Shown: positions 1-64,000 of the stretch, piece after piece
Numbering within the stretch: the first letter of the stretch is position 1
How the letters are laid out: each line of letters starts with the position of its first letter
Assembly (NCBI RefSeq): GCF_030246865.1
Contig: NZ_CP126738.1
Coordinates: forward strand, 1-64,000
Length of the DNA stretch: 64,000 nucleotides
Origin: Microbacterium sp. zg-B96
GTDB taxonomy: Bacteria > Actinomycetota > Actinomycetes > Actinomycetales > Microbacteriaceae
Direction: 5' to 3'
Made by a program: the position numbers and the translations under genes
The notes under the pieces: generated by a model
What the model was told of the DNA's origin: nothing
The model's database searches: none
The model's input: the letters and a program-made list of their open reading frames with translations, nothing else

Positions 1-35
1 AGGGAAGCCTCCCTGATTAGCGTTGCCCACGCACG

Positions 36-44
36 TTATCCACA
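36..44 (+). promoter_or_regulatory. DnaA box upstream of dnaA
   Basis: A perfect TTATCCACA nonamer lies 56 nt before the dnaA start codon. DnaA boxes in the dnaA promoter region usually mediate autoregulation by DnaA. The rest of bases 1-100 holds only the dnaA leader and its Shine-Dalgarno sequence. The window starts too late to show rpmH, the usual divergent neighbour. Confidence 0.8.
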
Positions 45-100
45 GGCCCGCCCCCTCCGAGTGCGGCGGATGCCACGGCGCATCGATCCCCGGAGGCGCA

Positions 101-1516
101 ATGTCACAGCACGACCTTCCAGACGTACCGGTCTGGAGAGCTGTGCTCGACGAGCTCTCCGGCGACGAGCGGGTCACCCCGCAGTTGCAAGGCTTTCTCA
201 GTCTCGCCGTCGCGCAGGGCGTGATGAGCGGCACACTGTATCTCGACGTACCCAACGAGCTGACCGCGGCGCAGCTGAACAAGCGGCTGCGCGCTCCCAT
301 CATGGAAGCCCTCGCCCGCGTCGACGCCGAACCTGCAGCTTCCGCGTTCCGCGTCGTGGTCAACCCCGAGCTGACCGACGCGCATTTGACCGCACCGATC
401 CCGCTGCAGCCGGCGCCGGCTCCCATCGTGGTGCGCAGCCCGATCGCCGAGGCACCCGAGCCGGTCGCGCCGCCCTCCCGCAGTGACACCCGGCTCAACC
501 CGAAGTACACCTTCGACAACTTCGTCATCGGCCAGTCCAACCGTTTCGCGCATGCCGCCGCCGTGGCCGTGGCCGAAGCACCCGCGAAGGCGTACAACCC
601 GCTGTTCATCTACGGCGACTCCGGGCTGGGCAAGACCCACCTGCTGCACGCGATCGGCGAGTACGGGCTGAGCCTGTACCCCGGCATCCGGGTGCGATAC
701 GTCTCGAGCGAAGAGTTCACCAACGACTTCATCAACTCGATCGCCAATAACCGCGGTGCCGCCTTCCAGGCACGCTACCGCGAAGTCGACATCCTGCTGA
801 TCGACGACATCCAGTTCCTGCAGGGGCGCGCCGAGACGCAGGAAGCCTTCTTCCACACGTTCAACCAGCTGCACGACCACGACAAGCAGGTCGTGATCAC
901 CAGCGACCTGCCGCCGCGGCTGCTCACCGGGTTCGAAGACCGCATGCGCAGTCGGTTCGAGTGGGGTCTGATCACCGACGTTCAGGCACCCGACCTCGAA
1001 ACCCGCATCGCGATCCTCCGTAAGAAGGCGCAGTCCGAGCGACTTCTGGTGCCCGACGAGGTTCTCGAGTACATCGCCACGAAGGTCTCGTCGAACATCC
1101 GCGAGCTCGAAGGGGCGCTGATCCGCGTCTCGGCGTTCGCGAGCCTCAACCGCTCGTCGCTGGACATCTCCCTCGCACAGACCGTGCTGCGCGACATCAT
1201 CGATCACGACGATGCCAACGTGGTCTCACCGACCGACATCATCACCGCCACGGCGCAGTACTTCCGGCTGTCGGTGGACGATCTCTACGGCTCAAGCAGG
1301 TCCCAGGCCGTCGCCACGGCCCGTCAGATCGCGATGTACCTGTGCCGTGAGCGCACGAGCCTGTCGCTGCCGAAGATCGGTCAGCTGTTCGGCAACCGCG
1401 ACCACACGACCGTGATGTACGCCTACAAGAAGATCAGCGAACTCATGAAAGAGCGCCGCTCCATCTACAACCAGGTGTCCGAGATCACCACGCAGCTGGG
1501 CCGCAACGGCCGCTGA
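101..1516 (+). CDS. dnaA: chromosomal replication initiator protein DnaA
   Basis: DnaA is the AAA+ ATPase that binds DnaA boxes and opens oriC. Over 471 residues I see an N-terminal domain I, a Pro/Ala-rich linker around residues 95-130, and Walker A GDSGLGKT at about 172-179. Walker B ILLIDD follows at about 231-236, and the C-terminal DNA-binding signature [11 protein letters not shown] at about 431-441. The frame is open from base 23. I chose ATG 101 because a clear SD (CGGAGG, 91-96) sits just upstream, and the protein then begins MSQHDLPDV, as a domain I should. The extra 26 residues of the longer frame look non-coding. It precedes oriC and dnaN, the usual order. Confidence 0.98.
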
Positions 1517-1637
1517 CCGCCGTCCGCAGGCCTATGCCGCGGTCCGCATGCCCGTCGAGCGACGTATTCGTGTCTCTCGCGCTTGACAGGCGCGCCTCGG
1601 CGCGCCATCATCCCAGTTCTGCACAGTGTGGAAAACC

Positions 1638-1646
1638 TGTGGATAA
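1638..1646 (-). promoter_or_regulatory. perfect DnaA box in oriC
   Basis: TGTGGATAA is the reverse complement of the consensus TTATCCACA. A one-mismatch box, TGTGGAAAA, lies 11 nt upstream (1627-1635), so the two are phased roughly one helical turn apart. Confidence 0.8.
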
Positions 1647-1805
1647 ATGTGAGACGCGCCGACGTGATTGTGCACAGATCGGGCCAGCCTGTGGAGGACG
1701 GCACTGCAACGGCACCTCGCCGATACCCGCGGAAAGACGCCAATCCGCACGCCGCTAACAAATGACACGGTTGTCGTTACGGTGTCTCGACTGGCATCGC
1801 GGAAG

Positions 1806-1814
1806 TTATCCACA
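1806..1814 (+). promoter_or_regulatory. perfect DnaA box in oriC
   Basis: TTATCCACA is followed after one base by TTTCCACA (1816-1823), giving a tandem strong/weak pair close to the dnaN side of the origin. Confidence 0.8.
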
Positions 1815-1958
1815 GTTTCCACAGGCGTTAACAAGATGACAGAACCATCTCTATGAATTTCCAGTCCATCACCGTGACCGGAACCGGAATCACATCTTCC
1901 GGGCCAGTGCCTCCTGGGCAGTAGCATGGGAGCCCAACCCGCCGTCAAGGGAGCACCA

Positions 1959-3110
1959 GTGAAGTTCCACGTCAATCGCGATGTGTTCAGCGAGGCCGTG
2001 TCGTTCGTCGTGAAGCTTCTGCCGCAGCGAAACCCGCAGCCGATCCTGGCCGGCGTGCTCATCGAAGCCACCGAAGCGGGTCTGTCGCTGTCGGCCTTCG
2101 ACTACGAAGCGTCCGCCCGCACCACGATCGAGGCCACGGTCGATGACCCGGGCACGATCCTGGTGCACGGCCGCCTCCTCGCCGACATCGCCAGCAAGCT
2201 CCCCAACGCCCCGATCCAGATGAGCATCGAGGACGACGGCGGCATCCTGCTGACCTGTGGTTCCGCCCGCTTCACGCTGTCGTCGATGCCGGTGCAGGAA
2301 TACCCCGCGATCCCGGAGGTCTCCGGCGAATCGGGCCTGGTCCCCGCCGATGACTTCGGCACCGCGATCGCACAGGTCGCCTTCGCCGCGTCCCGCGACG
2401 ACGTGACCCCCGTGCTCACCGGCGTGCAGCTCGAGGTCTCCGGCACGCAGCTGAGCCTTGTCGCCACCGACCGTTACCGCGTGGCGCTGCGGGAACTGCC
2501 CTGGGACGGCGGAGCCGCGGCCACCGAGGAGTCGACGACCGCCCTCGTCCCGGCACGCACGCTCACCGAGGTCGGCAAGACCTTCGCGCACTCCGGTGAC
2601 ATCTCGATCGCCTTCTCCGGCTCCGGCGACCGTGAGATCATCGCGTTCACGGCCGGCAACAAGACGGTCACGTCTTTGCTGATCAAGGGCAACTTCCCGC
2701 CGGTGCGGCGGCTGTTCCCCGAGCAGACCGAGCACCACGCGGTGGTCAACACCGCCGAGCTCATCGAAGCCGTGCGCCGCGTGTCGCTCGTGCTCGACCG
2801 ATCTGCGCCGCTGCGGTTCACCTTCACGGTCGACAGCGTCTCGATGGATGCCTCGGGCACCGAGCAGGCACGTGCGACGGAGTCGGTGGATGCCACGCTC
2901 GTCGGCGAGGATGTCACTCTCGGCCTGAACCCGCAGTACCTCATCGAGGCGCTCGGAGCGGTGCGCAGCGAGTTCACGCGCATCACGTTCACCTCGAGCG
3001 AGAACGCCAACAAGCTCAGTCCCGTGCTGATCACGGCGCAGACCTCCGTCGACCGCGCCGGTGAGGGTTCGTTCAAGTACCTGCTGCAGCCGAACCTTCT
3101 GCTGCGCTGA
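1959..3110 (+). CDS. dnaN: DNA polymerase III beta subunit (sliding clamp)
   Basis: The ring-shaped processivity clamp tethers DNA polymerase III and other factors to DNA. The product is 383 residues, in the family range, with the three-fold repeated clamp architecture and the C-terminal segment VLITAQTSVDR typical of actinobacterial clamps. An in-frame ATG exists at 1926. I prefer GTG 1959, because GGGAG (1949-1953) lies 5 nt upstream and the protein then begins VKFHVNRDVF, as homologues do. recF follows after 52 nt; there is no gnd gene between them, unlike in some actinobacteria. Confidence 0.97.
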   Translation: MKFHVNRDVFSEAVSFVVKLLPQRNPQPILAGVLIEATEAGLSLSAFDYEASARTTIEATVDDPGTILVHGRLLADIASKLPNAPIQMSIEDDGGILLTCGSARFTLSSMPVQEYPAIPEVSGESGLVPADDFGTAIAQVAFAASRDDVTPVLTGVQLEVSGTQLSLVATDRYRVALRELPWDGGAAATEESTTALVPARTLTEVGKTFAHSGDISIAFSGSGDREIIAFTAGNKTVTSLLIKGNFPPVRRLFPEQTEHHAVVNTAELIEAVRRVSLVLDRSAPLRFTFTVDSVSMDASGTEQARATESVDATLVGEDVTLGLNPQYLIEALGAVRSEFTRITFTSSENANKLSPVLITAQTSVDRAGEGSFKYLLQPNLLLR

Positions 3111-3162
3111 CCACCGCAGCCGGCCCGGGCGACCTGTCGGAACGGCGAACTAGGGTGATTCG

Positions 3163-4320
3163 GTGATCGTCGAGCAGCTCAGCCTCGTGGACTTCCGCAA
3201 TTACGCGGTCGCCGACGTCGCGCTGTTCCCCGGCGCGAACGTGTTCGTCGGCCGCAATGGCCAGGGTAAGACCAACCTGGTCGAAGCCATCGCCTTCTTC
3301 GCCACGCTGGGGTCGCACCGGGTGTCCAACGACGCCCCGATGGTGCGTCACGGTGCGGATGCCGCGATCGTTCGGGCTCGGCTGGCTCACGGTGAACGGC
3401 GTGTGCAGTTGGAAGTCCAGGTCAACAAGCAGGGATCCAACAAGGCGCGCGTCAACGGGGCGCCGGTCAAGCCGTCGGAACTGCCGCGCTACGCGCAGGT
3501 CGTGTTGTTCGCTCCGGAAGACCTGCAGATCGTCCGGGGAGACCCCTCCGCTCGCCGTAGGTTCGCCGATCAACTGCTCATCCAGCGCACTCCGCGCATG
3601 GCCGGAGTGCTTGCCGACTACGACCGAGTACTCAAGCAGCGCACCGCCCTGCTGAAATCGGCGAAGGCGCGCGGCATCCGCGGCGACGCGCTCACGACCC
3701 TCGAGGTGTGGGACGACAAACTCGTCACCCTCGGCACGCAGGTGATCCGCGCTCGTCTGGCCCTCGCATCCGAGCTCACCGGTCCGCTCGTCGCCGCGTA
3801 TGCGGCGATCGCCGGCGCTGACCACAGCCCGGAAATGGTCTGGGCGCTGTCGGTGGACGGTACCGATCCCGAGGAGGATGCCGCGTCGGCGGCGTCCGCG
3901 GCCGATGCCTCCGCCGTCGAGGCGCTGTTCCGCACGGCACTGGCCTCCCGCCGCACCGCCGAGTTCGACCGTGGCCTGACGCTGACCGGCCCGCATCGTG
4001 ACGACCTGCTGCTGCGGGTGCGCGGCCTGCCGGTGAAGGGCTATGCGTCGCACGGCGAGTCGTGGTCGGTCGCGCTCGCGCTGCGGCTGGCATCGGCAGA
4101 GCTGCTGCGCGCCGAGTCGCGGCTGGGAGATCCGGTACTCATCCTCGACGATGTGTTCGCCGAACTCGACGCCGACCGTCGCAGCCGCCTGGCAGGACTG
4201 GTCGCCGACTACGAGCAGGTCGTGGTCACCGCCGCCGTCGACGATGATGTGCCGGTCGCGCTGCGTGCGCGCACCGTGCGGGTGGATGCCGGTCGCATCC
4301 TGGAGGCAGAAAATGACTGA
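3163..4320 (+). CDS. recF: DNA replication and repair protein RecF
   Basis: RecF is an SMC/ABC-like ATPase that helps load RecA at gapped DNA with RecO and RecR. The 385 residues contain Walker A GRNGQGKTN (about 29-37), the signature region SHGESW and Walker B VLILDDVFAELD near residue 330. GTG 3163 has no SD. TAGGGT (3151-3156) lies 6 nt before it, which fits a -10 box driving a leaderless transcript. The 3' end overlaps the next gene by 8 nt, so the two are probably translated in a coupled way. Confidence 0.97.
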   Translation: MIVEQLSLVDFRNYAVADVALFPGANVFVGRNGQGKTNLVEAIAFFATLGSHRVSNDAPMVRHGADAAIVRARLAHGERRVQLEVQVNKQGSNKARVNGAPVKPSELPRYAQVVLFAPEDLQIVRGDPSARRRFADQLLIQRTPRMAGVLADYDRVLKQRTALLKSAKARGIRGDALTTLEVWDDKLVTLGTQVIRARLALASELTGPLVAAYAAIAGADHSPEMVWALSVDGTDPEEDAASAASAADASAVEALFRTALASRRTAEFDRGLTLTGPHRDDLLLRVRGLPVKGYASHGESWSVALALRLASAELLRAESRLGDPVLILDDVFAELDADRRSRLAGLVADYEQVVVTAAVDDDVPVALRARTVRVDAGRILEAEND

Positions 4321-4801
4321 TCCGGCGCGTATTCCCGAAACCATCGCGACCTACATGAGGTTGCGGGGCCTGGAACCGACGACCCGCGGCTCACGCCGCA
4401 AACGCCGCCGCGTCACCGACGACGAGAACGCACCGTTCACCTCTGGTCGCGATCCGCACGGCCTGGGCGACGTGGTCGCCGCGCTCACCCGGGCCTCCGG
4501 GTGGGACTCGCAACTGGCCCGCGAAGACCTCGTCCTGCAGTGGGATGAGGTCGCCGGCGCCGAGACGGCGCAGCACGCGGCGCCGGTCGCTCTGGGCGAC
4601 GGCATCCTCACCGTGCAGTGCGACTCCACCGCATGGGCTCGCCAGCTCACCCTGATGCGAGCGACGATCGTCTCGGAGATCGCGCGCCGCTTCCCTGAGG
4701 CGGGCGTGTCGAGCATCCGGTTCATCGGGCCGGACGTTCCCTCCTGGAAATGGGGCCGCAGAGCGATTCCAGGGCGGGGTCCTCGCGATACCTACGGCTA
4801 A
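4313..4801 (+). CDS. DUF721/DciA-family protein
   Basis: This 162-residue protein has a basic N-terminal tail (GSRRKRRR) and a C-terminal DUF721 domain beginning near the WDEVAG motif. DUF721 includes DciA, the helicase operator that in many bacteria replaces DnaC-type loaders for DnaB, so a replication role is likely by family and position. The frame is open from 4043. ATG 4313 is chosen because TGGAGG (4301-4306) precedes it and it starts inside the recF 3' end. The gene sits between recF and gyrB as in most actinobacteria. Confidence 0.9.
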   Translation: MTDPARIPETIATYMRLRGLEPTTRGSRRKRRRVTDDENAPFTSGRDPHGLGDVVAALTRASGWDSQLAREDLVLQWDEVAGAETAQHAAPVALGDGILTVQCDSTAWARQLTLMRATIVSEIARRFPEAGVSSIRFIGPDVPSWKWGRRAIPGRGPRDTYG

Positions 4802-4878
4802 CCCACGATCTGGGGCATTCCACGCGATTTCAGGGCGCTACAGGGCCGTTTATGCCCCGTTCGGTGAGTGAAACCCAG

Positions 4879-6963
<2,085 letters not shown>

Positions 6964-6998
6964 GCTGCGCTGCACAAGCGAACCGGAACTGAGAGAAC

Positions 6999-9589
<2,591 letters not shown>

Positions 9590-9593
<4 letters not shown>

Positions 9594-9994
9594 GTACGGT
9601 AGCCGACAAGCTGGCCAAGAAGTCCTCAAGCAAGACCAGCTCCAAGCAGGTGCGCCTGCGGCTGGTCTACGTGGACTTCTGGTCCGCGGTGAAGCTGTCG
9701 TTCCTGGCTGCGGTGGCGCTGGCCGTGGTGACCGTGGTGTCGATCTTCCTGGTCTACATGATCCTGGAGGCCACCACCCTGCTGGCCAAGGTCGACGAGC
9801 TGTTCATGGCCTTCACCGACGGCACGGGGTCGCTCACGTCCTTCCTGGGGCTCCCCCAGGTGATGGCGTTCGCGGCGATCGTGGCCATCCTCAACCTCAT
9901 CGTGGTGACGGTGCTCGGTGCCGTCGTCGCGGGCATCTACAACCTCATGGTGAAGATCACCGGCGGGCTGCTCGTCGGGTTCACCTCCAACTGA
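9590..9994 (+). CDS. DUF3566 membrane protein
   Basis: This 134-residue protein has a short Lys/Ser-rich cytoplasmic N-terminus, then two membrane segments (about 32-57 and 90-118). It belongs to DUF3566, a family almost always found directly after gyrA in actinobacteria; its function is unknown. Start ATG 9590 overlaps the gyrA stop (ATGA), pointing to translational coupling with the gyrase operon. Confidence 0.85.
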
Positions 9995-10039
9995 CTCGCC
10001 CGGCGCGTCGTCGGTTTCGTGAAACCGGGTCGCGTCGGG

Positions 10040-10045
10040 TAAAGT
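10040..10045 (+). promoter_or_regulatory. possible -10 element of the tRNA-Ile/tRNA-Ala unit
   Basis: TAAAGT fits TANNNT and lies 30 nt before the mature tRNA-Ile 5' end. No convincing -35 is visible. A short perfect hairpin GGTTTC-GT-GAAACC (10013-10026) lies just upstream, after the DUF3566 gene. Confidence 0.35.
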
Positions 10046-10075
10046 CTTGGAGGTTGCCGATGCGAATCGGCGCAG

Positions 10076-10152
10076 GGGGCTATAGCTCAGGCGGTTAGAG
10101 CGCTTCACTGATAATGAAGAGGTCCCAGGTTCAAGTCCTGGTAGCCCCACCA
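10076..10152 (+). tRNA. tRNA-Ile (GAT)
   Basis: The acceptor stem pairs GGGGCTA with TAGCCCC (10142-10148), and the T-arm contains GGTTCAAGTCC. The anticodon stem CTTCA/TGAAG encloses loop CTGATAA with anticodon GAT at 10110-10112. CCA is encoded at 10150-10152. It lies 7 nt before tRNA-Ala, a common pair downstream of gyrA. Confidence 0.97.
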
Positions 10153-10159
10153 CAGCCCC

Positions 10160-10232
10160 GGGGCCTTAGCTCAGTTGGTAGAGCGCCTGCTTTGCAAGCA
10201 GGATGTCAGGAGTTCGAATCTCCTAGGCTCCA
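10160..10232 (+). tRNA. tRNA-Ala (TGC)
   Basis: The acceptor stem GGGGCCT pairs with AGGCTCC (one G-U pair). The anticodon stem CCTGC/GCAGG encloses TTTGCAA with anticodon TGC at 10193-10195. The T-arm carries AGTTCGAATCTC. CCA is not encoded: the next bases after discriminator A10232 are CAG. Confidence 0.97.
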
Positions 10233-10237
10233 CAGTT

Positions 10238-10269
10238 CGAAAAGCGTCGCCCTCGGGCGGCGCTTTTCG
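10238..10269 (+). terminator. hairpin after tRNA-Ala
   Basis: CGAAAAGCG (10238-10246) pairs perfectly with CGCTTTTCG (10261-10269), and the inner TCGCCC/GGGCGG extends the stem. The following T-run is weak (GGTTTTCC). It probably ends the two-tRNA transcript. Confidence 0.7.
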
Positions 10270-10433
10270 GTTTTCCGGCTTCGCACTGCCGCGACGGCGC
10301 ACCGGTTCTTCGGAGATCGGCAGTCCTTCGGATGCCGCGGGGCCGGATGGTCCGAAGTTGTGACGTTCGCCGAAGTTGTGGCGGTGGGCGCGGACACCAG
10401 GCCCATGTCGCCCCGCTCGGTAGAGTCACAGAC

Positions 10434-10856
10434 ATGGACATGCGGATCGCCGCCTACGCCGTCATCACCGATGACGACGAGCGCGTCCTGCTTGCCCACT
10501 GGAACCAGAACGGCCACTCCGGCTGGACCATGCCCGGTGGCGGCCTGGAGGACGGCGAGGACCCCGAGCACGCCGTGCGGCGCGAGGTGCGCGAGGAGAC
10601 CGGCTACCGCGTCGCGGTCGGGCCCGTCCTTGGCATCCACTCGCGTGTCATCCCGGCCTCCCGACGCATCGCCGAGGGGGAGGGTCCGCTGCACACGCTG
10701 CGCATCGTCTACAGCGCCCGCATCACCGGGGGCCGGCTGCGCGACGAGGTGGATGGTTCCACTGACCGTGCCGAGTGGTTCCCGCTGGCCGGGGTGTGGC
10801 TCCTGCAGCGCGTGAAGCTCGTGGACATCGCGCTGAAGATGGCTCAGCTCAGCTGA
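10434..10856 (+). CDS. NUDIX hydrolase
   Basis: This 140-residue NUDIX-fold pyrophosphohydrolase carries a complete Nudix box: GGGLEDGEDP followed by REVREETGY (about residues 37-59), with the REVREE metal-binding core. The substrate cannot be told from sequence. The open frame extends to 10332. ATG 10434 is chosen because TAGAGT (10421-10426) lies 7 nt before it with no SD, the expected layout of a leaderless mRNA. The 3' end overlaps the convergent deacylase gene by 8 bp. Confidence 0.88.
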   Translation: MDMRIAAYAVITDDDERVLLAHWNQNGHSGWTMPGGGLEDGEDPEHAVRREVREETGYRVAVGPVLGIHSRVIPASRRIAEGEGPLHTLRIVYSARITGGRLRDEVDGSTDRAEWFPLAGVWLLQRVKLVDIALKMAQLS

Positions 10857-11346
10857 CGGATGCCGCAGCCAGCTCGGTGGAGATGTCGGCCACGGTGGCC
10901 TGATAGGCGGCGATGAGCGCGTCGGCATCGACGAACAGGCTGTAACCGGGCGCGCCGGCACCCATGGCGATGTGTTTGCCGACGATGCGCTCGTCCGCGA
11001 ACACCGGCCAGTCCGTCGTGCTGCCGATGGGCACGATGGTGCCGCGCTGGTATCCGGTGGCGGCCAAGGCGTGCTCGGCATCCGGCAGGCGCAGCCGGTT
11101 GACGCCCACGACGGAGCGCAACTTCGGCCACGAGATCGCGCGGTCCCCAGGGATGAGCACGAACAGATACGTGTCGTTGCTGCGCCCCACCACGAGGGTC
11201 TTCACGATGTCCGCGGGGGTCAGGCCCAGCAGGGCTGCCGCCTCGGGGAGGCTGTGCGCGGCCGGACGCTCCCGGAAAGACACCTCGAGCCCGCGCGCCT
11301 GTGCGGCGTCGCGGGCTCGAGAAAGACCGTCGGGGAGACTCGTCAA
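10849..11346 (-). CDS. YbaK/ProX-type aminoacyl-tRNA deacylase domain protein
   Basis: This 165-residue protein belongs to the YbaK / prolyl-tRNA editing (PF04073) family, which hydrolyses mischarged tRNAs. Supporting segments are DIVKTLVVG with the conserved Lys, YLFVLIPGDRAIS, GSTTDWPVFAD and GAGAPGYSLFVD. The most likely start is TTG at 11346, which overlaps the stop of the upstream gene (TTGA); no better ATG or GTG is available near the domain start. It therefore looks translationally coupled to the 11343-11930 gene. Which amino acid is edited is unknown. Confidence 0.8.
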   Translation of the reverse strand: MTSLPDGLSRARDAAQARGLEVSFRERPAAHSLPEAAALLGLTPADIVKTLVVGRSNDTYLFVLIPGDRAISWPKLRSVVGVNRLRLPDAEHALAATGYQRGTIVPIGSTTDWPVFADERIVGKHIAMGAGAPGYSLFVDADALIAAYQATVADISTELAAASVS

Positions 11347-11930
11347 GCGTCGGGTGCGCTCAGCGGGTCGTCGGCCACCCACAGCTCGTCGTCGGCGCGC
11401 AGCGTCTGCCACGCGGCGTAGACGATGCCCAGTGCCGCAGCAGCGCCCAGGATGATGGCGATGACGCCACCGGCGCTGACGCTCTTCTTCGGCTCGGGGG
11501 CCACGACAGACAGCTTCTTGGCGATCTTCTTCGCCGCATCCTTGCTGTACTTGTCGGCCTTCTTGGAGTACTTCGCCACGTCGGGGGCGGCGAAACCACG
11601 ACCTGCGGCCACGCGGGATCGGGTGTCGTTCGCGGCATCCCACACCGACATCGCGGAGCCGACGACGGCGCCGGCGGCGGGGACCACCTTGTCGTTGAGG
11701 ACGCTGCGCGAAACGGTCGCGGCCTTGGTGACGTACGGCGCTGCGTAGTGGCCGTAGGCAGTGTTGATCGCCGGCAGGACCTGCTCGCGGTTGTACTTTC
11801 CGAGCTGACGGCTCGCTTCCTTGGCGACGTGTGCCGCCTCACCAACCAGTACCTGCTGCGACTCCCACAGCGTGTTGGCCTGTTGCTGGAGCTTGCGGAG
11901 TTCCTTCTTGCGTTTGCGGCTGAGGCTCAC
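11343..11930 (-). CDS. conserved hypothetical protein with basic N-terminus and one membrane segment
   Basis: I do not recognise a family. The 195 residues begin with a strongly basic segment (RKRKKELRK) and a helical, Gln-rich stretch. A lysine-rich region (YSKKADKYSKDAAKK, about 120-140) follows, then one hydrophobic helix (about 155-177, VIAIILGAAAALGIVYAA) and an acidic C-terminus. The start is GTG 11930 after GGGAGG. A membrane-anchored cytoplasmic protein is likely. It is the first gene of a two-gene unit with the YbaK-type deacylase. Confidence 0.75.
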   Translation of the reverse strand: MSLSRKRKKELRKLQQQANTLWESQQVLVGEAAHVAKEASRQLGKYNREQVLPAINTAYGHYAAPYVTKAATVSRSVLNDKVVPAAGAVVGSAMSVWDAANDTRSRVAAGRGFAAPDVAKYSKKADKYSKDAAKKIAKKLSVVAPEPKKSVSAGGVIAIILGAAAALGIVYAAWQTLRADDELWVADDPLSAPDA

Positions 11931-12029
11931 GAGGGGCCCTCCCTTTTCGCTCGGGGACGTTTCTCCTTATCTTGCCAGACCTGCCCCTGGGCGGGAGGGG
12001 TTGCGCATAACTCTGCGAGAATGTACAAC

Positions 12030-12587
12030 ATGGCACTCCCCACTGCGGTCGCGACCTTGCACACCAACCATGGCGACATCGTCGTCAATCTCTTCGGAGA
12101 CCACGCACCTCGCACGGTGCAGAACTTCGTCGGCCTCGCCGACGGCACCGGGTCGTGGACCGACCCGGCTACCGGCAAGCCGGGCGAGGGCCCGCTGTAC
12201 AGCGACGTCATCTTCCATCGCATCATCCCCGGCTTCATGATCCAGGGCGGCGACCCCCTCGGTCAGGGCGTGGGCGGCCCCGGCTACACGTTCAACGACG
12301 AGATCCACCCCGAGCTGGACTTCGGCAAGCCCTACATCCTGGCCATGGCCAACGCGGGGCTCCGCCGTAACGCGATCACCGGCAAGGCCGAGGGCACCAA
12401 CGGCTCGCAGTTCTTCATCACGACCGACCCCACCCCGTGGCTCAACGGCAAGCACACCATCTTCGGCGAGGTCGCCGACGATGCCTCCCGTGCCGTCGTC
12501 GACGCGATCGCGAAGGTTCCGACGGCAGGCGGCGACCGCCCCATCGAGCCGGTTGTGATCTCCTCGATCGACGTCACCGCCGTCTGA
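12030..12587 (+). CDS. peptidyl-prolyl cis-trans isomerase, cyclophilin type
   Basis: This cytoplasmic cyclophilin is 185 residues with no signal peptide. The active-site block FHRIIPGFMIQGGD contains the catalytic-Arg region, and GTNGSQFFITT is the second signature. It accelerates proline isomerisation during folding. ATG 12021 (MYN) and ATG 12030 are both possible. No SD is visible, and the leader is short, so the transcript may be leaderless. A second, lipoprotein-type cyclophilin is encoded at 48723-49373. Confidence 0.92.
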   Translation: MALPTAVATLHTNHGDIVVNLFGDHAPRTVQNFVGLADGTGSWTDPATGKPGEGPLYSDVIFHRIIPGFMIQGGDPLGQGVGGPGYTFNDEIHPELDFGKPYILAMANAGLRRNAITGKAEGTNGSQFFITTDPTPWLNGKHTIFGEVADDASRAVVDAIAKVPTAGGDRPIEPVVISSIDVTAV

Positions 12588-12597
12588 CAACCCGATC

Positions 12598-13464
12598 GTG
12601 ACTTCCGCGGACTTCCGCACCAATCCGGAGAATTTCTGCTACCGGCATCCGGACCGGCAGAGCTTCGTGCTGTGCCAGCGGTGTCTGCGGACGATCTGCC
12701 CGGAATGCCAAACGCAGATGCCGGTCGGAGTGATCTGCCCGGAGTGCCTGCGCGATCAGCAGCAGTCGGCGAAAGTGACGCGGATGCCATCGCGCCGTAA
12801 GGCGCGGTGGCAGTCCACGTCCACCGATACGCGGCCGCTGGCGACCTATGCGCTCCTGATCGTCACGTCGGTGGTGTCGCTCATCGCGATGATCCCCGGT
12901 ATCGGCGGCGTGGTGTCCACGTACCTGGCGTTCAACAGCGCATTCCTGTTCCCCGGACCGGGTTTCCAGCCGTGGCGTCTGCTCACGGTGACGCTTGTGC
13001 ACGCGGGTGTCTGGCATCTGCTGCTGAACATGCTGGCGCTGTGGGCGCTGGGCCGGAGCCTCGAGCCCCTCCTGGGGCGCGGGCGCTTCCTTGCGCTCTA
13101 CGCGCTCAGCGGGCTGGGCGGATCGGTGCTGGTGGCGTTGCTTGCACCCGGTACGTGGGTCGTGGGTGCCTCGGGCGCGGTCTGGGGCCTGCTGGGCGCG
13201 ATGTTCGTGATCGGGCGTCACTTGGGCGTCAACGTCACCGCGATCGCGATCCTGCTGGGGCTCAACCTCGTGATCACGTTCCTGCCTGGTTCGGGAATCT
13301 CATGGCAGGCCCACATCGGCGGCGGCCTCGTGGGCGCGCTGGTCGGGCTCATCTTTGCGCGCACGCGCGCGGTACGCCAGCGGCGCAGCCAGATCTGGCT
13401 GCTCATCGCGGTCGCCGGGGGGCTTCTCGCACTGCTCGTTGTGCCGGTGCTGGTCTACGGCTGA
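12598..13464 (+). CDS. rhomboid-family intramembrane serine protease
   Basis: This 288-residue protein has an N-terminal cysteine-rich module (CYRHPDRQ, LCQRC, CPEC, CPECL; about residues 15-45) that resembles a zinc ribbon. A rhomboid domain of about six membrane helices follows. The catalytic Ser is in GASGAVWG, the catalytic His in AHIGGGLVG, and HLLLNMLALWALG matches the conserved helix-2 motif. The start is GTG 12598, 10 nt after the cyclophilin stop, a common actinobacterial pairing. Substrates are unknown. Confidence 0.9.
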   Translation: MTSADFRTNPENFCYRHPDRQSFVLCQRCLRTICPECQTQMPVGVICPECLRDQQQSAKVTRMPSRRKARWQSTSTDTRPLATYALLIVTSVVSLIAMIPGIGGVVSTYLAFNSAFLFPGPGFQPWRLLTVTLVHAGVWHLLLNMLALWALGRSLEPLLGRGRFLALYALSGLGGSVLVALLAPGTWVVGASGAVWGLLGAMFVIGRHLGVNVTAIAILLGLNLVITFLPGSGISWQAHIGGGLVGALVGLIFARTRAVRQRRSQIWLLIAVAGGLLALLVVPVLVYG

Positions 13465-13549
13465 AAGTTATCCACAGATTCATCCCCAGCCTGGGGATGA
13501 ATCACACCGGTGTAATTCACAGGTGCGGGACGACCTGTGGAGGGGTGAA
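13465..13549. repeat. convergent junction with DnaA box and nested palindromes
   Basis: This 85-bp gap between the convergent rhomboid and crgA genes holds a perfect DnaA box TTATCCACA (13468-13476). Directly after it, GATTCATCCCCAG (13477-13489) and its exact inverse (13491-13503) are separated by one base. ACACCGGTGT (13504-13513) is a perfect palindrome, and CACAGGT/ACCTGTG and ATTCAC/GTGAAT inverted repeats follow. There is no T-run, so an ordinary intrinsic terminator is only one possibility. Confidence 0.75.
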
Positions 13550-13789
13550 TCAGCGCCAGCGCGTCGTCATCAGGAAGCCGATGAAGGCGATGCCGAAGCC
13601 GATCACAAGGTTCCAGGCGTCGATGCCGGGGATCGGGTACTGCATGCTGCTCAGGTAGAAGACGAGCACCCACACCAGGCCCAACAGCATCAGCCCGAAC
13701 ATGATGGGCTTGAACCAGACGGGGTTGGGGGTCGCGTCGCCCTCGCTGCGTTCGGTGACCGAGTCGCCGCCGTTTTCGGAAGGTGCCAT
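13550..13789 (-). CDS. crgA: cell division protein CrgA
   Basis: CrgA is a small divisome membrane protein of actinobacteria that helps recruit peptidoglycan synthases and coordinates septation. The 79-residue product has an acidic cytoplasmic N-terminus, two membrane helices (about 30-48 and 57-75) joined by YPIPGIDAWN, and the family ending GFLMTTRWR. The frame is open further upstream, but ATG 13789 (MAPSENGG) gives the family length. It is divergent from the sortase gene, as in related genomes. Confidence 0.93.
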   Translation of the reverse strand: MAPSENGGDSVTERSEGDATPNPVWFKPIMFGLMLLGLVWVLVFYLSSMQYPIPGIDAWNLVIGFGIAFIGFLMTTRWR

Positions 13790-13843
13790 GCGGGCCAGTT
13801 TAGCGTCCAGCGCCGTCCCACCCTGCCTCGTTAGGATGCAGAT

Positions 13844-14623
13844 GTGCCCGAGACTTCCGTAGCGCTTCGCACGCGCCGCCGCCCGGCCGACAGCCGGCGC
13901 CCGGTGAACGTCTTCGGGGTGCTCGGGGAGATCCTCATCACCCTCGGCGTGATCGTGCTGCTGTACGTCGCGTGGCAGATGTGGATCGGCGACGCGATCA
14001 TCGCCGGCGAGCGGCAGACCGAGGCACGCGAGCTGAGCCGGCAGTGGTCGGAACAGGCTCAGCCGCAGCCGGCGACCCCCGAGCCGGAGGCCGCAGCGGA
14101 ACCCGCACCGGCCGAGCCCATCGTGCCGGCGCAAGTCGGCAACGCCGAGGTGTTCGCCACGTTGCACATCCCGCGCTTCGGCGACGGCTGGGTGTTCCCG
14201 GTGGCCGAAGGGACCAGCAAGTCACGAGTGCTCGACCCCATCGGGATCGGCCACTACCCGAACACCGCGATGCCCGGCGCCGTCGGTAACGTCGCACTGG
14301 CCGCGCACCGCTACACCCACGGCGCCCCATTCGAGCATGTCCCCTCGCTGCGGATCGGCGACGCGATCGTGATCGAGACGCCCGACGGCTGGTTCACCTA
14401 CCGCTTCCGCAACCTCGAGTACGTCCGCCCCAGCGAAGTCGCGGTGCTCGAACCCGTGCCGCAGCAGGTCGGTGTGGCCCCCGACGGGCGCTACCTGACG
14501 CTGACCACGTGCAGTCCGATGTGGTCGACCGACGAGCGCATCGCCGCGTATGCGGTGTACGAATCGTTCACCCCGCGCGACCAAGGCGAACCCGAATCCC
14601 TCACCCTGGCAGGAGAAGCCTGA
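13844..14623 (+). CDS. class E sortase
   Basis: This 259-residue transpeptidase probably attaches secreted proteins to the cell wall. One N-terminal membrane anchor (about 24-48) precedes a Pro/Glu/Ala-rich linker. The sortase barrel has catalytic His in LAAHRYTH, Cys in LTLTTCSP and the following Arg in DERIAAYAVY. Actinobacterial class E enzymes recognise LAXTG-type signals; no such substrate is encoded in the window. GTG 13844 follows TAGGAT (13832-13837) by 6 nt, indicating a leaderless mRNA. The stop overlaps the next start (TGATG). Confidence 0.9.
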   Translation: MPETSVALRTRRRPADSRRPVNVFGVLGEILITLGVIVLLYVAWQMWIGDAIIAGERQTEARELSRQWSEQAQPQPATPEPEAAAEPAPAEPIVPAQVGNAEVFATLHIPRFGDGWVFPVAEGTSKSRVLDPIGIGHYPNTAMPGAVGNVALAAHRYTHGAPFEHVPSLRIGDAIVIETPDGWFTYRFRNLEYVRPSEVAVLEPVPQQVGVAPDGRYLTLTTCSPMWSTDERIAAYAVYESFTPRDQGEPESLTLAGEA

Positions 14624-14778
14624 TGTATGCAGCGCTGTGGCGGGTTCTGCCCGGCCCCTGGTGGATCCGCACCCTCATCCTGCTGCTGCTGGCCGCCGGT
14701 GTGCTGTACGGGCTGTTCTTCTACGTCTTTCCGTGGGTCGGCGCCATGCTCACCCCGGAGGACGTCACCGTCGGATGA
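14623..14778 (+). CDS. small single-pass membrane protein (51 aa)
   Basis: The product is a 51-residue protein with a Trp-rich N-terminus (LPGPWWIR) and one long hydrophobic helix (IRTLILLLLAAGVLYGLFFYVF), ending TPEDVTVG. Its ATG 14623 overlaps the sortase stop and its own stop overlaps the pabA start (ATGA). That coupling on both sides makes it a real gene despite its size. Function unknown; by position it could be an accessory of sortase or of the cell-envelope operon. Confidence 0.8.
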   Translation: MYAALWRVLPGPWWIRTLILLLLAAGVLYGLFFYVFPWVGAMLTPEDVTVG

Positions 14779-15425
14779 CTCGCGTGCTCGTCGTGGACAA
14801 CCACGACAGCTTCGTGCACACCCTGGTCGGCTACCTGGGGGAGTTGGGAGCGATGGCATCCGTCGTCGAGGCCGATGAGATCATCGACCCCGCCGCCGCC
14901 ATCGCCGGATACGACGGAGTGCTCATCTCGCCCGGCCCCGGCACGCCCGCCCGCGCCGGCGCGTCCATCGCCGTCGTCCACGCGGCGGCCGAGCGACGGA
15001 TGCCGCTGCTCGGAGTGTGCCTGGGTCACCAGGCGATCGGAGAGGCGTTCGGGGCGACAGTGACCCACGCCCCCGAACTCATGCACGGCATGACCAGCGA
15101 TGTCCACCACGATGGTGGACCGCTCTACGCCGGACTGCCTGCTCCGTTCGTCGCAGGCAGGTACCACTCGCTCGCGATCGTCGCCGGTACCCTCCCCGCC
15201 GAGCTCATCGTCGCCGCCCGCACCGAGACCGGGGTGGTGATGGGAGTGACGCACCGCACGCTGCCGATCGACGGCGTGCAGTTCCACCCGGAGAGCGTGC
15301 TCACCGAGGGCGGCTATCGGCTGCTGGGCAATTGGCTCGAGCGCGTGGGCGTGGGTGGTGCCGCCGCCCGTGGGTCGCAGCTACGGCCCCACCGGGGCGG
15401 GGCGGGCTACTCGCCGGTGCAGTAG
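14775..15425 (+). CDS. pabA: class I glutamine amidotransferase, aminodeoxychorismate/anthranilate synthase component II
   Basis: This 216-residue protein supplies ammonia from glutamine for 4-amino-4-deoxychorismate (folate) or anthranilate synthesis. The nucleophile Cys is in GVCLGHQ, the oxyanion segment is SPGPGTP, and the His-Glu pair is in FHPESVL. PabA and TrpG cannot be separated by sequence alone. The position before pknB matches the trpG/pabA gene of other actinobacteria. The last 20 or so residues are a Gly/Arg-rich tail, and the 3' end overlaps convergent pknB by 19 bp. Confidence 0.9.
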   Translation: MTRVLVVDNHDSFVHTLVGYLGELGAMASVVEADEIIDPAAAIAGYDGVLISPGPGTPARAGASIAVVHAAAERRMPLLGVCLGHQAIGEAFGATVTHAPELMHGMTSDVHHDGGPLYAGLPAPFVAGRYHSLAIVAGTLPAELIVAARTETGVVMGVTHRTLPIDGVQFHPESVLTEGGYRLLGNWLERVGVGGAAARGSQLRPHRGGAGYSPVQ

Positions 15426-17116
15426 GTCAGTTCCACCGTCGAATGGATCGGCACGTCGCCGGGGGCGACGGACTGCCTGGCCACGGTGGGCTCTCCCGGC
15501 GTCGCGGGGCAGGAGGGGTCTTCGACGGTCACGACGGTGAACTGCATCTCGTCTGATTCGAGTTCGCGCACCGCCGCGTCCAGTCGGTACCCGGACACGT
15601 CGACCAGCGTGACCCGGCCGGTGGCAACCTCGAGGTCCACCGCGGTGCCCGTGGGGACCTGGGTCCCCTCGGGCTGCGAGGCGGAGAGCACGAAACCCTC
15701 GGCAGCGGCGGGATCATTGCGGGCGGTCACGATCCCCATCCGCAATCCCGCCGCGGTGAGCGCCTGCTCGGCCGCAGCGCGGTCCAGCCCGACGAGGGGC
15801 GGCACCGAAGTGGTCTCGATTCCGGTGGAGACGTACACGTTGACCTTCTCGCCGATGGCCATCGATGTGCCAGCCTGCGGTTCGGTGCGGATGACGTTGC
15901 CTGCCGCGATGTCGTCGCTGGCCTCTTCGATCCGGTCGGGCTCGAGTTCCTCGGCGACCAGCAGCTCCTCGGCCCGGTCGTAGGCCATGTCCACGACGTC
16001 CGGCACGATGCGCGCGTTGTCGGGGACACTGGAACCCGGCTGGATCGTCACGACCCAGAACAACACCGAGACGAGCAGGACCGCCAGCAGCGCGACGCCC
16101 GCCCAGATCCACGCCACCGGGGGACCGGACTGGGTGCGGGTCATCGTGGTGTCGGTGCTCAGCTGCCGCAGCGACCGGGCGGTGTCCTGCGCCTGGCGGG
16201 GGTCCGGACCGTAGAGCTGGTTGGTCAGCGCGCCGACCTGACGCTTGGAGGGCGTCTTGCCGTCAACGGTGGCGTCGAGGGCCTCACGGAATCCCGCGGC
16301 ATCCTGAAAGCGCTGGAAGGGATCCTTCGCGAGCGCGCGCAGCACCACCGCATCGAGTCCGCGTGGCACGTCGGGGTTGACCTCGCTGGGCGGCACCGGC
16401 GTCTCGCTGACGTGCTGGTAGGCAACGGCCACCGGGGTCTCGCCGCGGAACGGCTGACGGCCGGTGAGCAGCTCGTAGAGCACGACCCCCGTCGAGTAGA
16501 CATCGGCACGGGCGTCGACGGGCTCACCCTTGGCCTGCTCGGGCGAGAAGTACGCCGCGGTGCCGAGGATCGCGGTGGTGTCGGCGACGGTCGAGGAGGA
16601 GTCGGAGACGGCACGGGCGATGCCGAAGTCCATCACCTTCACCTGGCCGGCCTCGGTGACCATGACGTTGCCCGGTTTGATGTCGCGGTGCACGACTCCC
16701 GCACGGTGCGAGTACTCCAGCGCCTCGAGGATGCCGTCGACGTAGCGCACCGCAGTGGTCGCCGGCAACGGACCGTCGGCGATGAGGTCCTTCAGCAGCG
16801 CGCCCTGCACGAGCTCCATGACGATGTACGGAACCGGGTGCACCGAGCCATCCGCATCCGTCTCGGAGTCCTCGCCGGCGTCGTAGACCCGCACGATCGT
16901 GGGGTGGGACATGCGCGACGCGGCCTGCGCCTCAAGGCGGAAGCGGGTGCGGAACGCGCTGTCTTCGGCGAGGTCGCGCTTGAGGATCTTGATCGCGACC
17001 GGCCGTCCCAGGGTGAGGTCGTAGCCGCGATAGACGCGTGCCATCCCGCCACGTCCGATGAGTTCGTCGATGCGATAGCGACCGGAAAGCACGCGCGGCT
17101 CAGCTGACACAGACAT
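15407..17116 (-). CDS. pknB: PASTA-domain serine/threonine protein kinase PknB
   Basis: PknB senses peptidoglycan fragments and phosphorylates cell-wall and division proteins. In 569 residues the kinase domain (about 11-280) has GRGGMARVYRG, the catalytic loop HRDIKPGN and DFGIA. One membrane helix lies at about 337-357 (WIWAGVALLAVLLVSVLFWV), and three extracellular PASTA repeats end the protein. The last PASTA has two cysteines (PSCPATPG and LTYCTGE) that could form a disulfide. It is the last gene of the fhaA-to-pknB operon, 59 nt after pknA. Confidence 0.96.
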   Translation of the reverse strand: MSVSAEPRVLSGRYRIDELIGRGGMARVYRGYDLTLGRPVAIKILKRDLAEDSAFRTRFRLEAQAASRMSHPTIVRVYDAGEDSETDADGSVHPVPYIVMELVQGALLKDLIADGPLPATTAVRYVDGILEALEYSHRAGVVHRDIKPGNVMVTEAGQVKVMDFGIARAVSDSSSTVADTTAILGTAAYFSPEQAKGEPVDARADVYSTGVVLYELLTGRQPFRGETPVAVAYQHVSETPVPPSEVNPDVPRGLDAVVLRALAKDPFQRFQDAAGFREALDATVDGKTPSKRQVGALTNQLYGPDPRQAQDTARSLRQLSTDTTMTRTQSGPPVAWIWAGVALLAVLLVSVLFWVVTIQPGSSVPDNARIVPDVVDMAYDRAEELLVAEELEPDRIEEASDDIAAGNVIRTEPQAGTSMAIGEKVNVYVSTGIETTSVPPLVGLDRAAAEQALTAAGLRMGIVTARNDPAAAEGFVLSASQPEGTQVPTGTAVDLEVATGRVTLVDVSGYRLDAAVRELESDEMQFTVVTVEDPSCPATPGEPTVARQSVAPGDVPIHSTVELTYCTGE

Positions 17117-17146
17117 CCCCCCTGGGTAGAGAACCAGCCTAGTCGA

Positions 17147-17170
17147 CCCGCCCAGCCCAACCTGGGCGGG
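17147..17170. other. GC-rich hairpin in the pknA-pknB gap
   Basis: CCCGCCCAG (17147-17155) and CTGGGCGGG (17162-17170) form a perfect 9-bp stem with a 6-nt loop. It fills most of the 59-nt gap, the only sizeable gap inside an otherwise overlapping operon. No T-run follows in the direction of transcription, so it may stabilise or attenuate the mRNA rather than end it. Confidence 0.55.
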
Positions 17171-17175
17171 GCGGG

Positions 17176-18939
17176 TCAGCCGCCGGGGGTGTTGTCTTCT
17201 TCGGGCTCGGCGCCGCCGGTGGGCTCAGGGCTGGGGGTGACCACTGCCTGAATCTGGGCGACGGCCTCGCCGGAGGTGCCGGTGACGCGCTGGCCGGCGC
17301 TGCCGCCGGAGCAGGTGACGGTGTAGGTGACGATGACGGTCTGGCCGCTCCCGCCGGTGATCTGCAGGTCGCCGGCACGTTCACCGCCGCCGAACGGTGC
17401 CGTGGATTGCCCGCTGACGGGGAATACGGCGTTGGTGGCGGAGAGGTTGTACGAGCTGACGCTGCCCTGACCGGACGGGCAGGAGTACCCGGGCCAGCTG
17501 ACCCGCACCGTGCTGCCGGCGTCGACCGTGGCGGGCAGGCTGGGCGCGGCGGGCGCCTCGAGCGGCACCTGGTCACCGTAGACGGTGAGTTCGATCACCG
17601 TGCCCACCGGCACGTTCGCGGTGGGGTTCACCCGGTAGACGAGCCCCTGGCTGCCCTCGTCGGGTGCGGCGTCGCCGGTGACGCAGCGCGCCCCGAGTCC
17701 CAGCTCGTCGAGGACGGCCGAGGCCTCCTCACACGTGAGGCCTTCGAGATCGGATGCCGAGACGTTCACCGTGTCGGGACTGGGCTCGGTGGTGGGCGTA
17801 TCGCGGGGGGTCGGAGCGGCCGACGAGGTACTGGGAGCCGGCTCCGGCTCCTGGCCGGCCAGCAGCGCCCACACCGTGCCGCCCAGCACAAGCACCAGCA
17901 GTGCGATGAGGGCGATCAGCGGCCAGGTCCACGGGCTGCGTTTGCGCTTGGGTTTGCCCTCGGTGGGCTCGCCCTCGCCGTCGACGCCGTCCATCGCGGC
18001 GGTGGCGGGGAGGATGCGGGTGGCATCCTGTGTCGACAGCCCCGGCGTGAGCAGTTGCGTGACCTCGTCCACGGCTGCGCCGCCGGTGATGGCGGGCACG
18101 GCGGCCGCGGCGGCGGCGATGTCGCCGCGACGCAGCGCCGTGGCGGCGCGGGCGACGGCGGAGGCGGTGGCGGGGCGCTCATCGGGCTTCTTGGCGATCA
18201 TGGCCAGGACGAGGTTGCGCACCGGGACTTCGACCGTCGGCGGCAGCGGCGGCGGCTGCTCGTTGATCTGGGCCATCGCGATGGCCACCTGCGACTCGCC
18301 CGTGAAGGGCCGCTTGCCGGCGAGGCATTCGTAGGCGACGATTCCCAGCGAGTAGACGTCGGTCGCCGGAGTCGCCGAGTGTCCCGAGGCCTGCTCCGGG
18401 GAGAGGTACTGCACCGTGCCCATGACCTGACCCGTGGCCGTCAGCGGCACCTGGTCGGCGATGCGGGCGATGCCGAAGTCGGTGATCTTGACCCGACCGT
18501 CGGGCGTGATGAGCAGGTTTCCCGGCTTGATGTCGCGGTGCACGAGGCCCGCGGCGTGCGCGGCCTGCAGTGCGAGCGAGGTCTGCGCCACGATGTCGAG
18601 GGTCTTGTCGGTGGACAGCGACCCTTCGCGCTCGAGGATGGTCGACAGGGCCTCACCCGGCACGAGCTCCATGACGAGGAAGGCGCTGCCGTTCTCCTCG
18701 CCGTAGTCGAAGACGCTAGCAATGCCCTCATGGTTGACGAGGGCCGCGTGCCGAGCCTCGGCGCGGAAACGCTCGAGGAAGCCGGGGTCGCCCATGTACT
18801 CGTCTTTGAGGATCTTGATGGCGACGGTACGGCCGATGACGTGGTCGGTTGCCTCCCACACCTCGCCCATGCCGCCGATCGCGATCCGCGAGTCCAGTTC
18901 GTAACGGCCGCCGAAGGTCACCCCTTGCGTCGGTCTCAT
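17176..18939 (-). CDS. pknA: serine/threonine protein kinase PknA
   Basis: This is a second Hanks-type kinase of the morphogenesis operon, 587 residues long. The kinase domain (about 12-280) has GGMGEVWEA, HRDIKPGN and DFGIARIAD. A Lys/Arg-rich segment (KPKRKRS) precedes one membrane helix (about 337-356). The extracellular part contains one PASTA-like repeat (DLEGLTCEEASAVLDELGLG), a Ser/Thr-rich region with several Cys, and a Glu/Pro-rich end. M. tuberculosis PknA lacks PASTA, so this form is larger. Its start overlaps the pbpA stop. Confidence 0.94.
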   Translation of the reverse strand: MRPTQGVTFGGRYELDSRIAIGGMGEVWEATDHVIGRTVAIKILKDEYMGDPGFLERFRAEARHAALVNHEGIASVFDYGEENGSAFLVMELVPGEALSTILEREGSLSTDKTLDIVAQTSLALQAAHAAGLVHRDIKPGNLLITPDGRVKITDFGIARIADQVPLTATGQVMGTVQYLSPEQASGHSATPATDVYSLGIVAYECLAGKRPFTGESQVAIAMAQINEQPPPLPPTVEVPVRNLVLAMIAKKPDERPATASAVARAATALRRGDIAAAAAAVPAITGGAAVDEVTQLLTPGLSTQDATRILPATAAMDGVDGEGEPTEGKPKRKRSPWTWPLIALIALLVLVLGGTVWALLAGQEPEPAPSTSSAAPTPRDTPTTEPSPDTVNVSASDLEGLTCEEASAVLDELGLGARCVTGDAAPDEGSQGLVYRVNPTANVPVGTVIELTVYGDQVPLEAPAAPSLPATVDAGSTVRVSWPGYSCPSGQGSVSSYNLSATNAVFPVSGQSTAPFGGGERAGDLQITGGSGQTVIVTYTVTCSGGSAGQRVTGTSGEAVAQIQAVVTPSPEPTGGAEPEEDNTPGG

Positions 18940-20393
18940 CTGCTCAGCACCGCCTCCATGACCTTTGCCGCGATCGGAGCCGCGATCCTGTTGCTGCTGC
19001 CTGACTGACCCAGCCCGCCCCCGTTTTCGACGACGACGGCGACGGCGACCCGAGGGTCATCCGCCGGAGCGAATCCGGTGAACCACAGCGTGTAGGGATC
19101 GTCCACCCCGTTCTCCGCGGTGCCGGTCTTCCCGGCCACGTCTACGCCGTCTATTGTTGCACCGCTGGCCACACCCGATTGGACGTTGGCGACCATCATC
19201 GCAGTCATCGACTCCGCGATGTCCGCGGACACGGCGCGACCGAACTCGGTGTCATCGAATCGTTGTTGTTCGGTGAGGTCGGCGGCGATGACGGAATCCA
19301 CCATGCGCGGGTTCATCACGATCCCTTCGTTGGCGATACCGGCGGAAACCATGGCCATCTGCAGGGGCGTGGCTCGCACGTCGCCCTGGCCGAATCCGGT
19401 GAGAGCCGTTTCGGCGTCGCTCAGGCCACGCGGGTAGGTCGAGGCCGTGGAGACCAGTGGCATCGTGAACGACGTGTTGAAGCCGTATTTCTCGGCCTCT
19501 TCCCGGATGACGTCCTCACCCAGCAGCACCGCGAGCTGGGCGAACGCGACGTTGCAGCTCAGCCGCAGGGCGTCGGCGATCGTGACCGTCTCGCCGCCGC
19601 CGCAGGTGTCGCCCCCGGCGTTGCGCACGATGCTGGAGGACTGCGGGAGCGTGTAGGTGGGCGGATTGGGCAGCGTCGACTGCGCGGTCCACTCGCCGGT
19701 GGCCAGCGCCGCGGAGGCGACGACGAGCTTGAACGTGGAGCCGGGCGGGTTGAGTGCACCCGCGATCGCGCGGTTGTCGAGGGGATCGAGGGGGTCTTCC
19801 TCGAGCGCCGTGTATGCCGCCTCGGCGGCTTCGCCGTTATGGGAGGCGAGCGGATTGGTGTCGAAGCTGGGACTGGACACCATCGCCAGGATGCGCCCGG
19901 TGGCCGGTTCAATCGCCACGACGGCGCCCTGCAGGTCGCCCAGCGCGTCGTAGGCGGCACGCTGCACGGCGGCATCCAGGGAGAGCACGACGTTCGATCC
20001 GCGGGGCTGCTGCCCGCTGACGATCTGCTCGATGCGGGAGAGGAACTGCGAGTCGGCGGTGCCGCTGAGTTCCTGGTTCATCGCGAGCTCCATGCCCGTC
20101 GCCGACGCCAGCACGGGGTTGATCCAGCCGGTGACCGGCGCCCACATGTCGGCGTCGGTGTACACCCGCTGCCAGCTGTACAGGCCGTCGCTGGGCACCG
20201 ACGAGGCGATCGCGGTGCCGCTGGCGATGATCGATCCCCGCTGCACCTCGAACGTGTCGTACAGCGCGCGGCGGTTGAGCGGGTTCTCACCCAGCGCATC
20301 GGCCTGCACCACCTGGATGACGCTGGTCGAGGCGAACATCGCCAGGAACATCGCCAGCACCAGGATGCTGAGCCTGCGCAGTTCTTTCGTCAT
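18936..20393 (-). CDS. pbpA: penicillin-binding protein A (class B transpeptidase)
   Basis: PbpA is a monofunctional D,D-transpeptidase that cross-links peptidoglycan, working with the SEDS polymerase encoded just upstream. The 485 residues have an N-terminal membrane anchor (about 8-30), a dimerisation module, and a transpeptidase domain. The domain carries PGSTFK (catalytic Ser), SCN (SxN motif) and AGKTGTAE (KTG motif). ATG 20393 follows the rodA stop by 1 nt, and the 3' end overlaps pknA, so the operon is tightly coupled. Confidence 0.95.
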   Translation of the reverse strand: MTKELRRLSILVLAMFLAMFASTSVIQVVQADALGENPLNRRALYDTFEVQRGSIIASGTAIASSVPSDGLYSWQRVYTDADMWAPVTGWINPVLASATGMELAMNQELSGTADSQFLSRIEQIVSGQQPRGSNVVLSLDAAVQRAAYDALGDLQGAVVAIEPATGRILAMVSSPSFDTNPLASHNGEAAEAAYTALEEDPLDPLDNRAIAGALNPPGSTFKLVVASAALATGEWTAQSTLPNPPTYTLPQSSSIVRNAGGDTCGGGETVTIADALRLSCNVAFAQLAVLLGEDVIREEAEKYGFNTSFTMPLVSTASTYPRGLSDAETALTGFGQGDVRATPLQMAMVSAGIANEGIVMNPRMVDSVIAADLTEQQRFDDTEFGRAVSADIAESMTAMMVANVQSGVASGATIDGVDVAGKTGTAENGVDDPYTLWFTGFAPADDPRVAVAVVVENGGGLGQSGSSNRIAAPIAAKVMEAVLSR

Positions 20394-20394
20394 A

Positions 20395-21776
20395 TCAGCC
20401 GATCACCACCCGGGGACGGCTGCGCACGGCATCCGAGATGCGCAGCAGCAAGGCCACGATGATCCAGTTCGCGATGAGGGAGGAGCCGCCCGCGGCGAGG
20501 AACGGCGTCGTCAGGCCCGTCAGCGGGATGATGCGGGTGACGCCGCCGACCATGATGAACACCTGCAGTGCGAGGGTGAACGACAAACCGGTGGCCAGCA
20601 GCTTGCCGAAGTCGTCCTGACCGGCCAGGCCGATGCGGATGCCGCGGCTGGTGAAGACCATGTACAGGCACAGGATCGCGAACACGCCGATGAGACCCAG
20701 TTCCTCACCGAGGCTTGGGAAGATGTAGTCGCTCTGCGACAGCGGGGTCAGCCACGGGCGTCCCTGGCCGAGTCCGGTGCCGACGAGACCGCCCTGGGCG
20801 AGCCCGAAGATGCCGTTGGCCAGCTGGTAGGTGCCGGCGCCGGCCTCGTACAGCTCGGGGTCGAAGGCGTTGAGCCAGTTCTCGAACCGGCCGCCGACGT
20901 ACGGCAGCACGCGGGAGGCGAGGAAGGCGCCGCCGGCGGCGAGGACCACGCCGATGAGTACCCAGCTGGTCTTGCCCGTGGCGACGTAGAGCATCGCGAC
21001 GAACATGCCGAAGATGAGCAGCCCGGTGCCGAGGTCGCGCTGCAGCACGATGATCCCCAGCGACGCGAGCCAGATCACCAGCAGCGGGCCGAGTTCGCGC
21101 GCCCGTGGCCAGGTGATCCCGAGGAAGCGGGTGCCGACCGAGGTCAGCGCCTCCCGGGTGCGCACCAGGTAGCCGGCGAAGAAGATCGCCAGCGCGATCT
21201 TGGCCAGCTCGCCGGGCTGGAAGGAGAAGATGCCCAGGTCCACCCAGACGTCCGCATTGGCATCCGCACCCAGGCCCGGGACGATCGGCAGCAGCATGAG
21301 CAGGATGCCGAGCAACCCGAACAGGTAGGTGTAGCGGAACAGCACGCGGTAGTTGCGCAGCGCGATGACGATGGCCACCGCGCCGACCAGGGCGATCGCC
21401 GCCCACGCCAGCTGGCGGGTGGAGGTGGCCGCCCAGCCGTGGGTGTCCCAGTACAGGTCGATGCGGTAGATCATCGCGATGCCGAGCCCGGTGAGCACGG
21501 TGGCGATGGGGACGACGAACGGGTCGGCATCCCGCGCGACCAGACGCAGCACGATGTGCAGTGCCAGCGCGAGGGCGGTCAGGCCGCCGCAGTAGATCAG
21601 GAACGTCGCGTCGATCACGCCGCTCACGCCCAGCTGCACCAGCGCGACGGCGGCAGCGTTGATGACGAACGCGAACAGCAGCAGCCACAGCTCGCGGTTG
21701 CGCTGCGTCTGCGGCAACCGCAGCTTCTTCAGCGCGCGGATGACGGTGGTGTCGGCCTGCACCTCGGTGGGCGTGC

Positions 21777-21780
<4 letters not shown>
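20395..21780 (-). CDS. rodA: SEDS-family peptidoglycan glycosyltransferase (RodA/FtsW)
   Basis: This polytopic membrane enzyme polymerises lipid II into glycan strands. It is 461 residues with about 12 membrane helices. SEDS features include GSQ-like GTGLLIFGMF, WLNAFDPELY and the C-terminal FLSAGGSS-like FLAAGGSSLIANW. By position it matches rodA of the mycobacterial fhaA-pknB operon. ATG 21780 overlaps the pstP stop (ATGA). RodA and FtsW are hard to separate by sequence; context favours the PbpA partner. Confidence 0.94.
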
Positions 21781-23015
<1,235 letters not shown>

Positions 23016-23029
23016 CAGCAGACGTTCCG

Positions 23030-23560
23030 CTACTTCCGCAGCTCGAAGGTCGTCGCGCCGACCTTGATCGGTGCGCCCACCTTGATCGGCACGGGTGCGG
23101 CCACGCGCTGCCCGTCGTGCCAGGTGCCGTTGGTGGAGTCGAGGTCTTGGATCATCCATCGGTCGCCCCACAGCACCAGGCGGGCGTGGTGGCTGGAGGT
23201 GTAGTCGTCGCGGATGACCAGGCCCGACTCGCTGGAGCGGCCGATCGTGAGAGGTTCGTTGCCCAGCGGCAGCTCCAGGCCCGTCTTCGGCCCGCTCGTG
23301 ATGACGATGCGGCTGACGGTGCCGGTGGTCGCCGGCCCGCCGGACTTCGGGGAGGGGGAGGCGGCGGGGCGCTTCGTGACCGGGGCGGTCAGGTCGCTGG
23401 GTCCGGCGGTCGGGGCTGATCCGGCGGCAGCCGGCTCGGGGAGCTTTCGCACCTTCACGCCGAACAGGTCGGCGCGCAGCGAATAGATGACCGCGAAGAC
23501 GAAGAACCACAGCAGGACGAGAAAGCCGATGCGCAGCAGCAGCAGGGTCAGTTCACTCAC
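23030..23560 (-). CDS. fhaB: FHA-domain membrane protein FhaB (FipA-like)
   Basis: This 176-residue protein has an N-terminal membrane helix (about 5-24) and a Pro/Ala-rich linker. The C-terminal FHA domain binds phosphothreonine: LTIGRSSESGLVIRDDYTSSHHARL and DLDSTNGTWHDGQRV are the canonical Arg-Ser-His-Asn positions. The mycobacterial homologue links kinase signalling to FtsZ and FtsQ. GTG 23560 follows GAGGAG by 6 nt and overlaps the fhaA 3' end by 8 nt. Confidence 0.93.
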   Translation of the reverse strand: MSELTLLLLRIGFLVLLWFFVFAVIYSLRADLFGVKVRKLPEPAAAGSAPTAGPSDLTAPVTKRPAASPSPKSGGPATTGTVSRIVITSGPKTGLELPLGNEPLTIGRSSESGLVIRDDYTSSHHARLVLWGDRWMIQDLDSTNGTWHDGQRVAAPVPIKVGAPIKVGATTFELRK

Positions 23561-24290
23561 CGGCGCCTCCTCGCACGTCGAATGCGCGGGTGGCATCGGA
23601 TGCCGGGCGCGACGGTCGCGGCGGCTGGGCCTGCGCGACGACGCGGAAGACGATGTCGGTGCGGCCGATCGTCACGGTCGAGTCGGGGGGCAGGGGCGCC
23701 TCGGCGACCCGCTGGCCGTCGAGCTTCGTGCCGTTGGTCGACCCGAGGTCGCGCACCATGGCGCGCTCGCCGTCCCAGAGGATCTCCACGTGCTTACGGC
23801 TCGTGCCGGCATCGGGAATGGTGATGTCGGCGTCGCTGCCGCGGCCGATGACCGTGCGACCCTTCACGAGTGCGTGCCGGGTGCCGTTGATGTCGATCAC
23901 GCCGCGCCAGGCGACACTGCCCTGTGCGTTCTGCGAGTCCACCCGGAGCGTTCCGGTGGACAGCTGGTCGTCGCGAACGATGCCGATCGTGACCGGCCCG
24001 GCGAAGGAGTACCCCTGCGAGCGGGCGTGCTTGTGGACCAGTGTGTCCAGCTCGTCGCCGAGCGTGGAACCGAACGCACGCATGCGCTCTTCGTCGCTGG
24101 GAGCCAGGCGCACCGTGAAGCTGTTGGGCGCCAGAATGCGGTCGCGGCTGACGATCGCGGCTTTCGCGTCGAGCTCGGCGCGCAGCGCCGATGCGATCTC
24201 GACGGGCTGGACGCCGCTGCGGAAGGTCTTCGCGAACGCGCCATTGACGGCGCGTTCTAGCCCCTTCTCGAAGCTGTCTAGTAGTCCCAC
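23553..24290 (-). CDS. fhaA: FHA-domain protein FhaA with DUF3662 domain
   Basis: FhaA is a 245-residue cytoplasmic phosphothreonine-binding adaptor. Residues 1-115 or so form the DUF3662 domain (FEKGLERAVNGAFAKTF), and the C-terminus is an FHA domain (VIGRGSDADITIPDAGTSRKH and DLGSTNGTKLDG). Mycobacterial FhaA binds the pseudokinase of MviN and controls peptidoglycan synthesis. GTG 24290 is chosen because GAGGAG lies 4 nt upstream. TAGCAT (complement of 24323-24328) is a plausible -10 for the whole seven-gene operon. Confidence 0.93.
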   Translation of the reverse strand: MGLLDSFEKGLERAVNGAFAKTFRSGVQPVEIASALRAELDAKAAIVSRDRILAPNSFTVRLAPSDEERMRAFGSTLGDELDTLVHKHARSQGYSFAGPVTIGIVRDDQLSTGTLRVDSQNAQGSVAWRGVIDINGTRHALVKGRTVIGRGSDADITIPDAGTSRKHVEILWDGERAMVRDLGSTNGTKLDGQRVAEAPLPPDSTVTIGRTDIVFRVVAQAQPPRPSRPASDATRAFDVRGGAGE

Positions 24291-24519
24291 ACGTCTCCTC
24301 AGGCAGGCAGACCGGTCGCTACATGCTAGTTGGCTGCGCTGGGAGAACGTGATTTCGCCGAGCGAATGCCCGGAAACCCGGGGGTTTTGCGGCATCCACA
24401 AACCCCCTCCGGGTGTGTCCGGATGCCGCGCAGCGGTGGCTCAGACCTGTAGCAGGCGCGGCAATGGCGTGCGAAAACGTGATATCGTCGGCAAGTTGAG
24501 TTCGTGCAATATGCGGCTC

Positions 24520-24603
24520 GCGCGAGTGGCGGAATAGGTAGACGCGCTGGCTTCAGGTGCCAGTGCCCGAAAGGGCGTGGGGGTTCAAGTCCCCCCTCGC
24601 GCA
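24520..24603 (+). tRNA. tRNA-Leu (CAG)
   Basis: The acceptor stem GCGCGAG pairs with CTCGCGC (24596-24602). The anticodon stem CTGGC/GCCAG encloses TTCAGGT with anticodon CAG at 24554-24556. A long variable arm (TGCCCGAAAGGGCG) marks a class II tRNA, and the T-arm is GGGGGTTCAAGTCCCCC. CCA is not encoded. Confidence 0.97.
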
Positions 24604-24610
24604 CAGCGAC

Positions 24611-24641
24611 AAGAAGGCCCCCGGATCCCGGGGGCCTTCTT
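24611..24641 (+). terminator. intrinsic terminator of tRNA-Leu
   Basis: AAGAAGGCCCCCGG (24611-24624) pairs perfectly with CCGGGGGCCTTCTT (24628-24641) around a 3-nt loop. The stem begins 7 nt after the tRNA discriminator base. Confidence 0.85.
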
Positions 24642-24673
24642 CGTTCCCGGGCGTGCCCCGGACCGTGAAACGA

Positions 24674-24724
24674 CAGCTGGTCGCCGAGACGGTGGGAACT
24701 TCCCATAGTCTCGGCGACCAGCTG
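24674..24724. repeat. REP-like palindromic repeat, copy 1
   Basis: CAGCTGGTCGCCGAGAC (24674-24690) and its exact reverse complement (24708-24724) flank a 17-nt spacer. A near-identical element lies at 29728-29778 with the same arm and spacer lengths. Imperfect outer pairing (GTGAAACGA with TGGTCTCA) extends the stem. It sits between the tRNA-Leu terminator and the 3' end of the acetyltransferase gene. Confidence 0.85.
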
Positions 24725-24764
24725 TGGTCTCAGCGGTGGGGCGGCGGGGGCGGCGGGGGCGGGG

Positions 24765-25256
24765 TCAGATGCCGTCGAGCACCGGGACCAGGGTGTAGAG
24801 GAGTTCTTCGACCTCGCGGCCGAGACCGGGGGCGAAGGCGCGCTGCCGCGACACCTCGGCGAAGCCGTTGCGCTCGAGCACCGCGATCGCGGCGGCGTTA
24901 TGGGATGCCACGCGGGCGTACAGCGGCCGGATCGGCTCGCGGGAGATCAGCAGCCGCAACGCCTCGGTCGCCACACCGCGGCCCCACGCGTGACGCGCGA
25001 TCCAGAAGCTCACCTCACGGTCCTCATCGACCGAGAAGGCCGCCGCCGTTCCGGCGAACCCACCTTTCTCGGTCACGACGAACAGGGCCACGTCCTCGGC
25101 GTCCCGCTCGCGAGCGATCCACGCATCGAACGCGGCGCGGTCGTCGGGGTCGTCCGCGGTGAAGGCCTCCATCGCGACGGCATCCTGATCGCGCATCATC
25201 TCGAATACGGCGTCGAGGTCGTCGTCGTCGAGGGGTCGCAGCTCCACGTGTGCCAT
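24765..25256 (-). CDS. GNAT-family N-acetyltransferase
   Basis: This 163-residue acyl-CoA-dependent acetyltransferase resembles the RimJ/RimL group. Motif A appears as ARHAWGRGVATEALRLL, and the C-terminal ASHNAAAIAVLERNGFAEV is the usual substrate/CoA-binding region. The acceptor is not predictable. ATG 25256 begins MAHVELRPL, a standard GNAT first strand. It is transcribed towards tRNA-Leu, with a palindromic repeat between the two 3' ends. Confidence 0.88.
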   Translation of the reverse strand: MAHVELRPLDDDDLDAVFEMMRDQDAVAMEAFTADDPDDRAAFDAWIARERDAEDVALFVVTEKGGFAGTAAAFSVDEDREVSFWIARHAWGRGVATEALRLLISREPIRPLYARVASHNAAAIAVLERNGFAEVSRQRAFAPGLGREVEELLYTLVPVLDGI

Positions 25257-25444
25257 CCGGCAACGCTACCCGCGCGAGCGCCGCACCACATCCGGCACCA
25301 TCGGCGTCAGCGCCGCCCGGCCGCGCCTGCCGCATGCAACGTTTTCGTCACCATCGGAAACCGGGGCTGACGCGCGCACACGTTTTGGCTACGGTATGAA
25401 TCGCCGGGGCGGCCGCTTCGGCATCCTCAGCACGAAGGCAGTTC

Positions 25445-25651
25445 ATGGCTACGCAGGGCACCGTAAAGTGGTTCAACTCCGAGAAGGGCTTCGGTTTCAT
25501 CGCTCCCGATGAGGGTGGCGCCGACGTCTTCGCTCACTACACCGCGATCCAGGCGGGCGGCTACCGCTCGCTCGAGGAGAACCAGCGCGTCGAGTTCGAG
25601 GTCGCACAGGGCCCCAAGGGCCTGCAGGCGGAGAACATCCGTCCCATCTGA
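25445..25651 (+). CDS. cold-shock protein (CSD family)
   Basis: This 68-residue single-stranded nucleic-acid chaperone carries RNP1-like KGFGFIAPD and RNP2-like VFAHYTAI motifs. TATGAA (about 25395-25400) is a possible -10, giving a short leader with GAAGG before ATG 25445. The preceding 188-nt gap (25257-25444) otherwise shows no gene. The 3' end lies 8 nt from the convergent DUF2156 gene with no visible terminator between them. Confidence 0.95.
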
Positions 25652-25659
25652 GCACCTCC

Positions 25660-27729
25660 TCAATCGTTCTCGCTGCGCACAAGCTCCAGGCCTGCGTCGG
25701 CGAACTGACGCAGTGACGCGTCCGGGAGGTATGCCCGGACGAGTCCTGCGCCGATCCGCGCAAGGTCGGCCTCGTCACGGAACAGCAGGTAAAGCGTCTC
25801 GTAGCGCGGGTGGAACTTCTCCTTGAACTTGTGGAGCGAGCGAAAGCCGTAGACCGGCTCCAGCGCCTCCGCGAGCCGTTCGCTCAGGACGGCGATGATG
25901 CCGGCATCCGGCGGATACTCATGCGTGAGCGGCGCGCCCGACAGGGACATGATCCGCGCGCCCTCGGCCGAGAACTGCAGCGCGCTGGAGCCGATCAGGT
26001 ACTCCATCACCGGCACGAAGCCGCCCTCGCGGCGGCGCATGAGATCGAGGGTCCAGCCGTCGATCACCCCATCGGGGCTGTAGACCGGCAGCCACGACAG
26101 GAACCCGTCGATGTCGCCCTGCGGTGAGACGGCCAGCGCCAGGCGCACCTCCGGATCGCTCGCCTCTTCCAGCGTCCCGAGCGTGAATCCCATCTCGGGC
26201 AGCTCCTTGCCGCCGACCCAGGACTGCGAGATCACCCGCAGCTGCGCCTGCACGCCCCAGGGTTCGTCGACGAGACGGGTGAGGCGGAAAGTCATCCCCT
26301 CGCGCCGCGCGCGGTTGAGTGAGGTGCGCACCGGCTTCCACGCGTTGCCACCGAAGCGCAGACCGGGCAGGTCCACGACCGTGTCATCGGCGACGACCAG
26401 GCTCCGCCAGGTCTGCGGCACCGCCCGGCGGGTGGCTTCGCCTGCGCTGAACCAACAAGGCACGAGACCGGCGTGTTCGGATGCCGCGACGAACTCCGCC
26501 ACCGACCGCTGCCGCCCCGCGGTGGGACCGAGCGGATCGGCCAGGGCCAGCGCCACGCCGGCATGACGCTGGTAGGCGACGATGCCGGTCTCGGTGCGCA
26601 GGTACGACATGTGCTTCCACGTCGTCATCCACGACAGGGTGCCGCCGCCGTGTTCGCGGAGCATCGCCGCGGCATCCGTCGCCGTCGGCGCCGGCGTCGC
26701 TCCGATCGTGCTGCGCCAGCCGACGCGGAAGGCCGCGCGCGCCCAGATGAGGTAGCCGAGGAAGATCAGCCACAGCACCGCGTGACCGAGCAGCGGAGCG
26801 GTGTCGCCGCCGAACGTGGCCTCCGGGAGCCCCGCGATCTGCACCCCGGTGACCACCACGAGGCTCCATGCGATGTTGACCGCGGCCAGCACGATGCCGA
26901 CGATCCATGCCCAGCGCCGGCCGCGGCGCAGCCCCCGGGCGATCAGGACGATCACCACGACGTCGACAGTGACGTCGATCAGCGGCGCCGAGATCGCTGC
27001 GCTGCTGCCCAGCGGGCCGCTCGTGGGCGCGAGCACGGTGAGCACCTGGGCGGTGCCCAGGCAGAGCACCGCGACGAACGCGATGAGACGCCGCTCCCGC
27101 AGGGTGGTGCGTCGCGCCGGCAACGGCCGCTGCACGGCGAGCACCAGCAGCACCGCGAACGCGTGCACGACGTCGGCGAGGCTTCCCCAGAACAGCAGCA
27201 GCACGGCGCACGCGCCCAGCGTGATGAACCAGACCCGTTCCCGCCACGGGGAGCGCATGATCGTGGCGGATGCCGCGATGCAGGCCACGGTGCCGCCGGA
27301 GGGGCCGACGTCCAGCGACGCCGCCGAGGCCACCGCCCACGGCCACGGCAGCTGTGAGGTGGCCGCGATGAACGCGATCGCGGCCAGGACTCCGAACAGC
27401 TGGCCGACGGCGAACCAGCTCAGCGCCACCTTCGAGCCGCGGTGGTACTCCAGGTAGGCGACGCCGGCGAATCCGGAGATCACCACGAGGTACAGCCAGG
27501 AGGGGTCACTGAAGAAGGTGCCGGCCAGCGGCGTCCACCACCGTCCCGCCGCGAGGGCCGGCACGCCGTAGGCGACCTGGTCCCACCACGGCGATGCGGA
27601 CAATGGGCGCCAGAGTCCCTGACTGACCAGGCCGCAGATCACGACGAGGCCGACGAGCACGAGTGTCGCCGGAATGCGTGCGGCAAGCAGCGCGAGCGGA
27701 TGCCGGCGCGTGGGCGTTGCCTGGGCCAT
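25660..27729 (-). CDS. polytopic membrane protein with C-terminal DUF2156 (MprF-like lysyltransferase) domain
   Basis: The 689 residues combine about 9-10 N-terminal membrane helices with a cytoplasmic C-terminal DUF2156 domain (about 350-689). The N-terminal part resembles rhomboid topology (GRWWTPLAGTFFS) but lacks an obvious catalytic GxSG. DUF2156 is the catalytic fold of phosphatidylglycerol lysyltransferases (LSGAPLTHEY, VYGFRSLHKFKEKFHPRY), which add amino acids to membrane lipids. Which amino acid or lipid is used is unknown. ATG 27729 is preceded at 7 nt by TAGGGT on the minus strand, so the mRNA is probably leaderless. Confidence 0.85.
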   Translation of the reverse strand: MAQATPTRRHPLALLAARIPATLVLVGLVVICGLVSQGLWRPLSASPWWDQVAYGVPALAAGRWWTPLAGTFFSDPSWLYLVVISGFAGVAYLEYHRGSKVALSWFAVGQLFGVLAAIAFIAATSQLPWPWAVASAASLDVGPSGGTVACIAASATIMRSPWRERVWFITLGACAVLLLFWGSLADVVHAFAVLLVLAVQRPLPARRTTLRERRLIAFVAVLCLGTAQVLTVLAPTSGPLGSSAAISAPLIDVTVDVVVIVLIARGLRRGRRWAWIVGIVLAAVNIAWSLVVVTGVQIAGLPEATFGGDTAPLLGHAVLWLIFLGYLIWARAAFRVGWRSTIGATPAPTATDAAAMLREHGGGTLSWMTTWKHMSYLRTETGIVAYQRHAGVALALADPLGPTAGRQRSVAEFVAASEHAGLVPCWFSAGEATRRAVPQTWRSLVVADDTVVDLPGLRFGGNAWKPVRTSLNRARREGMTFRLTRLVDEPWGVQAQLRVISQSWVGGKELPEMGFTLGTLEEASDPEVRLALAVSPQGDIDGFLSWLPVYSPDGVIDGWTLDLMRRREGGFVPVMEYLIGSSALQFSAEGARIMSLSGAPLTHEYPPDAGIIAVLSERLAEALEPVYGFRSLHKFKEKFHPRYETLYLLFRDEADLARIGAGLVRAYLPDASLRQFADAGLELVRSEND

Positions 27730-27748
27730 GTGGCCCACCCTAGGCGGG

Positions 27749-29011
27749 TCAGGGTGCCGCGCGACCGACCAAGCGCCCGTAGTCGGCGAGGGCCACCGCG
27801 TCCTCGGCGTGGCGCAGCGCCCGCCGCGCGGCATCCAACGCCTCGACCGGGTCCTGAGCCTGCCGGGCCGCTGCCAGTTCCCGCTGGGCGGAATCCAGGC
27901 GCACCCGCGCGTCGGCACCGCTGCCGGTCACGGCGGCCTCGGCGCGGGCGAGAGCGCCGCGCGCGGCGGCCAACGTTCCCGGCAGCGCGGTGCGGGCCCC
28001 CCGCAGTCGCTGCTGGGCCGTGCGCGCATCGCCAAGGGCGAGATCCAGGCGGCTGCGAAGCCGCGCGACTTCGGCCACGGTCGCGGTCGGGCGGCGTTCG
28101 GCAGCGGGCACCAGTCGGTCCAGTTCCGCGGCGACGGCGCGCATCTCGGTGCCCAGCCGCTCCGCGTCGGCCGGTTCCAGCTCGTCGCGCACGCGCTGCG
28201 CCTGCGCCAGCGCCGCGCGAGCCTCGGCGAGTTCCTGGGGAACGGCCAGCGCGGCATCCGTCACGAGCCGATGGGATTCGTCCAGGGCGCGGGCACCAGC
28301 CTGGGCTCGGTGCAGCTCGCGCTGCGCGGCGGCCAGTTCCGGCAGCGCGCTGCGAGTGGGGTCGGCGGCCAGTTCGCGCGCCGCCGTCAGGTGCTGCCGG
28401 GCCAGGGTCAGGGCTTCGGATGCCGCATGCGCGGCGGCGCTGGCCTGGAGCCACTCCGGCTCATCGAACCGCCCGGACAGGTCGGCCACGAGCGCGCCGG
28501 GGTCTCCCAGCTCGGTGCGCAGATGCTCGAGACGCACGTATGCGGCATCCACCTGCGCGGCGGCGGAGCTGTGCACCCGCATCCAGTCGTCATGCTCCGC
28601 GCGGGCGCGGGCGATGAGTGCGAGGGCGCCCTCGGCGCGGGTGCGGATGCGGCCGCTGATGCGACGCACCTCTGCGGGGTCGGCGCCGTCGAGCCCGCGG
28701 AAGCTCTCGAACGCCTCGTCCCGCACGTGCTGGGCGGTCATCCGCGCTCGCCGCAGGCTCGCCGGTGCCTCGCCGTCGTAGAGCGCCCCGGAAAGCCCGA
28801 CCTCGAGGTCGAGTTCGGTCACGGCATCGTCGAGGCGCACCAGAGCGGACCCGGCCTTGGTGCGCTCCGCCTCCGCCGCGGCGCGGGCGCGCGGCGAGCG
28901 GCGGGCGCGGCGGACCGACCAGACCGCGAGGACGACGATGATCGCCGTCACCCCGAACACGACCACGGCCGGGATCACCCAGGCAAGGACCGCATCCAGG
29001 GAGAGGTTCAT
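27749..29011 (-). CDS. membrane-anchored Ala/Arg-rich coiled-coil protein
   Basis: I do not recognise a named family beyond similar hypothetical proteins of this group. The 420 residues have one membrane helix (about 10-32), a basic stop-transfer segment (RRARRSPRAR), then nearly 370 residues of Ala/Arg/Leu/Glu-rich helix with heptad character. The coiled-coil part should be cytoplasmic. ATG 29011 overlaps the HAD gene stop (ATGA), so the two are cotranslated. A scaffolding or envelope role would be a guess. Confidence 0.75.
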   Translation of the reverse strand: MNLSLDAVLAWVIPAVVVFGVTAIIVVLAVWSVRRARRSPRARAAAEAERTKAGSALVRLDDAVTELDLEVGLSGALYDGEAPASLRRARMTAQHVRDEAFESFRGLDGADPAEVRRISGRIRTRAEGALALIARARAEHDDWMRVHSSAAAQVDAAYVRLEHLRTELGDPGALVADLSGRFDEPEWLQASAAAHAASEALTLARQHLTAARELAADPTRSALPELAAAQRELHRAQAGARALDESHRLVTDAALAVPQELAEARAALAQAQRVRDELEPADAERLGTEMRAVAAELDRLVPAAERRPTATVAEVARLRSRLDLALGDARTAQQRLRGARTALPGTLAAARGALARAEAAVTGSGADARVRLDSAQRELAAARQAQDPVEALDAARRALRHAEDAVALADYGRLVGRAAP

Positions 29012-29688
29012 CCCGGGTCCGCCACAAGCAGCAACGAGCGCAACTGGTCGACGGTGTCGACGACGGCGGTGGCGCCCTCGGATTCGTGCGGCCAGCTGAA
29101 GCCCCAGCGCACGAAGATGACGGGCACGTCGTGCACTGCGGCGCCGTCGATGTCGTGGTGGCGATCGCCGATGAGCACCGGGCGACTCGTGTCGACCCCG
29201 GCGGCCTGCAGGCGGCGCAGCGCCTCGGCGATGATGTCGGCCTTCGTGGCGAGTGTGCGCTCGTCGGCCGTGGCGCCGGTGACGGCGGTGAAGAACGGGG
29301 CCAGCGCGAAATGGTCGACAAGGGCGAGTACCTGGATCTCGGGCTTGGAGCTGGCCGTGCCCTGCGGCACGCCGGCGGCGGCGAGATCGGCGATGAGGTC
29401 GGCGATACCGGGATACAGCCGCGCCCCGGTGGTGTAGCCGTCGGCCTTGCCCAGCACACGGTAGAACGCGACGGCCTCGGCGGACTGCTCGGGGGTCATG
29501 CCGACGTTGGTCTGGAACGACTCGAACATCGGCGGGCCGATCCAGTGCACCAGCTCCGCGTAGGTCGGTGCCGGGTGGCCGTAGTGCTCCAGCGTCACGG
29601 CGAGGCGGCGGAGGATCCCCTCGGAGGCATCGACGATCGTGCCGTCGACGTCCCACAGGACGCACGAGAAGGGAGATCGAACCGGCAT
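29008..29688 (-). CDS. HAD-family hydrolase, phosphoglycolate-phosphatase-like
   Basis: This 226-residue HAD phosphatase has motif I DVDGTIVDA (nucleophile and acid Asp), motif II in GTASSKPE, a Lys in ATKADIIAEAL, and motif IV GDRHHDIDGA. The helical cap between motifs I and II is of the phosphoglycolate phosphatase type. The substrate is uncertain. ATG 29688 leads a two-gene unit with the coiled-coil gene, and a REP-like palindrome lies just upstream. Confidence 0.87.
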   Translation of the reverse strand: MPVRSPFSCVLWDVDGTIVDASEGILRRLAVTLEHYGHPAPTYAELVHWIGPPMFESFQTNVGMTPEQSAEAVAFYRVLGKADGYTTGARLYPGIADLIADLAAAGVPQGTASSKPEIQVLALVDHFALAPFFTAVTGATADERTLATKADIIAEALRRLQAAGVDTSRPVLIGDRHHDIDGAAVHDVPVIFVRWGFSWPHESEGATAVVDTVDQLRSLLLVADPG

Positions 29689-29727
29689 CCCTCCACCCTA
29701 ATCGGGCGCCCCCAACCCGTGAGACGA

Positions 29728-29778
29728 CAGCTGGTCGCCGAGACCCTGGGTGGTTCCCATCGTTTCGGCGACCAGCTG
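29728..29778. repeat. REP-like palindromic repeat, copy 2
   Basis: CAGCTGGTCGCCGAGAC (29728-29744) is identical to the left arm at 24674. The right arm GTTTCGGCGACCAGCTG (29762-29778) has one mismatch, and the spacer is again 17 nt. The outer arms GTGAGACGA and TGGTCTCAC pair better here than in copy 1. It lies between the HAD gene start and the nucS 3' end. Confidence 0.85.
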
Positions 29779-29813
29779 TGGTCTCACGGTGGGTGGGCGT
29801 GCGGGGGAGCGGG

Positions 29814-30512
29814 TCAGAACAGGCGAGGGGCGCCGGAGTCGATGCCCTTCATCTCGTCGTAGTCCAGCGTCACGCAGCGGATGCCGCGATCGGCGGCGAG
29901 AACCCGGGCCTGCGGCTTGATCTCCTGCGCCGCGAACACCCCGGTCACCGGCGCCAGGTGCGGGTCGCGGCCCAGCAGGTCGAGGTAACGGGTCAGCTGC
30001 TCCACGCCGTCGATGTCGCCGCGGCGCTTGACCTCGACGGCGATCGTGCCGCCGGCGGGGTCGCGCAGCAGCAGGTCGACCGGGCCGATCGCGGTGGGGA
30101 ACTCCCGCCGCACCAGCGTCAGGCCGTCGCCGATCACGCCGACCTGCTCGGCCAGCAGGCGCTGCAGATCCGCCTCGACGCCGTCCTTGACCAGGCCGGG
30201 ATCGATGCCCAGCTCGTGCGAGGAGTCGTGCAGCACCTCGTAGATGCGCACGACCAGTGAGTCGCCGGACTTGGCGTGCGTGACGCGCCACTGCTGGACG
30301 ACCTGCTCCTCGTCCTCGGCGGCGACGTCGGGCGTCTCGACGGTGAGGGTGCAGGGCGGGCTCATCCAGTTGAGCGGCTTGTACGAGCCGCCGTCGGAGT
30401 GCACCAGCAGACTGCCGTCGCCCTTGTGGACGAGCAGGCGCGTCGCAGTGGGCAGGTGCGCATTCAAGCGCCCTGCGTAGACAACGGAACAGCGGGCGAT
30501 GACCAAACGCAC
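29814..30512 (-). CDS. nucS: mismatch-specific endonuclease NucS (EndoMS)
   Basis: NucS cuts both strands at mismatches and is the core of the MutS/MutL-independent mismatch repair of actinobacteria and archaea. In 232 residues the N-terminal DNA-binding/dimer domain (1-115 or so) precedes a RecB-like nuclease. Its candidate catalytic residues are Asp146 (GPVDLLL), Glu160 and Lys162 (AVEVKRRG), then Gln172 and Tyr176. The protein ends GAPRLF, a C-terminal clamp-binding type motif expected to contact DnaN. ATG 30512 begins [10 protein letters not shown] as in homologues. Confidence 0.94.
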
Positions 30513-30531
30513 CCGATGAGCCTACCTGTGC

Positions 30532-31776
30532 TCACTCGCCCCGGTGGTGACCGGCGCCCACCTTGGCGCCCGCCAACGGGCGCGCTGCCGACGAGGCGAA
30601 TCCGGATGCCACGACCAGCGCCACCAGCACGTAGAGCGTGTTGAGCAGTCCGATCTGGTCACTGATGAAACCGAGTACCGGCGGGCCGCAGAGGAATGCG
30701 ACGTAGCCGATGGTCGCCGCGGCGCTCACGCGAGCGGCGGCCTTGGCCGGGTCGTCTGCTGCTGCCGACATGCCGAGCGGGAAGCCGAGGGACGCCCCCA
30801 CGCCCCACAGTGCCGCCCCCACGAACACCAGCGGCAGGTTCGGCGCGAGGATGAACAGCACGATGCCGACAGCCGCCGTCACCGCCAGGACCCGCAGTGT
30901 CGCCACGCGGCCGAATCGGTCCACGAGCGGCCCTCCCAGCACACGGACCACTGTCATCGCGATGGAGAAGACCATCAACGCCGCGGCGCCCAGCTCTTCG
31001 CTGCCGCCATGACCGTCGGTGACACCCAGCGCCAGCCAGTCGTTGGCGCCGCCCTCGGCGAAGGCCATTCCCAGCAGCACGACACCCAGTGCGTACGTGC
31101 GCGGCTCCCGCCAGGCCGACAGCGATGTCATCAGACGCTCGCGCCAGCCGGCCCTCGGGCCTGCGGCATCCGCTGCCGGGTCACCGGCGCCCTCGCGCGT
31201 CGGCACGTTGGCGTAGGCGACGATGGCCACGACGAGGATGACAACCGTGACGATCGCGGTGTGCGTGAAGACGTTGAGGTCCATCGCCGCGGCCAGCGCC
31301 CCCAGTCCCGCCCCGAGCACCGTGCCGAAGCTGAAGAACGCGTGGAACAGCGGCAGCAGCGTCTTCGCCGAGGCTGTCTCGATCGCCGCGCCCTCGACGT
31401 TCATCATGATGTCGACCGCGCCGTTGCCGAAGCCGAACAGCGCCAGGCCGATCAGCACGATGGCCAGCGAAGGCACCAAGTTCGTCCCGACGCCGATGAG
31501 GGCGACTCCCGCGGCGAAGATCACCATGGCGCCGAGCATGCCGCGGCGCGTGCCGAACCGGGCGATGATCACCGATGATGCGGACAGGCCCAGGATCGAC
31601 GCGACACCCATGCCCAGCAGCAGCATGCCGATCTGGCTGTTCTCGATGCCGAGGTCGTCCTTGATCGAGGGCACCCGAGACGCCCATGTGGCGATGCTCA
31701 ATCCGCTCGCGGCGAAGATCGCGAAGATGGCGGTGCGCCAGCGCACGAACTGGGAACGAGTGAGAGCAGTGTCCAC
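30532..31776 (-). CDS. major facilitator superfamily transporter
   Basis: This 414-residue, 12-helix MFS protein has the loop 2-3 signature (IARFGTRRGMLGAM) and a matching loop 8-9 motif (LVDRFGRVATLRV). The substrate is unknown; the FucP/YfkF-like ASRVPSIKDDLGI start is typical of a group often annotated as sugar or drug transporters. The start is GTG 31776. It is divergent from a LacI-family gene with a 12-bp palindrome in the 55-bp gap, so control by that regulator is likely. Confidence 0.88.
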   Translation of the reverse strand: MDTALTRSQFVRWRTAIFAIFAASGLSIATWASRVPSIKDDLGIENSQIGMLLLGMGVASILGLSASSVIIARFGTRRGMLGAMVIFAAGVALIGVGTNLVPSLAIVLIGLALFGFGNGAVDIMMNVEGAAIETASAKTLLPLFHAFFSFGTVLGAGLGALAAAMDLNVFTHTAIVTVVILVVAIVAYANVPTREGAGDPAADAAGPRAGWRERLMTSLSAWREPRTYALGVVLLGMAFAEGGANDWLALGVTDGHGGSEELGAAALMVFSIAMTVVRVLGGPLVDRFGRVATLRVLAVTAAVGIVLFILAPNLPLVFVGAALWGVGASLGFPLGMSAAADDPAKAAARVSAAATIGYVAFLCGPPVLGFISDQIGLLNTLYVLVALVVASGFASSAARPLAGAKVGAGHHRGE

Positions 31777-31789
31777 CGGCTCAGCGTAA

Positions 31790-31801
31790 CGAATCGATTC
31801 G
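31790..31801. promoter_or_regulatory. predicted LacI-family operator between MFS and lacI-type genes
   Basis: CGAATCGATTCG is a perfect 12-bp palindrome centred on TCGA, with GATT repeated once more at 31801-31804. It lies 14 nt before the MFS start. It also overlaps the -35 region of the regulator promoter, whose TACGAT -10 is at 31817-31822. LacI-family dimers bind such sites, so one operator could control both genes. Confidence 0.6.
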
Positions 31802-31831
31802 ATTGGCCCAACCGGCTACGATCGGGACGTC

Positions 31832-32890
31832 ATGAGCACGCGCCGCGCAACGATCGCCGACGTCGCCCGCACCGCGGGGGTTTCGCCGTCGACGGCGTCC
31901 GTGGTGTTCAGCGGCAAGACGAGGGTCTCGGATGCCACGCGGGAGCGCGTCCTCGCCGCCGCCGCGACCCTCGGCTACACCGGCCCCGATCCCCGCGCCG
32001 CTTCGCTGCGCCGCGGCCGCTCCGGCATCGTGGGCGTGCTTTTCCAAGGACACCTGGGCGCCGCCTTCGTCGATCCGGTGATCCGGCTCATGATGGACGG
32101 TCTGGCCGATGCTGTGGCCCCGATGGATGCTGGGCTCCTGCTGCTGCGCGAAGGCGTCGAAGGGGACTCCCGCGGCGCGTCCCTGACCACCGCCCCGATC
32201 GACGCGGCCGTGCTGATCGGTTGCACTCCCGGCATGGCCGATTCGCTTGCGACCCTGCGCGCCCGCGGCATCCCGGTGGTCGTCGTCGAAGGCGACGCCG
32301 GACCAGACGTGCCCCGGGTGATCCTGGACAACCGTGAGGCCCAGCGCGCGCTGGCCAGTCACGTTCGGTCCCTCGGACACACCGAGGTGGCGTTGGTGAC
32401 GCTGCCGACCGATCGCGACAGCCCGCGGGGCTGGATCGACGCCGAGCGCCTGCGGGAAACCACCGTGGACGTCACCCGGCACCGCATCGCGGGCGCCCGC
32501 GATGTCTACCCGGACGCCCCCGCCTACGCGGCCGGCGGCAGCTCGATCGACGAAGGACTGGCGGCGGGCCGTGAGATCCTCGCCGACCCGCAGCACCTGC
32601 CCACCGCGGTGCTCGCGCAGAGCGACCTGCTCGCGGCCGGCGTGCTGCGCGCCGCGGAGGAACGCGGGCTCGGCGTGCCGCAGGACCTCAGCGTCACCGG
32701 CTTCGACGGCATCGACGTCGACGGCCTGGCGCCCTTCACCCTGACCACCATGGTGCAGCCGGCCACCGAAAAGGGCCGGGCCGCCGGCGAGGCCGTCGTG
32801 GCGATGCTCGCGGAGCAGGATGCCGCGTCGGTGTGCTTCACGAGCGTGTTCCGGGAGGGGAATACAACCGCTCCACCCCCCGGATTGTGA
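31832..32890 (+). CDS. LacI-family transcriptional regulator
   Basis: The 352-residue repressor has an N-terminal helix-turn-helix and hinge (TIADVARTAGVSPSTASVVF, about 6-25). A periplasmic-binding-protein-like effector domain follows, including the conserved SVTGFDGIDVDGLAPFTLTT near the C-terminus. The effector is probably a sugar or nucleoside but cannot be named. TACGAT (31817-31822) is a likely -10, giving a leader of only 1-3 nt. It shares its upstream region with the divergent MFS gene. Confidence 0.9.
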   Translation: MSTRRATIADVARTAGVSPSTASVVFSGKTRVSDATRERVLAAAATLGYTGPDPRAASLRRGRSGIVGVLFQGHLGAAFVDPVIRLMMDGLADAVAPMDAGLLLLREGVEGDSRGASLTTAPIDAAVLIGCTPGMADSLATLRARGIPVVVVEGDAGPDVPRVILDNREAQRALASHVRSLGHTEVALVTLPTDRDSPRGWIDAERLRETTVDVTRHRIAGARDVYPDAPAYAAGGSSIDEGLAAGREILADPQHLPTAVLAQSDLLAAGVLRAAEERGLGVPQDLSVTGFDGIDVDGLAPFTLTTMVQPATEKGRAAGEAVVAMLAEQDAASVCFTSVFREGNTTAPPPGL

Positions 32891-32922
32891 CCCCCGCGGC
32901 CATCGGCGCCGATCTGCACCGG

Positions 32923-32928
32923 TAGACT
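32923..32928 (+). promoter_or_regulatory. predicted -10 element of the mrp operon
   Basis: TAGACT fits TANNNT and lies 55 nt before mrpA ATG 32983. An AGGAGG Shine-Dalgarno follows at 32971-32976. No other promoter is obvious in the following 6 kb, where the genes overlap. Confidence 0.5.
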
Positions 32929-32982
32929 GAAGGCCAATCCTGAACGCCGTGCCTCTGGCCGCGACCCCCGAGGAGGCCGCGA

Positions 32983-35928
32983 ATGCTGATGATTCTCGCC
33001 GCGTTCGCGATCCTCCCGCTGATTCTGCCGTGGCTGGTTAGTCGCATCGGGGCCCGGGCGTTCTACGTCTCGGCCGCCCTCCCGATCGCCGCGTTCGGCC
33101 ACACCTTGATGCAGACGCGGGCCGTACTGGCGGGCGACACGCCATTCCAGTCGCTGTCGTGGATCCCCGCGCTGGACATCGCGGTGTCGATGCGGATGGA
33201 CACTCTCGGCTGGGTCCTGGCGCTCATCGTCACCGCCATCGGCGCACTGGTGATGATCTACTGCCGCTGGTACTTCGACGGCAAGCGTGACGGCGTCGGA
33301 CAGTTCTGCGCGGTGCTGCTGGCCTTCGCCGGTGCGATGTACGGCCTCGTGCTGACCGACGACATCGTCGTGCTGGTGATGCTGTGGGAAGTCACCAGCG
33401 TCCTGTCGTACCTGCTCATCGGCTTCTACCACCGCCGCGGCGCCAGCCGCCGGGCGGCGCTGCAGGCGCTGCTGGTGACGACGATGGGCGGCTTGGTCAT
33501 GCTGATCGGCGTCGTGCTGCTGATAGTCGACACCGGCACGACCAGCCTCTCCGGCATCCTCGCACTCGCCCCGACCGGCCCCGTGATCGACGCCGCCCTC
33601 GTGCTGGTGCTCGTGGGCGCCCTGAGCAAGTCGGCGATCTTCCCGTTCCACTTCTGGCTCCCCGGCGCCATGGCCGCCCCGACACCGGTGAGCGCGTACC
33701 TGCACGCGGCGGCCATGGTCAAGGCCGGCATCTACCTCATCGCGCGCCTTGCCCCGGTGTTCGCGCTCGCCGCGCCGTGGCGGCCGATCGTCATCGGCCT
33801 CGGCATCCTCACGATGCTGATCGGCGGCCTGCAGGCGCTGCGGGAGTCCGACCTCAAGCGCGTGCTCGCCTTCGGCACCGTCAGCCAGCTGGGCATGCTC
33901 ACCGCCGTGCTCGGCTACGGCACACGCGACGCCGCGCTGGCCGGTCTTGCCCTGCTCATCAGCCACGCCCTGTTCAAGTCGGCACTGTTCCTGGTAGTCG
34001 GTGTGATCGACCGGCAGCTGTCCACTCGTGACATCGGGGAGCTGTCCGGCGTCGGACGCCAGGCTCCGACGCTCGCGGCGTTCTCGATGATCGCCGTCGC
34101 CTCGATGGTCGGGGTGATCCCCACCGTGGGCTTCGTCGCAAAAGAGGCGGCGCTGACCGCGTTCCTCCACGAGGGTGCGGCGGGCCAGGTGTGGGCGATG
34201 GTGGGCCTGGTGGGCATCGTGCTCGGCTCCGTGCTCACCGCCGCCTACGGCATCCGCTTCATCTGGGGCGCGTTCTGGACCAAGAAGGATGCCGCCGGGG
34301 CTCGTATGCCGCGAACGGAATGGCCGGACCCGCCGATCGGCTTCCTCGGTGCACCGGTGCTGCTGGCTGGCCTGACGCTCGTCGCCGGCCTCGCCGCGCC
34401 CCTGCTGGACACCGCGCTGGCGACCTACGCCGACACCGCCCCGGCGTCCAGCCCCGGCGTCGCGGCGCCCGAGCACAGCTATCACCTGGCCCTGTGGCAC
34501 GGCGTGGAACCCGCCCTGCTGCTGTCGCTGGGCTCCATCGCCGCCGGAGCGGTGCTGTTCTGGCTGGTGGGGCGCGTAGGGGCGCCTCGGCGGCTGCTGC
34601 CGTTCACCGCGTCGGACATCTACAACCTGGTGCTGCGCTCGGTCGCCCGCCTCGCGGTCGTGACGGTCACCGTCACCCAGCGCGGCTCGCTGCCGGTCTA
34701 CGTCGGCACGATCTTCATCGTGCTGGTCGCCGCGGAAGGCACCGCCCTGCTGGCCACGCCGGAATGGCGCATGAACCTCGAGGCCTGGCAGTCTCCCACG
34801 CAGCTGCTGGTCGCGCCGCTGATGATCGTGGCCGGCATCGTCGCGGTACGCGCCCGCAAGCGCTACACCGGTGTCGTACTCGTCTCGGTCACCGGGCTCG
34901 GCATGGTCATGCTGTTCGCCACGAGTGGGGCACCCGACCTCGCCCTCACCCAGGTGCTGGTCGAGACGGTCACGCTCGTCGCGTTTGCGCTCGTGCTGCG
35001 GCGCATCCCGGCCCGACTCGGCGAGCACAACGCCTCGGTGCTGCCGGTGGCCCGCGCGGTGCTGGCCGGCGCGGTCGGGCTCACGATGGCGATGGTCGCG
35101 ATCGTGGCGACCGGCGCACGCACCCACGAACCCATCTCGGCGTCGTTCCCGGAGCTGGCCTATGAGCTCGGCCACGGCAAGAACGTCGTCAACGTCGCGC
35201 TGGTGGATCTGCGCGGCTGGGACACGATGGGCGAGCTGTCGGTGCTGATCCTGGCGGCCACCGGTGTGGCATCCCTCGTCTTCGTCACCCACCGCGCCGA
35301 CACGCTCTCGCGTGCCGTCGCGCCGCTGCCGATGGCCTCATCGGGCAACCGGCGCCTGCTCGTGGACACCGCCGAGGGTCCCCGGCCGCAGACCGCCGAC
35401 AACCGCGGCGCACCGCGCACCTGGCTCGTCGGCGGCCAGCGGGTGCGGCCGGAGAACCGCTCGATCATCCTCGAAGTGATCGTGCGCATCCTGTTCCACA
35501 CGATCATGGTCGTGTCGATCTACCTGCTGTTCGCCGGCCACAACCTGCCCGGCGGCGGCTTCGCCGGGGGCCTGGTCGCCGGTATGGGCCTGGTCATGCG
35601 GTACGTCGCCGGCGGCCGGTATGAGCTGGGCGCGGCGGCGCCGACGGATGCCGGGCGGCTGCTGGGAGTGGGTATGGCGCTGGCCGTCGGCTGCGCGATC
35701 GTGCCGCTGCTGTTCGGCCTGCCGCCGCTGTCGAGCATGTTCTGGGAGGCGGAGATCCCGGTGCTCGGCCACGTGGAGTTCGTCAGCTCCACGATCTTCG
35801 ACGTCGGGGTCTACCTCGTCGTCATCGGCCTGGTGCTCGATGTGCTCCGCAGTCTCGGCGCCGAAGTCGACCGTCAGACCCAGGAACTGCGCGACCGGGG
35901 GGTGACGGCGTCATGGATGTCTCACTGA
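32983..35928 (+). CDS. mrpA: Mrp-type Na+(K+)/H+ antiporter subunit A fused to subunit B
   Basis: This is the largest subunit of the multisubunit cation/proton antiporter, related to respiratory complex I NuoL. The 981 residues hold about 20 membrane helices. The NuoL/ND5-like core has the conserved KSAIFPFHFWLPGAM and LLISHALFKSALF proton-path lysines and histidine. An MrpA C-terminal domain follows, and then an MrpB domain from about residue 825 (AGHNLPGGGFAGGLVAG). No separate mrpB gene follows, so A and B are fused. The start is ATG 32983 after AGGAGG; the stop overlaps mrpC by 16 nt. Confidence 0.94.
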   Translation: MLMILAAFAILPLILPWLVSRIGARAFYVSAALPIAAFGHTLMQTRAVLAGDTPFQSLSWIPALDIAVSMRMDTLGWVLALIVTAIGALVMIYCRWYFDGKRDGVGQFCAVLLAFAGAMYGLVLTDDIVVLVMLWEVTSVLSYLLIGFYHRRGASRRAALQALLVTTMGGLVMLIGVVLLIVDTGTTSLSGILALAPTGPVIDAALVLVLVGALSKSAIFPFHFWLPGAMAAPTPVSAYLHAAAMVKAGIYLIARLAPVFALAAPWRPIVIGLGILTMLIGGLQALRESDLKRVLAFGTVSQLGMLTAVLGYGTRDAALAGLALLISHALFKSALFLVVGVIDRQLSTRDIGELSGVGRQAPTLAAFSMIAVASMVGVIPTVGFVAKEAALTAFLHEGAAGQVWAMVGLVGIVLGSVLTAAYGIRFIWGAFWTKKDAAGARMPRTEWPDPPIGFLGAPVLLAGLTLVAGLAAPLLDTALATYADTAPASSPGVAAPEHSYHLALWHGVEPALLLSLGSIAAGAVLFWLVGRVGAPRRLLPFTASDIYNLVLRSVARLAVVTVTVTQRGSLPVYVGTIFIVLVAAEGTALLATPEWRMNLEAWQSPTQLLVAPLMIVAGIVAVRARKRYTGVVLVSVTGLGMVMLFATSGAPDLALTQVLVETVTLVAFALVLRRIPARLGEHNASVLPVARAVLAGAVGLTMAMVAIVATGARTHEPISASFPELAYELGHGKNVVNVALVDLRGWDTMGELSVLILAATGVASLVFVTHRADTLSRAVAPLPMASSGNRRLLVDTAEGPRPQTADNRGAPRTWLVGGQRVRPENRSIILEVIVRILFHTIMVVSIYLLFAGHNLPGGGFAGGLVAGMGLVMRYVAGGRYELGAAAPTDAGRLLGVGMALAVGCAIVPLLFGLPPLSSMFWEAEIPVLGHVEFVSSTIFDVGVYLVVIGLVLDVLRSLGAEVDRQTQELRDRGVTASWMSH

Positions 35929-36446
35929 CCCTCATCGTGATCATGGCGGTGCTCTTCGCCGCCGGCGTCTACGCGATGCTCGAGCGCAGTCTCACCCGCG
36001 TGCTCATCGGCTTCCTGCTGCTGGGCAACGCCGCGAACCTGTTCCTGCTGATCGTCATGGGGGACCCCGGAGTCGCGCCCTTCTTCGGCGGCGAGGACGG
36101 CGCCGGGGCGCAGCGGATGAGCGATCCGCTGCCGCAGGCGCTGACCCTCACCGCGATCGTCATCACCTTCGCCGTTTCGGCGTTCCTGCTCGCGCTCATC
36201 TACCGCTCGTGGCAACTCGGTCAGGCCGACACCGTCGAAGACGATGCCGAAGACCGCGCCGTGCGCGAGCGCAGCGCCGTGGACGAGGACTCGATGGACG
36301 ACGAGACCACCACCGACGACGAACAGGCGACGACGGACTTCGTCGGCGTCGACACCGCACCCATCACGGTGCTGCACGCGAAGGACGTCCCCGGCTTGCG
36401 CGACGACGCCCCCACCGACCGGCCCGATGGGGGAGTGCAGCGATGA
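35913..36446 (+). CDS. mrpC: Mrp-type antiporter subunit C
   Basis: This NuoK-like subunit has three membrane helices in the first 105 residues (EPNLxLLGNAANLF-type LLLGNAANLFLLIVMG, and DPLPQALTLTAIVI). An unusually long acidic cytoplasmic tail of about 70 residues follows (for example VEDDAEDRAV), making 177 residues against about 110-120 for many MrpC. The start at ATG 35913 lies inside mrpA and the stop overlaps mrpD (ATGA). Confidence 0.92.
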   Translation: MDVSLTLIVIMAVLFAAGVYAMLERSLTRVLIGFLLLGNAANLFLLIVMGDPGVAPFFGGEDGAGAQRMSDPLPQALTLTAIVITFAVSAFLLALIYRSWQLGQADTVEDDAEDRAVRERSAVDEDSMDDETTTDDEQATTDFVGVDTAPITVLHAKDVPGLRDDAPTDRPDGGVQR

Positions 36447-38014
36447 GCCTGAACGCACTCGTCCCGCTGCTGGTCACCCTGCCGCTGCTGGGTGCCGCCG
36501 TCGCGCTGATCGCCGGGCGCCACCGCCGCACCCAGGTGGTCGTGTCGATCGCCACGCTCAGCCTCGTCTGCATCATCGCGGCCGTGCTGCTGGTGACCGT
36601 CGACGCATCCGACCTTCCCATCGCGGTGTCGGTGGGCGGCTGGCCGATCCCCTTCGGCATCGTGCTGTACGTCGACCGGCTCGCCGCTCTTCTGGTGGTC
36701 GTCTCGAGCATCGTGCTGCTGGCGGTGCTGCTGTTCTCCGTCGGCCAGGGCGCCGCGGACGGCGACGACGACACCCCGGTGTCGATCTTCCACCCGTCGT
36801 ACCTCATCCTCGCGGCGGGCATCTTCAACGCCTTCATCGCCGGCGACCTGTTCAACCTCTACGTCGGTTTCGAGATCCTGCTGGTCGCCTCGTACGTGCT
36901 GATCACCCTCGGCGGCACCGAGTCGCGCATCCGCACCGGCGTGGTCTACATCGTCGTCTCGCTGGTGTCCTCGATCCTGTTCCTCTCCGCGATCGCGGCC
37001 ATCTACGGGGCGCTGGGCACCGTCAACATGGCGCAACTGTCGCAGCGGATGAGCGAACTGCCGCAAGAGACGCAGATGGTGCTGCACGTGCTGCTGCTGC
37101 TGGCGTTCAGCATCAAGGCGGCGGTGTTCCCGCTGTCGTTCTGGCTGCCGGACTCGTACCCGACCGCCCCGGCACCGGTCACGGCGGTGTTCGCCGGCTT
37201 GCTGACCAAGGTTGGCGTCTACGCCATGATCCGCACCGAGACGCAGATCTTCCGCGACAACGACGTCAACACGCTGCTGCTCATCGTGGCGCTGGCGACG
37301 ATGATCGTGGGGGTGCTCGGCGCCGTCGCGCAGGCCGAACTCAAACGGATCCTGTCGTTCACGCTGGTCAGTCACATCGGCTACATGGTGTTCGGGTTGG
37401 CGATCGCGACGCCGGCTGCCATCGGCGCGACGATCTACTACACGATCCACCACATCATCGTGCAGACGACGCTGTTCCTCGCCGTCGGACTGGTGGAGCG
37501 CCGCGCCGGATCCACCTCGATCCTCAAGGTCCGCGGGCTCATGCGCGCCGCGCCGCTCATCGCGGTGCTCTACTTCATCCCCGCGATCAACCTCGGCGGC
37601 CTACCGCCGTTCTCCGGGTTCATCGGCAAGTTCGCGCTCTTCGACGCCGCGGCATCCGTCGGCGCACCGCTCATGATCGTGGTCATCGTCGGCGGCGTCA
37701 TCACGAGCCTGCTGACGCTGTACTCGCTCATGCGCGCGTGGAACCTGTCGTTCTGGCGCGAGGACGAGGACGACCACGGTGAATCAGAGACCGAGGAGCG
37801 CATCTCGTACCTGGGCGCCGCGCCGGCGGCGGCCACCCAGACCCGGCGCCGGGTGATCCCGCGCATCATGACCGCCGCGACCGCCGGCATGGTCGCCGTC
37901 ACGATCGCCCTGACGGTGTTCGCCGGACCCCTGTACGACGTCTGCGCGCGCATCGGGGCGTCGCTGATGGACCCCGTCACGCTCGTGCAGCTGGAAGAGG
38001 GGACGCAGTCATGA
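36443..38014 (+). CDS. mrpD: Mrp-type antiporter subunit D
   Basis: This NuoM/N-like proton-translocating subunit has 523 residues and about 14 membrane helices. It shows the quinone-oxidoreductase signature with conserved lysine in LLAFSIKAAVFPLSFWLPDSYP, and LKRILSFTLVSHIGYM. ATG 36443 overlaps the mrpC stop and the 3' end overlaps mrpE. Mrp complexes use the proton gradient to expel Na+ and support pH and salt tolerance; which cation is moved here is not known. Confidence 0.94.
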   Translation: MSLNALVPLLVTLPLLGAAVALIAGRHRRTQVVVSIATLSLVCIIAAVLLVTVDASDLPIAVSVGGWPIPFGIVLYVDRLAALLVVVSSIVLLAVLLFSVGQGAADGDDDTPVSIFHPSYLILAAGIFNAFIAGDLFNLYVGFEILLVASYVLITLGGTESRIRTGVVYIVVSLVSSILFLSAIAAIYGALGTVNMAQLSQRMSELPQETQMVLHVLLLLAFSIKAAVFPLSFWLPDSYPTAPAPVTAVFAGLLTKVGVYAMIRTETQIFRDNDVNTLLLIVALATMIVGVLGAVAQAELKRILSFTLVSHIGYMVFGLAIATPAAIGATIYYTIHHIIVQTTLFLAVGLVERRAGSTSILKVRGLMRAAPLIAVLYFIPAINLGGLPPFSGFIGKFALFDAAASVGAPLMIVVIVGGVITSLLTLYSLMRAWNLSFWREDEDDHGESETEERISYLGAAPAAATQTRRRVIPRIMTAATAGMVAVTIALTVFAGPLYDVCARIGASLMDPVTLVQLEEGTQS

Positions 38015-38589
38015 GCCCCGAGCGCCAGTCGGTCATGACCCAGGTGTGGCGGCAGATGCCGTTCATCGTCTGGCTCGTCGCGCTGTGGATGCTGCTGTGG
38101 GGCCAGTTCACGGTGCTGTCGCTGGTGACCGGGCTGCTGGTGTCGCTGTTCGTCACCCGCGTGTTCCGGCTGCCGCCGGTGGAACTGTCGGGGCGGGTGA
38201 ACCTCTGGTACGGACTGGTCTTCCTCGCCACGTTCGTCGGGTCGCTGGTGCGAGGGTCGCTGCTGGTCGCATGGCAGGTGCTCAACCCGTCGCGCTACCC
38301 CGGCACGGCCATCATCGCGGTACCGCTGCGCACCGACGACGACCTCATCATGACCCACGTGGGCGTCACGGCCTCGCTCATCCCCGGCTCGCTCGTGGTC
38401 GAGGCCGACCGCGACCGTCGCATCCTGTATCTGCATGTGATCGGTGTCTCCAGCGACGAGGACGTGCGGCTGCAGCGCGAGGCGGTGCAGCGGTGGGAGT
38501 CGCGGATCGTGCGTGCGGTGGGGTCGCGTGCGCAGCTGGAGCAGATCCGCGCGGCGGGCACACCGCGCCCCGGGGGGACGCCATCATGA
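38011..38589 (+). CDS. mrpE: Mrp-type antiporter subunit E
   Basis: This 192-residue subunit has two or three N-terminal membrane helices (about 12-50) and a cytoplasmic C-terminal part. The MrpE signature region LIMTHVGVTASLIPGSLVVEAD is present. ATG 38011 overlaps the mrpD stop (ATGA) and the 3' end overlaps mrpF by 4 nt. Confidence 0.92.
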   Translation: MSPERQSVMTQVWRQMPFIVWLVALWMLLWGQFTVLSLVTGLLVSLFVTRVFRLPPVELSGRVNLWYGLVFLATFVGSLVRGSLLVAWQVLNPSRYPGTAIIAVPLRTDDDLIMTHVGVTASLIPGSLVVEADRDRRILYLHVIGVSSDEDVRLQREAVQRWESRIVRAVGSRAQLEQIRAAGTPRPGGTPS

Positions 38590-38855
38590 ACGCACTGCTG
38601 ACCGTGATCTACGTGGTGTTCGCCGTCTCTGGGCTGCTGACGGTCTGGCGGATCATCAAAGGCCCGTCGATCCTGGACCGGGCCGTGGCCGCCGACGTGC
38701 TGATGACGCTGGTGATGTGTCTGCTGGGTGCGGAGATGGCCATCAACCACCACACGCGCACGCTCCCGGTGCTGCTGATCATCGCGGCGGTGGGCGTGTT
38801 CGGGTCGATCTCGATCGCCCGGTTCGTCGCGAGAAGGGACAACGCGGGCCGATGA
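38586..38855 (+). CDS. mrpF: Mrp-type antiporter subunit F
   Basis: This 89-residue subunit has three membrane helices. The family core GPSILDRAVAADVL is followed by EMAINHHTRTLPVLLII. ATG 38586 overlaps the mrpE stop and the end overlaps mrpG. Confidence 0.92.
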   Translation: MNALLTVIYVVFAVSGLLTVWRIIKGPSILDRAVAADVLMTLVMCLLGAEMAINHHTRTLPVLLIIAAVGVFGSISIARFVARRDNAGR

Positions 38856-39208
38856 ACGCCTTGCTGGACACCATCTCCCTCGTGCTCATCCTGCTGGGCG
38901 CGCTGCTGTGCCTGACCGCCGCGATCGGGCTGCTGCGCTTTCACGACGTACCCACCCGGCTGCATGCGGCGACCAAGCCGCAGGTGCTGGGCCTGATCGT
39001 CATCTGCCTCGCCGTCGCGCTGTCCGCCCGCTCGTGGCCCGTGGTGGCGTTCCTCGCCGCGGTCGTGATGGTGCAGCTGGCCACCGCGCCGCTGTCGGCG
39101 CACATGGTGGGCCGCGCCGCGCACCGCAACGGCACGATCGACGCCGGATCGCTGTATGTCGACGAACTGGCCGAATCGCGTGAGACTCCCCCCGCCGCCG
39201 GCGGGTAG
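38852..39208 (+). CDS. mrpG: Mrp-type antiporter subunit G
   Basis: This 118-residue subunit has three membrane helices and the family motif LLRFHDVPTRLHAATKPQ. It is the last gene of the six-gene operon. ATG 38852 overlaps the mrpF stop. The TAG stop (39206-39208) is followed immediately by the first unit of a 20-bp repeat array. Confidence 0.92.
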   Translation: MNALLDTISLVLILLGALLCLTAAIGLLRFHDVPTRLHAATKPQVLGLIVICLAVALSARSWPVVAFLAAVVMVQLATAPLSAHMVGRAAHRNGTIDAGSLYVDELAESRETPPAAGG

Positions 39209-39262
39209 CCGAGTGAGTATTCGTGCTGCCGAGTGAGTATTCGCGGCGTCGAGTGAGTATTC
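39209..39262 (+). repeat. 20-bp-period repeat array A (3 units)
   Basis: CCGAGTGAGTATTC occurs at 39209-39222 and 39229-39242, and as TCGAGTGAGTATTC at 39249-39262. The period is exactly 20 bp with 6-nt variable spacers. The array fills the gap between the convergent mrpG and esterase genes. The same unit occurs in arrays at 42217-42310 and 63021-63202. Confidence 0.9.
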
Positions 39263-39265
39263 GCG

Positions 39266-40369
39266 TCAGTCGTCGTGGAGCCGCGCCAGGGCGCCGATGA
39301 CGTCCCGATGCCAGCGGCGGGCGGATGCCAGTGCGCCGGTGAACAACGGAATGTCATGCGTGACACCGAGATAACGCACCGCGCTGGCTGCCACGCCGTC
39401 GGCACGCAACCTCGCGGCGTACGCGTCGCCGTCGCGGCGGAGCGGGTCGTACTCGGCGGTGAGGACCACCGCCTCTGGCAGCCCGACGTGGGTGGCTGCC
39501 CGCAACGGTGACGCGAGCGGGTTGCGCGCGTCGGACGGATGCCGCAGATACGTGTGGGCCACCGAACGCAGCTCGCGCAGCGCGATGATGCTCGGGATGC
39601 CCAGTGCCCGCGTCGCCCGCAGGTCGAGATTGCGTCCGGTGAGGTCGGTGACGGGCACCTCGAGCACCTGGAGCCGGATGGGCAGGCCGGCCCGGTCGCG
39701 ATTGAGTAGCGTCAGCCCCGCCGCGATCGCCCCGCCGGCCGAGGTTCCGGTCACGCCGAGGCGGCCGGGGTCGATCCCCAGTTCGGCCGCATTCTCATGC
39801 AGCCACACCAGAGACGCGTATGCCTGCTCGATCTGCGTCGGAAAGCGATGCTCCGGCGCGAGGGAGTAATCCACGGCGACCATCGCGACCCCGGCTTCGG
39901 CCGCACGGCGCCGGTTGGCGGCATCCGTCGTCGGATAGTCGATGCCGCCGATGCGGAACGCGCCACCGAAGAACGCGAGCCACGCGGGCACCGACCCCCC
40001 CGCCGCCCCATCGGGGTAGTAGATGCGCACGCGCACGGCGGGGTACCCCGGCACCGGCACCTCGTGCTCGGTCGTGCGCACGTCGGGCCCGGGCGTTCCG
40101 ACCGCCTCGAGTTCCTTGCGATCCCAGGCGACCGCGGCGCGACGATGCCGCGCCCGGGCGGCGCTGTTCCCGCCCGATCCGCCCGAAGCGCCCGAGCCGC
40201 CCGAGCCGCCCGAGCCGCCCCCGCCACCACTGGACGCCGCCCGCGGTGCGCCGCCCCACAGCGAGGCGCGCCAGGCCGCGACGCGCGCGCGCATCGCCTT
40301 CAGGCTCTGGCCGATCAGGTAGCGCCGGTGCATCCGCAACCGCTCGGAGAAAAACGGGTCCAAGGGCAT
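39266..40369 (-). CDS. alpha/beta hydrolase, hormone-sensitive-lipase-like esterase
   Basis: The 367-residue serine hydrolase has nucleophile motif GTSAGG, acid in TAEYDPLRRDGD and His in GVTHDI. The oxyanion-hole motif, normally HGGG, reads FFGGAF. Ahead of the catalytic domain lies a pure Gly/Ser segment (about residues 46-68), encoded by a 9-bp-like microrepeat. It separates a basic N-terminal helix of about 40 residues from the hydrolase. ATG 40369 is supported by GGAGG. The substrate is unknown; secretion is not indicated. Confidence 0.87.
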   Translation of the reverse strand: MPLDPFFSERLRMHRRYLIGQSLKAMRARVAAWRASLWGGAPRAASSGGGGGSGGSGGSGASGGSGGNSAARARHRRAAVAWDRKELEAVGTPGPDVRTTEHEVPVPGYPAVRVRIYYPDGAAGGSVPAWLAFFGGAFRIGGIDYPTTDAANRRRAAEAGVAMVAVDYSLAPEHRFPTQIEQAYASLVWLHENAAELGIDPGRLGVTGTSAGGAIAAGLTLLNRDRAGLPIRLQVLEVPVTDLTGRNLDLRATRALGIPSIIALRELRSVAHTYLRHPSDARNPLASPLRAATHVGLPEAVVLTAEYDPLRRDGDAYAARLRADGVAASAVRYLGVTHDIPLFTGALASARRWHRDVIGALARLHDD

Positions 40370-40523
40370 CGGGACCTCCTCGGGAGTCGGGGTTCGATTC
40401 TAATGACGGGTGGCATCCACAGGTCCTGAGAGGACGAACCGAGCGCGCAGGTCGAGCAGTGCCACGTCGAAGGCTGCAGTGCAACCCCGCGCACGATCCG
40501 GCCGTTGCGCGTTGAGTTGAACG

Positions 40524-42218
40524 ATGACCAGGATGCCGGGTGGGGGAGACGGCCGGGCGGGGACCGTTCGGGTGAGTGTCGTGGTGGCGGTGTACAACCC
40601 GGGCGCGGAGTTCAACGAGCTGATCGGGTCCCTGGACCGGCAGACGTTACGGGCCCGCCACTTCGAGGTGCTGCTGTGCGATGACGGATCGGACGAGCCG
40701 ACCCGCCAGCGCCTGGCGCGGGTCGCGCGCACCCGCCCGAACGTGCGGGTGCTGAGCCTCGAGCACACCGGCTGGCCCGGCACGCCCCGCAATCGCGGCA
40801 TCGAGGCCGCGCGCGGTGACTACGTCTACATCGTCGACCAGGACGACTGGCTGTTCGAGCGGGCGCTGGCGCGGCTCTGCGACTACGCGGACCGCAACGG
40901 CTCGGATGTCGTCATCGGCAAGGAGGTCGGGATCGGGCGCCGCATCCCCGGCCAGATCTTCCGCCGGGACATCCCGCACGCCGTGCTCGGCGAAGATCCG
41001 CTCCTGGAACTGCTCACCCCGCACAAGCTGTTCCGGACGGCGTTCCTCAGGGACAACGACATCAGGTTCCCGGACGGGCGTGTGCGACTGGAGGACCACC
41101 TCTTCGTGATGCGCGCGTACTTCGCCGCGAAGACGATCTCGATCCTGGCGAGCGAGCCCTGCTATGCGTGGGTGAAGAACCGCGGCAGCGCCAGTTCGTC
41201 CCGGATCGATCCGGTGACCTACTTCCCTCACCTCGAGACGGTGCTCGATCTCGTCGAGGCCAATACGCCACCCGGTGCGCTGCGGAACACGCTGCTGCGC
41301 CACTGGTATCGCGGCAAGATCCTGAAGCGCCTCGATGGCCGGCGCGTCGTGAAGTATCCCGACGACTACCGGGAGCGCTTCCTCGACGTGGTCATTCCGA
41401 TCGCCCGGGAGCGGTTCGGACCGGGCGTCGAGGCGGGTCTTCCCTTCCCGCTGCGGGTGCGCTCCGCGCTGCTGCGTGCAGGGCGGCGCGACGAACTGCT
41501 GCGGTTGGCTGAGTTCGAGGCGAAGCTCGGATGCCGCGCCGAGGTGACGGCCGCGCAGTGGACGCCGGGCGGCAAGCTGAAGCTCACGCTGCGCATCCGG
41601 TTCCTTCGCGACGGCCAGGACGCGCTCGTGTTCGATCCGCGGGAAGTGAGGGCGGATGCCGGTGCCGGTGCCGGTGACGGTGTGGATGCGGGGGCCCCCG
41701 CCGAAGAGGGGCCACGCGTGGTGTGGCGTCCCCCCGAATCTCTTGGCCTCGACGTGCTCCCCGAAGCCGACCGGGATGCGAGCCGCGACCTGTGGCAGGA
41801 CCGGGTCGACCTGTTCCTGCGGGAGGACGGGGGCAGCGAACGCCGCATCCGGGGGAGCCGGCAGCGGAACATGGCGCGCGCAACCGTCACCATCGATCCG
41901 CTCGAGAGTGCTGCCGTCGGCGATGCATCCGTCGTCGGACAACTGGTGGCCCGCGTGCGCCACGCCGGCTGGACGTTCGAGACCCCGCTGCGGGCGGACC
42001 CGGCGATCTTCGACGGCATGAAGCCGTCGCCCCTTCTCGCGGGGCGCAACTGCGAACTCGGCGTCCGCAGCGACGGCACCGTCGAGTTCCGCCGTGACGG
42101 GTCCGCGGGCCGGTTGCGGGACTTCGTCGCGCGCGCGGCGCGGCGGCCCCGCGCCATCGCGGGCAAGGTCGTCCCGGCGCGGATCCGGCGGGCCCTGTCG
42201 CGCGTGCGCGGCGGCTGA
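40524..42218 (+). CDS. family 2 glycosyltransferase
   Basis: The 564-residue protein has a GT-A fold N-terminal domain (about 15-250): VSVVVAVYNPG, LLCDDGSDEPT and the DXD-like VDQDDW at about 104-109, which bind the nucleotide sugar. The C-terminal 250 residues are a beta-rich, family-unassigned region ending in an Arg-rich tail, with no membrane helix. Similar proteins make teichoic-acid or surface polysaccharide, but the product is unknown. ATG 40524 is used; GTG 40572 is an alternative. The stop codon overlaps the first unit of repeat array B. Confidence 0.85.
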   Translation: MTRMPGGGDGRAGTVRVSVVVAVYNPGAEFNELIGSLDRQTLRARHFEVLLCDDGSDEPTRQRLARVARTRPNVRVLSLEHTGWPGTPRNRGIEAARGDYVYIVDQDDWLFERALARLCDYADRNGSDVVIGKEVGIGRRIPGQIFRRDIPHAVLGEDPLLELLTPHKLFRTAFLRDNDIRFPDGRVRLEDHLFVMRAYFAAKTISILASEPCYAWVKNRGSASSSRIDPVTYFPHLETVLDLVEANTPPGALRNTLLRHWYRGKILKRLDGRRVVKYPDDYRERFLDVVIPIARERFGPGVEAGLPFPLRVRSALLRAGRRDELLRLAEFEAKLGCRAEVTAAQWTPGGKLKLTLRIRFLRDGQDALVFDPREVRADAGAGAGDGVDAGAPAEEGPRVVWRPPESLGLDVLPEADRDASRDLWQDRVDLFLREDGGSERRIRGSRQRNMARATVTIDPLESAAVGDASVVGQLVARVRHAGWTFETPLRADPAIFDGMKPSPLLAGRNCELGVRSDGTVEFRRDGSAGRLRDFVARAARRPRAIAGKVVPARIRRALSRVRGG

Positions 42219-42310
42219 ATACTCACTCGGGACCGCGAATACTCACTCGGCACCGCGAATACTCACTCGGCGGTGTGAATACTCACTCGGCGGCGTGAAT
42301 ACTCACTCGG
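42217..42310 (-). repeat. 20-bp-period repeat array B (5 units)
   Basis: GAATACTCACTCGG recurs at 42217, 42237, 42257, 42277 and 42297, exactly every 20 bp, with spacers GACCGC, CACCGC, CGGTGT and CGGCGT. The unit is the reverse complement of array A. It spans the junction between convergent genes. Unit 1 overlaps the glycosyltransferase TGA stop, and unit 5 contains the stop of the FAD-dependent gene. Confidence 0.95.
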
Positions 42311-43751
42311 GGGCCAGGGAGGGGAGGGTGCGGATGCCGAAGGAGCGGCGCAGCGCGGAGCGCGCGGCGTACCACCCCGACAGGCCGTGCACCCCGGGAC
42401 CGGGCACGGTCGACGCCCCGCACAGGTACACCCCGGGCAGCGGAGTGTGCCACGGATCGGTCGCGACCACCGGGCGGCGCAGCAACTGGCGCAGGCTCGC
42501 GGCCCCCGCGCTGATGTCGCCGTCGATGTAGTTGGGGTTCTCCTCGGGCAGGTCCGCCGCGGTCACGCTGTGGCTGTCGAGGATGAGGTCCCGGAACCCC
42601 GGTGCGGCCCGCTCGATCGTGCGCACGATCGCCTCGCGCTGGTCGACCGTGGATCCGGCCGGCACGTGCGTGTAAGCCCACAGGGTGTGCGCGCCGCGGG
42701 GCGCGCGGGTGTCGTCGAGCACCGACGGCTGCGACACCAGCACATACGGCTCCGCGGCATGCCGGCCCCGGGCGACGTCGTTCTCGGCCCGCGCGATCTC
42801 GGCGCGGGTGCCGCCCAGGTGCACCGTGCCCGCCTTCGCCACCCGAGGATCGGACCACGGCACCGGGCCCGACAGCGCGAAGTCGACTTTGGCGGCGGCG
42901 TTGCCGTAGCGGAACGCCTCGAGCGCTCGCCGGTACCCGGCCGGCAGGTCGTCTCCGGCGAATCCGAGGAACGCGCGCGGGGTGACATCCAGCAGCGTCG
43001 CCCGCGCCGGCGGCAGTTCCCGCAGCGACGTCACCTCGTGATCGGTGACGACCTCGCCGCCGTGCGCGACGAGATCCGCGATGAGCGCGTCGACGATCGC
43101 CTGGCTGCCGCCGCGGGGGATCGGCCATCCGCCGGCGTGGGCATGCGCCTGCAGCGCCAGCCCGGCACCGGCGCCGACGACGCTCGGCTGCCGCACGATC
43201 GCATGCGCGGCGACCCCGGTGATCATGGCCGGGGCGGCGGCCCCGGAGAAGCGCACATTCCACAGCGGGCTGCCCTGCGCGAGCGCGCGCAGTCCGAATC
43301 GGACCGCGGTCAGCGGATGCCGCGGCACGCCCAACAGGTTCGATCCGGTGAACTGGGCGACCTCGAAGGCGTGGGTGGCGAGCGGGGCGAGCAGCCGCCG
43401 GTAGGCGCGGCCGTCGCGCCCCAGCTCCTGCGCGGTGCGGTCGAGGTCCCGGTAGGCGACCCCCGCGCCGCCGGGCAGCGGATGCGCGAAGGACACCTCG
43501 GGGGTGATCAGCTCGACCCGGTGCGCCAGGCCGAACGCCCGGAAGAAGGGGGAGGCCACCGCGAGCGGGTGCACCGCGGAGCACACGTCGTGCCGGAACC
43601 CCGGGAGGGTCAGCTCCTGTGTGCGCGAGCCGCCGCCGGGCTGCGCCGCGCGCTCGTAGACGCGCACGGCAAGGCCCGCGCGGGCGAGGGTGACCGCCGC
43701 GGCCAGGCCGTTGGGGCCTGAGCCGACGACGACGACGTCGGGGGTGGTCAT
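42303..43751 (-). CDS. FAD-dependent oxidoreductase, phytoene-desaturase-like
   Basis: This 482-residue amine-oxidase/CrtI-type flavoprotein has an N-terminal FAD-binding Rossmann motif (DVVVVGSGPNGLAAAVTLARAG, in part) and a C-terminal FAD segment (GVYLCGASTVPGPGVHGLSG). The family includes carotenoid desaturases, but no crtB or crtE lies nearby, so a carotenoid role is unsupported. It is cotranslated with the upstream SRPBCC gene (ATGA overlap). Its last Glu codon and TGA stop are provided by the repeat array (GAGTGA). Confidence 0.88.
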   Translation of the reverse strand: MTTPDVVVVGSGPNGLAAAVTLARAGLAVRVYERAAQPGGGSRTQELTLPGFRHDVCSAVHPLAVASPFFRAFGLAHRVELITPEVSFAHPLPGGAGVAYRDLDRTAQELGRDGRAYRRLLAPLATHAFEVAQFTGSNLLGVPRHPLTAVRFGLRALAQGSPLWNVRFSGAAAPAMITGVAAHAIVRQPSVVGAGAGLALQAHAHAGGWPIPRGGSQAIVDALIADLVAHGGEVVTDHEVTSLRELPPARATLLDVTPRAFLGFAGDDLPAGYRRALEAFRYGNAAAKVDFALSGPVPWSDPRVAKAGTVHLGGTRAEIARAENDVARGRHAAEPYVLVSQPSVLDDTRAPRGAHTLWAYTHVPAGSTVDQREAIVRTIERAAPGFRDLILDSHSVTAADLPEENPNYIDGDISAGAASLRQLLRRPVVATDPWHTPLPGVYLCGASTVPGPGVHGLSGWYAARSALRRSFGIRTLPSLAPE

Positions 43752-44392
43752 GTCCCGGGGGCACCGGGTTCGTTGCGCGCGGCATCCCCGTCGCCGGTGG
43801 ATACATCGCCTGCCACGTCACCACCCGTGCCCGCGGCCCGCACAGCGCGCTCGGCACCGTCCGCGCCGTCCACGTCGGCCTGCGCCTGCGCTCCGGCGCC
43901 CGCGGTGGACGCGTCCGGCACGTCCTGGCGCGCTGTCTGGCTGCCCGCCTCGCGCTCGCGTCGCCGCCCCTCGGCGAGAAAGCCGAGGCGGCGCAGCGAC
44001 TCACGGTTGCGGGCGCGCAGCAGCGGAGCGATCAGCTGCGACACCAGGCGGCCGGGGCCGGCGACCGGCTCCTCGCCCATAGTCACCAGCGTGTCCTCGC
44101 CCCGCTCGCGCACGTCGATCACGACCACGGCACGGCCGATCGGTCCGGCCTTCGCGCGCAGCCGCACGCGATGCGGCGGCGACCATTCCACGATCTCGGT
44201 GGAGTCGTCGATCAGCCACGGCCAGGCGCCCACCGAGTGCTGCAGCTTCGCGCCCTGCTGGGGCCACTGCGGCGACACCGCCCGCATGCGCGCCGCGCCC
44301 ACGACCCACACCGGGTAGATCCAGCCGTCGGCGAGCGTGGCGAACACGTCGCCGGCTGTACAGCGCATCACACGCGCATTGCCTGCTGCCAT
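43748..44392 (-). CDS. SRPBCC-domain protein (polyketide cyclase/dehydrase-like)
   Basis: This 214-residue protein has an SRPBCC ligand-binding fold in the first 145 residues (VFATLADGWIYPVWVVGAARMR, in part, and EWSPPHRVRLRAK). A low-complexity Ala/Asp/Gly-rich tail of about 60 residues follows. ATG 44392 follows GAGGGGAG. It is the first gene of a pair with the FAD oxidoreductase. The ligand is unknown. Confidence 0.82.
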   Translation of the reverse strand: MAAGNARVMRCTAGDVFATLADGWIYPVWVVGAARMRAVSPQWPQQGAKLQHSVGAWPWLIDDSTEIVEWSPPHRVRLRAKAGPIGRAVVVIDVRERGEDTLVTMGEEPVAGPGRLVSQLIAPLLRARNRESLRRLGFLAEGRRREREAGSQTARQDVPDASTAGAGAQAQADVDGADGAERAVRAAGTGGDVAGDVSTGDGDAARNEPGAPGT

Positions 44393-44495
44393 GGGTGCTC
44401 CCCTCGTCGGTGCTCCGATCGTAGGCGAGTAGACGCGACCGCCGCCCGGGGGTTGCATCCGGCGCGATGACCTGCTTCGGATGCCCCGGATGCGC

Positions 44496-47132
44496 TCAGG
44501 ATGCCGGCACGAGCCGCAGTTCGTCGGTCGCCGCCGCCCGCACCGCGTCGTCGCTGAACGGCCACGGCGTCATCTCGCCGCGCTGCCACGTCTCGGTCTG
44601 GTCGGTGTAGTTGGGATGGAACGTGTGACCGCTGGTGCCGGTGAGGTGGTTCCACCGCGACGCATCGAGGTCGGACAGATCCACCACCATGCGCATCGAC
44701 GGCACCGTGACGGTGGCGAAGCTCCCGCTGCCCAGCGACCAGCCGCTCGCGTCGACCACCGAGGCGCCGCCGGCCACGTCGTACGGCCCGCGGTTGAACA
44801 GCCACTCGATCGGGGCGATGCCCGACGAGCCGAACGTGTCGCTGGTGAGGGTGATGGCGTGAAGCGACCCCCACTTCCACTGCGTCGGGTCCTCGCCTTG
44901 CAGCTCGGTCAGGCGTGCGGCGGCATCCCGTGCGGAGCGCTCCAGCATCTCCTGCTGCCCGGTCACCTCGAGGCCCTCGTTCGTCCACCACGGGTCGGAC
45001 GGGTTCTTCAGCAGCTCATCGACCACCTGGAACATGCGCGAGTGGCTGCCGGCCGGGGCGGGCACCTCCCGCTCGCGCACGAACATGTTCGACACCAGTT
45101 CGTCCCACAGCACGTTGGCATAGGCGGCGGCGGCGGATTCGGCGGAGTTCTGCGCGTCCCAGTCCTGCAGCAGCGCGAGGGCGGCATCCGTTTCCCCGTC
45201 GCCGGTCTGCACGTCGGCGTAGACCGCAGCCAGACGCTTTCCCATCCAGAACTGCGCGTCCGCCTGGATGTCGCGCATGTCGGCTGTCGTCAGCGGAGCG
45301 GCTGCGGCCTTGCGCTGGATGAGCTCGGTGATGCGGGCTGCCCGCCAGCCGTAGTCCCAGTCGTTCGTCAGCAGATAGGGATAGGTCTCATCCACCACGG
45401 CGTTGTTCGCGGTGACGATGTAGCCCTCGTCGGGGTTGTAGACCACCGGCAGCTCCTCGAACGGGATCATGCCCTGCCAGTCGTAGGCGGAGTCCCACCC
45501 CGGCTGCGGGAGCGAGCCGTCGCCGGCGCCGCGGATGGGCAGGCGTCCCGGCGTCTGGTAGCCGATGTTGCCCTCACGATCGGCGTAGACGAGGTTCTGC
45601 GCCGGCACGTCGAACAGCGCCGCGGCAGCGCGGAAGTCAGCGAAATCGGTGGCGCGGTCCAGCGCGAAGATGGATGCCGCGGTGGTACCGGCCTCCAGCG
45701 CGGTCCACCGCAGGCTGACGGCGTATTCGCTTCCCGTCGGTTCCGCCTCCGGTGCCCCGATCCCGGTGTCGCGGCGGATCTGCGGGTCATCGGCGATCGC
45801 GGTGAAGGCGGGCGTCAAGCCCGACACGATCGGGCCGTGCACGGTCGAGCGGATCTCGAGGGTCACCGGGTCGCCGCCGGCGACCTGCACCGTCTCGGTG
45901 CGGGTCTGAAGCGGCACGAGCTCCCCATCGCGCCAGTACGCGTCGCCCTCGATGCGCTCGATGTACAGATCGGTGACGTCGGTGGTGAGGTTGGTGAACC
46001 CCCACGCCACGTCGCGGTTGTGGCCGATGATGACGCCGGGCACGCCGGAGAAGCCGAACCCCGCCACGTCGAAGGGGCAGGCCTGCGATACCGCCCGGCA
46101 CCGCAGGTGACTCTGGTGCCAGACGCTCGGCAACGACGCGCCCAGATGCGGGTCGTTGGCCAGCAGCGGCATCCCCGACGCGGTGAGGTCGCCGGAGACG
46201 ACCCAGGAATTCGAGCCGATGCCTTCACCGACGCCGCCGAGCATCGCCGCGGCCGCCTCGACGACGCCGTCGACCTCAACCCAGTCGATCGACGCCGTCG
46301 CCGCGGTTGCGGGAGTGGTCCCCGGCAGGTCGTCCTCGGCAGTGATCACCGGGACGATCACCGGGTTGCGGTCGAACGGGTAGCCGGGGAAGAGCTGATC
46401 GATCTGCGCGGTGGTGTAGTCCTGCGCCATCAGCGCGCGATCGGTCTCGGTCTCCACGTTGCTGCGCAGGTCCCAGGCCATCGCCTTCAGCCACGCGATG
46501 GAATCCACCGCCGTCCACTCCTCGATGGCGTAGTCGGGGTTCTGCAGGCCGAGCACGGCGTACTCGAAGGATGCCGCCGACCCCTGGTGATCTGCCAGGT
46601 AGGCGTTCACCCCGTCGGCGTACGCGTCGTAGTACCCGCGCGTCTCGTCGTCGAGTGCGGCCACCTCCTGCTCGGCGATCTCGTGCCAGCCGAGGGTGCG
46701 CAGGAACAGGTCCGTGGGCAGCTGGCTCTCGCCGAACAGCTCCGACAGGCGCCCGGCGGTCATGTGCCGGCGGAAGTCCATCTCCCAGAATCGGTCCTGG
46801 GCGTGCACGTAGCCCTGTGCGAAGAACAGATCGTCGGAGGTGTCGGCGACGATGGTCGGCACGCCGAGCGCATCGCGCAGCACCTCCACCTCGCCGGTGA
46901 GCCCGGCGACCTCGACGGTGCCGTCCAGCTGCGGGAACGACCGCTGGATCGTCCAGACCACGGCGCTGACCGCGATGAGCGCGATCACCGTGATCCCCAC
47001 GATCACGCCGTACACCGACAGCCCGATCACCCGGCCGACGGAGCGTTTGCGCTTGCGCGGGGGTGCGCCGATCGTCGCCGGGTCCCCGCTCCGCGGGTCG
47101 TCAGCGGTCATGGCGCGTTCACGTGTCGTCAT
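44496..47132 (-). CDS. penicillin acylase family protein (Ntn hydrolase)
   Basis: The 878-residue protein has a basic cytoplasmic N-terminus, one membrane anchor (about 37-59), an alpha-chain-like region (FFAQGYVHAQDRFWEMDFRR), and a beta chain. The beta chain would begin at the nucleophile Ser in GSNSWVVSG, after autocatalytic cleavage. The canonical NDPHL motif follows. Relatives hydrolyse penicillins, cephalosporins or N-acyl-homoserine lactones; which applies here is unknown. Starts ATG 47132 and an internal ATG eight codons later are both possible. Confidence 0.9.
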   Translation of the reverse strand: MTTRERAMTADDPRSGDPATIGAPPRKRKRSVGRVIGLSVYGVIVGITVIALIAVSAVVWTIQRSFPQLDGTVEVAGLTGEVEVLRDALGVPTIVADTSDDLFFAQGYVHAQDRFWEMDFRRHMTAGRLSELFGESQLPTDLFLRTLGWHEIAEQEVAALDDETRGYYDAYADGVNAYLADHQGSAASFEYAVLGLQNPDYAIEEWTAVDSIAWLKAMAWDLRSNVETETDRALMAQDYTTAQIDQLFPGYPFDRNPVIVPVITAEDDLPGTTPATAATASIDWVEVDGVVEAAAAMLGGVGEGIGSNSWVVSGDLTASGMPLLANDPHLGASLPSVWHQSHLRCRAVSQACPFDVAGFGFSGVPGVIIGHNRDVAWGFTNLTTDVTDLYIERIEGDAYWRDGELVPLQTRTETVQVAGGDPVTLEIRSTVHGPIVSGLTPAFTAIADDPQIRRDTGIGAPEAEPTGSEYAVSLRWTALEAGTTAASIFALDRATDFADFRAAAALFDVPAQNLVYADREGNIGYQTPGRLPIRGAGDGSLPQPGWDSAYDWQGMIPFEELPVVYNPDEGYIVTANNAVVDETYPYLLTNDWDYGWRAARITELIQRKAAAAPLTTADMRDIQADAQFWMGKRLAAVYADVQTGDGETDAALALLQDWDAQNSAESAAAAYANVLWDELVSNMFVREREVPAPAGSHSRMFQVVDELLKNPSDPWWTNEGLEVTGQQEMLERSARDAAARLTELQGEDPTQWKWGSLHAITLTSDTFGSSGIAPIEWLFNRGPYDVAGGASVVDASGWSLGSGSFATVTVPSMRMVVDLSDLDASRWNHLTGTSGHTFHPNYTDQTETWQRGEMTPWPFSDDAVRAAATDELRLVPAS

Positions 47133-47194
47133 CGAGCATCCCCAGTCGTGCCGCGTCTCCCCTGTGAAACGCGGTGCCTGGGAATGCTATCGGG

Positions 47195-49373
<2,179 letters not shown>

Positions 49374-49397
49374 AGGTCCAGAGTACGAGGGTGCGGG

Positions 49398-50231
49398 TCA
49401 GCCGACGACGGGGACGACCAGGCCGCCCCAGGTCTCGTTCTCGAAGTCGGCGACCTCGTCCGAGATCAGCAGTTCGTAGAGCGCCTCGATGCGGGGATCC
49501 TCAGCAAGCTCCGGACGGGTCGCCAACACGTTGTAGTACGGGCTGGACTCGCCCTCCAGCAGGATGGCCTGGTCGCTGGACAGGCCGGCCGGCAGCGCGA
49601 AGGAGATCGTGACGAACGCGGCATCCACGTCGGGCAGCGCCTGCGGCAGGGTCGCGTTCTCGATCTCGGTGAACTCGAAGTCGTGCGGGTTGGCGGTGAT
49701 GCCGCTGAGATCCACCACGTCGTCCTCGACCTCGATCAGGCCTTCGTCGGCGAGCAGCTTCAGCGCGCGACCCTCGTTGGTGGGGTCGTTGGGGATCGCG
49801 ATCGTGGCGCCGTCCTTCAGGTCGTCAAGGCTGTCGACCTTGTCGGAGTAGAACGCGGCGCTGGGGAGGTAGGCCTCCCCGACGCTGACGAGGTCCGAGC
49901 CGGTGGCCTCGTTGAAGGTCTCCAGGAACGTGGAGTTCTGGAACAGGTTCGCGTCGATCGAGCCGTCGGCCAGCGCCGTGTTGGGCGTGTTGTAGTCGGT
50001 GAACGGCACGAACTCGATGTCCAGGCCCAGCTCGGCGGCGGCGTTCTCATCGATGAAGGTCAGGATGTCGCCGGCGGGCGTCTGCAGTGCGCCCACCTTG
50101 AGCGTGCCGAGGTCATCGGATGCCGCGGCGTCGCCGCCGTCTTCGGGGGCGGAACCGCCGGCGCAGGCGGTGAGGGCCAGGGCGGTGGCCGCGACGGCGG
50201 TCAGCAGCAGGGTGCGGTTGGAGCGGGGCAT
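49398..50231 (-). CDS. metQ: methionine ABC transporter substrate-binding lipoprotein
   Basis: This 277-residue NlpA/MetQ-family lipoprotein has a signal peptide with lipobox LTAC (Cys about 23). The family core includes VGALQTPAGDILTFID, LFQNSTFLETFN and AIPNDPTNEGRALKLL. It should capture methionine for the MetI-MetN transporter encoded upstream in the same operon. The binding specificity is inferred from family and operon. Confidence 0.92.
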   Translation of the reverse strand: MPRSNRTLLLTAVAATALALTACAGGSAPEDGGDAAASDDLGTLKVGALQTPAGDILTFIDENAAAELGLDIEFVPFTDYNTPNTALADGSIDANLFQNSTFLETFNEATGSDLVSVGEAYLPSAAFYSDKVDSLDDLKDGATIAIPNDPTNEGRALKLLADEGLIEVEDDVVDLSGITANPHDFEFTEIENATLPQALPDVDAAFVTISFALPAGLSSDQAILLEGESSPYYNVLATRPELAEDPRIEALYELLISDEVADFENETWGGLVVPVVG

Positions 50232-50251
50232 GGGAGTGTCCTCTCAGTCGG

Positions 50252-50968
50252 TCAAACGGTGCGGGCGCGCGTGCGGCGCCGTGGGGTCGGGGTTCGCCGG
50301 GCCAGGCGCCGGGCGCCCCAGGTGGCCAGGGACTGCAGCGCCATCACGATGGCGAAGATGATGATGATCACCGCGACGATGTGCACCCAGCTGTACTGCT
50401 GGTAGCCGTAGCGGATGGCGACGTCACCGAGGCCGCCGCCGGCGACGGTGCCGACCATGGCGGAGAAGTTGATGATCGAGGTGACGGTGGTCGACAGGCC
50501 CAGCAGCATCGGGGCGGCGGCCTCCGGCAGCAGCACCTTCGTCACCAGTTCCCAGCGGCTCGCGCCCAGCGATGAGGCGACTTCGAGCAGGCCCGGGTCG
50601 ACCTCCTTGATCGCGATCTCCACCATGCGGGCGAAGAAGGGGATCGCCACCACCGACAGCGGCACGATCGCCGCGGTCGGGCCGATGAAGGTGCCCACGA
50701 TCAGACGGGTGAAGGGGATGAGGGCGACCATCAGGATGATGAACGGCACGGATCGACCCAGGTTGACGATGAATTCCAGGATGCGGTTGACCACGATGGC
50801 CGTCGTCCGCGACCCGAACAGGCGGTCCAGGAACCGGCCCTCTTCGGTGCCGACCAGGACGATGCCCAGCGGCAGGCCGACGATCAAAGTCACCAGGAGG
50901 GCGACGCTCACCATGTAGAGGGTCTGCCCCGTCGCCACCAGGAGCACCTCGAACAGCTGATCGTTCAT
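50252..50968 (-). CDS. metI: methionine ABC transporter permease
   Basis: This 238-residue MetI-type permease has five or six membrane helices and the EAA loop VASSLGASRWELVTKVLLP that contacts the ATPase. The start at ATG 50968 overlaps the metN stop (ATGA). The C-terminus is Arg-rich. Confidence 0.93.
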   Translation of the reverse strand: MNDQLFEVLLVATGQTLYMVSVALLVTLIVGLPLGIVLVGTEEGRFLDRLFGSRTTAIVVNRILEFIVNLGRSVPFIILMVALIPFTRLIVGTFIGPTAAIVPLSVVAIPFFARMVEIAIKEVDPGLLEVASSLGASRWELVTKVLLPEAAAPMLLGLSTTVTSIINFSAMVGTVAGGGLGDVAIRYGYQQYSWVHIVAVIIIIFAIVMALQSLATWGARRLARRTPTPRRRTRARTV

Positions 50969-51951
50969 GCGCGTGTCCCTTCCTGCAGCACCTCGACGAG
51001 CAGGTCCTGGCCTCGCAGGTCGGCGATGATGCCGGCCGCGGCCGGGGCCGGGATCTCCAGACGGGTGCGCCCGGCCTGAGTGCCGCCGATCTGCTCGATG
51101 AGGGCGCCGAGGATCGACACGTCCACGGCGTGCTCGCGGGCCAGGCGCGCGATGACGGGCCGGTCGGCGGTGCCGCCGGCGAACGTGATGTCGATGACCG
51201 TGGCATCCGGGGCCACCGTCGCCGGGATCGGGCCGAGCGGGAACAGCTGCGCCGTGAGGCGGGAACCGGGGGTCCGGATGATGTCGACCAGCCGCCCGCT
51301 TTCGATCACGCGGCCGGCTTCGACCAGCGCGGCGGAGTGGCAGGCCGCCTTGACGACGTCCATCTCGTGCGTGATGAGCAGCACCGTCAGGCCCAGCTCG
51401 GCGTTGATGCGGCGGTACAGGTCGAGGATCGAGGCGGTGGTCTCGGGGTCCAGAGCGCTCGTGGCCTCATCCGACAGCAGCACGCTAGGGCGGGCGGCCA
51501 GGGCCCGGGCGATGCCGACGCGCTGCTGCTGACCGCCGGACAGCTCGTGCACCGACGCGTCGCCGCGGTGTCCGATGCCGACGAGGTCGAGCATCTCCTG
51601 CGCGCGGCCCCGACGCTGGGCGCGGGGCACTCCGTCCAGTTCGAGGGCGAGCTCGACGTTGCCGCGCACCGTGCGGCTGCCGAGCAGGTTGAAGCGCTGG
51701 AAGACCATGCCGATGCGGCGACGGGCGGCGCGCAGGTCCGACTCACGCAGTGCAGTGAGGTCGGTGTCGTCGACGACGACCCGGCCGGAATCGGGGCGCT
51801 CGATGAGGTTGACGATGCGGGCGAGGGTGCTCTTGCCTGCACCGCTCTGCCCCACGATGCCGTAGACCTCGCCGCTGGGGATCTGAAGCGTCACGTCGTC
51901 GACGGCGGCGAGGTCGCCGTAGCGTTTCGTGACGTGTTCGAGCGCGATCAT
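50965..51951 (-). CDS. metN: methionine ABC transporter ATP-binding protein
   Basis: The 328-residue ATPase has Walker A GQSGAGKST, the Q-loop MVFQRFNLL, signature LSGGQQQRVGIARAL and Walker B VLLSDEATSALDP. The C-terminal 80 residues are a NIL domain, which in E. coli MetN binds methionine and inhibits transport. Order metN-metI-metQ on the minus strand. I find no SAM riboswitch in the 227-nt upstream gap. Confidence 0.95.
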   Translation of the reverse strand: MIALEHVTKRYGDLAAVDDVTLQIPSGEVYGIVGQSGAGKSTLARIVNLIERPDSGRVVVDDTDLTALRESDLRAARRRIGMVFQRFNLLGSRTVRGNVELALELDGVPRAQRRGRAQEMLDLVGIGHRGDASVHELSGGQQQRVGIARALAARPSVLLSDEATSALDPETTASILDLYRRINAELGLTVLLITHEMDVVKAACHSAALVEAGRVIESGRLVDIIRTPGSRLTAQLFPLGPIPATVAPDATVIDITFAGGTADRPVIARLAREHAVDVSILGALIEQIGGTQAGRTRLEIPAPAAAGIIADLRGQDLLVEVLQEGTRA

Positions 51952-51987
51952 GCGGAGTGTCCCGGCCTTCCCAGAGGCCCCGCGCCA

Positions 51988-51999
51988 CGCCGATCGGCG
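51988..51999. promoter_or_regulatory. palindrome upstream of metN
   Basis: CGCCGATCGGCG is a perfect 12-bp palindrome 37 bp upstream of the metN start, in the divergent metN/purA gap (51952-52178). It may be an operator or an mRNA hairpin in the met leader. The remaining gap holds the purA promoter and no gene. Confidence 0.4.
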
Positions 52000-52137
52000 G
52001 CAGGGGGGCCGGTTCGATCCAACTCCCTGGGCGCGCGCTTGGATAATCGCGTTACGCCGCGTGTCATCCGCGGTGACGCTGCCGGCGTCGCCGCGCCCCG
52101 CGGTGTCCGCCCACGCGGGCGCGCGGGGGCCGCCGGA

Positions 52138-52143
52138 TAGGAT
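52138..52143 (+). promoter_or_regulatory. predicted -10 element of purA
   Basis: TAGGAT fits TANNNT, leaving a leader of roughly 29 nt before purA ATG 52179, with GGGGGAG at 52166-52172 as SD. Confidence 0.5.
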
Positions 52144-52178
52144 GGGGTGTAACCGTCCGATAAACGGGGGAGTAGCCC

Positions 52179-53465
52179 ATGCCAGGCATCGTGATCGTCG
52201 GAGTCCAATGGGGAGACGAGGGCAAGGGCAAAGCCACCGATCTTCTCGGAGAGCGCACCGACTGGGTCGTCAAGTTCAACGGCGGTAACAACGCCGGCCA
52301 CACCGTCGTCATCGGTGACGAGAAGTACGCCCTGCATCTGCTGCCGTCGGGCATCCTGTCGCCTGGTGTCAACGCCGTCATCGGCAACGGCGTCGTGGTC
52401 GACCTCGAGGTGCTGTTCGACGAGCTCGAGGCGCTGCATGCCCGGGGCCTGGACACGTCGCGGCTGCGGGTGAGCGCCAACGCGCACATCATCACGCAGT
52501 ACCACCGCACGCTGGACAAGGTGACCGAGCGCTTCCTCGGCAAGCGCATGATCGGCACGACGGGGCGAGGCATCGGCCCCGCCTACGCCGACAAGATCAA
52601 TCGTGTCGGCATCCGCATGCAGGACCTGTTCGACGAGAACATCCTGCGGCAGAAGGTCGAGGGCGCCCTCGACCAGAAGAACCACCTGCTGGTGAAGGTC
52701 TTCAACCGCCGCGCCATCACCGTGGACGAGGTCCTCGAGGACCTGCTGTCGTATGCCGAGCGGCTGCGGCCCATGGTCTGCGACACCGGCCTGCTGCTGA
52801 ACAACGCGCTGGATGCCGGTGACGTCGTCGTCTTCGAGGGTGGCCAGGCCACCATGCTCGACGTCGATCACGGCACGTACCCGTTCGTCACGTCGTCCTC
52901 GGCCACGGCCGGGGGCGCGTCGACCGGCTCCGGCGTCGGCCCCAATCGTCTTGACCGCATCGTCGGCATCGTGAAGGCCTACACGACACGCGTCGGGTCC
53001 GGACCGTTCCCCACCGAGCTGCACGACGAGCAGGGCGAGTGGCTGCGATCGCGCGGCTTCGAGTTCGGCACCACTACCGGCCGGCCCCGCCGCGTCGGCT
53101 GGTACGACGCCCCCGTCACCCGGTACGCCACCCGCATCAACGGCATCACCGACTTGGTGCTCACCAAGCTCGACATCCTCACCGGCCTGGAGCGCATCCC
53201 GGTCTGCGTCGCGTACGACGTGGACGGAGAGCGCTTCGAAGAGGTGCCGGTGAACCAGTCGGACTTCCACCACGCCACGCCGATCTATGAGTACCTCCCC
53301 GGCTGGAGCGAGGACATCTCCACGGCGCGCACGTTCGACGAGCTGCCCACGGCGGCGCAGGAGTACGTGCTGGCGCTGGAAGCGATGAGCGGCACGCGCA
53401 TCTCGGTCATCGGCGTGGGTGCATCCCGCGACGCGGTGATCGTGCGCCACGACCTCGTGGACTGA
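52179..53465 (+). CDS. purA: adenylosuccinate synthetase
   Basis: PurA makes adenylosuccinate from IMP, aspartate and GTP, the first committed step to AMP. The 428 residues are the family length, with the GTP-binding loop QWGDEGKGK (about 9-17), NNAGHT, the IMP-site [13 protein letters not shown], and the substrate loop GTTTGRPRR. The start is ATG 52179. The stop overlaps the next gene (TGATG), so the beta-propeller protein is probably cotranscribed. Confidence 0.97.
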
Positions 53466-54733
53466 TGCGCTTCCTGCTCGGCGGGTACACCGCCGACATG
53501 GGCGGCACCGCCGAGGGTATCGGGGTGTTGCGCGCCGGAGAGGCGGATGCCGCATCCGCCGGCGGTCCGCTGGCGTACGAGGGCGACGCCGCCACGGCCG
53601 GCGGGTCGCCGTCGTGGCTCACCTGGCATCCGTCGCGCGACGTCGTCTACGCCGCGCTCGAGGGTGACGGTACGGTGCAGGCGTTCCGCCGCACCGGCAC
53701 GATGTCGCTCGCGCGCCTCGGCGGCCCCGTGGCGGTTGGCGAGGCGCCGTGCCACATCGCCGTCGCACCCGACGGCGGGTCGCTCATCGCGAGCTGCTGG
53801 GGCGACGGCCGGGTGGTGCGCGTGCGCCTGGATGCCGAAGGGCGCCCCGGACCCACGGCCGCTGCCGCGGGGGCGCGCGATCCGCACGCCGAGGAGGGTC
53901 CCGACGCGTGGGGCCCCGCCGCGATCGGCTCGACCGGTGCGGTGGATCTCGGCGCGCGCGGCGAGGAATCGGATGGGCGGCTGCTGGATCTGGCCGCTGC
54001 GGCGCGTGCGCTGCGCGAGGCCGCCGGCGACGAGTTCGCTCACCTGGTGCCGGAGTACGACTCCCCGCCCGCGCCGGCCGAGCCCACCCCGGTGGCGGCA
54101 CCCGACGAAGAGGCATCCGTTGCTCGCGCTTCGCACGCGCACCAGACGGTGTACCTGCCCGGCGGTGTCGTCGCCGCCACCGACATGGGCTTCGACCTGG
54201 TGCGGTTCTGGCGCGCCGGTGACGGTGGCATGCGGTCGCTTCCCGCCGTCGTGCTGCCGCGCGGCAGTGGACCGCGCCACATGGTGTGGCATCCGAGTGG
54301 TCATCTGTACGTCGTCACCGAGGCATCCCGCGAACTGTTCGTGCTGGCACCGGATGCCACCGGACTCTGGCGCATCGTCGCGGGCACGCCGCTGGGAGCA
54401 GGCACCCTCGCGGGCGACACCGCTGCGGAGATCTGCCTCTCGCGGGACGCCGAGTTCGTGTACGCCGGGGTGCGCGGCAGCAACACCCTCGCCGTGCTGC
54501 GCGTGCGCGGCGACGGGTCCGAGGTGGCACCGGTCGCGCTCGCCGAGGCCGGAGTCGACGGTCCGCGGCATCACCTGGTCGTCCGCGACACCCTCCTGGT
54601 GGCAGGCCAGCACTCGGGAGAGGTCGCCGCGCTCACGCTCGACATCCGTACCGGTGTCCCCGGTGGCGTCCGCGCCCGCACCGCCGCGCCGTCGCCCACC
54701 TGCATCCTGCCGCTGCGCTCGTCACGAGCGTAG
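53465..54733 (+). CDS. lactonase-family beta-propeller protein (6-phosphogluconolactonase-like)
   Basis: The 422-residue protein resembles the seven-bladed lactonase family (PF10282), with blade-like segments LTWHPSRDVVYAALEGDG, CHIAVAPDGGSLIASCW, RHMVWHPSGHLYVVTE and RHHLVVRDTLLVAGQ. Residues 135-222 or so form an acidic Ala/Glu/Asp-rich insertion unlike the propeller blades. The true substrate is uncertain. The stop TAG (54731-54733) is supplied by the left arm of palindromic element copy A. Confidence 0.8.
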   Translation: MRFLLGGYTADMGGTAEGIGVLRAGEADAASAGGPLAYEGDAATAGGSPSWLTWHPSRDVVYAALEGDGTVQAFRRTGTMSLARLGGPVAVGEAPCHIAVAPDGGSLIASCWGDGRVVRVRLDAEGRPGPTAAAAGARDPHAEEGPDAWGPAAIGSTGAVDLGARGEESDGRLLDLAAAARALREAAGDEFAHLVPEYDSPPAPAEPTPVAAPDEEASVARASHAHQTVYLPGGVVAATDMGFDLVRFWRAGDGGMRSLPAVVLPRGSGPRHMVWHPSGHLYVVTEASRELFVLAPDATGLWRIVAGTPLGAGTLAGDTAAEICLSRDAEFVYAGVRGSNTLAVLRVRGDGSEVAPVALAEAGVDGPRHHLVVRDTLLVAGQHSGEVAALTLDIRTGVPGGVRARTAAPSPTCILPLRSSRA

Positions 54734-54800
54734 GAGATGGTGCGAGCGTAGGACGAACCCGCCGGCATCCGTCCTACCGTCGTCACATCTCCTACGCTCG
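54725..54800. repeat. palindromic element, copy A
   Basis: Two 30-nt arms (54725-54754 and 54771-54800) flank a 16-nt spacer. CGAGCGTAGGAGATG and GTAGGAC pair perfectly, separated by about 8 unpaired bases. The 66-bp core 54730-54795 matches 55753-55818 at all but two positions that I can see. It sits between the lactonase-like and cyclase genes. Confidence 0.88.
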
Positions 54801-54843
54801 GCACGCGGTGGGGTGGTGCTGGTGTCGCTGATAGGTTCGGCCC

Positions 54844-55890
54844 GTGAGTGACTACCGCGCTGTGTTCGACGCGCAGATCACGTTCATCAACGGCGGCAGC
54901 CTGAGCGCCGAGGGGTTTCGTCTCGACCTCCCGAGCAAGGACACCGACGAGGCGGAGATCGCGCGCCTGCTGGTGCAGCACCTCGGTCTTGCTCTCGTCG
55001 GTGAGGTGCGGCTGCAGGGGCTCCGGGTCGTTGCGGAGCAGCATCGGGGGAGCAGGGGCATTGCGAACGCGAGTGCGGTCACGCCGGGCGGGATCCACCG
55101 GCTGGTGGATCTGAGCCACACCATCCGAGCGGGGCTCGTCACGCTGCCCGGGGTGCCGGCGCCGGTCATCACGCCGCACTTGACGCGCGCAGACGCCGAA
55201 AGCCGGTACGCACGCGGAACGACGTTCGTGATGGACATCGTCACTCTCCCCGGTAACACCGGCACCTACATCGACTCCCCGTTTCACCGTTTCGAGGGCG
55301 GTGCCGACCTGGCGAGCCTCTCGCTGGAGACGCTGGTCGACCTCCCCACCGAGGTGTTCCACGTCACCGACGCCGGGCAGCGGGGCATCCCGGCATCCGT
55401 CTTCTACGACCGCGACGTGCGGGGCAAGGCAGTCCTCCTGCACACCGGGTGGGATCGCCACTTCGGGACACCTCAGTACGGCGTGGACGCACCGTTCCTC
55501 ACCGAGGATGGGGTGCGTTACCTCGCCGATCAGGGCGTGACGCTGGTCGGCATCGACTCGGTCAACATCGACGACATGTCCAGCGACGCGCGCGGTGAGC
55601 GACCCGCACACACGGTGTTCCTGGGATCGGGGATCCACGTCGTCGAGCACCTGACGCATCTGGAGGCACTGGCGCCCAGTGGCGCACTGTTCACCGTCGT
55701 GCCGCCGAAGGTCGAGGGCTTCGGGACCTTTCCGGTCCGGGCCTTCGCGAAGGTAGGAGATGGTGCGAGCGTAGGACGGACCCGCCGGCATCCGTCCTAC
55801 CCTCGTCACATCTCCTACGCCCGTGACGGGCCGGAAGGGTCCCGGCTCGCTACAATTTCGCGTCCTGACGCGGGATCAGCACCTGCTTGA
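54844..55890 (+). CDS. cyclase-family (kynurenine-formamidase-like) metal-dependent hydrolase
   Basis: The 348-residue frame has an N-terminal extra region of about 80 residues, then a PF04199 domain (about 85-303). The usual metal motif HxGTHxDxPxH reads NTGTYIDSPFH, with Asn/Thr and Tyr where histidines are expected; His148 and Asp144 are kept. Residues 304-325 are encoded by palindromic element copy B. The final 23 residues are downstream sequence, and the 3' end overlaps the convergent permease gene by 41 bp. GTG 54844 follows TAGGTT by 6 nt, a leaderless layout. Confidence 0.75.
   Translation: MSDYRAVFDAQITFINGGSLSAEGFRLDLPSKDTDEAEIARLLVQHLGLALVGEVRLQGLRVVAEQHRGSRGIANASAVTPGGIHRLVDLSHTIRAGLVTLPGVPAPVITPHLTRADAESRYARGTTFVMDIVTLPGNTGTYIDSPFHRFEGGADLASLSLETLVDLPTEVFHVTDAGQRGIPASVFYDRDVRGKAVLLHTGWDRHFGTPQYGVDAPFLTEDGVRYLADQGVTLVGIDSVNIDDMSSDARGERPAHTVFLGSGIHVVEHLTHLEALAPSGALFTVVPPKVEGFGTFPVRAFAKVGDGASVGRTRRHPSYPRHISYARDGPEGSRLATISRPDAGSAPA
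55753..55818. repeat. palindromic element, copy B, inside the 3' end of the cyclase frame
   Basis: GTAGGAGATG (55753-55762) pairs with CATCTCCTAC (55809-55818), and GTAGGAC (55771-55777) with GTCCTAC (55794-55800), around the spacer 55778-55793. It is in direct orientation to copy A, 1.0 kb away, so the pair brackets the cyclase gene. It is read through in frame. Confidence 0.88.
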
Positions 55891-56962
55891 TGATCAGCAG
55901 GATCGACGCGGTGACCGGGATCGCGATGAGTGCGCCGAGCAGGCCCAGCAGGGTGCCGCCGACCAGAGCGCCGATGACCACAAGAGCCCCGGGTACCGAG
56001 ATCGCCTTGTTCATGACGCGCGGCGTGAGTATGTATGCCTCGATCTGCATGTAGATCAGATAACCGATGCCGAAGATCAGTGCCGCCAGCGGACTGCTGA
56101 ACAGGGCGAGGGTCGTGGCGAGCACCCAGAACATCACCGTGCCCACGAGCGGGATGATCGTGATGCAGAACGCGACCACGGCCAGCAGTGCCGGGAACGG
56201 CAGTCCCAGCACGACGTGCAGGATGAATGCGAACACCGAATTGAAGAACGCGAGGATCACCATTCCCATGAGGTAGCTGCCGATCGAGTCGGTGATCTGG
56301 TTGGTGAGGGAGGCGACCTTCGGGCGGCTGTGCGCGGGGGTCAGGCGCACGAACGATGCCTTGATCGTGGACAGCGACGCCAGGAAGTACAGGGTCAGCA
56401 CGAGCACGATGATGAGGCCCGAGATGGTCGTCGCGATGGAGAGACCGACCTTCAGCAGCCCGCCGCCGATCGAGGCGAGGTTGCTCGGGTTCGTGATGAA
56501 GTTCTGCGCGTCGGTGAGAAGCGTGCCGATCTGATCGCTGAAGGTGGTCGAGAGCCAGGAGTAGAAATCGGTCTTCTGGAAGTCGGATACCAGTGATGGC
56601 ACGTCATCGATGAACTGCTTGACCTGGTTCACCACCGCCGGGATGACCAGCCACAGCATGCCGACGACCACGAGCGCGAACCCGAGGAAGACGATCACCA
56701 TCCCCCAGGCGCGAGGAACGTTGTGGTTCTCGAGCCAGCGGACGACGGGGTCTAGGCCCAGCGCGGCGAACAGGGCGAATGCGATGTAGATGAGGATGGT
56801 CGACAGGCTCGAGATCGCCAGCCCCAGCACGAAGGCGGCGAGGCCACCGAGGGTGAGCATGAACCCGAGGGTGAACGGGCTGGACAGGCTCGTCGCGCGA
56901 CGCGGAATCGGCGCACCCGAAGGCGCGGTATCGGCGAGCGGGCGGTCGGAGGTGTCGCTCAT
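55850..56962 (-). CDS. AI-2E family transporter (UPF0118)
   Basis: This 370-residue membrane protein of the TqsA/YdiK family has about eight helices: an N-terminal pair, the hallmark helices after GLDPVVRWLENHNVP, and a C-terminal bundle with GPGAL-like VPGALVVIGALVGGTLLG. Family members have been linked to autoinducer-2 export or Na+/H+ exchange; the cargo here is unknown. ATG 56962. It overlaps the cyclase 3' end by 41 bp. Confidence 0.88.
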   Translation of the reverse strand: MSDTSDRPLADTAPSGAPIPRRATSLSSPFTLGFMLTLGGLAAFVLGLAISSLSTILIYIAFALFAALGLDPVVRWLENHNVPRAWGMVIVFLGFALVVVGMLWLVIPAVVNQVKQFIDDVPSLVSDFQKTDFYSWLSTTFSDQIGTLLTDAQNFITNPSNLASIGGGLLKVGLSIATTISGLIIVLVLTLYFLASLSTIKASFVRLTPAHSRPKVASLTNQITDSIGSYLMGMVILAFFNSVFAFILHVVLGLPFPALLAVVAFCITIIPLVGTVMFWVLATTLALFSSPLAALIFGIGYLIYMQIEAYILTPRVMNKAISVPGALVVIGALVGGTLLGLLGALIAIPVTASILLIIKQVLIPRQDAKL

Positions 56963-57070
56963 GGGGACACTCTAGGGGCGGGCATCCGCCGACGGCAGGG
57001 TGGTGCGTGCCCGCCCGCTACGGCCCACCCGCCGCACTCGCCGGTAGGGTCGAGTGACGAGGAGGATGCC

Positions 57071-57361
57071 ATGACCGACCCCGCCGTGACGCTGCGGAAT
57101 CTGCGCACCAGCATCGACAACATCGATGCCGCGCTCATCTTCATGCTCGCCGAACGCTTCCGATGCACCAAGCAGGTCGGCATCCTCAAGGCCGAGCACG
57201 GCATGCCGGCATCGGACCCTTCGCGCGAAGAGCAGCAGATCGCGCGCCTGCGCGGGCTGTCTGAAGAGGCCGATCTCGATCCCGAGTTCGCCGAGAAGTG
57301 GTTCAACTTCGTCGTCGCCGAGGTCATCCGCCACCACACCGCCGCGGCCGACGGGCGCTGA
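57071..57361 (+). CDS. chorismate mutase, AroQ class
   Basis: This 96-residue all-helical enzyme converts chorismate to prephenate for Phe/Tyr synthesis. The family residues are Arg in NLRTSIDNIDAALIFMLAERF, Lys in CTKQVGILKA, and the C-terminal Glu/Gln region of FNFVVAEVIRHH. The start at ATG 57071 has an AGGAGG-like SD (GAGGAGG). It is monofunctional: no prephenate dehydratase or dehydrogenase domain is attached. Confidence 0.92.
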   Translation: MTDPAVTLRNLRTSIDNIDAALIFMLAERFRCTKQVGILKAEHGMPASDPSREEQQIARLRGLSEEADLDPEFAEKWFNFVVAEVIRHHTAAADGR

Positions 57362-57369
57362 CACGGCAA

Positions 57370-57394
57370 ACGCCCCGAGCCGAAGCCCGGGGCG
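57370..57394. terminator. hairpin between convergent chorismate mutase and ABC permease genes
   Basis: ACGCCCCG and CGGGGCGT form an 8-bp stem around a short loop in the 54-bp gap between the two converging 3' ends. No long T-run follows, but it could work in both directions. Confidence 0.65.
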
Positions 57395-57415
57395 TCCGCG
57401 TCGATGAAGGAGCGG

Positions 57416-58111
57416 TCAGGGGATGGCGCGGCGCAGCGTCGCCCACGAGCTGACCGCGAGCACGGTGATGAGCAGCACTCCCCAGGCAGCCAGGCCCAGC
57501 GCGCCCTGCGTCAGGATCCACTCCATGACCGGGCCCCATGCGCCGCGGAGCGTGATCAGCCACGTGATTCCGGCCAGGGCCAGGCCTACTGCGGACAGGA
57601 TGATCGCCACCCACGTGCTGCCGAACCGCTTGTAGATCGTGGCGGCCCAGAACCCGATGACGAAGAACAGCATGGCGATGACGAAGAACACGAAGCCCGC
57701 CGCCAGCGGCCCTGCCTCCCAGATCCAGTTCAGGTGGAAGAAGTAGCCGTTCAGGCCCCAGCCGTTCGTGGCCAGTTCGACCAGCCCGCCGAGCACGAAC
57801 ACCACTGCCAGGATCGCGGAGGTCATCGCGGCGGTGAGCACCGTGCCGAGGTAGAACTCCCGGCGGGTCACGCTCATGGCCTGCGAGAAGGGGAAGCTCA
57901 GCGTCAGAGCCTGGACGCCGACGAAGAGGAAGGTCCACAGTGGCGCCTGTGCACCGCCGCCGAACTTCGGTTCATCGATCCCCGCGCTGGCGAGCATCCC
58001 GTAGATCACCAAGGTGACCGCCAAAGCACCCGCCAGCACGATGAGGGGCACCCAGATGTAGGTCTGCTTGTTCACCAACTGCATGCGGACGACGTTCAGT
58101 GTGCGGCTCAT
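57416..58111 (-). CDS. ABC transporter permease
   Basis: This 231-residue protein has six predicted membrane helices and no recognisable substrate-binding partner, typical of ABC-2-like exporters of the YtrB group. It is the last gene of the GntR-ATPase-permease operon; its ATG 58111 overlaps the ATPase stop. The substrate is unknown. Confidence 0.85.
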   Translation of the reverse strand: MSRTLNVVRMQLVNKQTYIWVPLIVLAGALAVTLVIYGMLASAGIDEPKFGGGAQAPLWTFLFVGVQALTLSFPFSQAMSVTRREFYLGTVLTAAMTSAILAVVFVLGGLVELATNGWGLNGYFFHLNWIWEAGPLAAGFVFFVIAMLFFVIGFWAATIYKRFGSTWVAIILSAVGLALAGITWLITLRGAWGPVMEWILTQGALGLAAWGVLLITVLAVSSWATLRRAIP

Positions 58112-59034
58112 CGGAGCGCTCCTTCCTCGGCGGATGCCGCGGAGTGGGTGGATGCCGCGTTCTCGGCGGCGTGCTGGGTGGTGCGCACGATCAACTGCTG
58201 GAGTGAGACCGGGGTCACGTCCAGGCCGCTGCGGGCCAGCTTTTCGCGGTCGGCGGCGGTCAGTGCCCCGAGCACGGTGACGCTGGAGACGTGGCCGAGG
58301 GTCTCTCGGTGGGTCACCTCGCGTCCGGCGACGAAGGCGTTCACCGCGGCGGTGTCGCCGACGATGTTCGCGGCGCGGTCGCGCACGGCATCCGTCGACT
58401 CGTCCATGATGATGCGGCCCCGATCGATGACCAGCACCCGCTCGATGAGGTTGGCCACCTCGTCGATCAGGTGGCTGGAGAGGATGACCGTGCGCGGGTT
58501 CTCGCTGTAGTCGGCCAGCAGCCGGTCGTAGAAGATCTGCCGAGCGACGGCATCCAGCCCCAGATACGGCTCGTCGAAGAACGTGATCTCCGCCCGTGCG
58601 GCGAGACCGATGATGACGCCGACAGCCGACAGTTGCCCGCGCGAGAGCTTCTTGATGCGCGTCTTCAGCGGCAGCTGGAAGTCATCGATCAGCTGTTCGG
58701 CGAACTCCTGGTTCCAGTTGGGGAAGAACAGCCCAGCCGTGCGGAACGCGTGGATGGGTGTGGCGTCGTCGGGGTACTTCTGGCTCTCGCGCACGAAGCA
58801 CATCCGCTGCAGGATGCGGGCGTTCTCGTACGGGTGCTCCCCGAAGACGCGCACGTCGCCGCTGGTGGCGAAGTTCTGCGCCGTGAGGATCGACATGACC
58901 GTCGTCTTGCCGGCGCCGTTGCGGCCGAGGAGGCCGTAGATGGTGTCTTTTTCGATCGCGAAGCTCACGTCGTCTACGGCGACCGTCTCGCGATAGCGCT
59001 TGGTGAGTCCTGTGACCTCGATGACGGGAGTCAT
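58108..59034 (-). CDS. ABC transporter ATP-binding protein
   Basis: This 308-residue ATPase has Walker A GRNGAGKTT, a signature LSRGQLSAVG that deviates from LSGGQ, and Walker B ITFFDEPYLGLD. The C-terminal extension of about 90 residues is common in exporters of antimicrobial peptides or drugs. ATG 59034 overlaps the GntR stop (ATGA). Cargo unknown. Confidence 0.9.
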   Translation of the reverse strand: MTPVIEVTGLTKRYRETVAVDDVSFAIEKDTIYGLLGRNGAGKTTVMSILTAQNFATSGDVRVFGEHPYENARILQRMCFVRESQKYPDDATPIHAFRTAGLFFPNWNQEFAEQLIDDFQLPLKTRIKKLSRGQLSAVGVIIGLAARAEITFFDEPYLGLDAVARQIFYDRLLADYSENPRTVILSSHLIDEVANLIERVLVIDRGRIIMDESTDAVRDRAANIVGDTAAVNAFVAGREVTHRETLGHVSSVTVLGALTAADREKLARSGLDVTPVSLQQLIVRTTQHAAENAASTHSAASAEEGALR

Positions 59035-59408
59035 CGTGCCGTCCCTTCTGCGGTGGTGTAGCGCTGTTGGATGAGTGCCCCGAGCTCATCGGGGCCGAGC
59101 CCGAGGGCGCGTGCTTCGGCGAGCAGCGGCTCGACGTAGCGGTCGGCGAACGCTGCCCGGCGCTCGCCGCGCAACTGCTCGCGGGCGCCGGGGGCGACGA
59201 ACATGCCGATACCGCGCCGCTTGTACAGCACGCCCTTGTCGACGAGCATGTTCACTCCTTTCGCCGCCGTGGCGGGGTTGATCCGGTGGAAGGCGGCGAG
59301 GTCGTTGGTCGAGGGTACCTGTGCCTCTTCGGCTAGAGACCCGTCGACGATGGCGTCCTCGATGCCCTCGGCGATCTGCAGGAAAAGAGCCCGGCCCTCT
59401 TCGATCAC
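59031..59408 (-). CDS. GntR-family (YtrA-type) transcriptional regulator
   Basis: This 125-residue regulator has an N-terminal winged helix-turn-helix (QVPSTNDLAAFHRINPATAAKGV, in part) and a short YtrA-type C-terminal dimer helix. YtrA regulators repress the ABC exporter encoded with them and respond to cell-envelope stress or antibiotics. GTG 59408 begins it, and the upstream interrupted palindrome is a candidate operator. Confidence 0.9.
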   Translation of the reverse strand: MIEEGRALFLQIAEGIEDAIVDGSLAEEAQVPSTNDLAAFHRINPATAAKGVNMLVDKGVLYKRRGIGMFVAPGAREQLRGERRAAFADRYVEPLLAEARALGLGPDELGALIQQRYTTAEGTAR

Positions 59409-59423
59409 GTCGCTCCGTTCACT

Positions 59424-59447
59424 GGTTCATTACTTGACTAACTAACC
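59424..59447. promoter_or_regulatory. candidate GntR operator
   Basis: The 24-bp interrupted palindrome has the form GGTT-N2-TTA-N-T-N2-A-N-TAA-N2-AACC and lies 16-39 bp upstream of the GntR start codon. It overlaps the expected promoter and is much richer in A and T than its surroundings. Confidence 0.6.
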
Positions 59448-59761
59448 GTGCAACGCCGCGCGGCGAATGTCAAGGGGTCGGGCCGTTCGAGGACTGCGGC
59501 GGTTTGCCACACTGGCCAGCGCTATATACCCTTGAAACGGGCCTTGAGCCCCGACGACCAGTCCGCGGTCGCTCGACGTGGCCGACCCGAGGGCCACCGA
59601 TCCGAGCAGCCGTATGGTCGACGGTCATGGCGGCGGACCCGATGTGCGTCGCTCGAGCGCTGAACCGCGTCGATTTCCGACGCGTGTGCGGCGGCGCCGA
59701 TGACCGTCCACCCGGGCGTTACCTATGTTGGCCTGAAGACGCGGCTGCCGAGGTGAAGCAC
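59448..59761. other. 314-nt gap upstream of proV
   Basis: I see no convincing gene here. TATGTT (about 59734-59739) may be the -10 of proV, and GAGGTG (about 59750-59755) its SD. The open frame running into proV from 59504 has low-quality, Arg/Pro-rich translation and looks non-coding. Confidence 0.5.
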
Positions 59762-61078
59762 GTGAATGACGTACCCGCTGTCCAAGCGAAGAATCTGTTC
59801 AAAGTTTTCGGACGCAACCCGAAGGATGCCGTCAAGCGGCTGCGCGCCGGTCAGAGCCGGGCGGACATCGCCGATGCCGGCACCGCGGCGGTGATCGACG
59901 CCAGTTTCACCGTGCAGCCAGGTGAGATCTTCGTCATCATGGGGTTGTCCGGCTCGGGCAAGTCGACGATCATCCGCATGCTCAACGGACTGCTGCAGCC
60001 CACCGCGGGCGAAGTGCTCGTGCAGGGCAAGAACGTCACGACTGCGTCGGCGACCGAACTGCGCGGCATCCGTCGTTCGTCTGTGTCGATGGTCTTCCAG
60101 CACTTCGCACTGCTGCCGCACCGCACCGTGCTGGACAACGCCGCGTATGCGCTGGAGATCCAAGGCGTCGGCAAGGAGGAGCGGCGCAAGCGCGCGCTGG
60201 AGATCCTCGACAAGGTCGGCCTCGCCGACCGGGCCGAGGCGATGCCGGACGAGCTGTCCGGAGGCATGCGCCAGCGTGTGGGTCTTGCCCGCGCGCTCAC
60301 CGCAGGCACCGACATCCTGCTGATGGACGAGGCATTCTCGGCGCTTGACCCGCTCATCCGCCGCGAGATGCAGGAGCAGCTGGTGGAGCTGCAGCGCGAG
60401 ATGGGGCGCACGATCGTCTTCATCACCCATGACCTCAACGAGGCGATGTTCCTCGGCGACCGCATCGCGGTCATGCGCGATGGGCGCATCGTGCAGAACG
60501 GCACGCCGGAGGAGATCCTCACCGATCCCGCCAACGACTACGTCGCCCAGTTCGTCCAAGACGTCGACCGGGCGCGGGTGCTCACCGCCGGCGCCGTCAT
60601 GGAACCAGCCCACGCCACCACGCCGGTAAGCGCCGGCCTGCGCGGAGCCCTGCGGTCGCTGCGCGAACTGCAGGCGGGGTCGGTGTTCGTCACCGAGAAC
60701 CGGCACCTGCTGGGTGTGGTCAGCGACCGCCAGGTGATCCGCGCGATCAAGGCGGGCCAGACCGATCTGCGTGCGATCGTGGACACCTCGGTGCCGACCG
60801 TGTCGCCCGAAGATTCCCTCACCGACGTCGTCGAGCGCGCGGTCGAGACCACCATGCCGGTGCCCGTCATCGACGCCAGTGGACGGCTGGTCGGTCTCAT
60901 CCCTCGGGTGACGCTGCTGGCGGCGCTGGGCAACGTCCCGCCCATGACGCAGTCGATGCCGATCATCGAGCCGGCCCCGGTGCCGCAATCCGACCTCACT
61001 GATTCGCTGGCACGGCTCGGTGCGGCGGAGGCCTCGGCTTCCGAACTCACCGCTTCGTCGAAGGGGGATGCCGCGTGA
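59762..61078 (+). CDS. proV: glycine betaine/L-proline-type ABC transporter ATP-binding protein
   Basis: This 438-residue ATPase powers compatible-solute uptake. Its N-terminal signature FKVFGRNPKDAV is typical of ProV/OpuAA. Walker A is GLSGSGKST, the signature LSGGMRQRVGLARAL and Walker B ILLMDEAFSALDP. Two C-terminal CBS domains (about 300-410) sense ionic strength in OpuA-type systems. GTG 59762 is chosen because GAGG lies 8 nt upstream; GTG 59753 is an alternative. The stop overlaps proW. Confidence 0.93.
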   Translation: MNDVPAVQAKNLFKVFGRNPKDAVKRLRAGQSRADIADAGTAAVIDASFTVQPGEIFVIMGLSGSGKSTIIRMLNGLLQPTAGEVLVQGKNVTTASATELRGIRRSSVSMVFQHFALLPHRTVLDNAAYALEIQGVGKEERRKRALEILDKVGLADRAEAMPDELSGGMRQRVGLARALTAGTDILLMDEAFSALDPLIRREMQEQLVELQREMGRTIVFITHDLNEAMFLGDRIAVMRDGRIVQNGTPEEILTDPANDYVAQFVQDVDRARVLTAGAVMEPAHATTPVSAGLRGALRSLRELQAGSVFVTENRHLLGVVSDRQVIRAIKAGQTDLRAIVDTSVPTVSPEDSLTDVVERAVETTMPVPVIDASGRLVGLIPRVTLLAALGNVPPMTQSMPIIEPAPVPQSDLTDSLARLGAAEASASELTASSKGDAA

Positions 61079-61986
61079 ACGACCTGATTCGCCTTCCGCT
61101 CGGCGAGATCGCCGAGACGTTCGTCCGCTGGCTCATCGACACGATGGGCTGGCTCTTCGACGGCATTCGCGCCGTCTTCCTCGCCGTCTACGACTCGCTC
61201 GAGTGGGCGCTGCAGGCGCCGCCGTTCTGGGTGATCATCCTCGTTTTCGCCGCGCTGGCGTGGTGGGCCAAGGGTGTGTGGCTCGCGCTCGGAACGCTCG
61301 TGGGCCTGCTCGCCATCGTGGGTGTGGACCAATGGGACAACGCCATGCAGTCCCTCGCGCTGGTGATCGTCGCCTCGGTGATCGCCCTGGCGATCGGCAT
61401 CCCACTGGGCATCTGGGCCGCCCGCAACGACACGGTGTCCAAGATCGTGCGCCCGCTGCTGGACTTCCTGCAGACCATGCCCGCCTTCGTATACCTGATC
61501 CCGGCCCTCATGCTGTTCCGGGTGGGCGTCGTCCCCGGCATCGTCGCGACGATCGTGTTCGCACTGGCGCCCGGCGTCCGGCTCACCGAGCTCGGCATCC
61601 GCGGGGTCGACCGCGAGGTCGTCGAGGCAGGGCACGCGTTCGGCGCGTCGCCCGGCCGCATCCTGCGTCAGATTCAGCTGCCGCTGGCCATGCCCAGCAT
61701 CATGGCCGGCGTCAACCAGGTCATCATGCTGAGCCTGTCGATGGTCGTCATCGCCGGCATGGTCGGCGCCCGCGGCCTCGGCGGCGACGTCGTGCAGAGC
61801 CTGCAGAAGATCGACATCGCCCTGGGCGTCGAAGCAGGGCTCTCCGTCGTGGTCATCGCGATGATCCTGGACCGGTTGACGTCGGCGCTGGCCACGCGCA
61901 GTGCCCGCAGCACGGCGCGCACTCGCGCTGCCACTGCCAAGCGCGGTGGCGTCAAGGCGAAGCCCGTCGCCGCGGCATCCGCCTGA
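61075..61986 (+). CDS. proW: glycine betaine/L-proline-type ABC transporter permease
   Basis: This 303-residue permease has about seven helices and the EAA loop EAGHAFGASPGRILRQIQLP. LDFLQTMPAFVYLIP is highly characteristic of ProW/OpuAB. The GTG 61075 start overlaps the proV stop (GTGA). The C-terminus is a basic Ala/Arg/Lys tail. Substrate specificity (betaine, proline or another osmolyte) is inferred. Confidence 0.93.
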   Translation: MNDLIRLPLGEIAETFVRWLIDTMGWLFDGIRAVFLAVYDSLEWALQAPPFWVIILVFAALAWWAKGVWLALGTLVGLLAIVGVDQWDNAMQSLALVIVASVIALAIGIPLGIWAARNDTVSKIVRPLLDFLQTMPAFVYLIPALMLFRVGVVPGIVATIVFALAPGVRLTELGIRGVDREVVEAGHAFGASPGRILRQIQLPLAMPSIMAGVNQVIMLSLSMVVIAGMVGARGLGGDVVQSLQKIDIALGVEAGLSVVVIAMILDRLTSALATRSARSTARTRAATAKRGGVKAKPVAAASA

Positions 61987-62034
61987 CGTCCCCACACCCC
62001 CCACACACTTGCGAGCTCATCACTCGCGAGGGGT

Positions 62035-62086
62035 GCGGAGACTCCGCGCCCGACCACAACGACCGCTCCGTGCTCAGCACGCGGAG
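62035..62086 (+). other. stem-loops in the proW-proX gap
   Basis: GCGGAG-A-CTCCGC (62035-62047) is a perfect short hairpin. A second, imperfect stem-loop (about 62064-62086) ends just before the proX SD GGAGAGGAAG. Such structures between transporter genes often protect the binding-protein mRNA and raise its expression; that role is inferred here. Confidence 0.45.
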
Positions 62087-62101
62087 GGAGAGGAAGTCAC
62101 G

Positions 62102-63028
62102 ATGACCAAGAGAAGCAGGATGCTGGGGGCGCTCGCCTTCACATCAGCCGCCGCCCTGGCCCTGACCGGTTGCGCCGGCGGTTCCGGCGACGGCGGCTCC
62201 ACCGGCTCCGACGGCGACGCCGCGGCCGACCGCCCCATCACGATCGCCGTGTTCAACGGCTGGGATGAGGGCATCGCCGCATCCGAACTGTGGAAGGCCG
62301 TGCTTGAGGAGCAGGGCTACGAGGTCGAGCTGGAGTACGCCGACCCCGCAGCCGTGTTCAGCGGCATCGCCAGCGGCGATTACGACCTGACGCTTGACAC
62401 CTGGCTGCCGCTGACGCATGGCGACTATGTCGAGGAGTACGGCGCCGACATGGTGGATCTGGGTGCCTGGAACGAGGACGCCAAGCTCACCCTCGCCGTG
62501 AACGAGGATGCCCCGGTCGACTCGATCGATGAGCTCGCCGAGAACGCGGACCTGTTCGACAGCACCATCATCGGCATCGAGTCCGGTTCGGGTCTGGCGA
62601 CCGTCGTCGATGAGGAGGTCATCCCCGGGTACGGCCTGGAGGAGTTCGACCACGTGACCTCGTCGACGCCGGCGATGCTCACCGAGCTGGACACCGCCAC
62701 CAGCGCGGGCGAGAACATCCTCGTGACGCTGTGGCGTCCGCACTGGGCGTACGACGCCTACCCGCTGAAGGACCTCGAGGACCCGAAGGGTCTGCTGGGC
62801 GAAGCCGAGGGTCTGCACACGTTCGCGTCGACCACGTTCGAGGAGGAGTTCCCCGAGGTCGCCGAGTGGCTGGGCGCCTTCACGATGGACAGCGAGACGC
62901 TGTACTCCCTCGAGAACGCGATGTTCAACGGGCAGGACACCGACGAGTACGAGGACATCGTCGCCGAGTGGATCGCCGAGAACCAGGAGTACGTCGACTC
63001 CCTGACGGCCACCCCCGCCGCCGAGTGA
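62102..63028 (+). CDS. proX: glycine betaine-type ABC transporter substrate-binding lipoprotein
   Basis: This 308-residue OpuAC-family protein has a lipoprotein signal (lipobox LTGC near residue 21) and a Gly/Ser/Asp-rich linker. Aromatic residues suited to a quaternary-amine cage appear in FNGWDEG, DTWLPLTHGDYV and LWRPHWAYD. ATG 62102 follows a strong SD. The final Glu and TGA stop (63026-63028) lie in the first unit of repeat array C. Confidence 0.93.
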   Translation: MTKRSRMLGALAFTSAAALALTGCAGGSGDGGSTGSDGDAAADRPITIAVFNGWDEGIAASELWKAVLEEQGYEVELEYADPAAVFSGIASGDYDLTLDTWLPLTHGDYVEEYGADMVDLGAWNEDAKLTLAVNEDAPVDSIDELAENADLFDSTIIGIESGSGLATVVDEEVIPGYGLEEFDHVTSSTPAMLTELDTATSAGENILVTLWRPHWAYDAYPLKDLEDPKGLLGEAEGLHTFASTTFEEEFPEVAEWLGAFTMDSETLYSLENAMFNGQDTDEYEDIVAEWIAENQEYVDSLTATPAAE

Positions 63029-63202
63029 GTATTCCCCGCGTCGAGTGAGCATTCACCCTGTCGAGTGAGCATTCACCCTGTCGAGTGAGTACTCCCGGCG
63101 CGGGGAAACCCTGTCTGGGCGGGCTCGTGAGTAGTCACTCGCGACCACGAGTACTCACTCGCGATCACGAATACTCACTCGGCAGCGCGAATACTCACTC
63201 GG
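63021..63202. repeat. 20-bp-period repeat array C (4 forward + 4 inverted units)
   Basis: Forward units begin at 63021, 63041, 63061 and 63081 (core CGAGTGAGYATTC, the fourth diverged). Inverted units lie at about 63129, 63149, 63169 and 63189 (core GAATACTCACTCGG in the last two, the first two diverged). Each half has an exact 20-bp period, so the halves could form one long stem around 63096-63128. It spans the convergent proX/hypothetical junction and holds both stop codons. Confidence 0.93.
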
Positions 63203-63950
63203 GAGTTCGGGGACGCGCGGGGTCGCCGGCGGTGAGCTGCAGCGCGACCTTCGTCTCCAGCACCTCGACGGCCCCGTCGGACAGCGAGATGAGACCATCC
63301 AGCTCCTCGCGCACCCGCTTGTACGCGAGCTGCCGCTCGGCGGGCGTCGCGGCCTGGTCGATCGCCACCGTCAGCAACTGCTTCGCCGTCGACAGGCGCT
63401 TGCGCTCCACCTCGGTGAACGACGAATCGCGCATGCGCCGGGCCTCCCGCTCGGCCAGGTCGAACGCCACCTCGTACTCGGTCACGGCGGCCCGGTACTC
63501 GTCGAACTGCTCCTTCGACACCTTGGTCCTGGCGGACTCCGGCCGTAGGTGGTCGGCGTTCTTCTTCGCGCGCAGGAACGCCGCCGTCAGCGGCTGCCGT
63601 CCATCGCTCATCGCGGGGAACGCGATGAGCTTGCCGACGTCGAGTTCGTACTCCAGCCAGCGGCGGGTCACTTCGTCGTGCGCCGCGATGAGCTGCTCCA
63701 GCTGGCTCGGCTCCGGCGACGGACGGGTCAGCGCCATCGGCACGGATGCTGTCGCCACCGGCTTCGCGCGCGCAGCGGCCTGCGCTGATTTCAGCTCGCT
63801 CTTGGCCCGGAGGATCTCCAGCCGCCGCTCGTGGCGGCGCTTCGACGCGCGCTCCCAGGCCTTGCCGACACCCCCGAGCGCTCCGGCGAGCGGGAAGGCC
63901 AGCCACCAGTAGCTGCCAAGGAACTCGAACAGGGGGTCCACCCCTGTCAT
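63195..63950 (-). CDS. hypothetical protein with N-terminal membrane segment and helical C-terminus
   Basis: I do not recognise a family. The 251 residues have a short N-terminal hydrophobic segment (about 8-28, LGSYWWLAFPLAGALGG) and a basic region (SKRRHERRLEI). A mostly alpha-helical, charged C-terminus follows (QFDEYRAAVTEYEVAFDLAE), suggesting a membrane-anchored coiled coil. ATG 63950 follows GAGGG closely. Its last Glu codon and stop come from repeat array C. Bases 63951-64000 show only a short CCCTCG/CGAGGG inverted repeat. Confidence 0.8.
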   Translation of the reverse strand: MTGVDPLFEFLGSYWWLAFPLAGALGGVGKAWERASKRRHERRLEILRAKSELKSAQAAARAKPVATASVPMALTRPSPEPSQLEQLIAAHDEVTRRWLEYELDVGKLIAFPAMSDGRQPLTAAFLRAKKNADHLRPESARTKVSKEQFDEYRAAVTEYEVAFDLAEREARRMRDSSFTEVERKRLSTAKQLLTVAIDQAATPAERQLAYKRVREELDGLISLSDGAVEVLETKVALQLTAGDPARPRTPE

Positions 63951-64000
63951 GCTAGCCCTCGCGTGCTGCCGTCGAGGGCCGCGGGGACGCCCGTTACGCG

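Follow-up and report, generated by a model that had tools for sequence, protein, structure and literature searches.

Clade-limited 20-bp repeat arrays at gene ends in Microbacterium: a candidate strand-polar RNA hairpin element

REP and BIME elements form RNA hairpins behind genes, and the DNA-uptake signals known as DUS and USS are single words present in a thousand or more copies and are not known to form tandem 20-bp arrays. In outline, REP/BIME sequences with their RAYT transposases have been described as short, dispersed, extragenic and lineage-specific repeats that occur as inverted pairs (PMC2817692). The array family of the Microbacterium genome studied here (G000) is likewise short, dispersed, extragenic, lineage-specific and multicopy (208 exact units, 73 of 74 arrays extragenic, 5 of 366 genomes), and it too forms inverted pairs. 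It differs from REP/BIME in that its unit recurs in direct tandem at a fixed 20-bp period and is an imperfect palindrome as DNA, in that the unit lacks a GTAG/GTGG head, and in that no Y1 transposase domain accompanies it (0 of 16 genomes). With the intrinsic terminators of convergent genes the arrays share their position in convergent gaps, a predicted RNA hairpin and a two-sided form when paired, but they consist of one shared sequence genome-wide and have no U-tract at the three arrays described below. Like a minisatellite, an array varies in unit number between orthologs (three comparisons together gave equal numbers in 12 of 59 orthologous arms), but here one core recurs in 74 separate arrays, and both it and the spacing are conserved between diverging spacers. 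The original prediction knew of no named element with this sequence, and we likewise found no description in the titles and abstract openings of the open-licence literature, where searches by sequence for a CGAGTGAGTATTC-type repeat matched only unrelated papers.

The window, the first 64 kb of the single 3,409,839-base contig of G000, contains three arrays whose exact 20-bp period was correctly foreseen and whose coordinates agree with those foreseen to within 1–2 bases. Array A (39210–39262, plus strand) has three exact units and nearly fills the space between two stop codons. Array B (42217–42309, minus strand) has five exact units. Array C has a plus arm (63022–63094) of four units, one exact and three with one change, the ACTC variant being innermost, and, beyond a 34-nt centre (63095–63128), a minus arm (63129–63201) of four inward-pointing units, two exact, one with one change and one with two. 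At the position of this centre, a short GC hairpin with TTCG can be read by eye in the relatives G118 and G031; a long GC hairpin, also read by eye, is present in the gap matching array C in the array-free genome G173. The 12-mer core with up to two mismatches matches 17 times in the window, and 16 of the matches are inside the arrays, compared with a mean of 1.34 and a maximum of 4 in 100 shuffles.

Genes called with a self-trained coding model (59 genes, covering 93% of the window) place all three arrays in convergent gaps (39208|39266, 42218|42303 and 63028|63195). Array A lies between a PhaG/MnhG-type Na+/H+ antiporter subunit gene (PF03334; 38852–39208, plus strand) and a converging alpha/beta hydrolase gene (PF07859; 39266–40369, minus strand). 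The gene upstream of B (40572–42218, plus strand) encodes a family 2 glycosyltransferase with a TarS linker domain, and the gene converging on B (42303–43751, minus strand) encodes an FAD/NAD-binding oxidoreductase whose stop TGA lies within the outermost, right-hand B unit. Upstream of C is a gene for an OpuAC substrate-binding protein (PF04069; 62102–63028, plus strand) with its stop TGA in the first unit, and converging on C is a gene whose product matches no Pfam family at E 0.001 (63195–63950, minus strand), with its stop TGA in the outermost minus unit. Stop codons of neighbouring genes therefore fall in the outermost unit of each C arm and in the right-hand B unit, at offset -7. The orthologs of the C-upstream gene in G118, G031 and G173 end at a TGA outside the repeat units, either ahead of the first unit or where there is none; the G000 gene reads into the unit.

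The family extends well beyond the window. CGAGTGAGTATTC occurs exactly 208 times in the 3.41-Mb G000 genome (112 copies on the plus strand, 96 on the minus strand), and a reversed control gave no match. The repeat unit is CGAGTGAGTATTC plus 7 nt, with the consensus CGAGTGAGTATTCGYGSYSN; the 6-nt spacer first proposed is obtained only when the often conserved next G is counted as core. A census of 38 stretches around all 208 exact matches, which allowed in-phase degenerate units and excluded a lone unit with one mismatch at 74847, gave 74 arrays with 278 units, a lower bound because arrays without any exact unit elsewhere in G000 would be missed. The arrays have 2 to 8 units, usually 3 or 4. 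The three window arrays are thus neither the only ones nor absent from relatives, three of which have arrays at orthologous junctions. In the four array-rich genomes (G000, G118, G031 and G025), neighbouring unit starts are exactly 20 bp apart in 422 of 431 pooled cases. The core is exact in 208 of the 278 G000 units, and adjacent units differ at 3.5% of core positions and 30% of spacer positions, the core figure being biased low because units were found via core similarity. The reading as a genuine repeat family, strictly phased at 20 bp and with a conserved core, is supported. The core is an imperfect palindrome, CGAGT-N4-ATTCG. Its commonest changes among 601 units are T10>C (78), C12>G (37) and T8>C (17), and its purines hardly vary. 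Changes of G to A at core positions 3 and 5, which would be neutral for pairing, are found in 1 and 0 of the 601 units, so that pairing alone is insufficient to explain the constraint.

The arrays had been predicted to lie only at convergent junctions. This is true of the three window gaps, but genome-wide 28 of 57 array-bearing gaps are tandem or divergent. Of the 74 G000 arrays, convergent gaps contain 39, tandem gaps 24 and divergent gaps 10, and 1 lies within a called ORF, so that 73 are confined to gaps or overlap gene ends only. Counted as gaps, the split is 29 convergent, 19 tandem and 9 divergent; the expectation, taken from the 291 gaps of contiguous stretches in three genomes (G000, G118 and G031), is 9.6, 37.6 and 9.8 respectively (chi-square p 3e-11). 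The predicted over-representation is therefore real, occurrence is clearly unequal between gap classes, and convergent junctions are favoured approximately three-fold, without exclusivity. Within the contiguous stretches, arrays are present in 10 of 49 convergent gaps versus 5 of 242 other gaps (Fisher p 1e-5). The 3' end of the outer-side gene faces 54 of the 73 arrays outside genes; for 17 of these 54 the stop codon is in unit 1 and for 6 in unit 2, and 27 arrays begin 1–21 nt away. The proportion facing 3' ends is partly geometry, because an array in a convergent gap is always sense to one neighbour, and it is therefore the single arms in tandem gaps that provide an informative test. Their sense:antisense ratios are 10:4 in G000, 6:1 in G118, 3:0 in G025 and 1:3 in G031, a sense bias that is suggestive only, the G000 ratio being weak alone.

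The TGA of the unit itself commonly serves as the stop codon of the gene. In G000, 25 of the 67 gene ends next to an array (within 40 bp, in either orientation) have CGAGTGA as their final 7 nt, versus 2 of 237 other ends, and in G118 the corresponding figures are 20 of 50 and 3 of 328. The array-free G173 has 8 such ends among 858. Where they were compared, the G173 orthologs end in different letters, and genes of the array genomes often end in GCC GAG TGA, which corresponds to the spacer and the start of the unit.

Folding predictions give the arrays a marked strand polarity. The sense RNA of array A is predicted to fold at -27.7 kcal/mol (z -4.33), and the minus-strand RNA of array B, which has the unit sense, at -42.4 kcal/mol (z -6.68), compared with z -0.94 for the plus strand; across A, B and the two arms of C, predicted z for the sense RNA ranges from -3.5 to -6.7. 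The whole of element C (63015–63210) reaches a predicted -102.6 kcal/mol (z -7.0). RNA pairing had been thought possible only for array C, a restriction that the predictions do not bear out, A and B each being predicted to fold strongly alone. In 136 of 138 arrays (74 from G000 and 64 from G118) the sense fold is stronger than the antisense fold, with a mean z of -3.70 versus -1.76, and shuffling repeat DNA inflates z for both strands. The asymmetry is a matter of degree, since antisense RNAs of arrays with at least three units fold slightly better than shuffles. In a two-unit model the predicted energies are -12.3 kcal/mol for sense RNA, -2.1 for antisense RNA and -1.0 for DNA. Sense folding is favoured because GAGUAUUC pairs with itself through G-U (G-C, A-U, G-U, U-A and so on), and its complement, GAAUACUC, is not self-pairing along its full length.

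We tentatively favour, at somewhat below even confidence, a model in which the arrays act as strand-polar RNA hairpins, forming or protecting the 3' ends of transcripts, and have dispersed as a REP-like repeat. The unit is not a perfect palindrome as DNA, yet its GAGUAUUC part is self-complementary in sense RNA through G-U pairs, and adjacent units 20 nt apart could therefore form a hairpin with a loop of approximately 8 nt, the antisense RNA folding much less. At least two units behind a stop codon would place a 3' hairpin on the upstream transcript and so terminate or protect it; with a plus arm and then a minus arm, both genes of a converging pair would be served. The unit TGA often turns into the gene's stop codon. 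We infer that the RNA is made, folds, and ends, stabilises or insulates transcripts. The observations that count for the RNA hairpin model are the sense folding, the convergent enrichment, the hugging of stop codons, the CGAGTGA gene ends, the low mismatch between adjacent units in the core compared with the spacer, and the tandem single arms of G000, G118 and G025. Counting against it are the 9 divergent gaps among the 57 with arrays, in which neither neighbour requires a 3' end, and the tandem single arms of G031, with one sense to three antisense. The near absence of G-to-A changes at core positions 3 and 5 also counts against it, as do the array at 2729297–2729369, the lack of U-tracts and the length-matched hairpin comparison, all three described next.

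A plain terminator is a poor fit. The divergent arrays weigh against it, as does the array at 2729297–2729369, which splits two co-directional genes that are 5 bp apart in G173. A simple consensus scan of A, B and C found no hairpin followed by a U-tract at any of the three, and the only window matches to Rfam families at gathering score are three tRNAs, the arrays being unmatched. An extra hairpin of -15 kcal/mol or below is present in 38% of 63 array-bearing convergent gaps versus 77% of 65 array-free ones, a difference that arises because less space remains in array gaps. Replacement of terminators through loss of other hairpins is accordingly not supported, the fraction being 0.38 versus 0.36±0.03 in length-matched pieces of other convergent gaps, and this neutral result also weighs against a plain terminator. 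It is possible, but doubtful, that the arrays represent a 3'-end element of a new class, in which G-U self-complementarity lets a direct repeat in the DNA form a hairpin chiefly in the RNA and chiefly in one orientation. With hardly any DNA hairpin of its own, such an element could multiply and grow behind genes, take over their stop codons and reorganise transcript ends at dozens of junctions in one bacterial clade. The suggested design rule is that G-U self-complementarity may confer RNA folding in one orientation with little DNA hairpin, and if the arrays do shape transcript ends, they would offer a portable boundary element for high-GC actinobacteria.

The strongest competitor, which we nevertheless regard as unlikely, is a putative sequence-specific protein that would bind the 13–14-bp core cooperatively at 20-bp steps on the same face of the helix and act as a roadblock, insulator or nucleoid anchor. 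An imperfect palindrome with a central N4 is a layout common for dimeric repressor sites, and the CGAGT-N4-ATTCG core has this form. Strict spacing that is maintained although adjacent spacers differ at 30% of positions, together with the nearly invariant purines, fits protein binding better than the RNA hairpin model. Nothing about protein binding, however, leads one to expect the folding of sense-strand RNA, and the strand asymmetry and stop-codon hugging fit the RNA hairpin model better. Both may be true together.

The history of the sites bears on a further explanation. In a search of 84,980 GTDB species, from which G000 and very near genomes were possibly left out, the exact two-unit pattern was found in M. 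pullorum only. Of 198 genus genomes, 7 carry the exact 13-mer, and in three of these it matches only once. A degenerate two-unit pattern is present in 5 of 366 genus genomes, with 158 matches in G000, 211 in G118, 45 in G031, 30 in G025 and 3 in G364, the last being one array; reversed controls gave 0. The family is thus clade-limited, 361 of 366 genus genomes being without the two-unit pattern. G118, G031 and G025 are the nearest three to G000 by one neighbouring gene in the 198-genome sample. The 14-mer with two mismatches has 290 matches in G000, 360 in G118, 150 in G031 and 69 in G025; twelve other chosen genomes have 12–46 each, always above their reversed controls (2–12), so there is a low scatter of single similar words elsewhere. 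No degenerate array runs were found in 980 kb of G173, and the repeat had 0 matches in viral contigs.

Where flanking genes are conserved and adjacent, the array is common to all 22 array cases between G000 and G118, the G118 stretches being mostly array-chosen and therefore biased. Between G000 and G025, 6 array gaps are common and 2 are found only in G000, and between G118 and G031, 13 are common and 3 are found only in G118. G173 is without an array at all six gaps that have both flanks conserved and adjacent. At three gaps of the 1093–1096 kb region, G177, G094 and G017 are array-free as far as the examined loci reach, and G025 has two gaps without an array and a third with at most one decayed unit. 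The empty orthologous sites and the varying unit number indicate that arrays were added at pre-existing junctions and that their length is still changing. From these comparisons, most arrays were gained before the split of G000, G118 and G031. The arrays offer an example of how a single gene-end element came to occupy many junctions in one bacterial lineage, with empty orthologous sites beside filled ones.

This explanation is a selfish or neutral REP/BIME-like repeat, which would be multiplied by a putative trans-acting enzyme and survive where no gene is harmed, hence at 3' ends and in convergent gaps. We consider it unlikely, though the restriction to one small clade and the empty sites in outgroups agree with it. 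So do the compact plus/minus pairs. Neighbouring arms no more than 4 kb apart are arranged plus-then-minus rather than minus-then-plus in 23 versus 0 cases in G000 and 24 versus 1 in G118, close pairs face inward, and 14 of the 40 distinct close pairs have exactly 5 nt between their two innermost cores (11 of the 14 in G118, one in G000). An exact core in 208 of 278 units, next to diverging spacers, would not be expected of dead copies. There is no clear target-site duplication in 57 pairs, flank identity over 4–9 nt being near the shuffled mean (at best, for 8 nt, 36 of 500 shuffles were as high). The RAYT domain (PF01797) was found in 0 of 16 genomes, compared with 5 of 14 control genomes, and no transposase was found in the subset of bracketed proteins scanned by Pfam.

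A signal for DNA uptake or recombination, of the kind known from Neisseria or Haemophilus, with inverted pairs doubling as terminators, would account for a clade-specific word with exact cores and inverted pairs behind genes, but it is very improbable, since uptake words occur singly and in much larger numbers than the approximately 200 exact units here, which stand in tandem 20-bp arrays. Least credible is that the arms are the ends of a transposon- or integron-like mobile gene cassette: segments of 0.15–4 kb are bracketed plus-minus rather than minus-plus in 8 versus 0 cases in G000 and 6 versus 1 in G118, and bracketed genes at 197 and 615 kb differ between relatives, but there are no clear duplications, those differences resemble gene loss or relics, and an epimerase gene (1094487–1095464) is at the same place in four genomes without detectable arrays (G025, G177, G094 and G017), so that the arrays came later and the cassette is largely refuted. 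The idea had first been suggested by the plus-gene-minus brackets and by a clean alignment of the epimerase region to the array-free G173.

Several further observations were made. Arrays as hot spots of gene turnover were considered because, with all gap classes pooled, neighbourhoods broken relative to G173 are commoner at array gaps (15 of 22 versus 30 of 95 in G000), a pooled effect that is confounded with gap class, since it is absent within convergent gaps (8 of 13 versus 8 of 12). An apparent G025 core dialect (GAGTGAGCATTC) was set aside, resting on a few arrays in 362 kb. A scan of G173 for a second array family gave one long 15-bp minisatellite and no dispersed family among the matches listed. 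Equal-depth spacers of the two arms of a pair are less alike than shuffled ones (0.37 versus 0.44±0.025, a value reached in 1 of 500 shuffles), which means that perfect palindromes over the full length either do not form or are avoided. Polar growth of the arrays, starting at the gene side, was considered because degenerate units sit inside, non-exact units occupying 71 of 170 innermost versus 26 of 170 outermost positions, but when orthologous arrays were anchored at either end in three comparisons, the inner anchor was better in 1, 11 and 5 cases and the outer in 5, 8 and 3. The T10>C change, which completes the core palindrome, is concentrated at the inner end of inverted pairs, where 30 of 76 innermost units carry it, versus 13 of 189 units elsewhere in pairs.

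One of the features of the inverted pairs, in which a plus-strand arm is followed by a minus-strand arm, is the divergence of their spacers, the 7 nt between the 13-nt unit cores. Across 40 inverted pairs from four genomes, spacers that sit equally deep in opposite arms resemble each other less than spacers paired by shuffling do, as though the pairs avoided forming long, perfect palindromes. Variation of another kind is found in the relative G025, where nearly every unit of two arrays (C11:60950 and C17:93845) carries GAGTGAGCATTC, the form at the same junctions in zg-B96 (G000) being GAGTGAGTATTC. This pattern would represent local homogenisation of a variant.

The genes between arms also differ among genomes. 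An epimerase gene lies between plus and minus arrays in G000 (1094487-1095464); it occupies the same locus, there without detectable arrays, in G025, G177, G094 and G017, and is absent at the corresponding place in G173, G190, G135, G035 and G054. The locus records gain or loss of the gene, independent of the arrays. An acetyltransferase gene present between arms in G000 (197092-197820) is missing from G118 (159061-159289), and by eye G031 (about 164060-165990) retains a stretch similar to its start. The TMEM175-like channel gene between arms in G000 (615606-617314) is matched in G118 (566183-567493) by a similar stretch not called as a gene, and in G031 (492876-492948) both the gene and the minus arm are absent.

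In G118 (1127640-1128330), direct repeats of about 35 bp lie on both sides of a segment of ~400-450 bp with a five-unit array, whereas G031 (1026499-1026746) has a single copy of the repeat. Either deletion between the repeats or insertion with duplication would explain the difference.

A block of four genes in the window (39266-44392; hydrolase, glycosyltransferase, oxidoreductase and cyclase-like) is also carried by G118 and G031; in the array-free relative G173, the flanking genes adjoin each other directly. G173 has an intergenic 15-bp minisatellite of many copies at one place (about 1344262-1344490).
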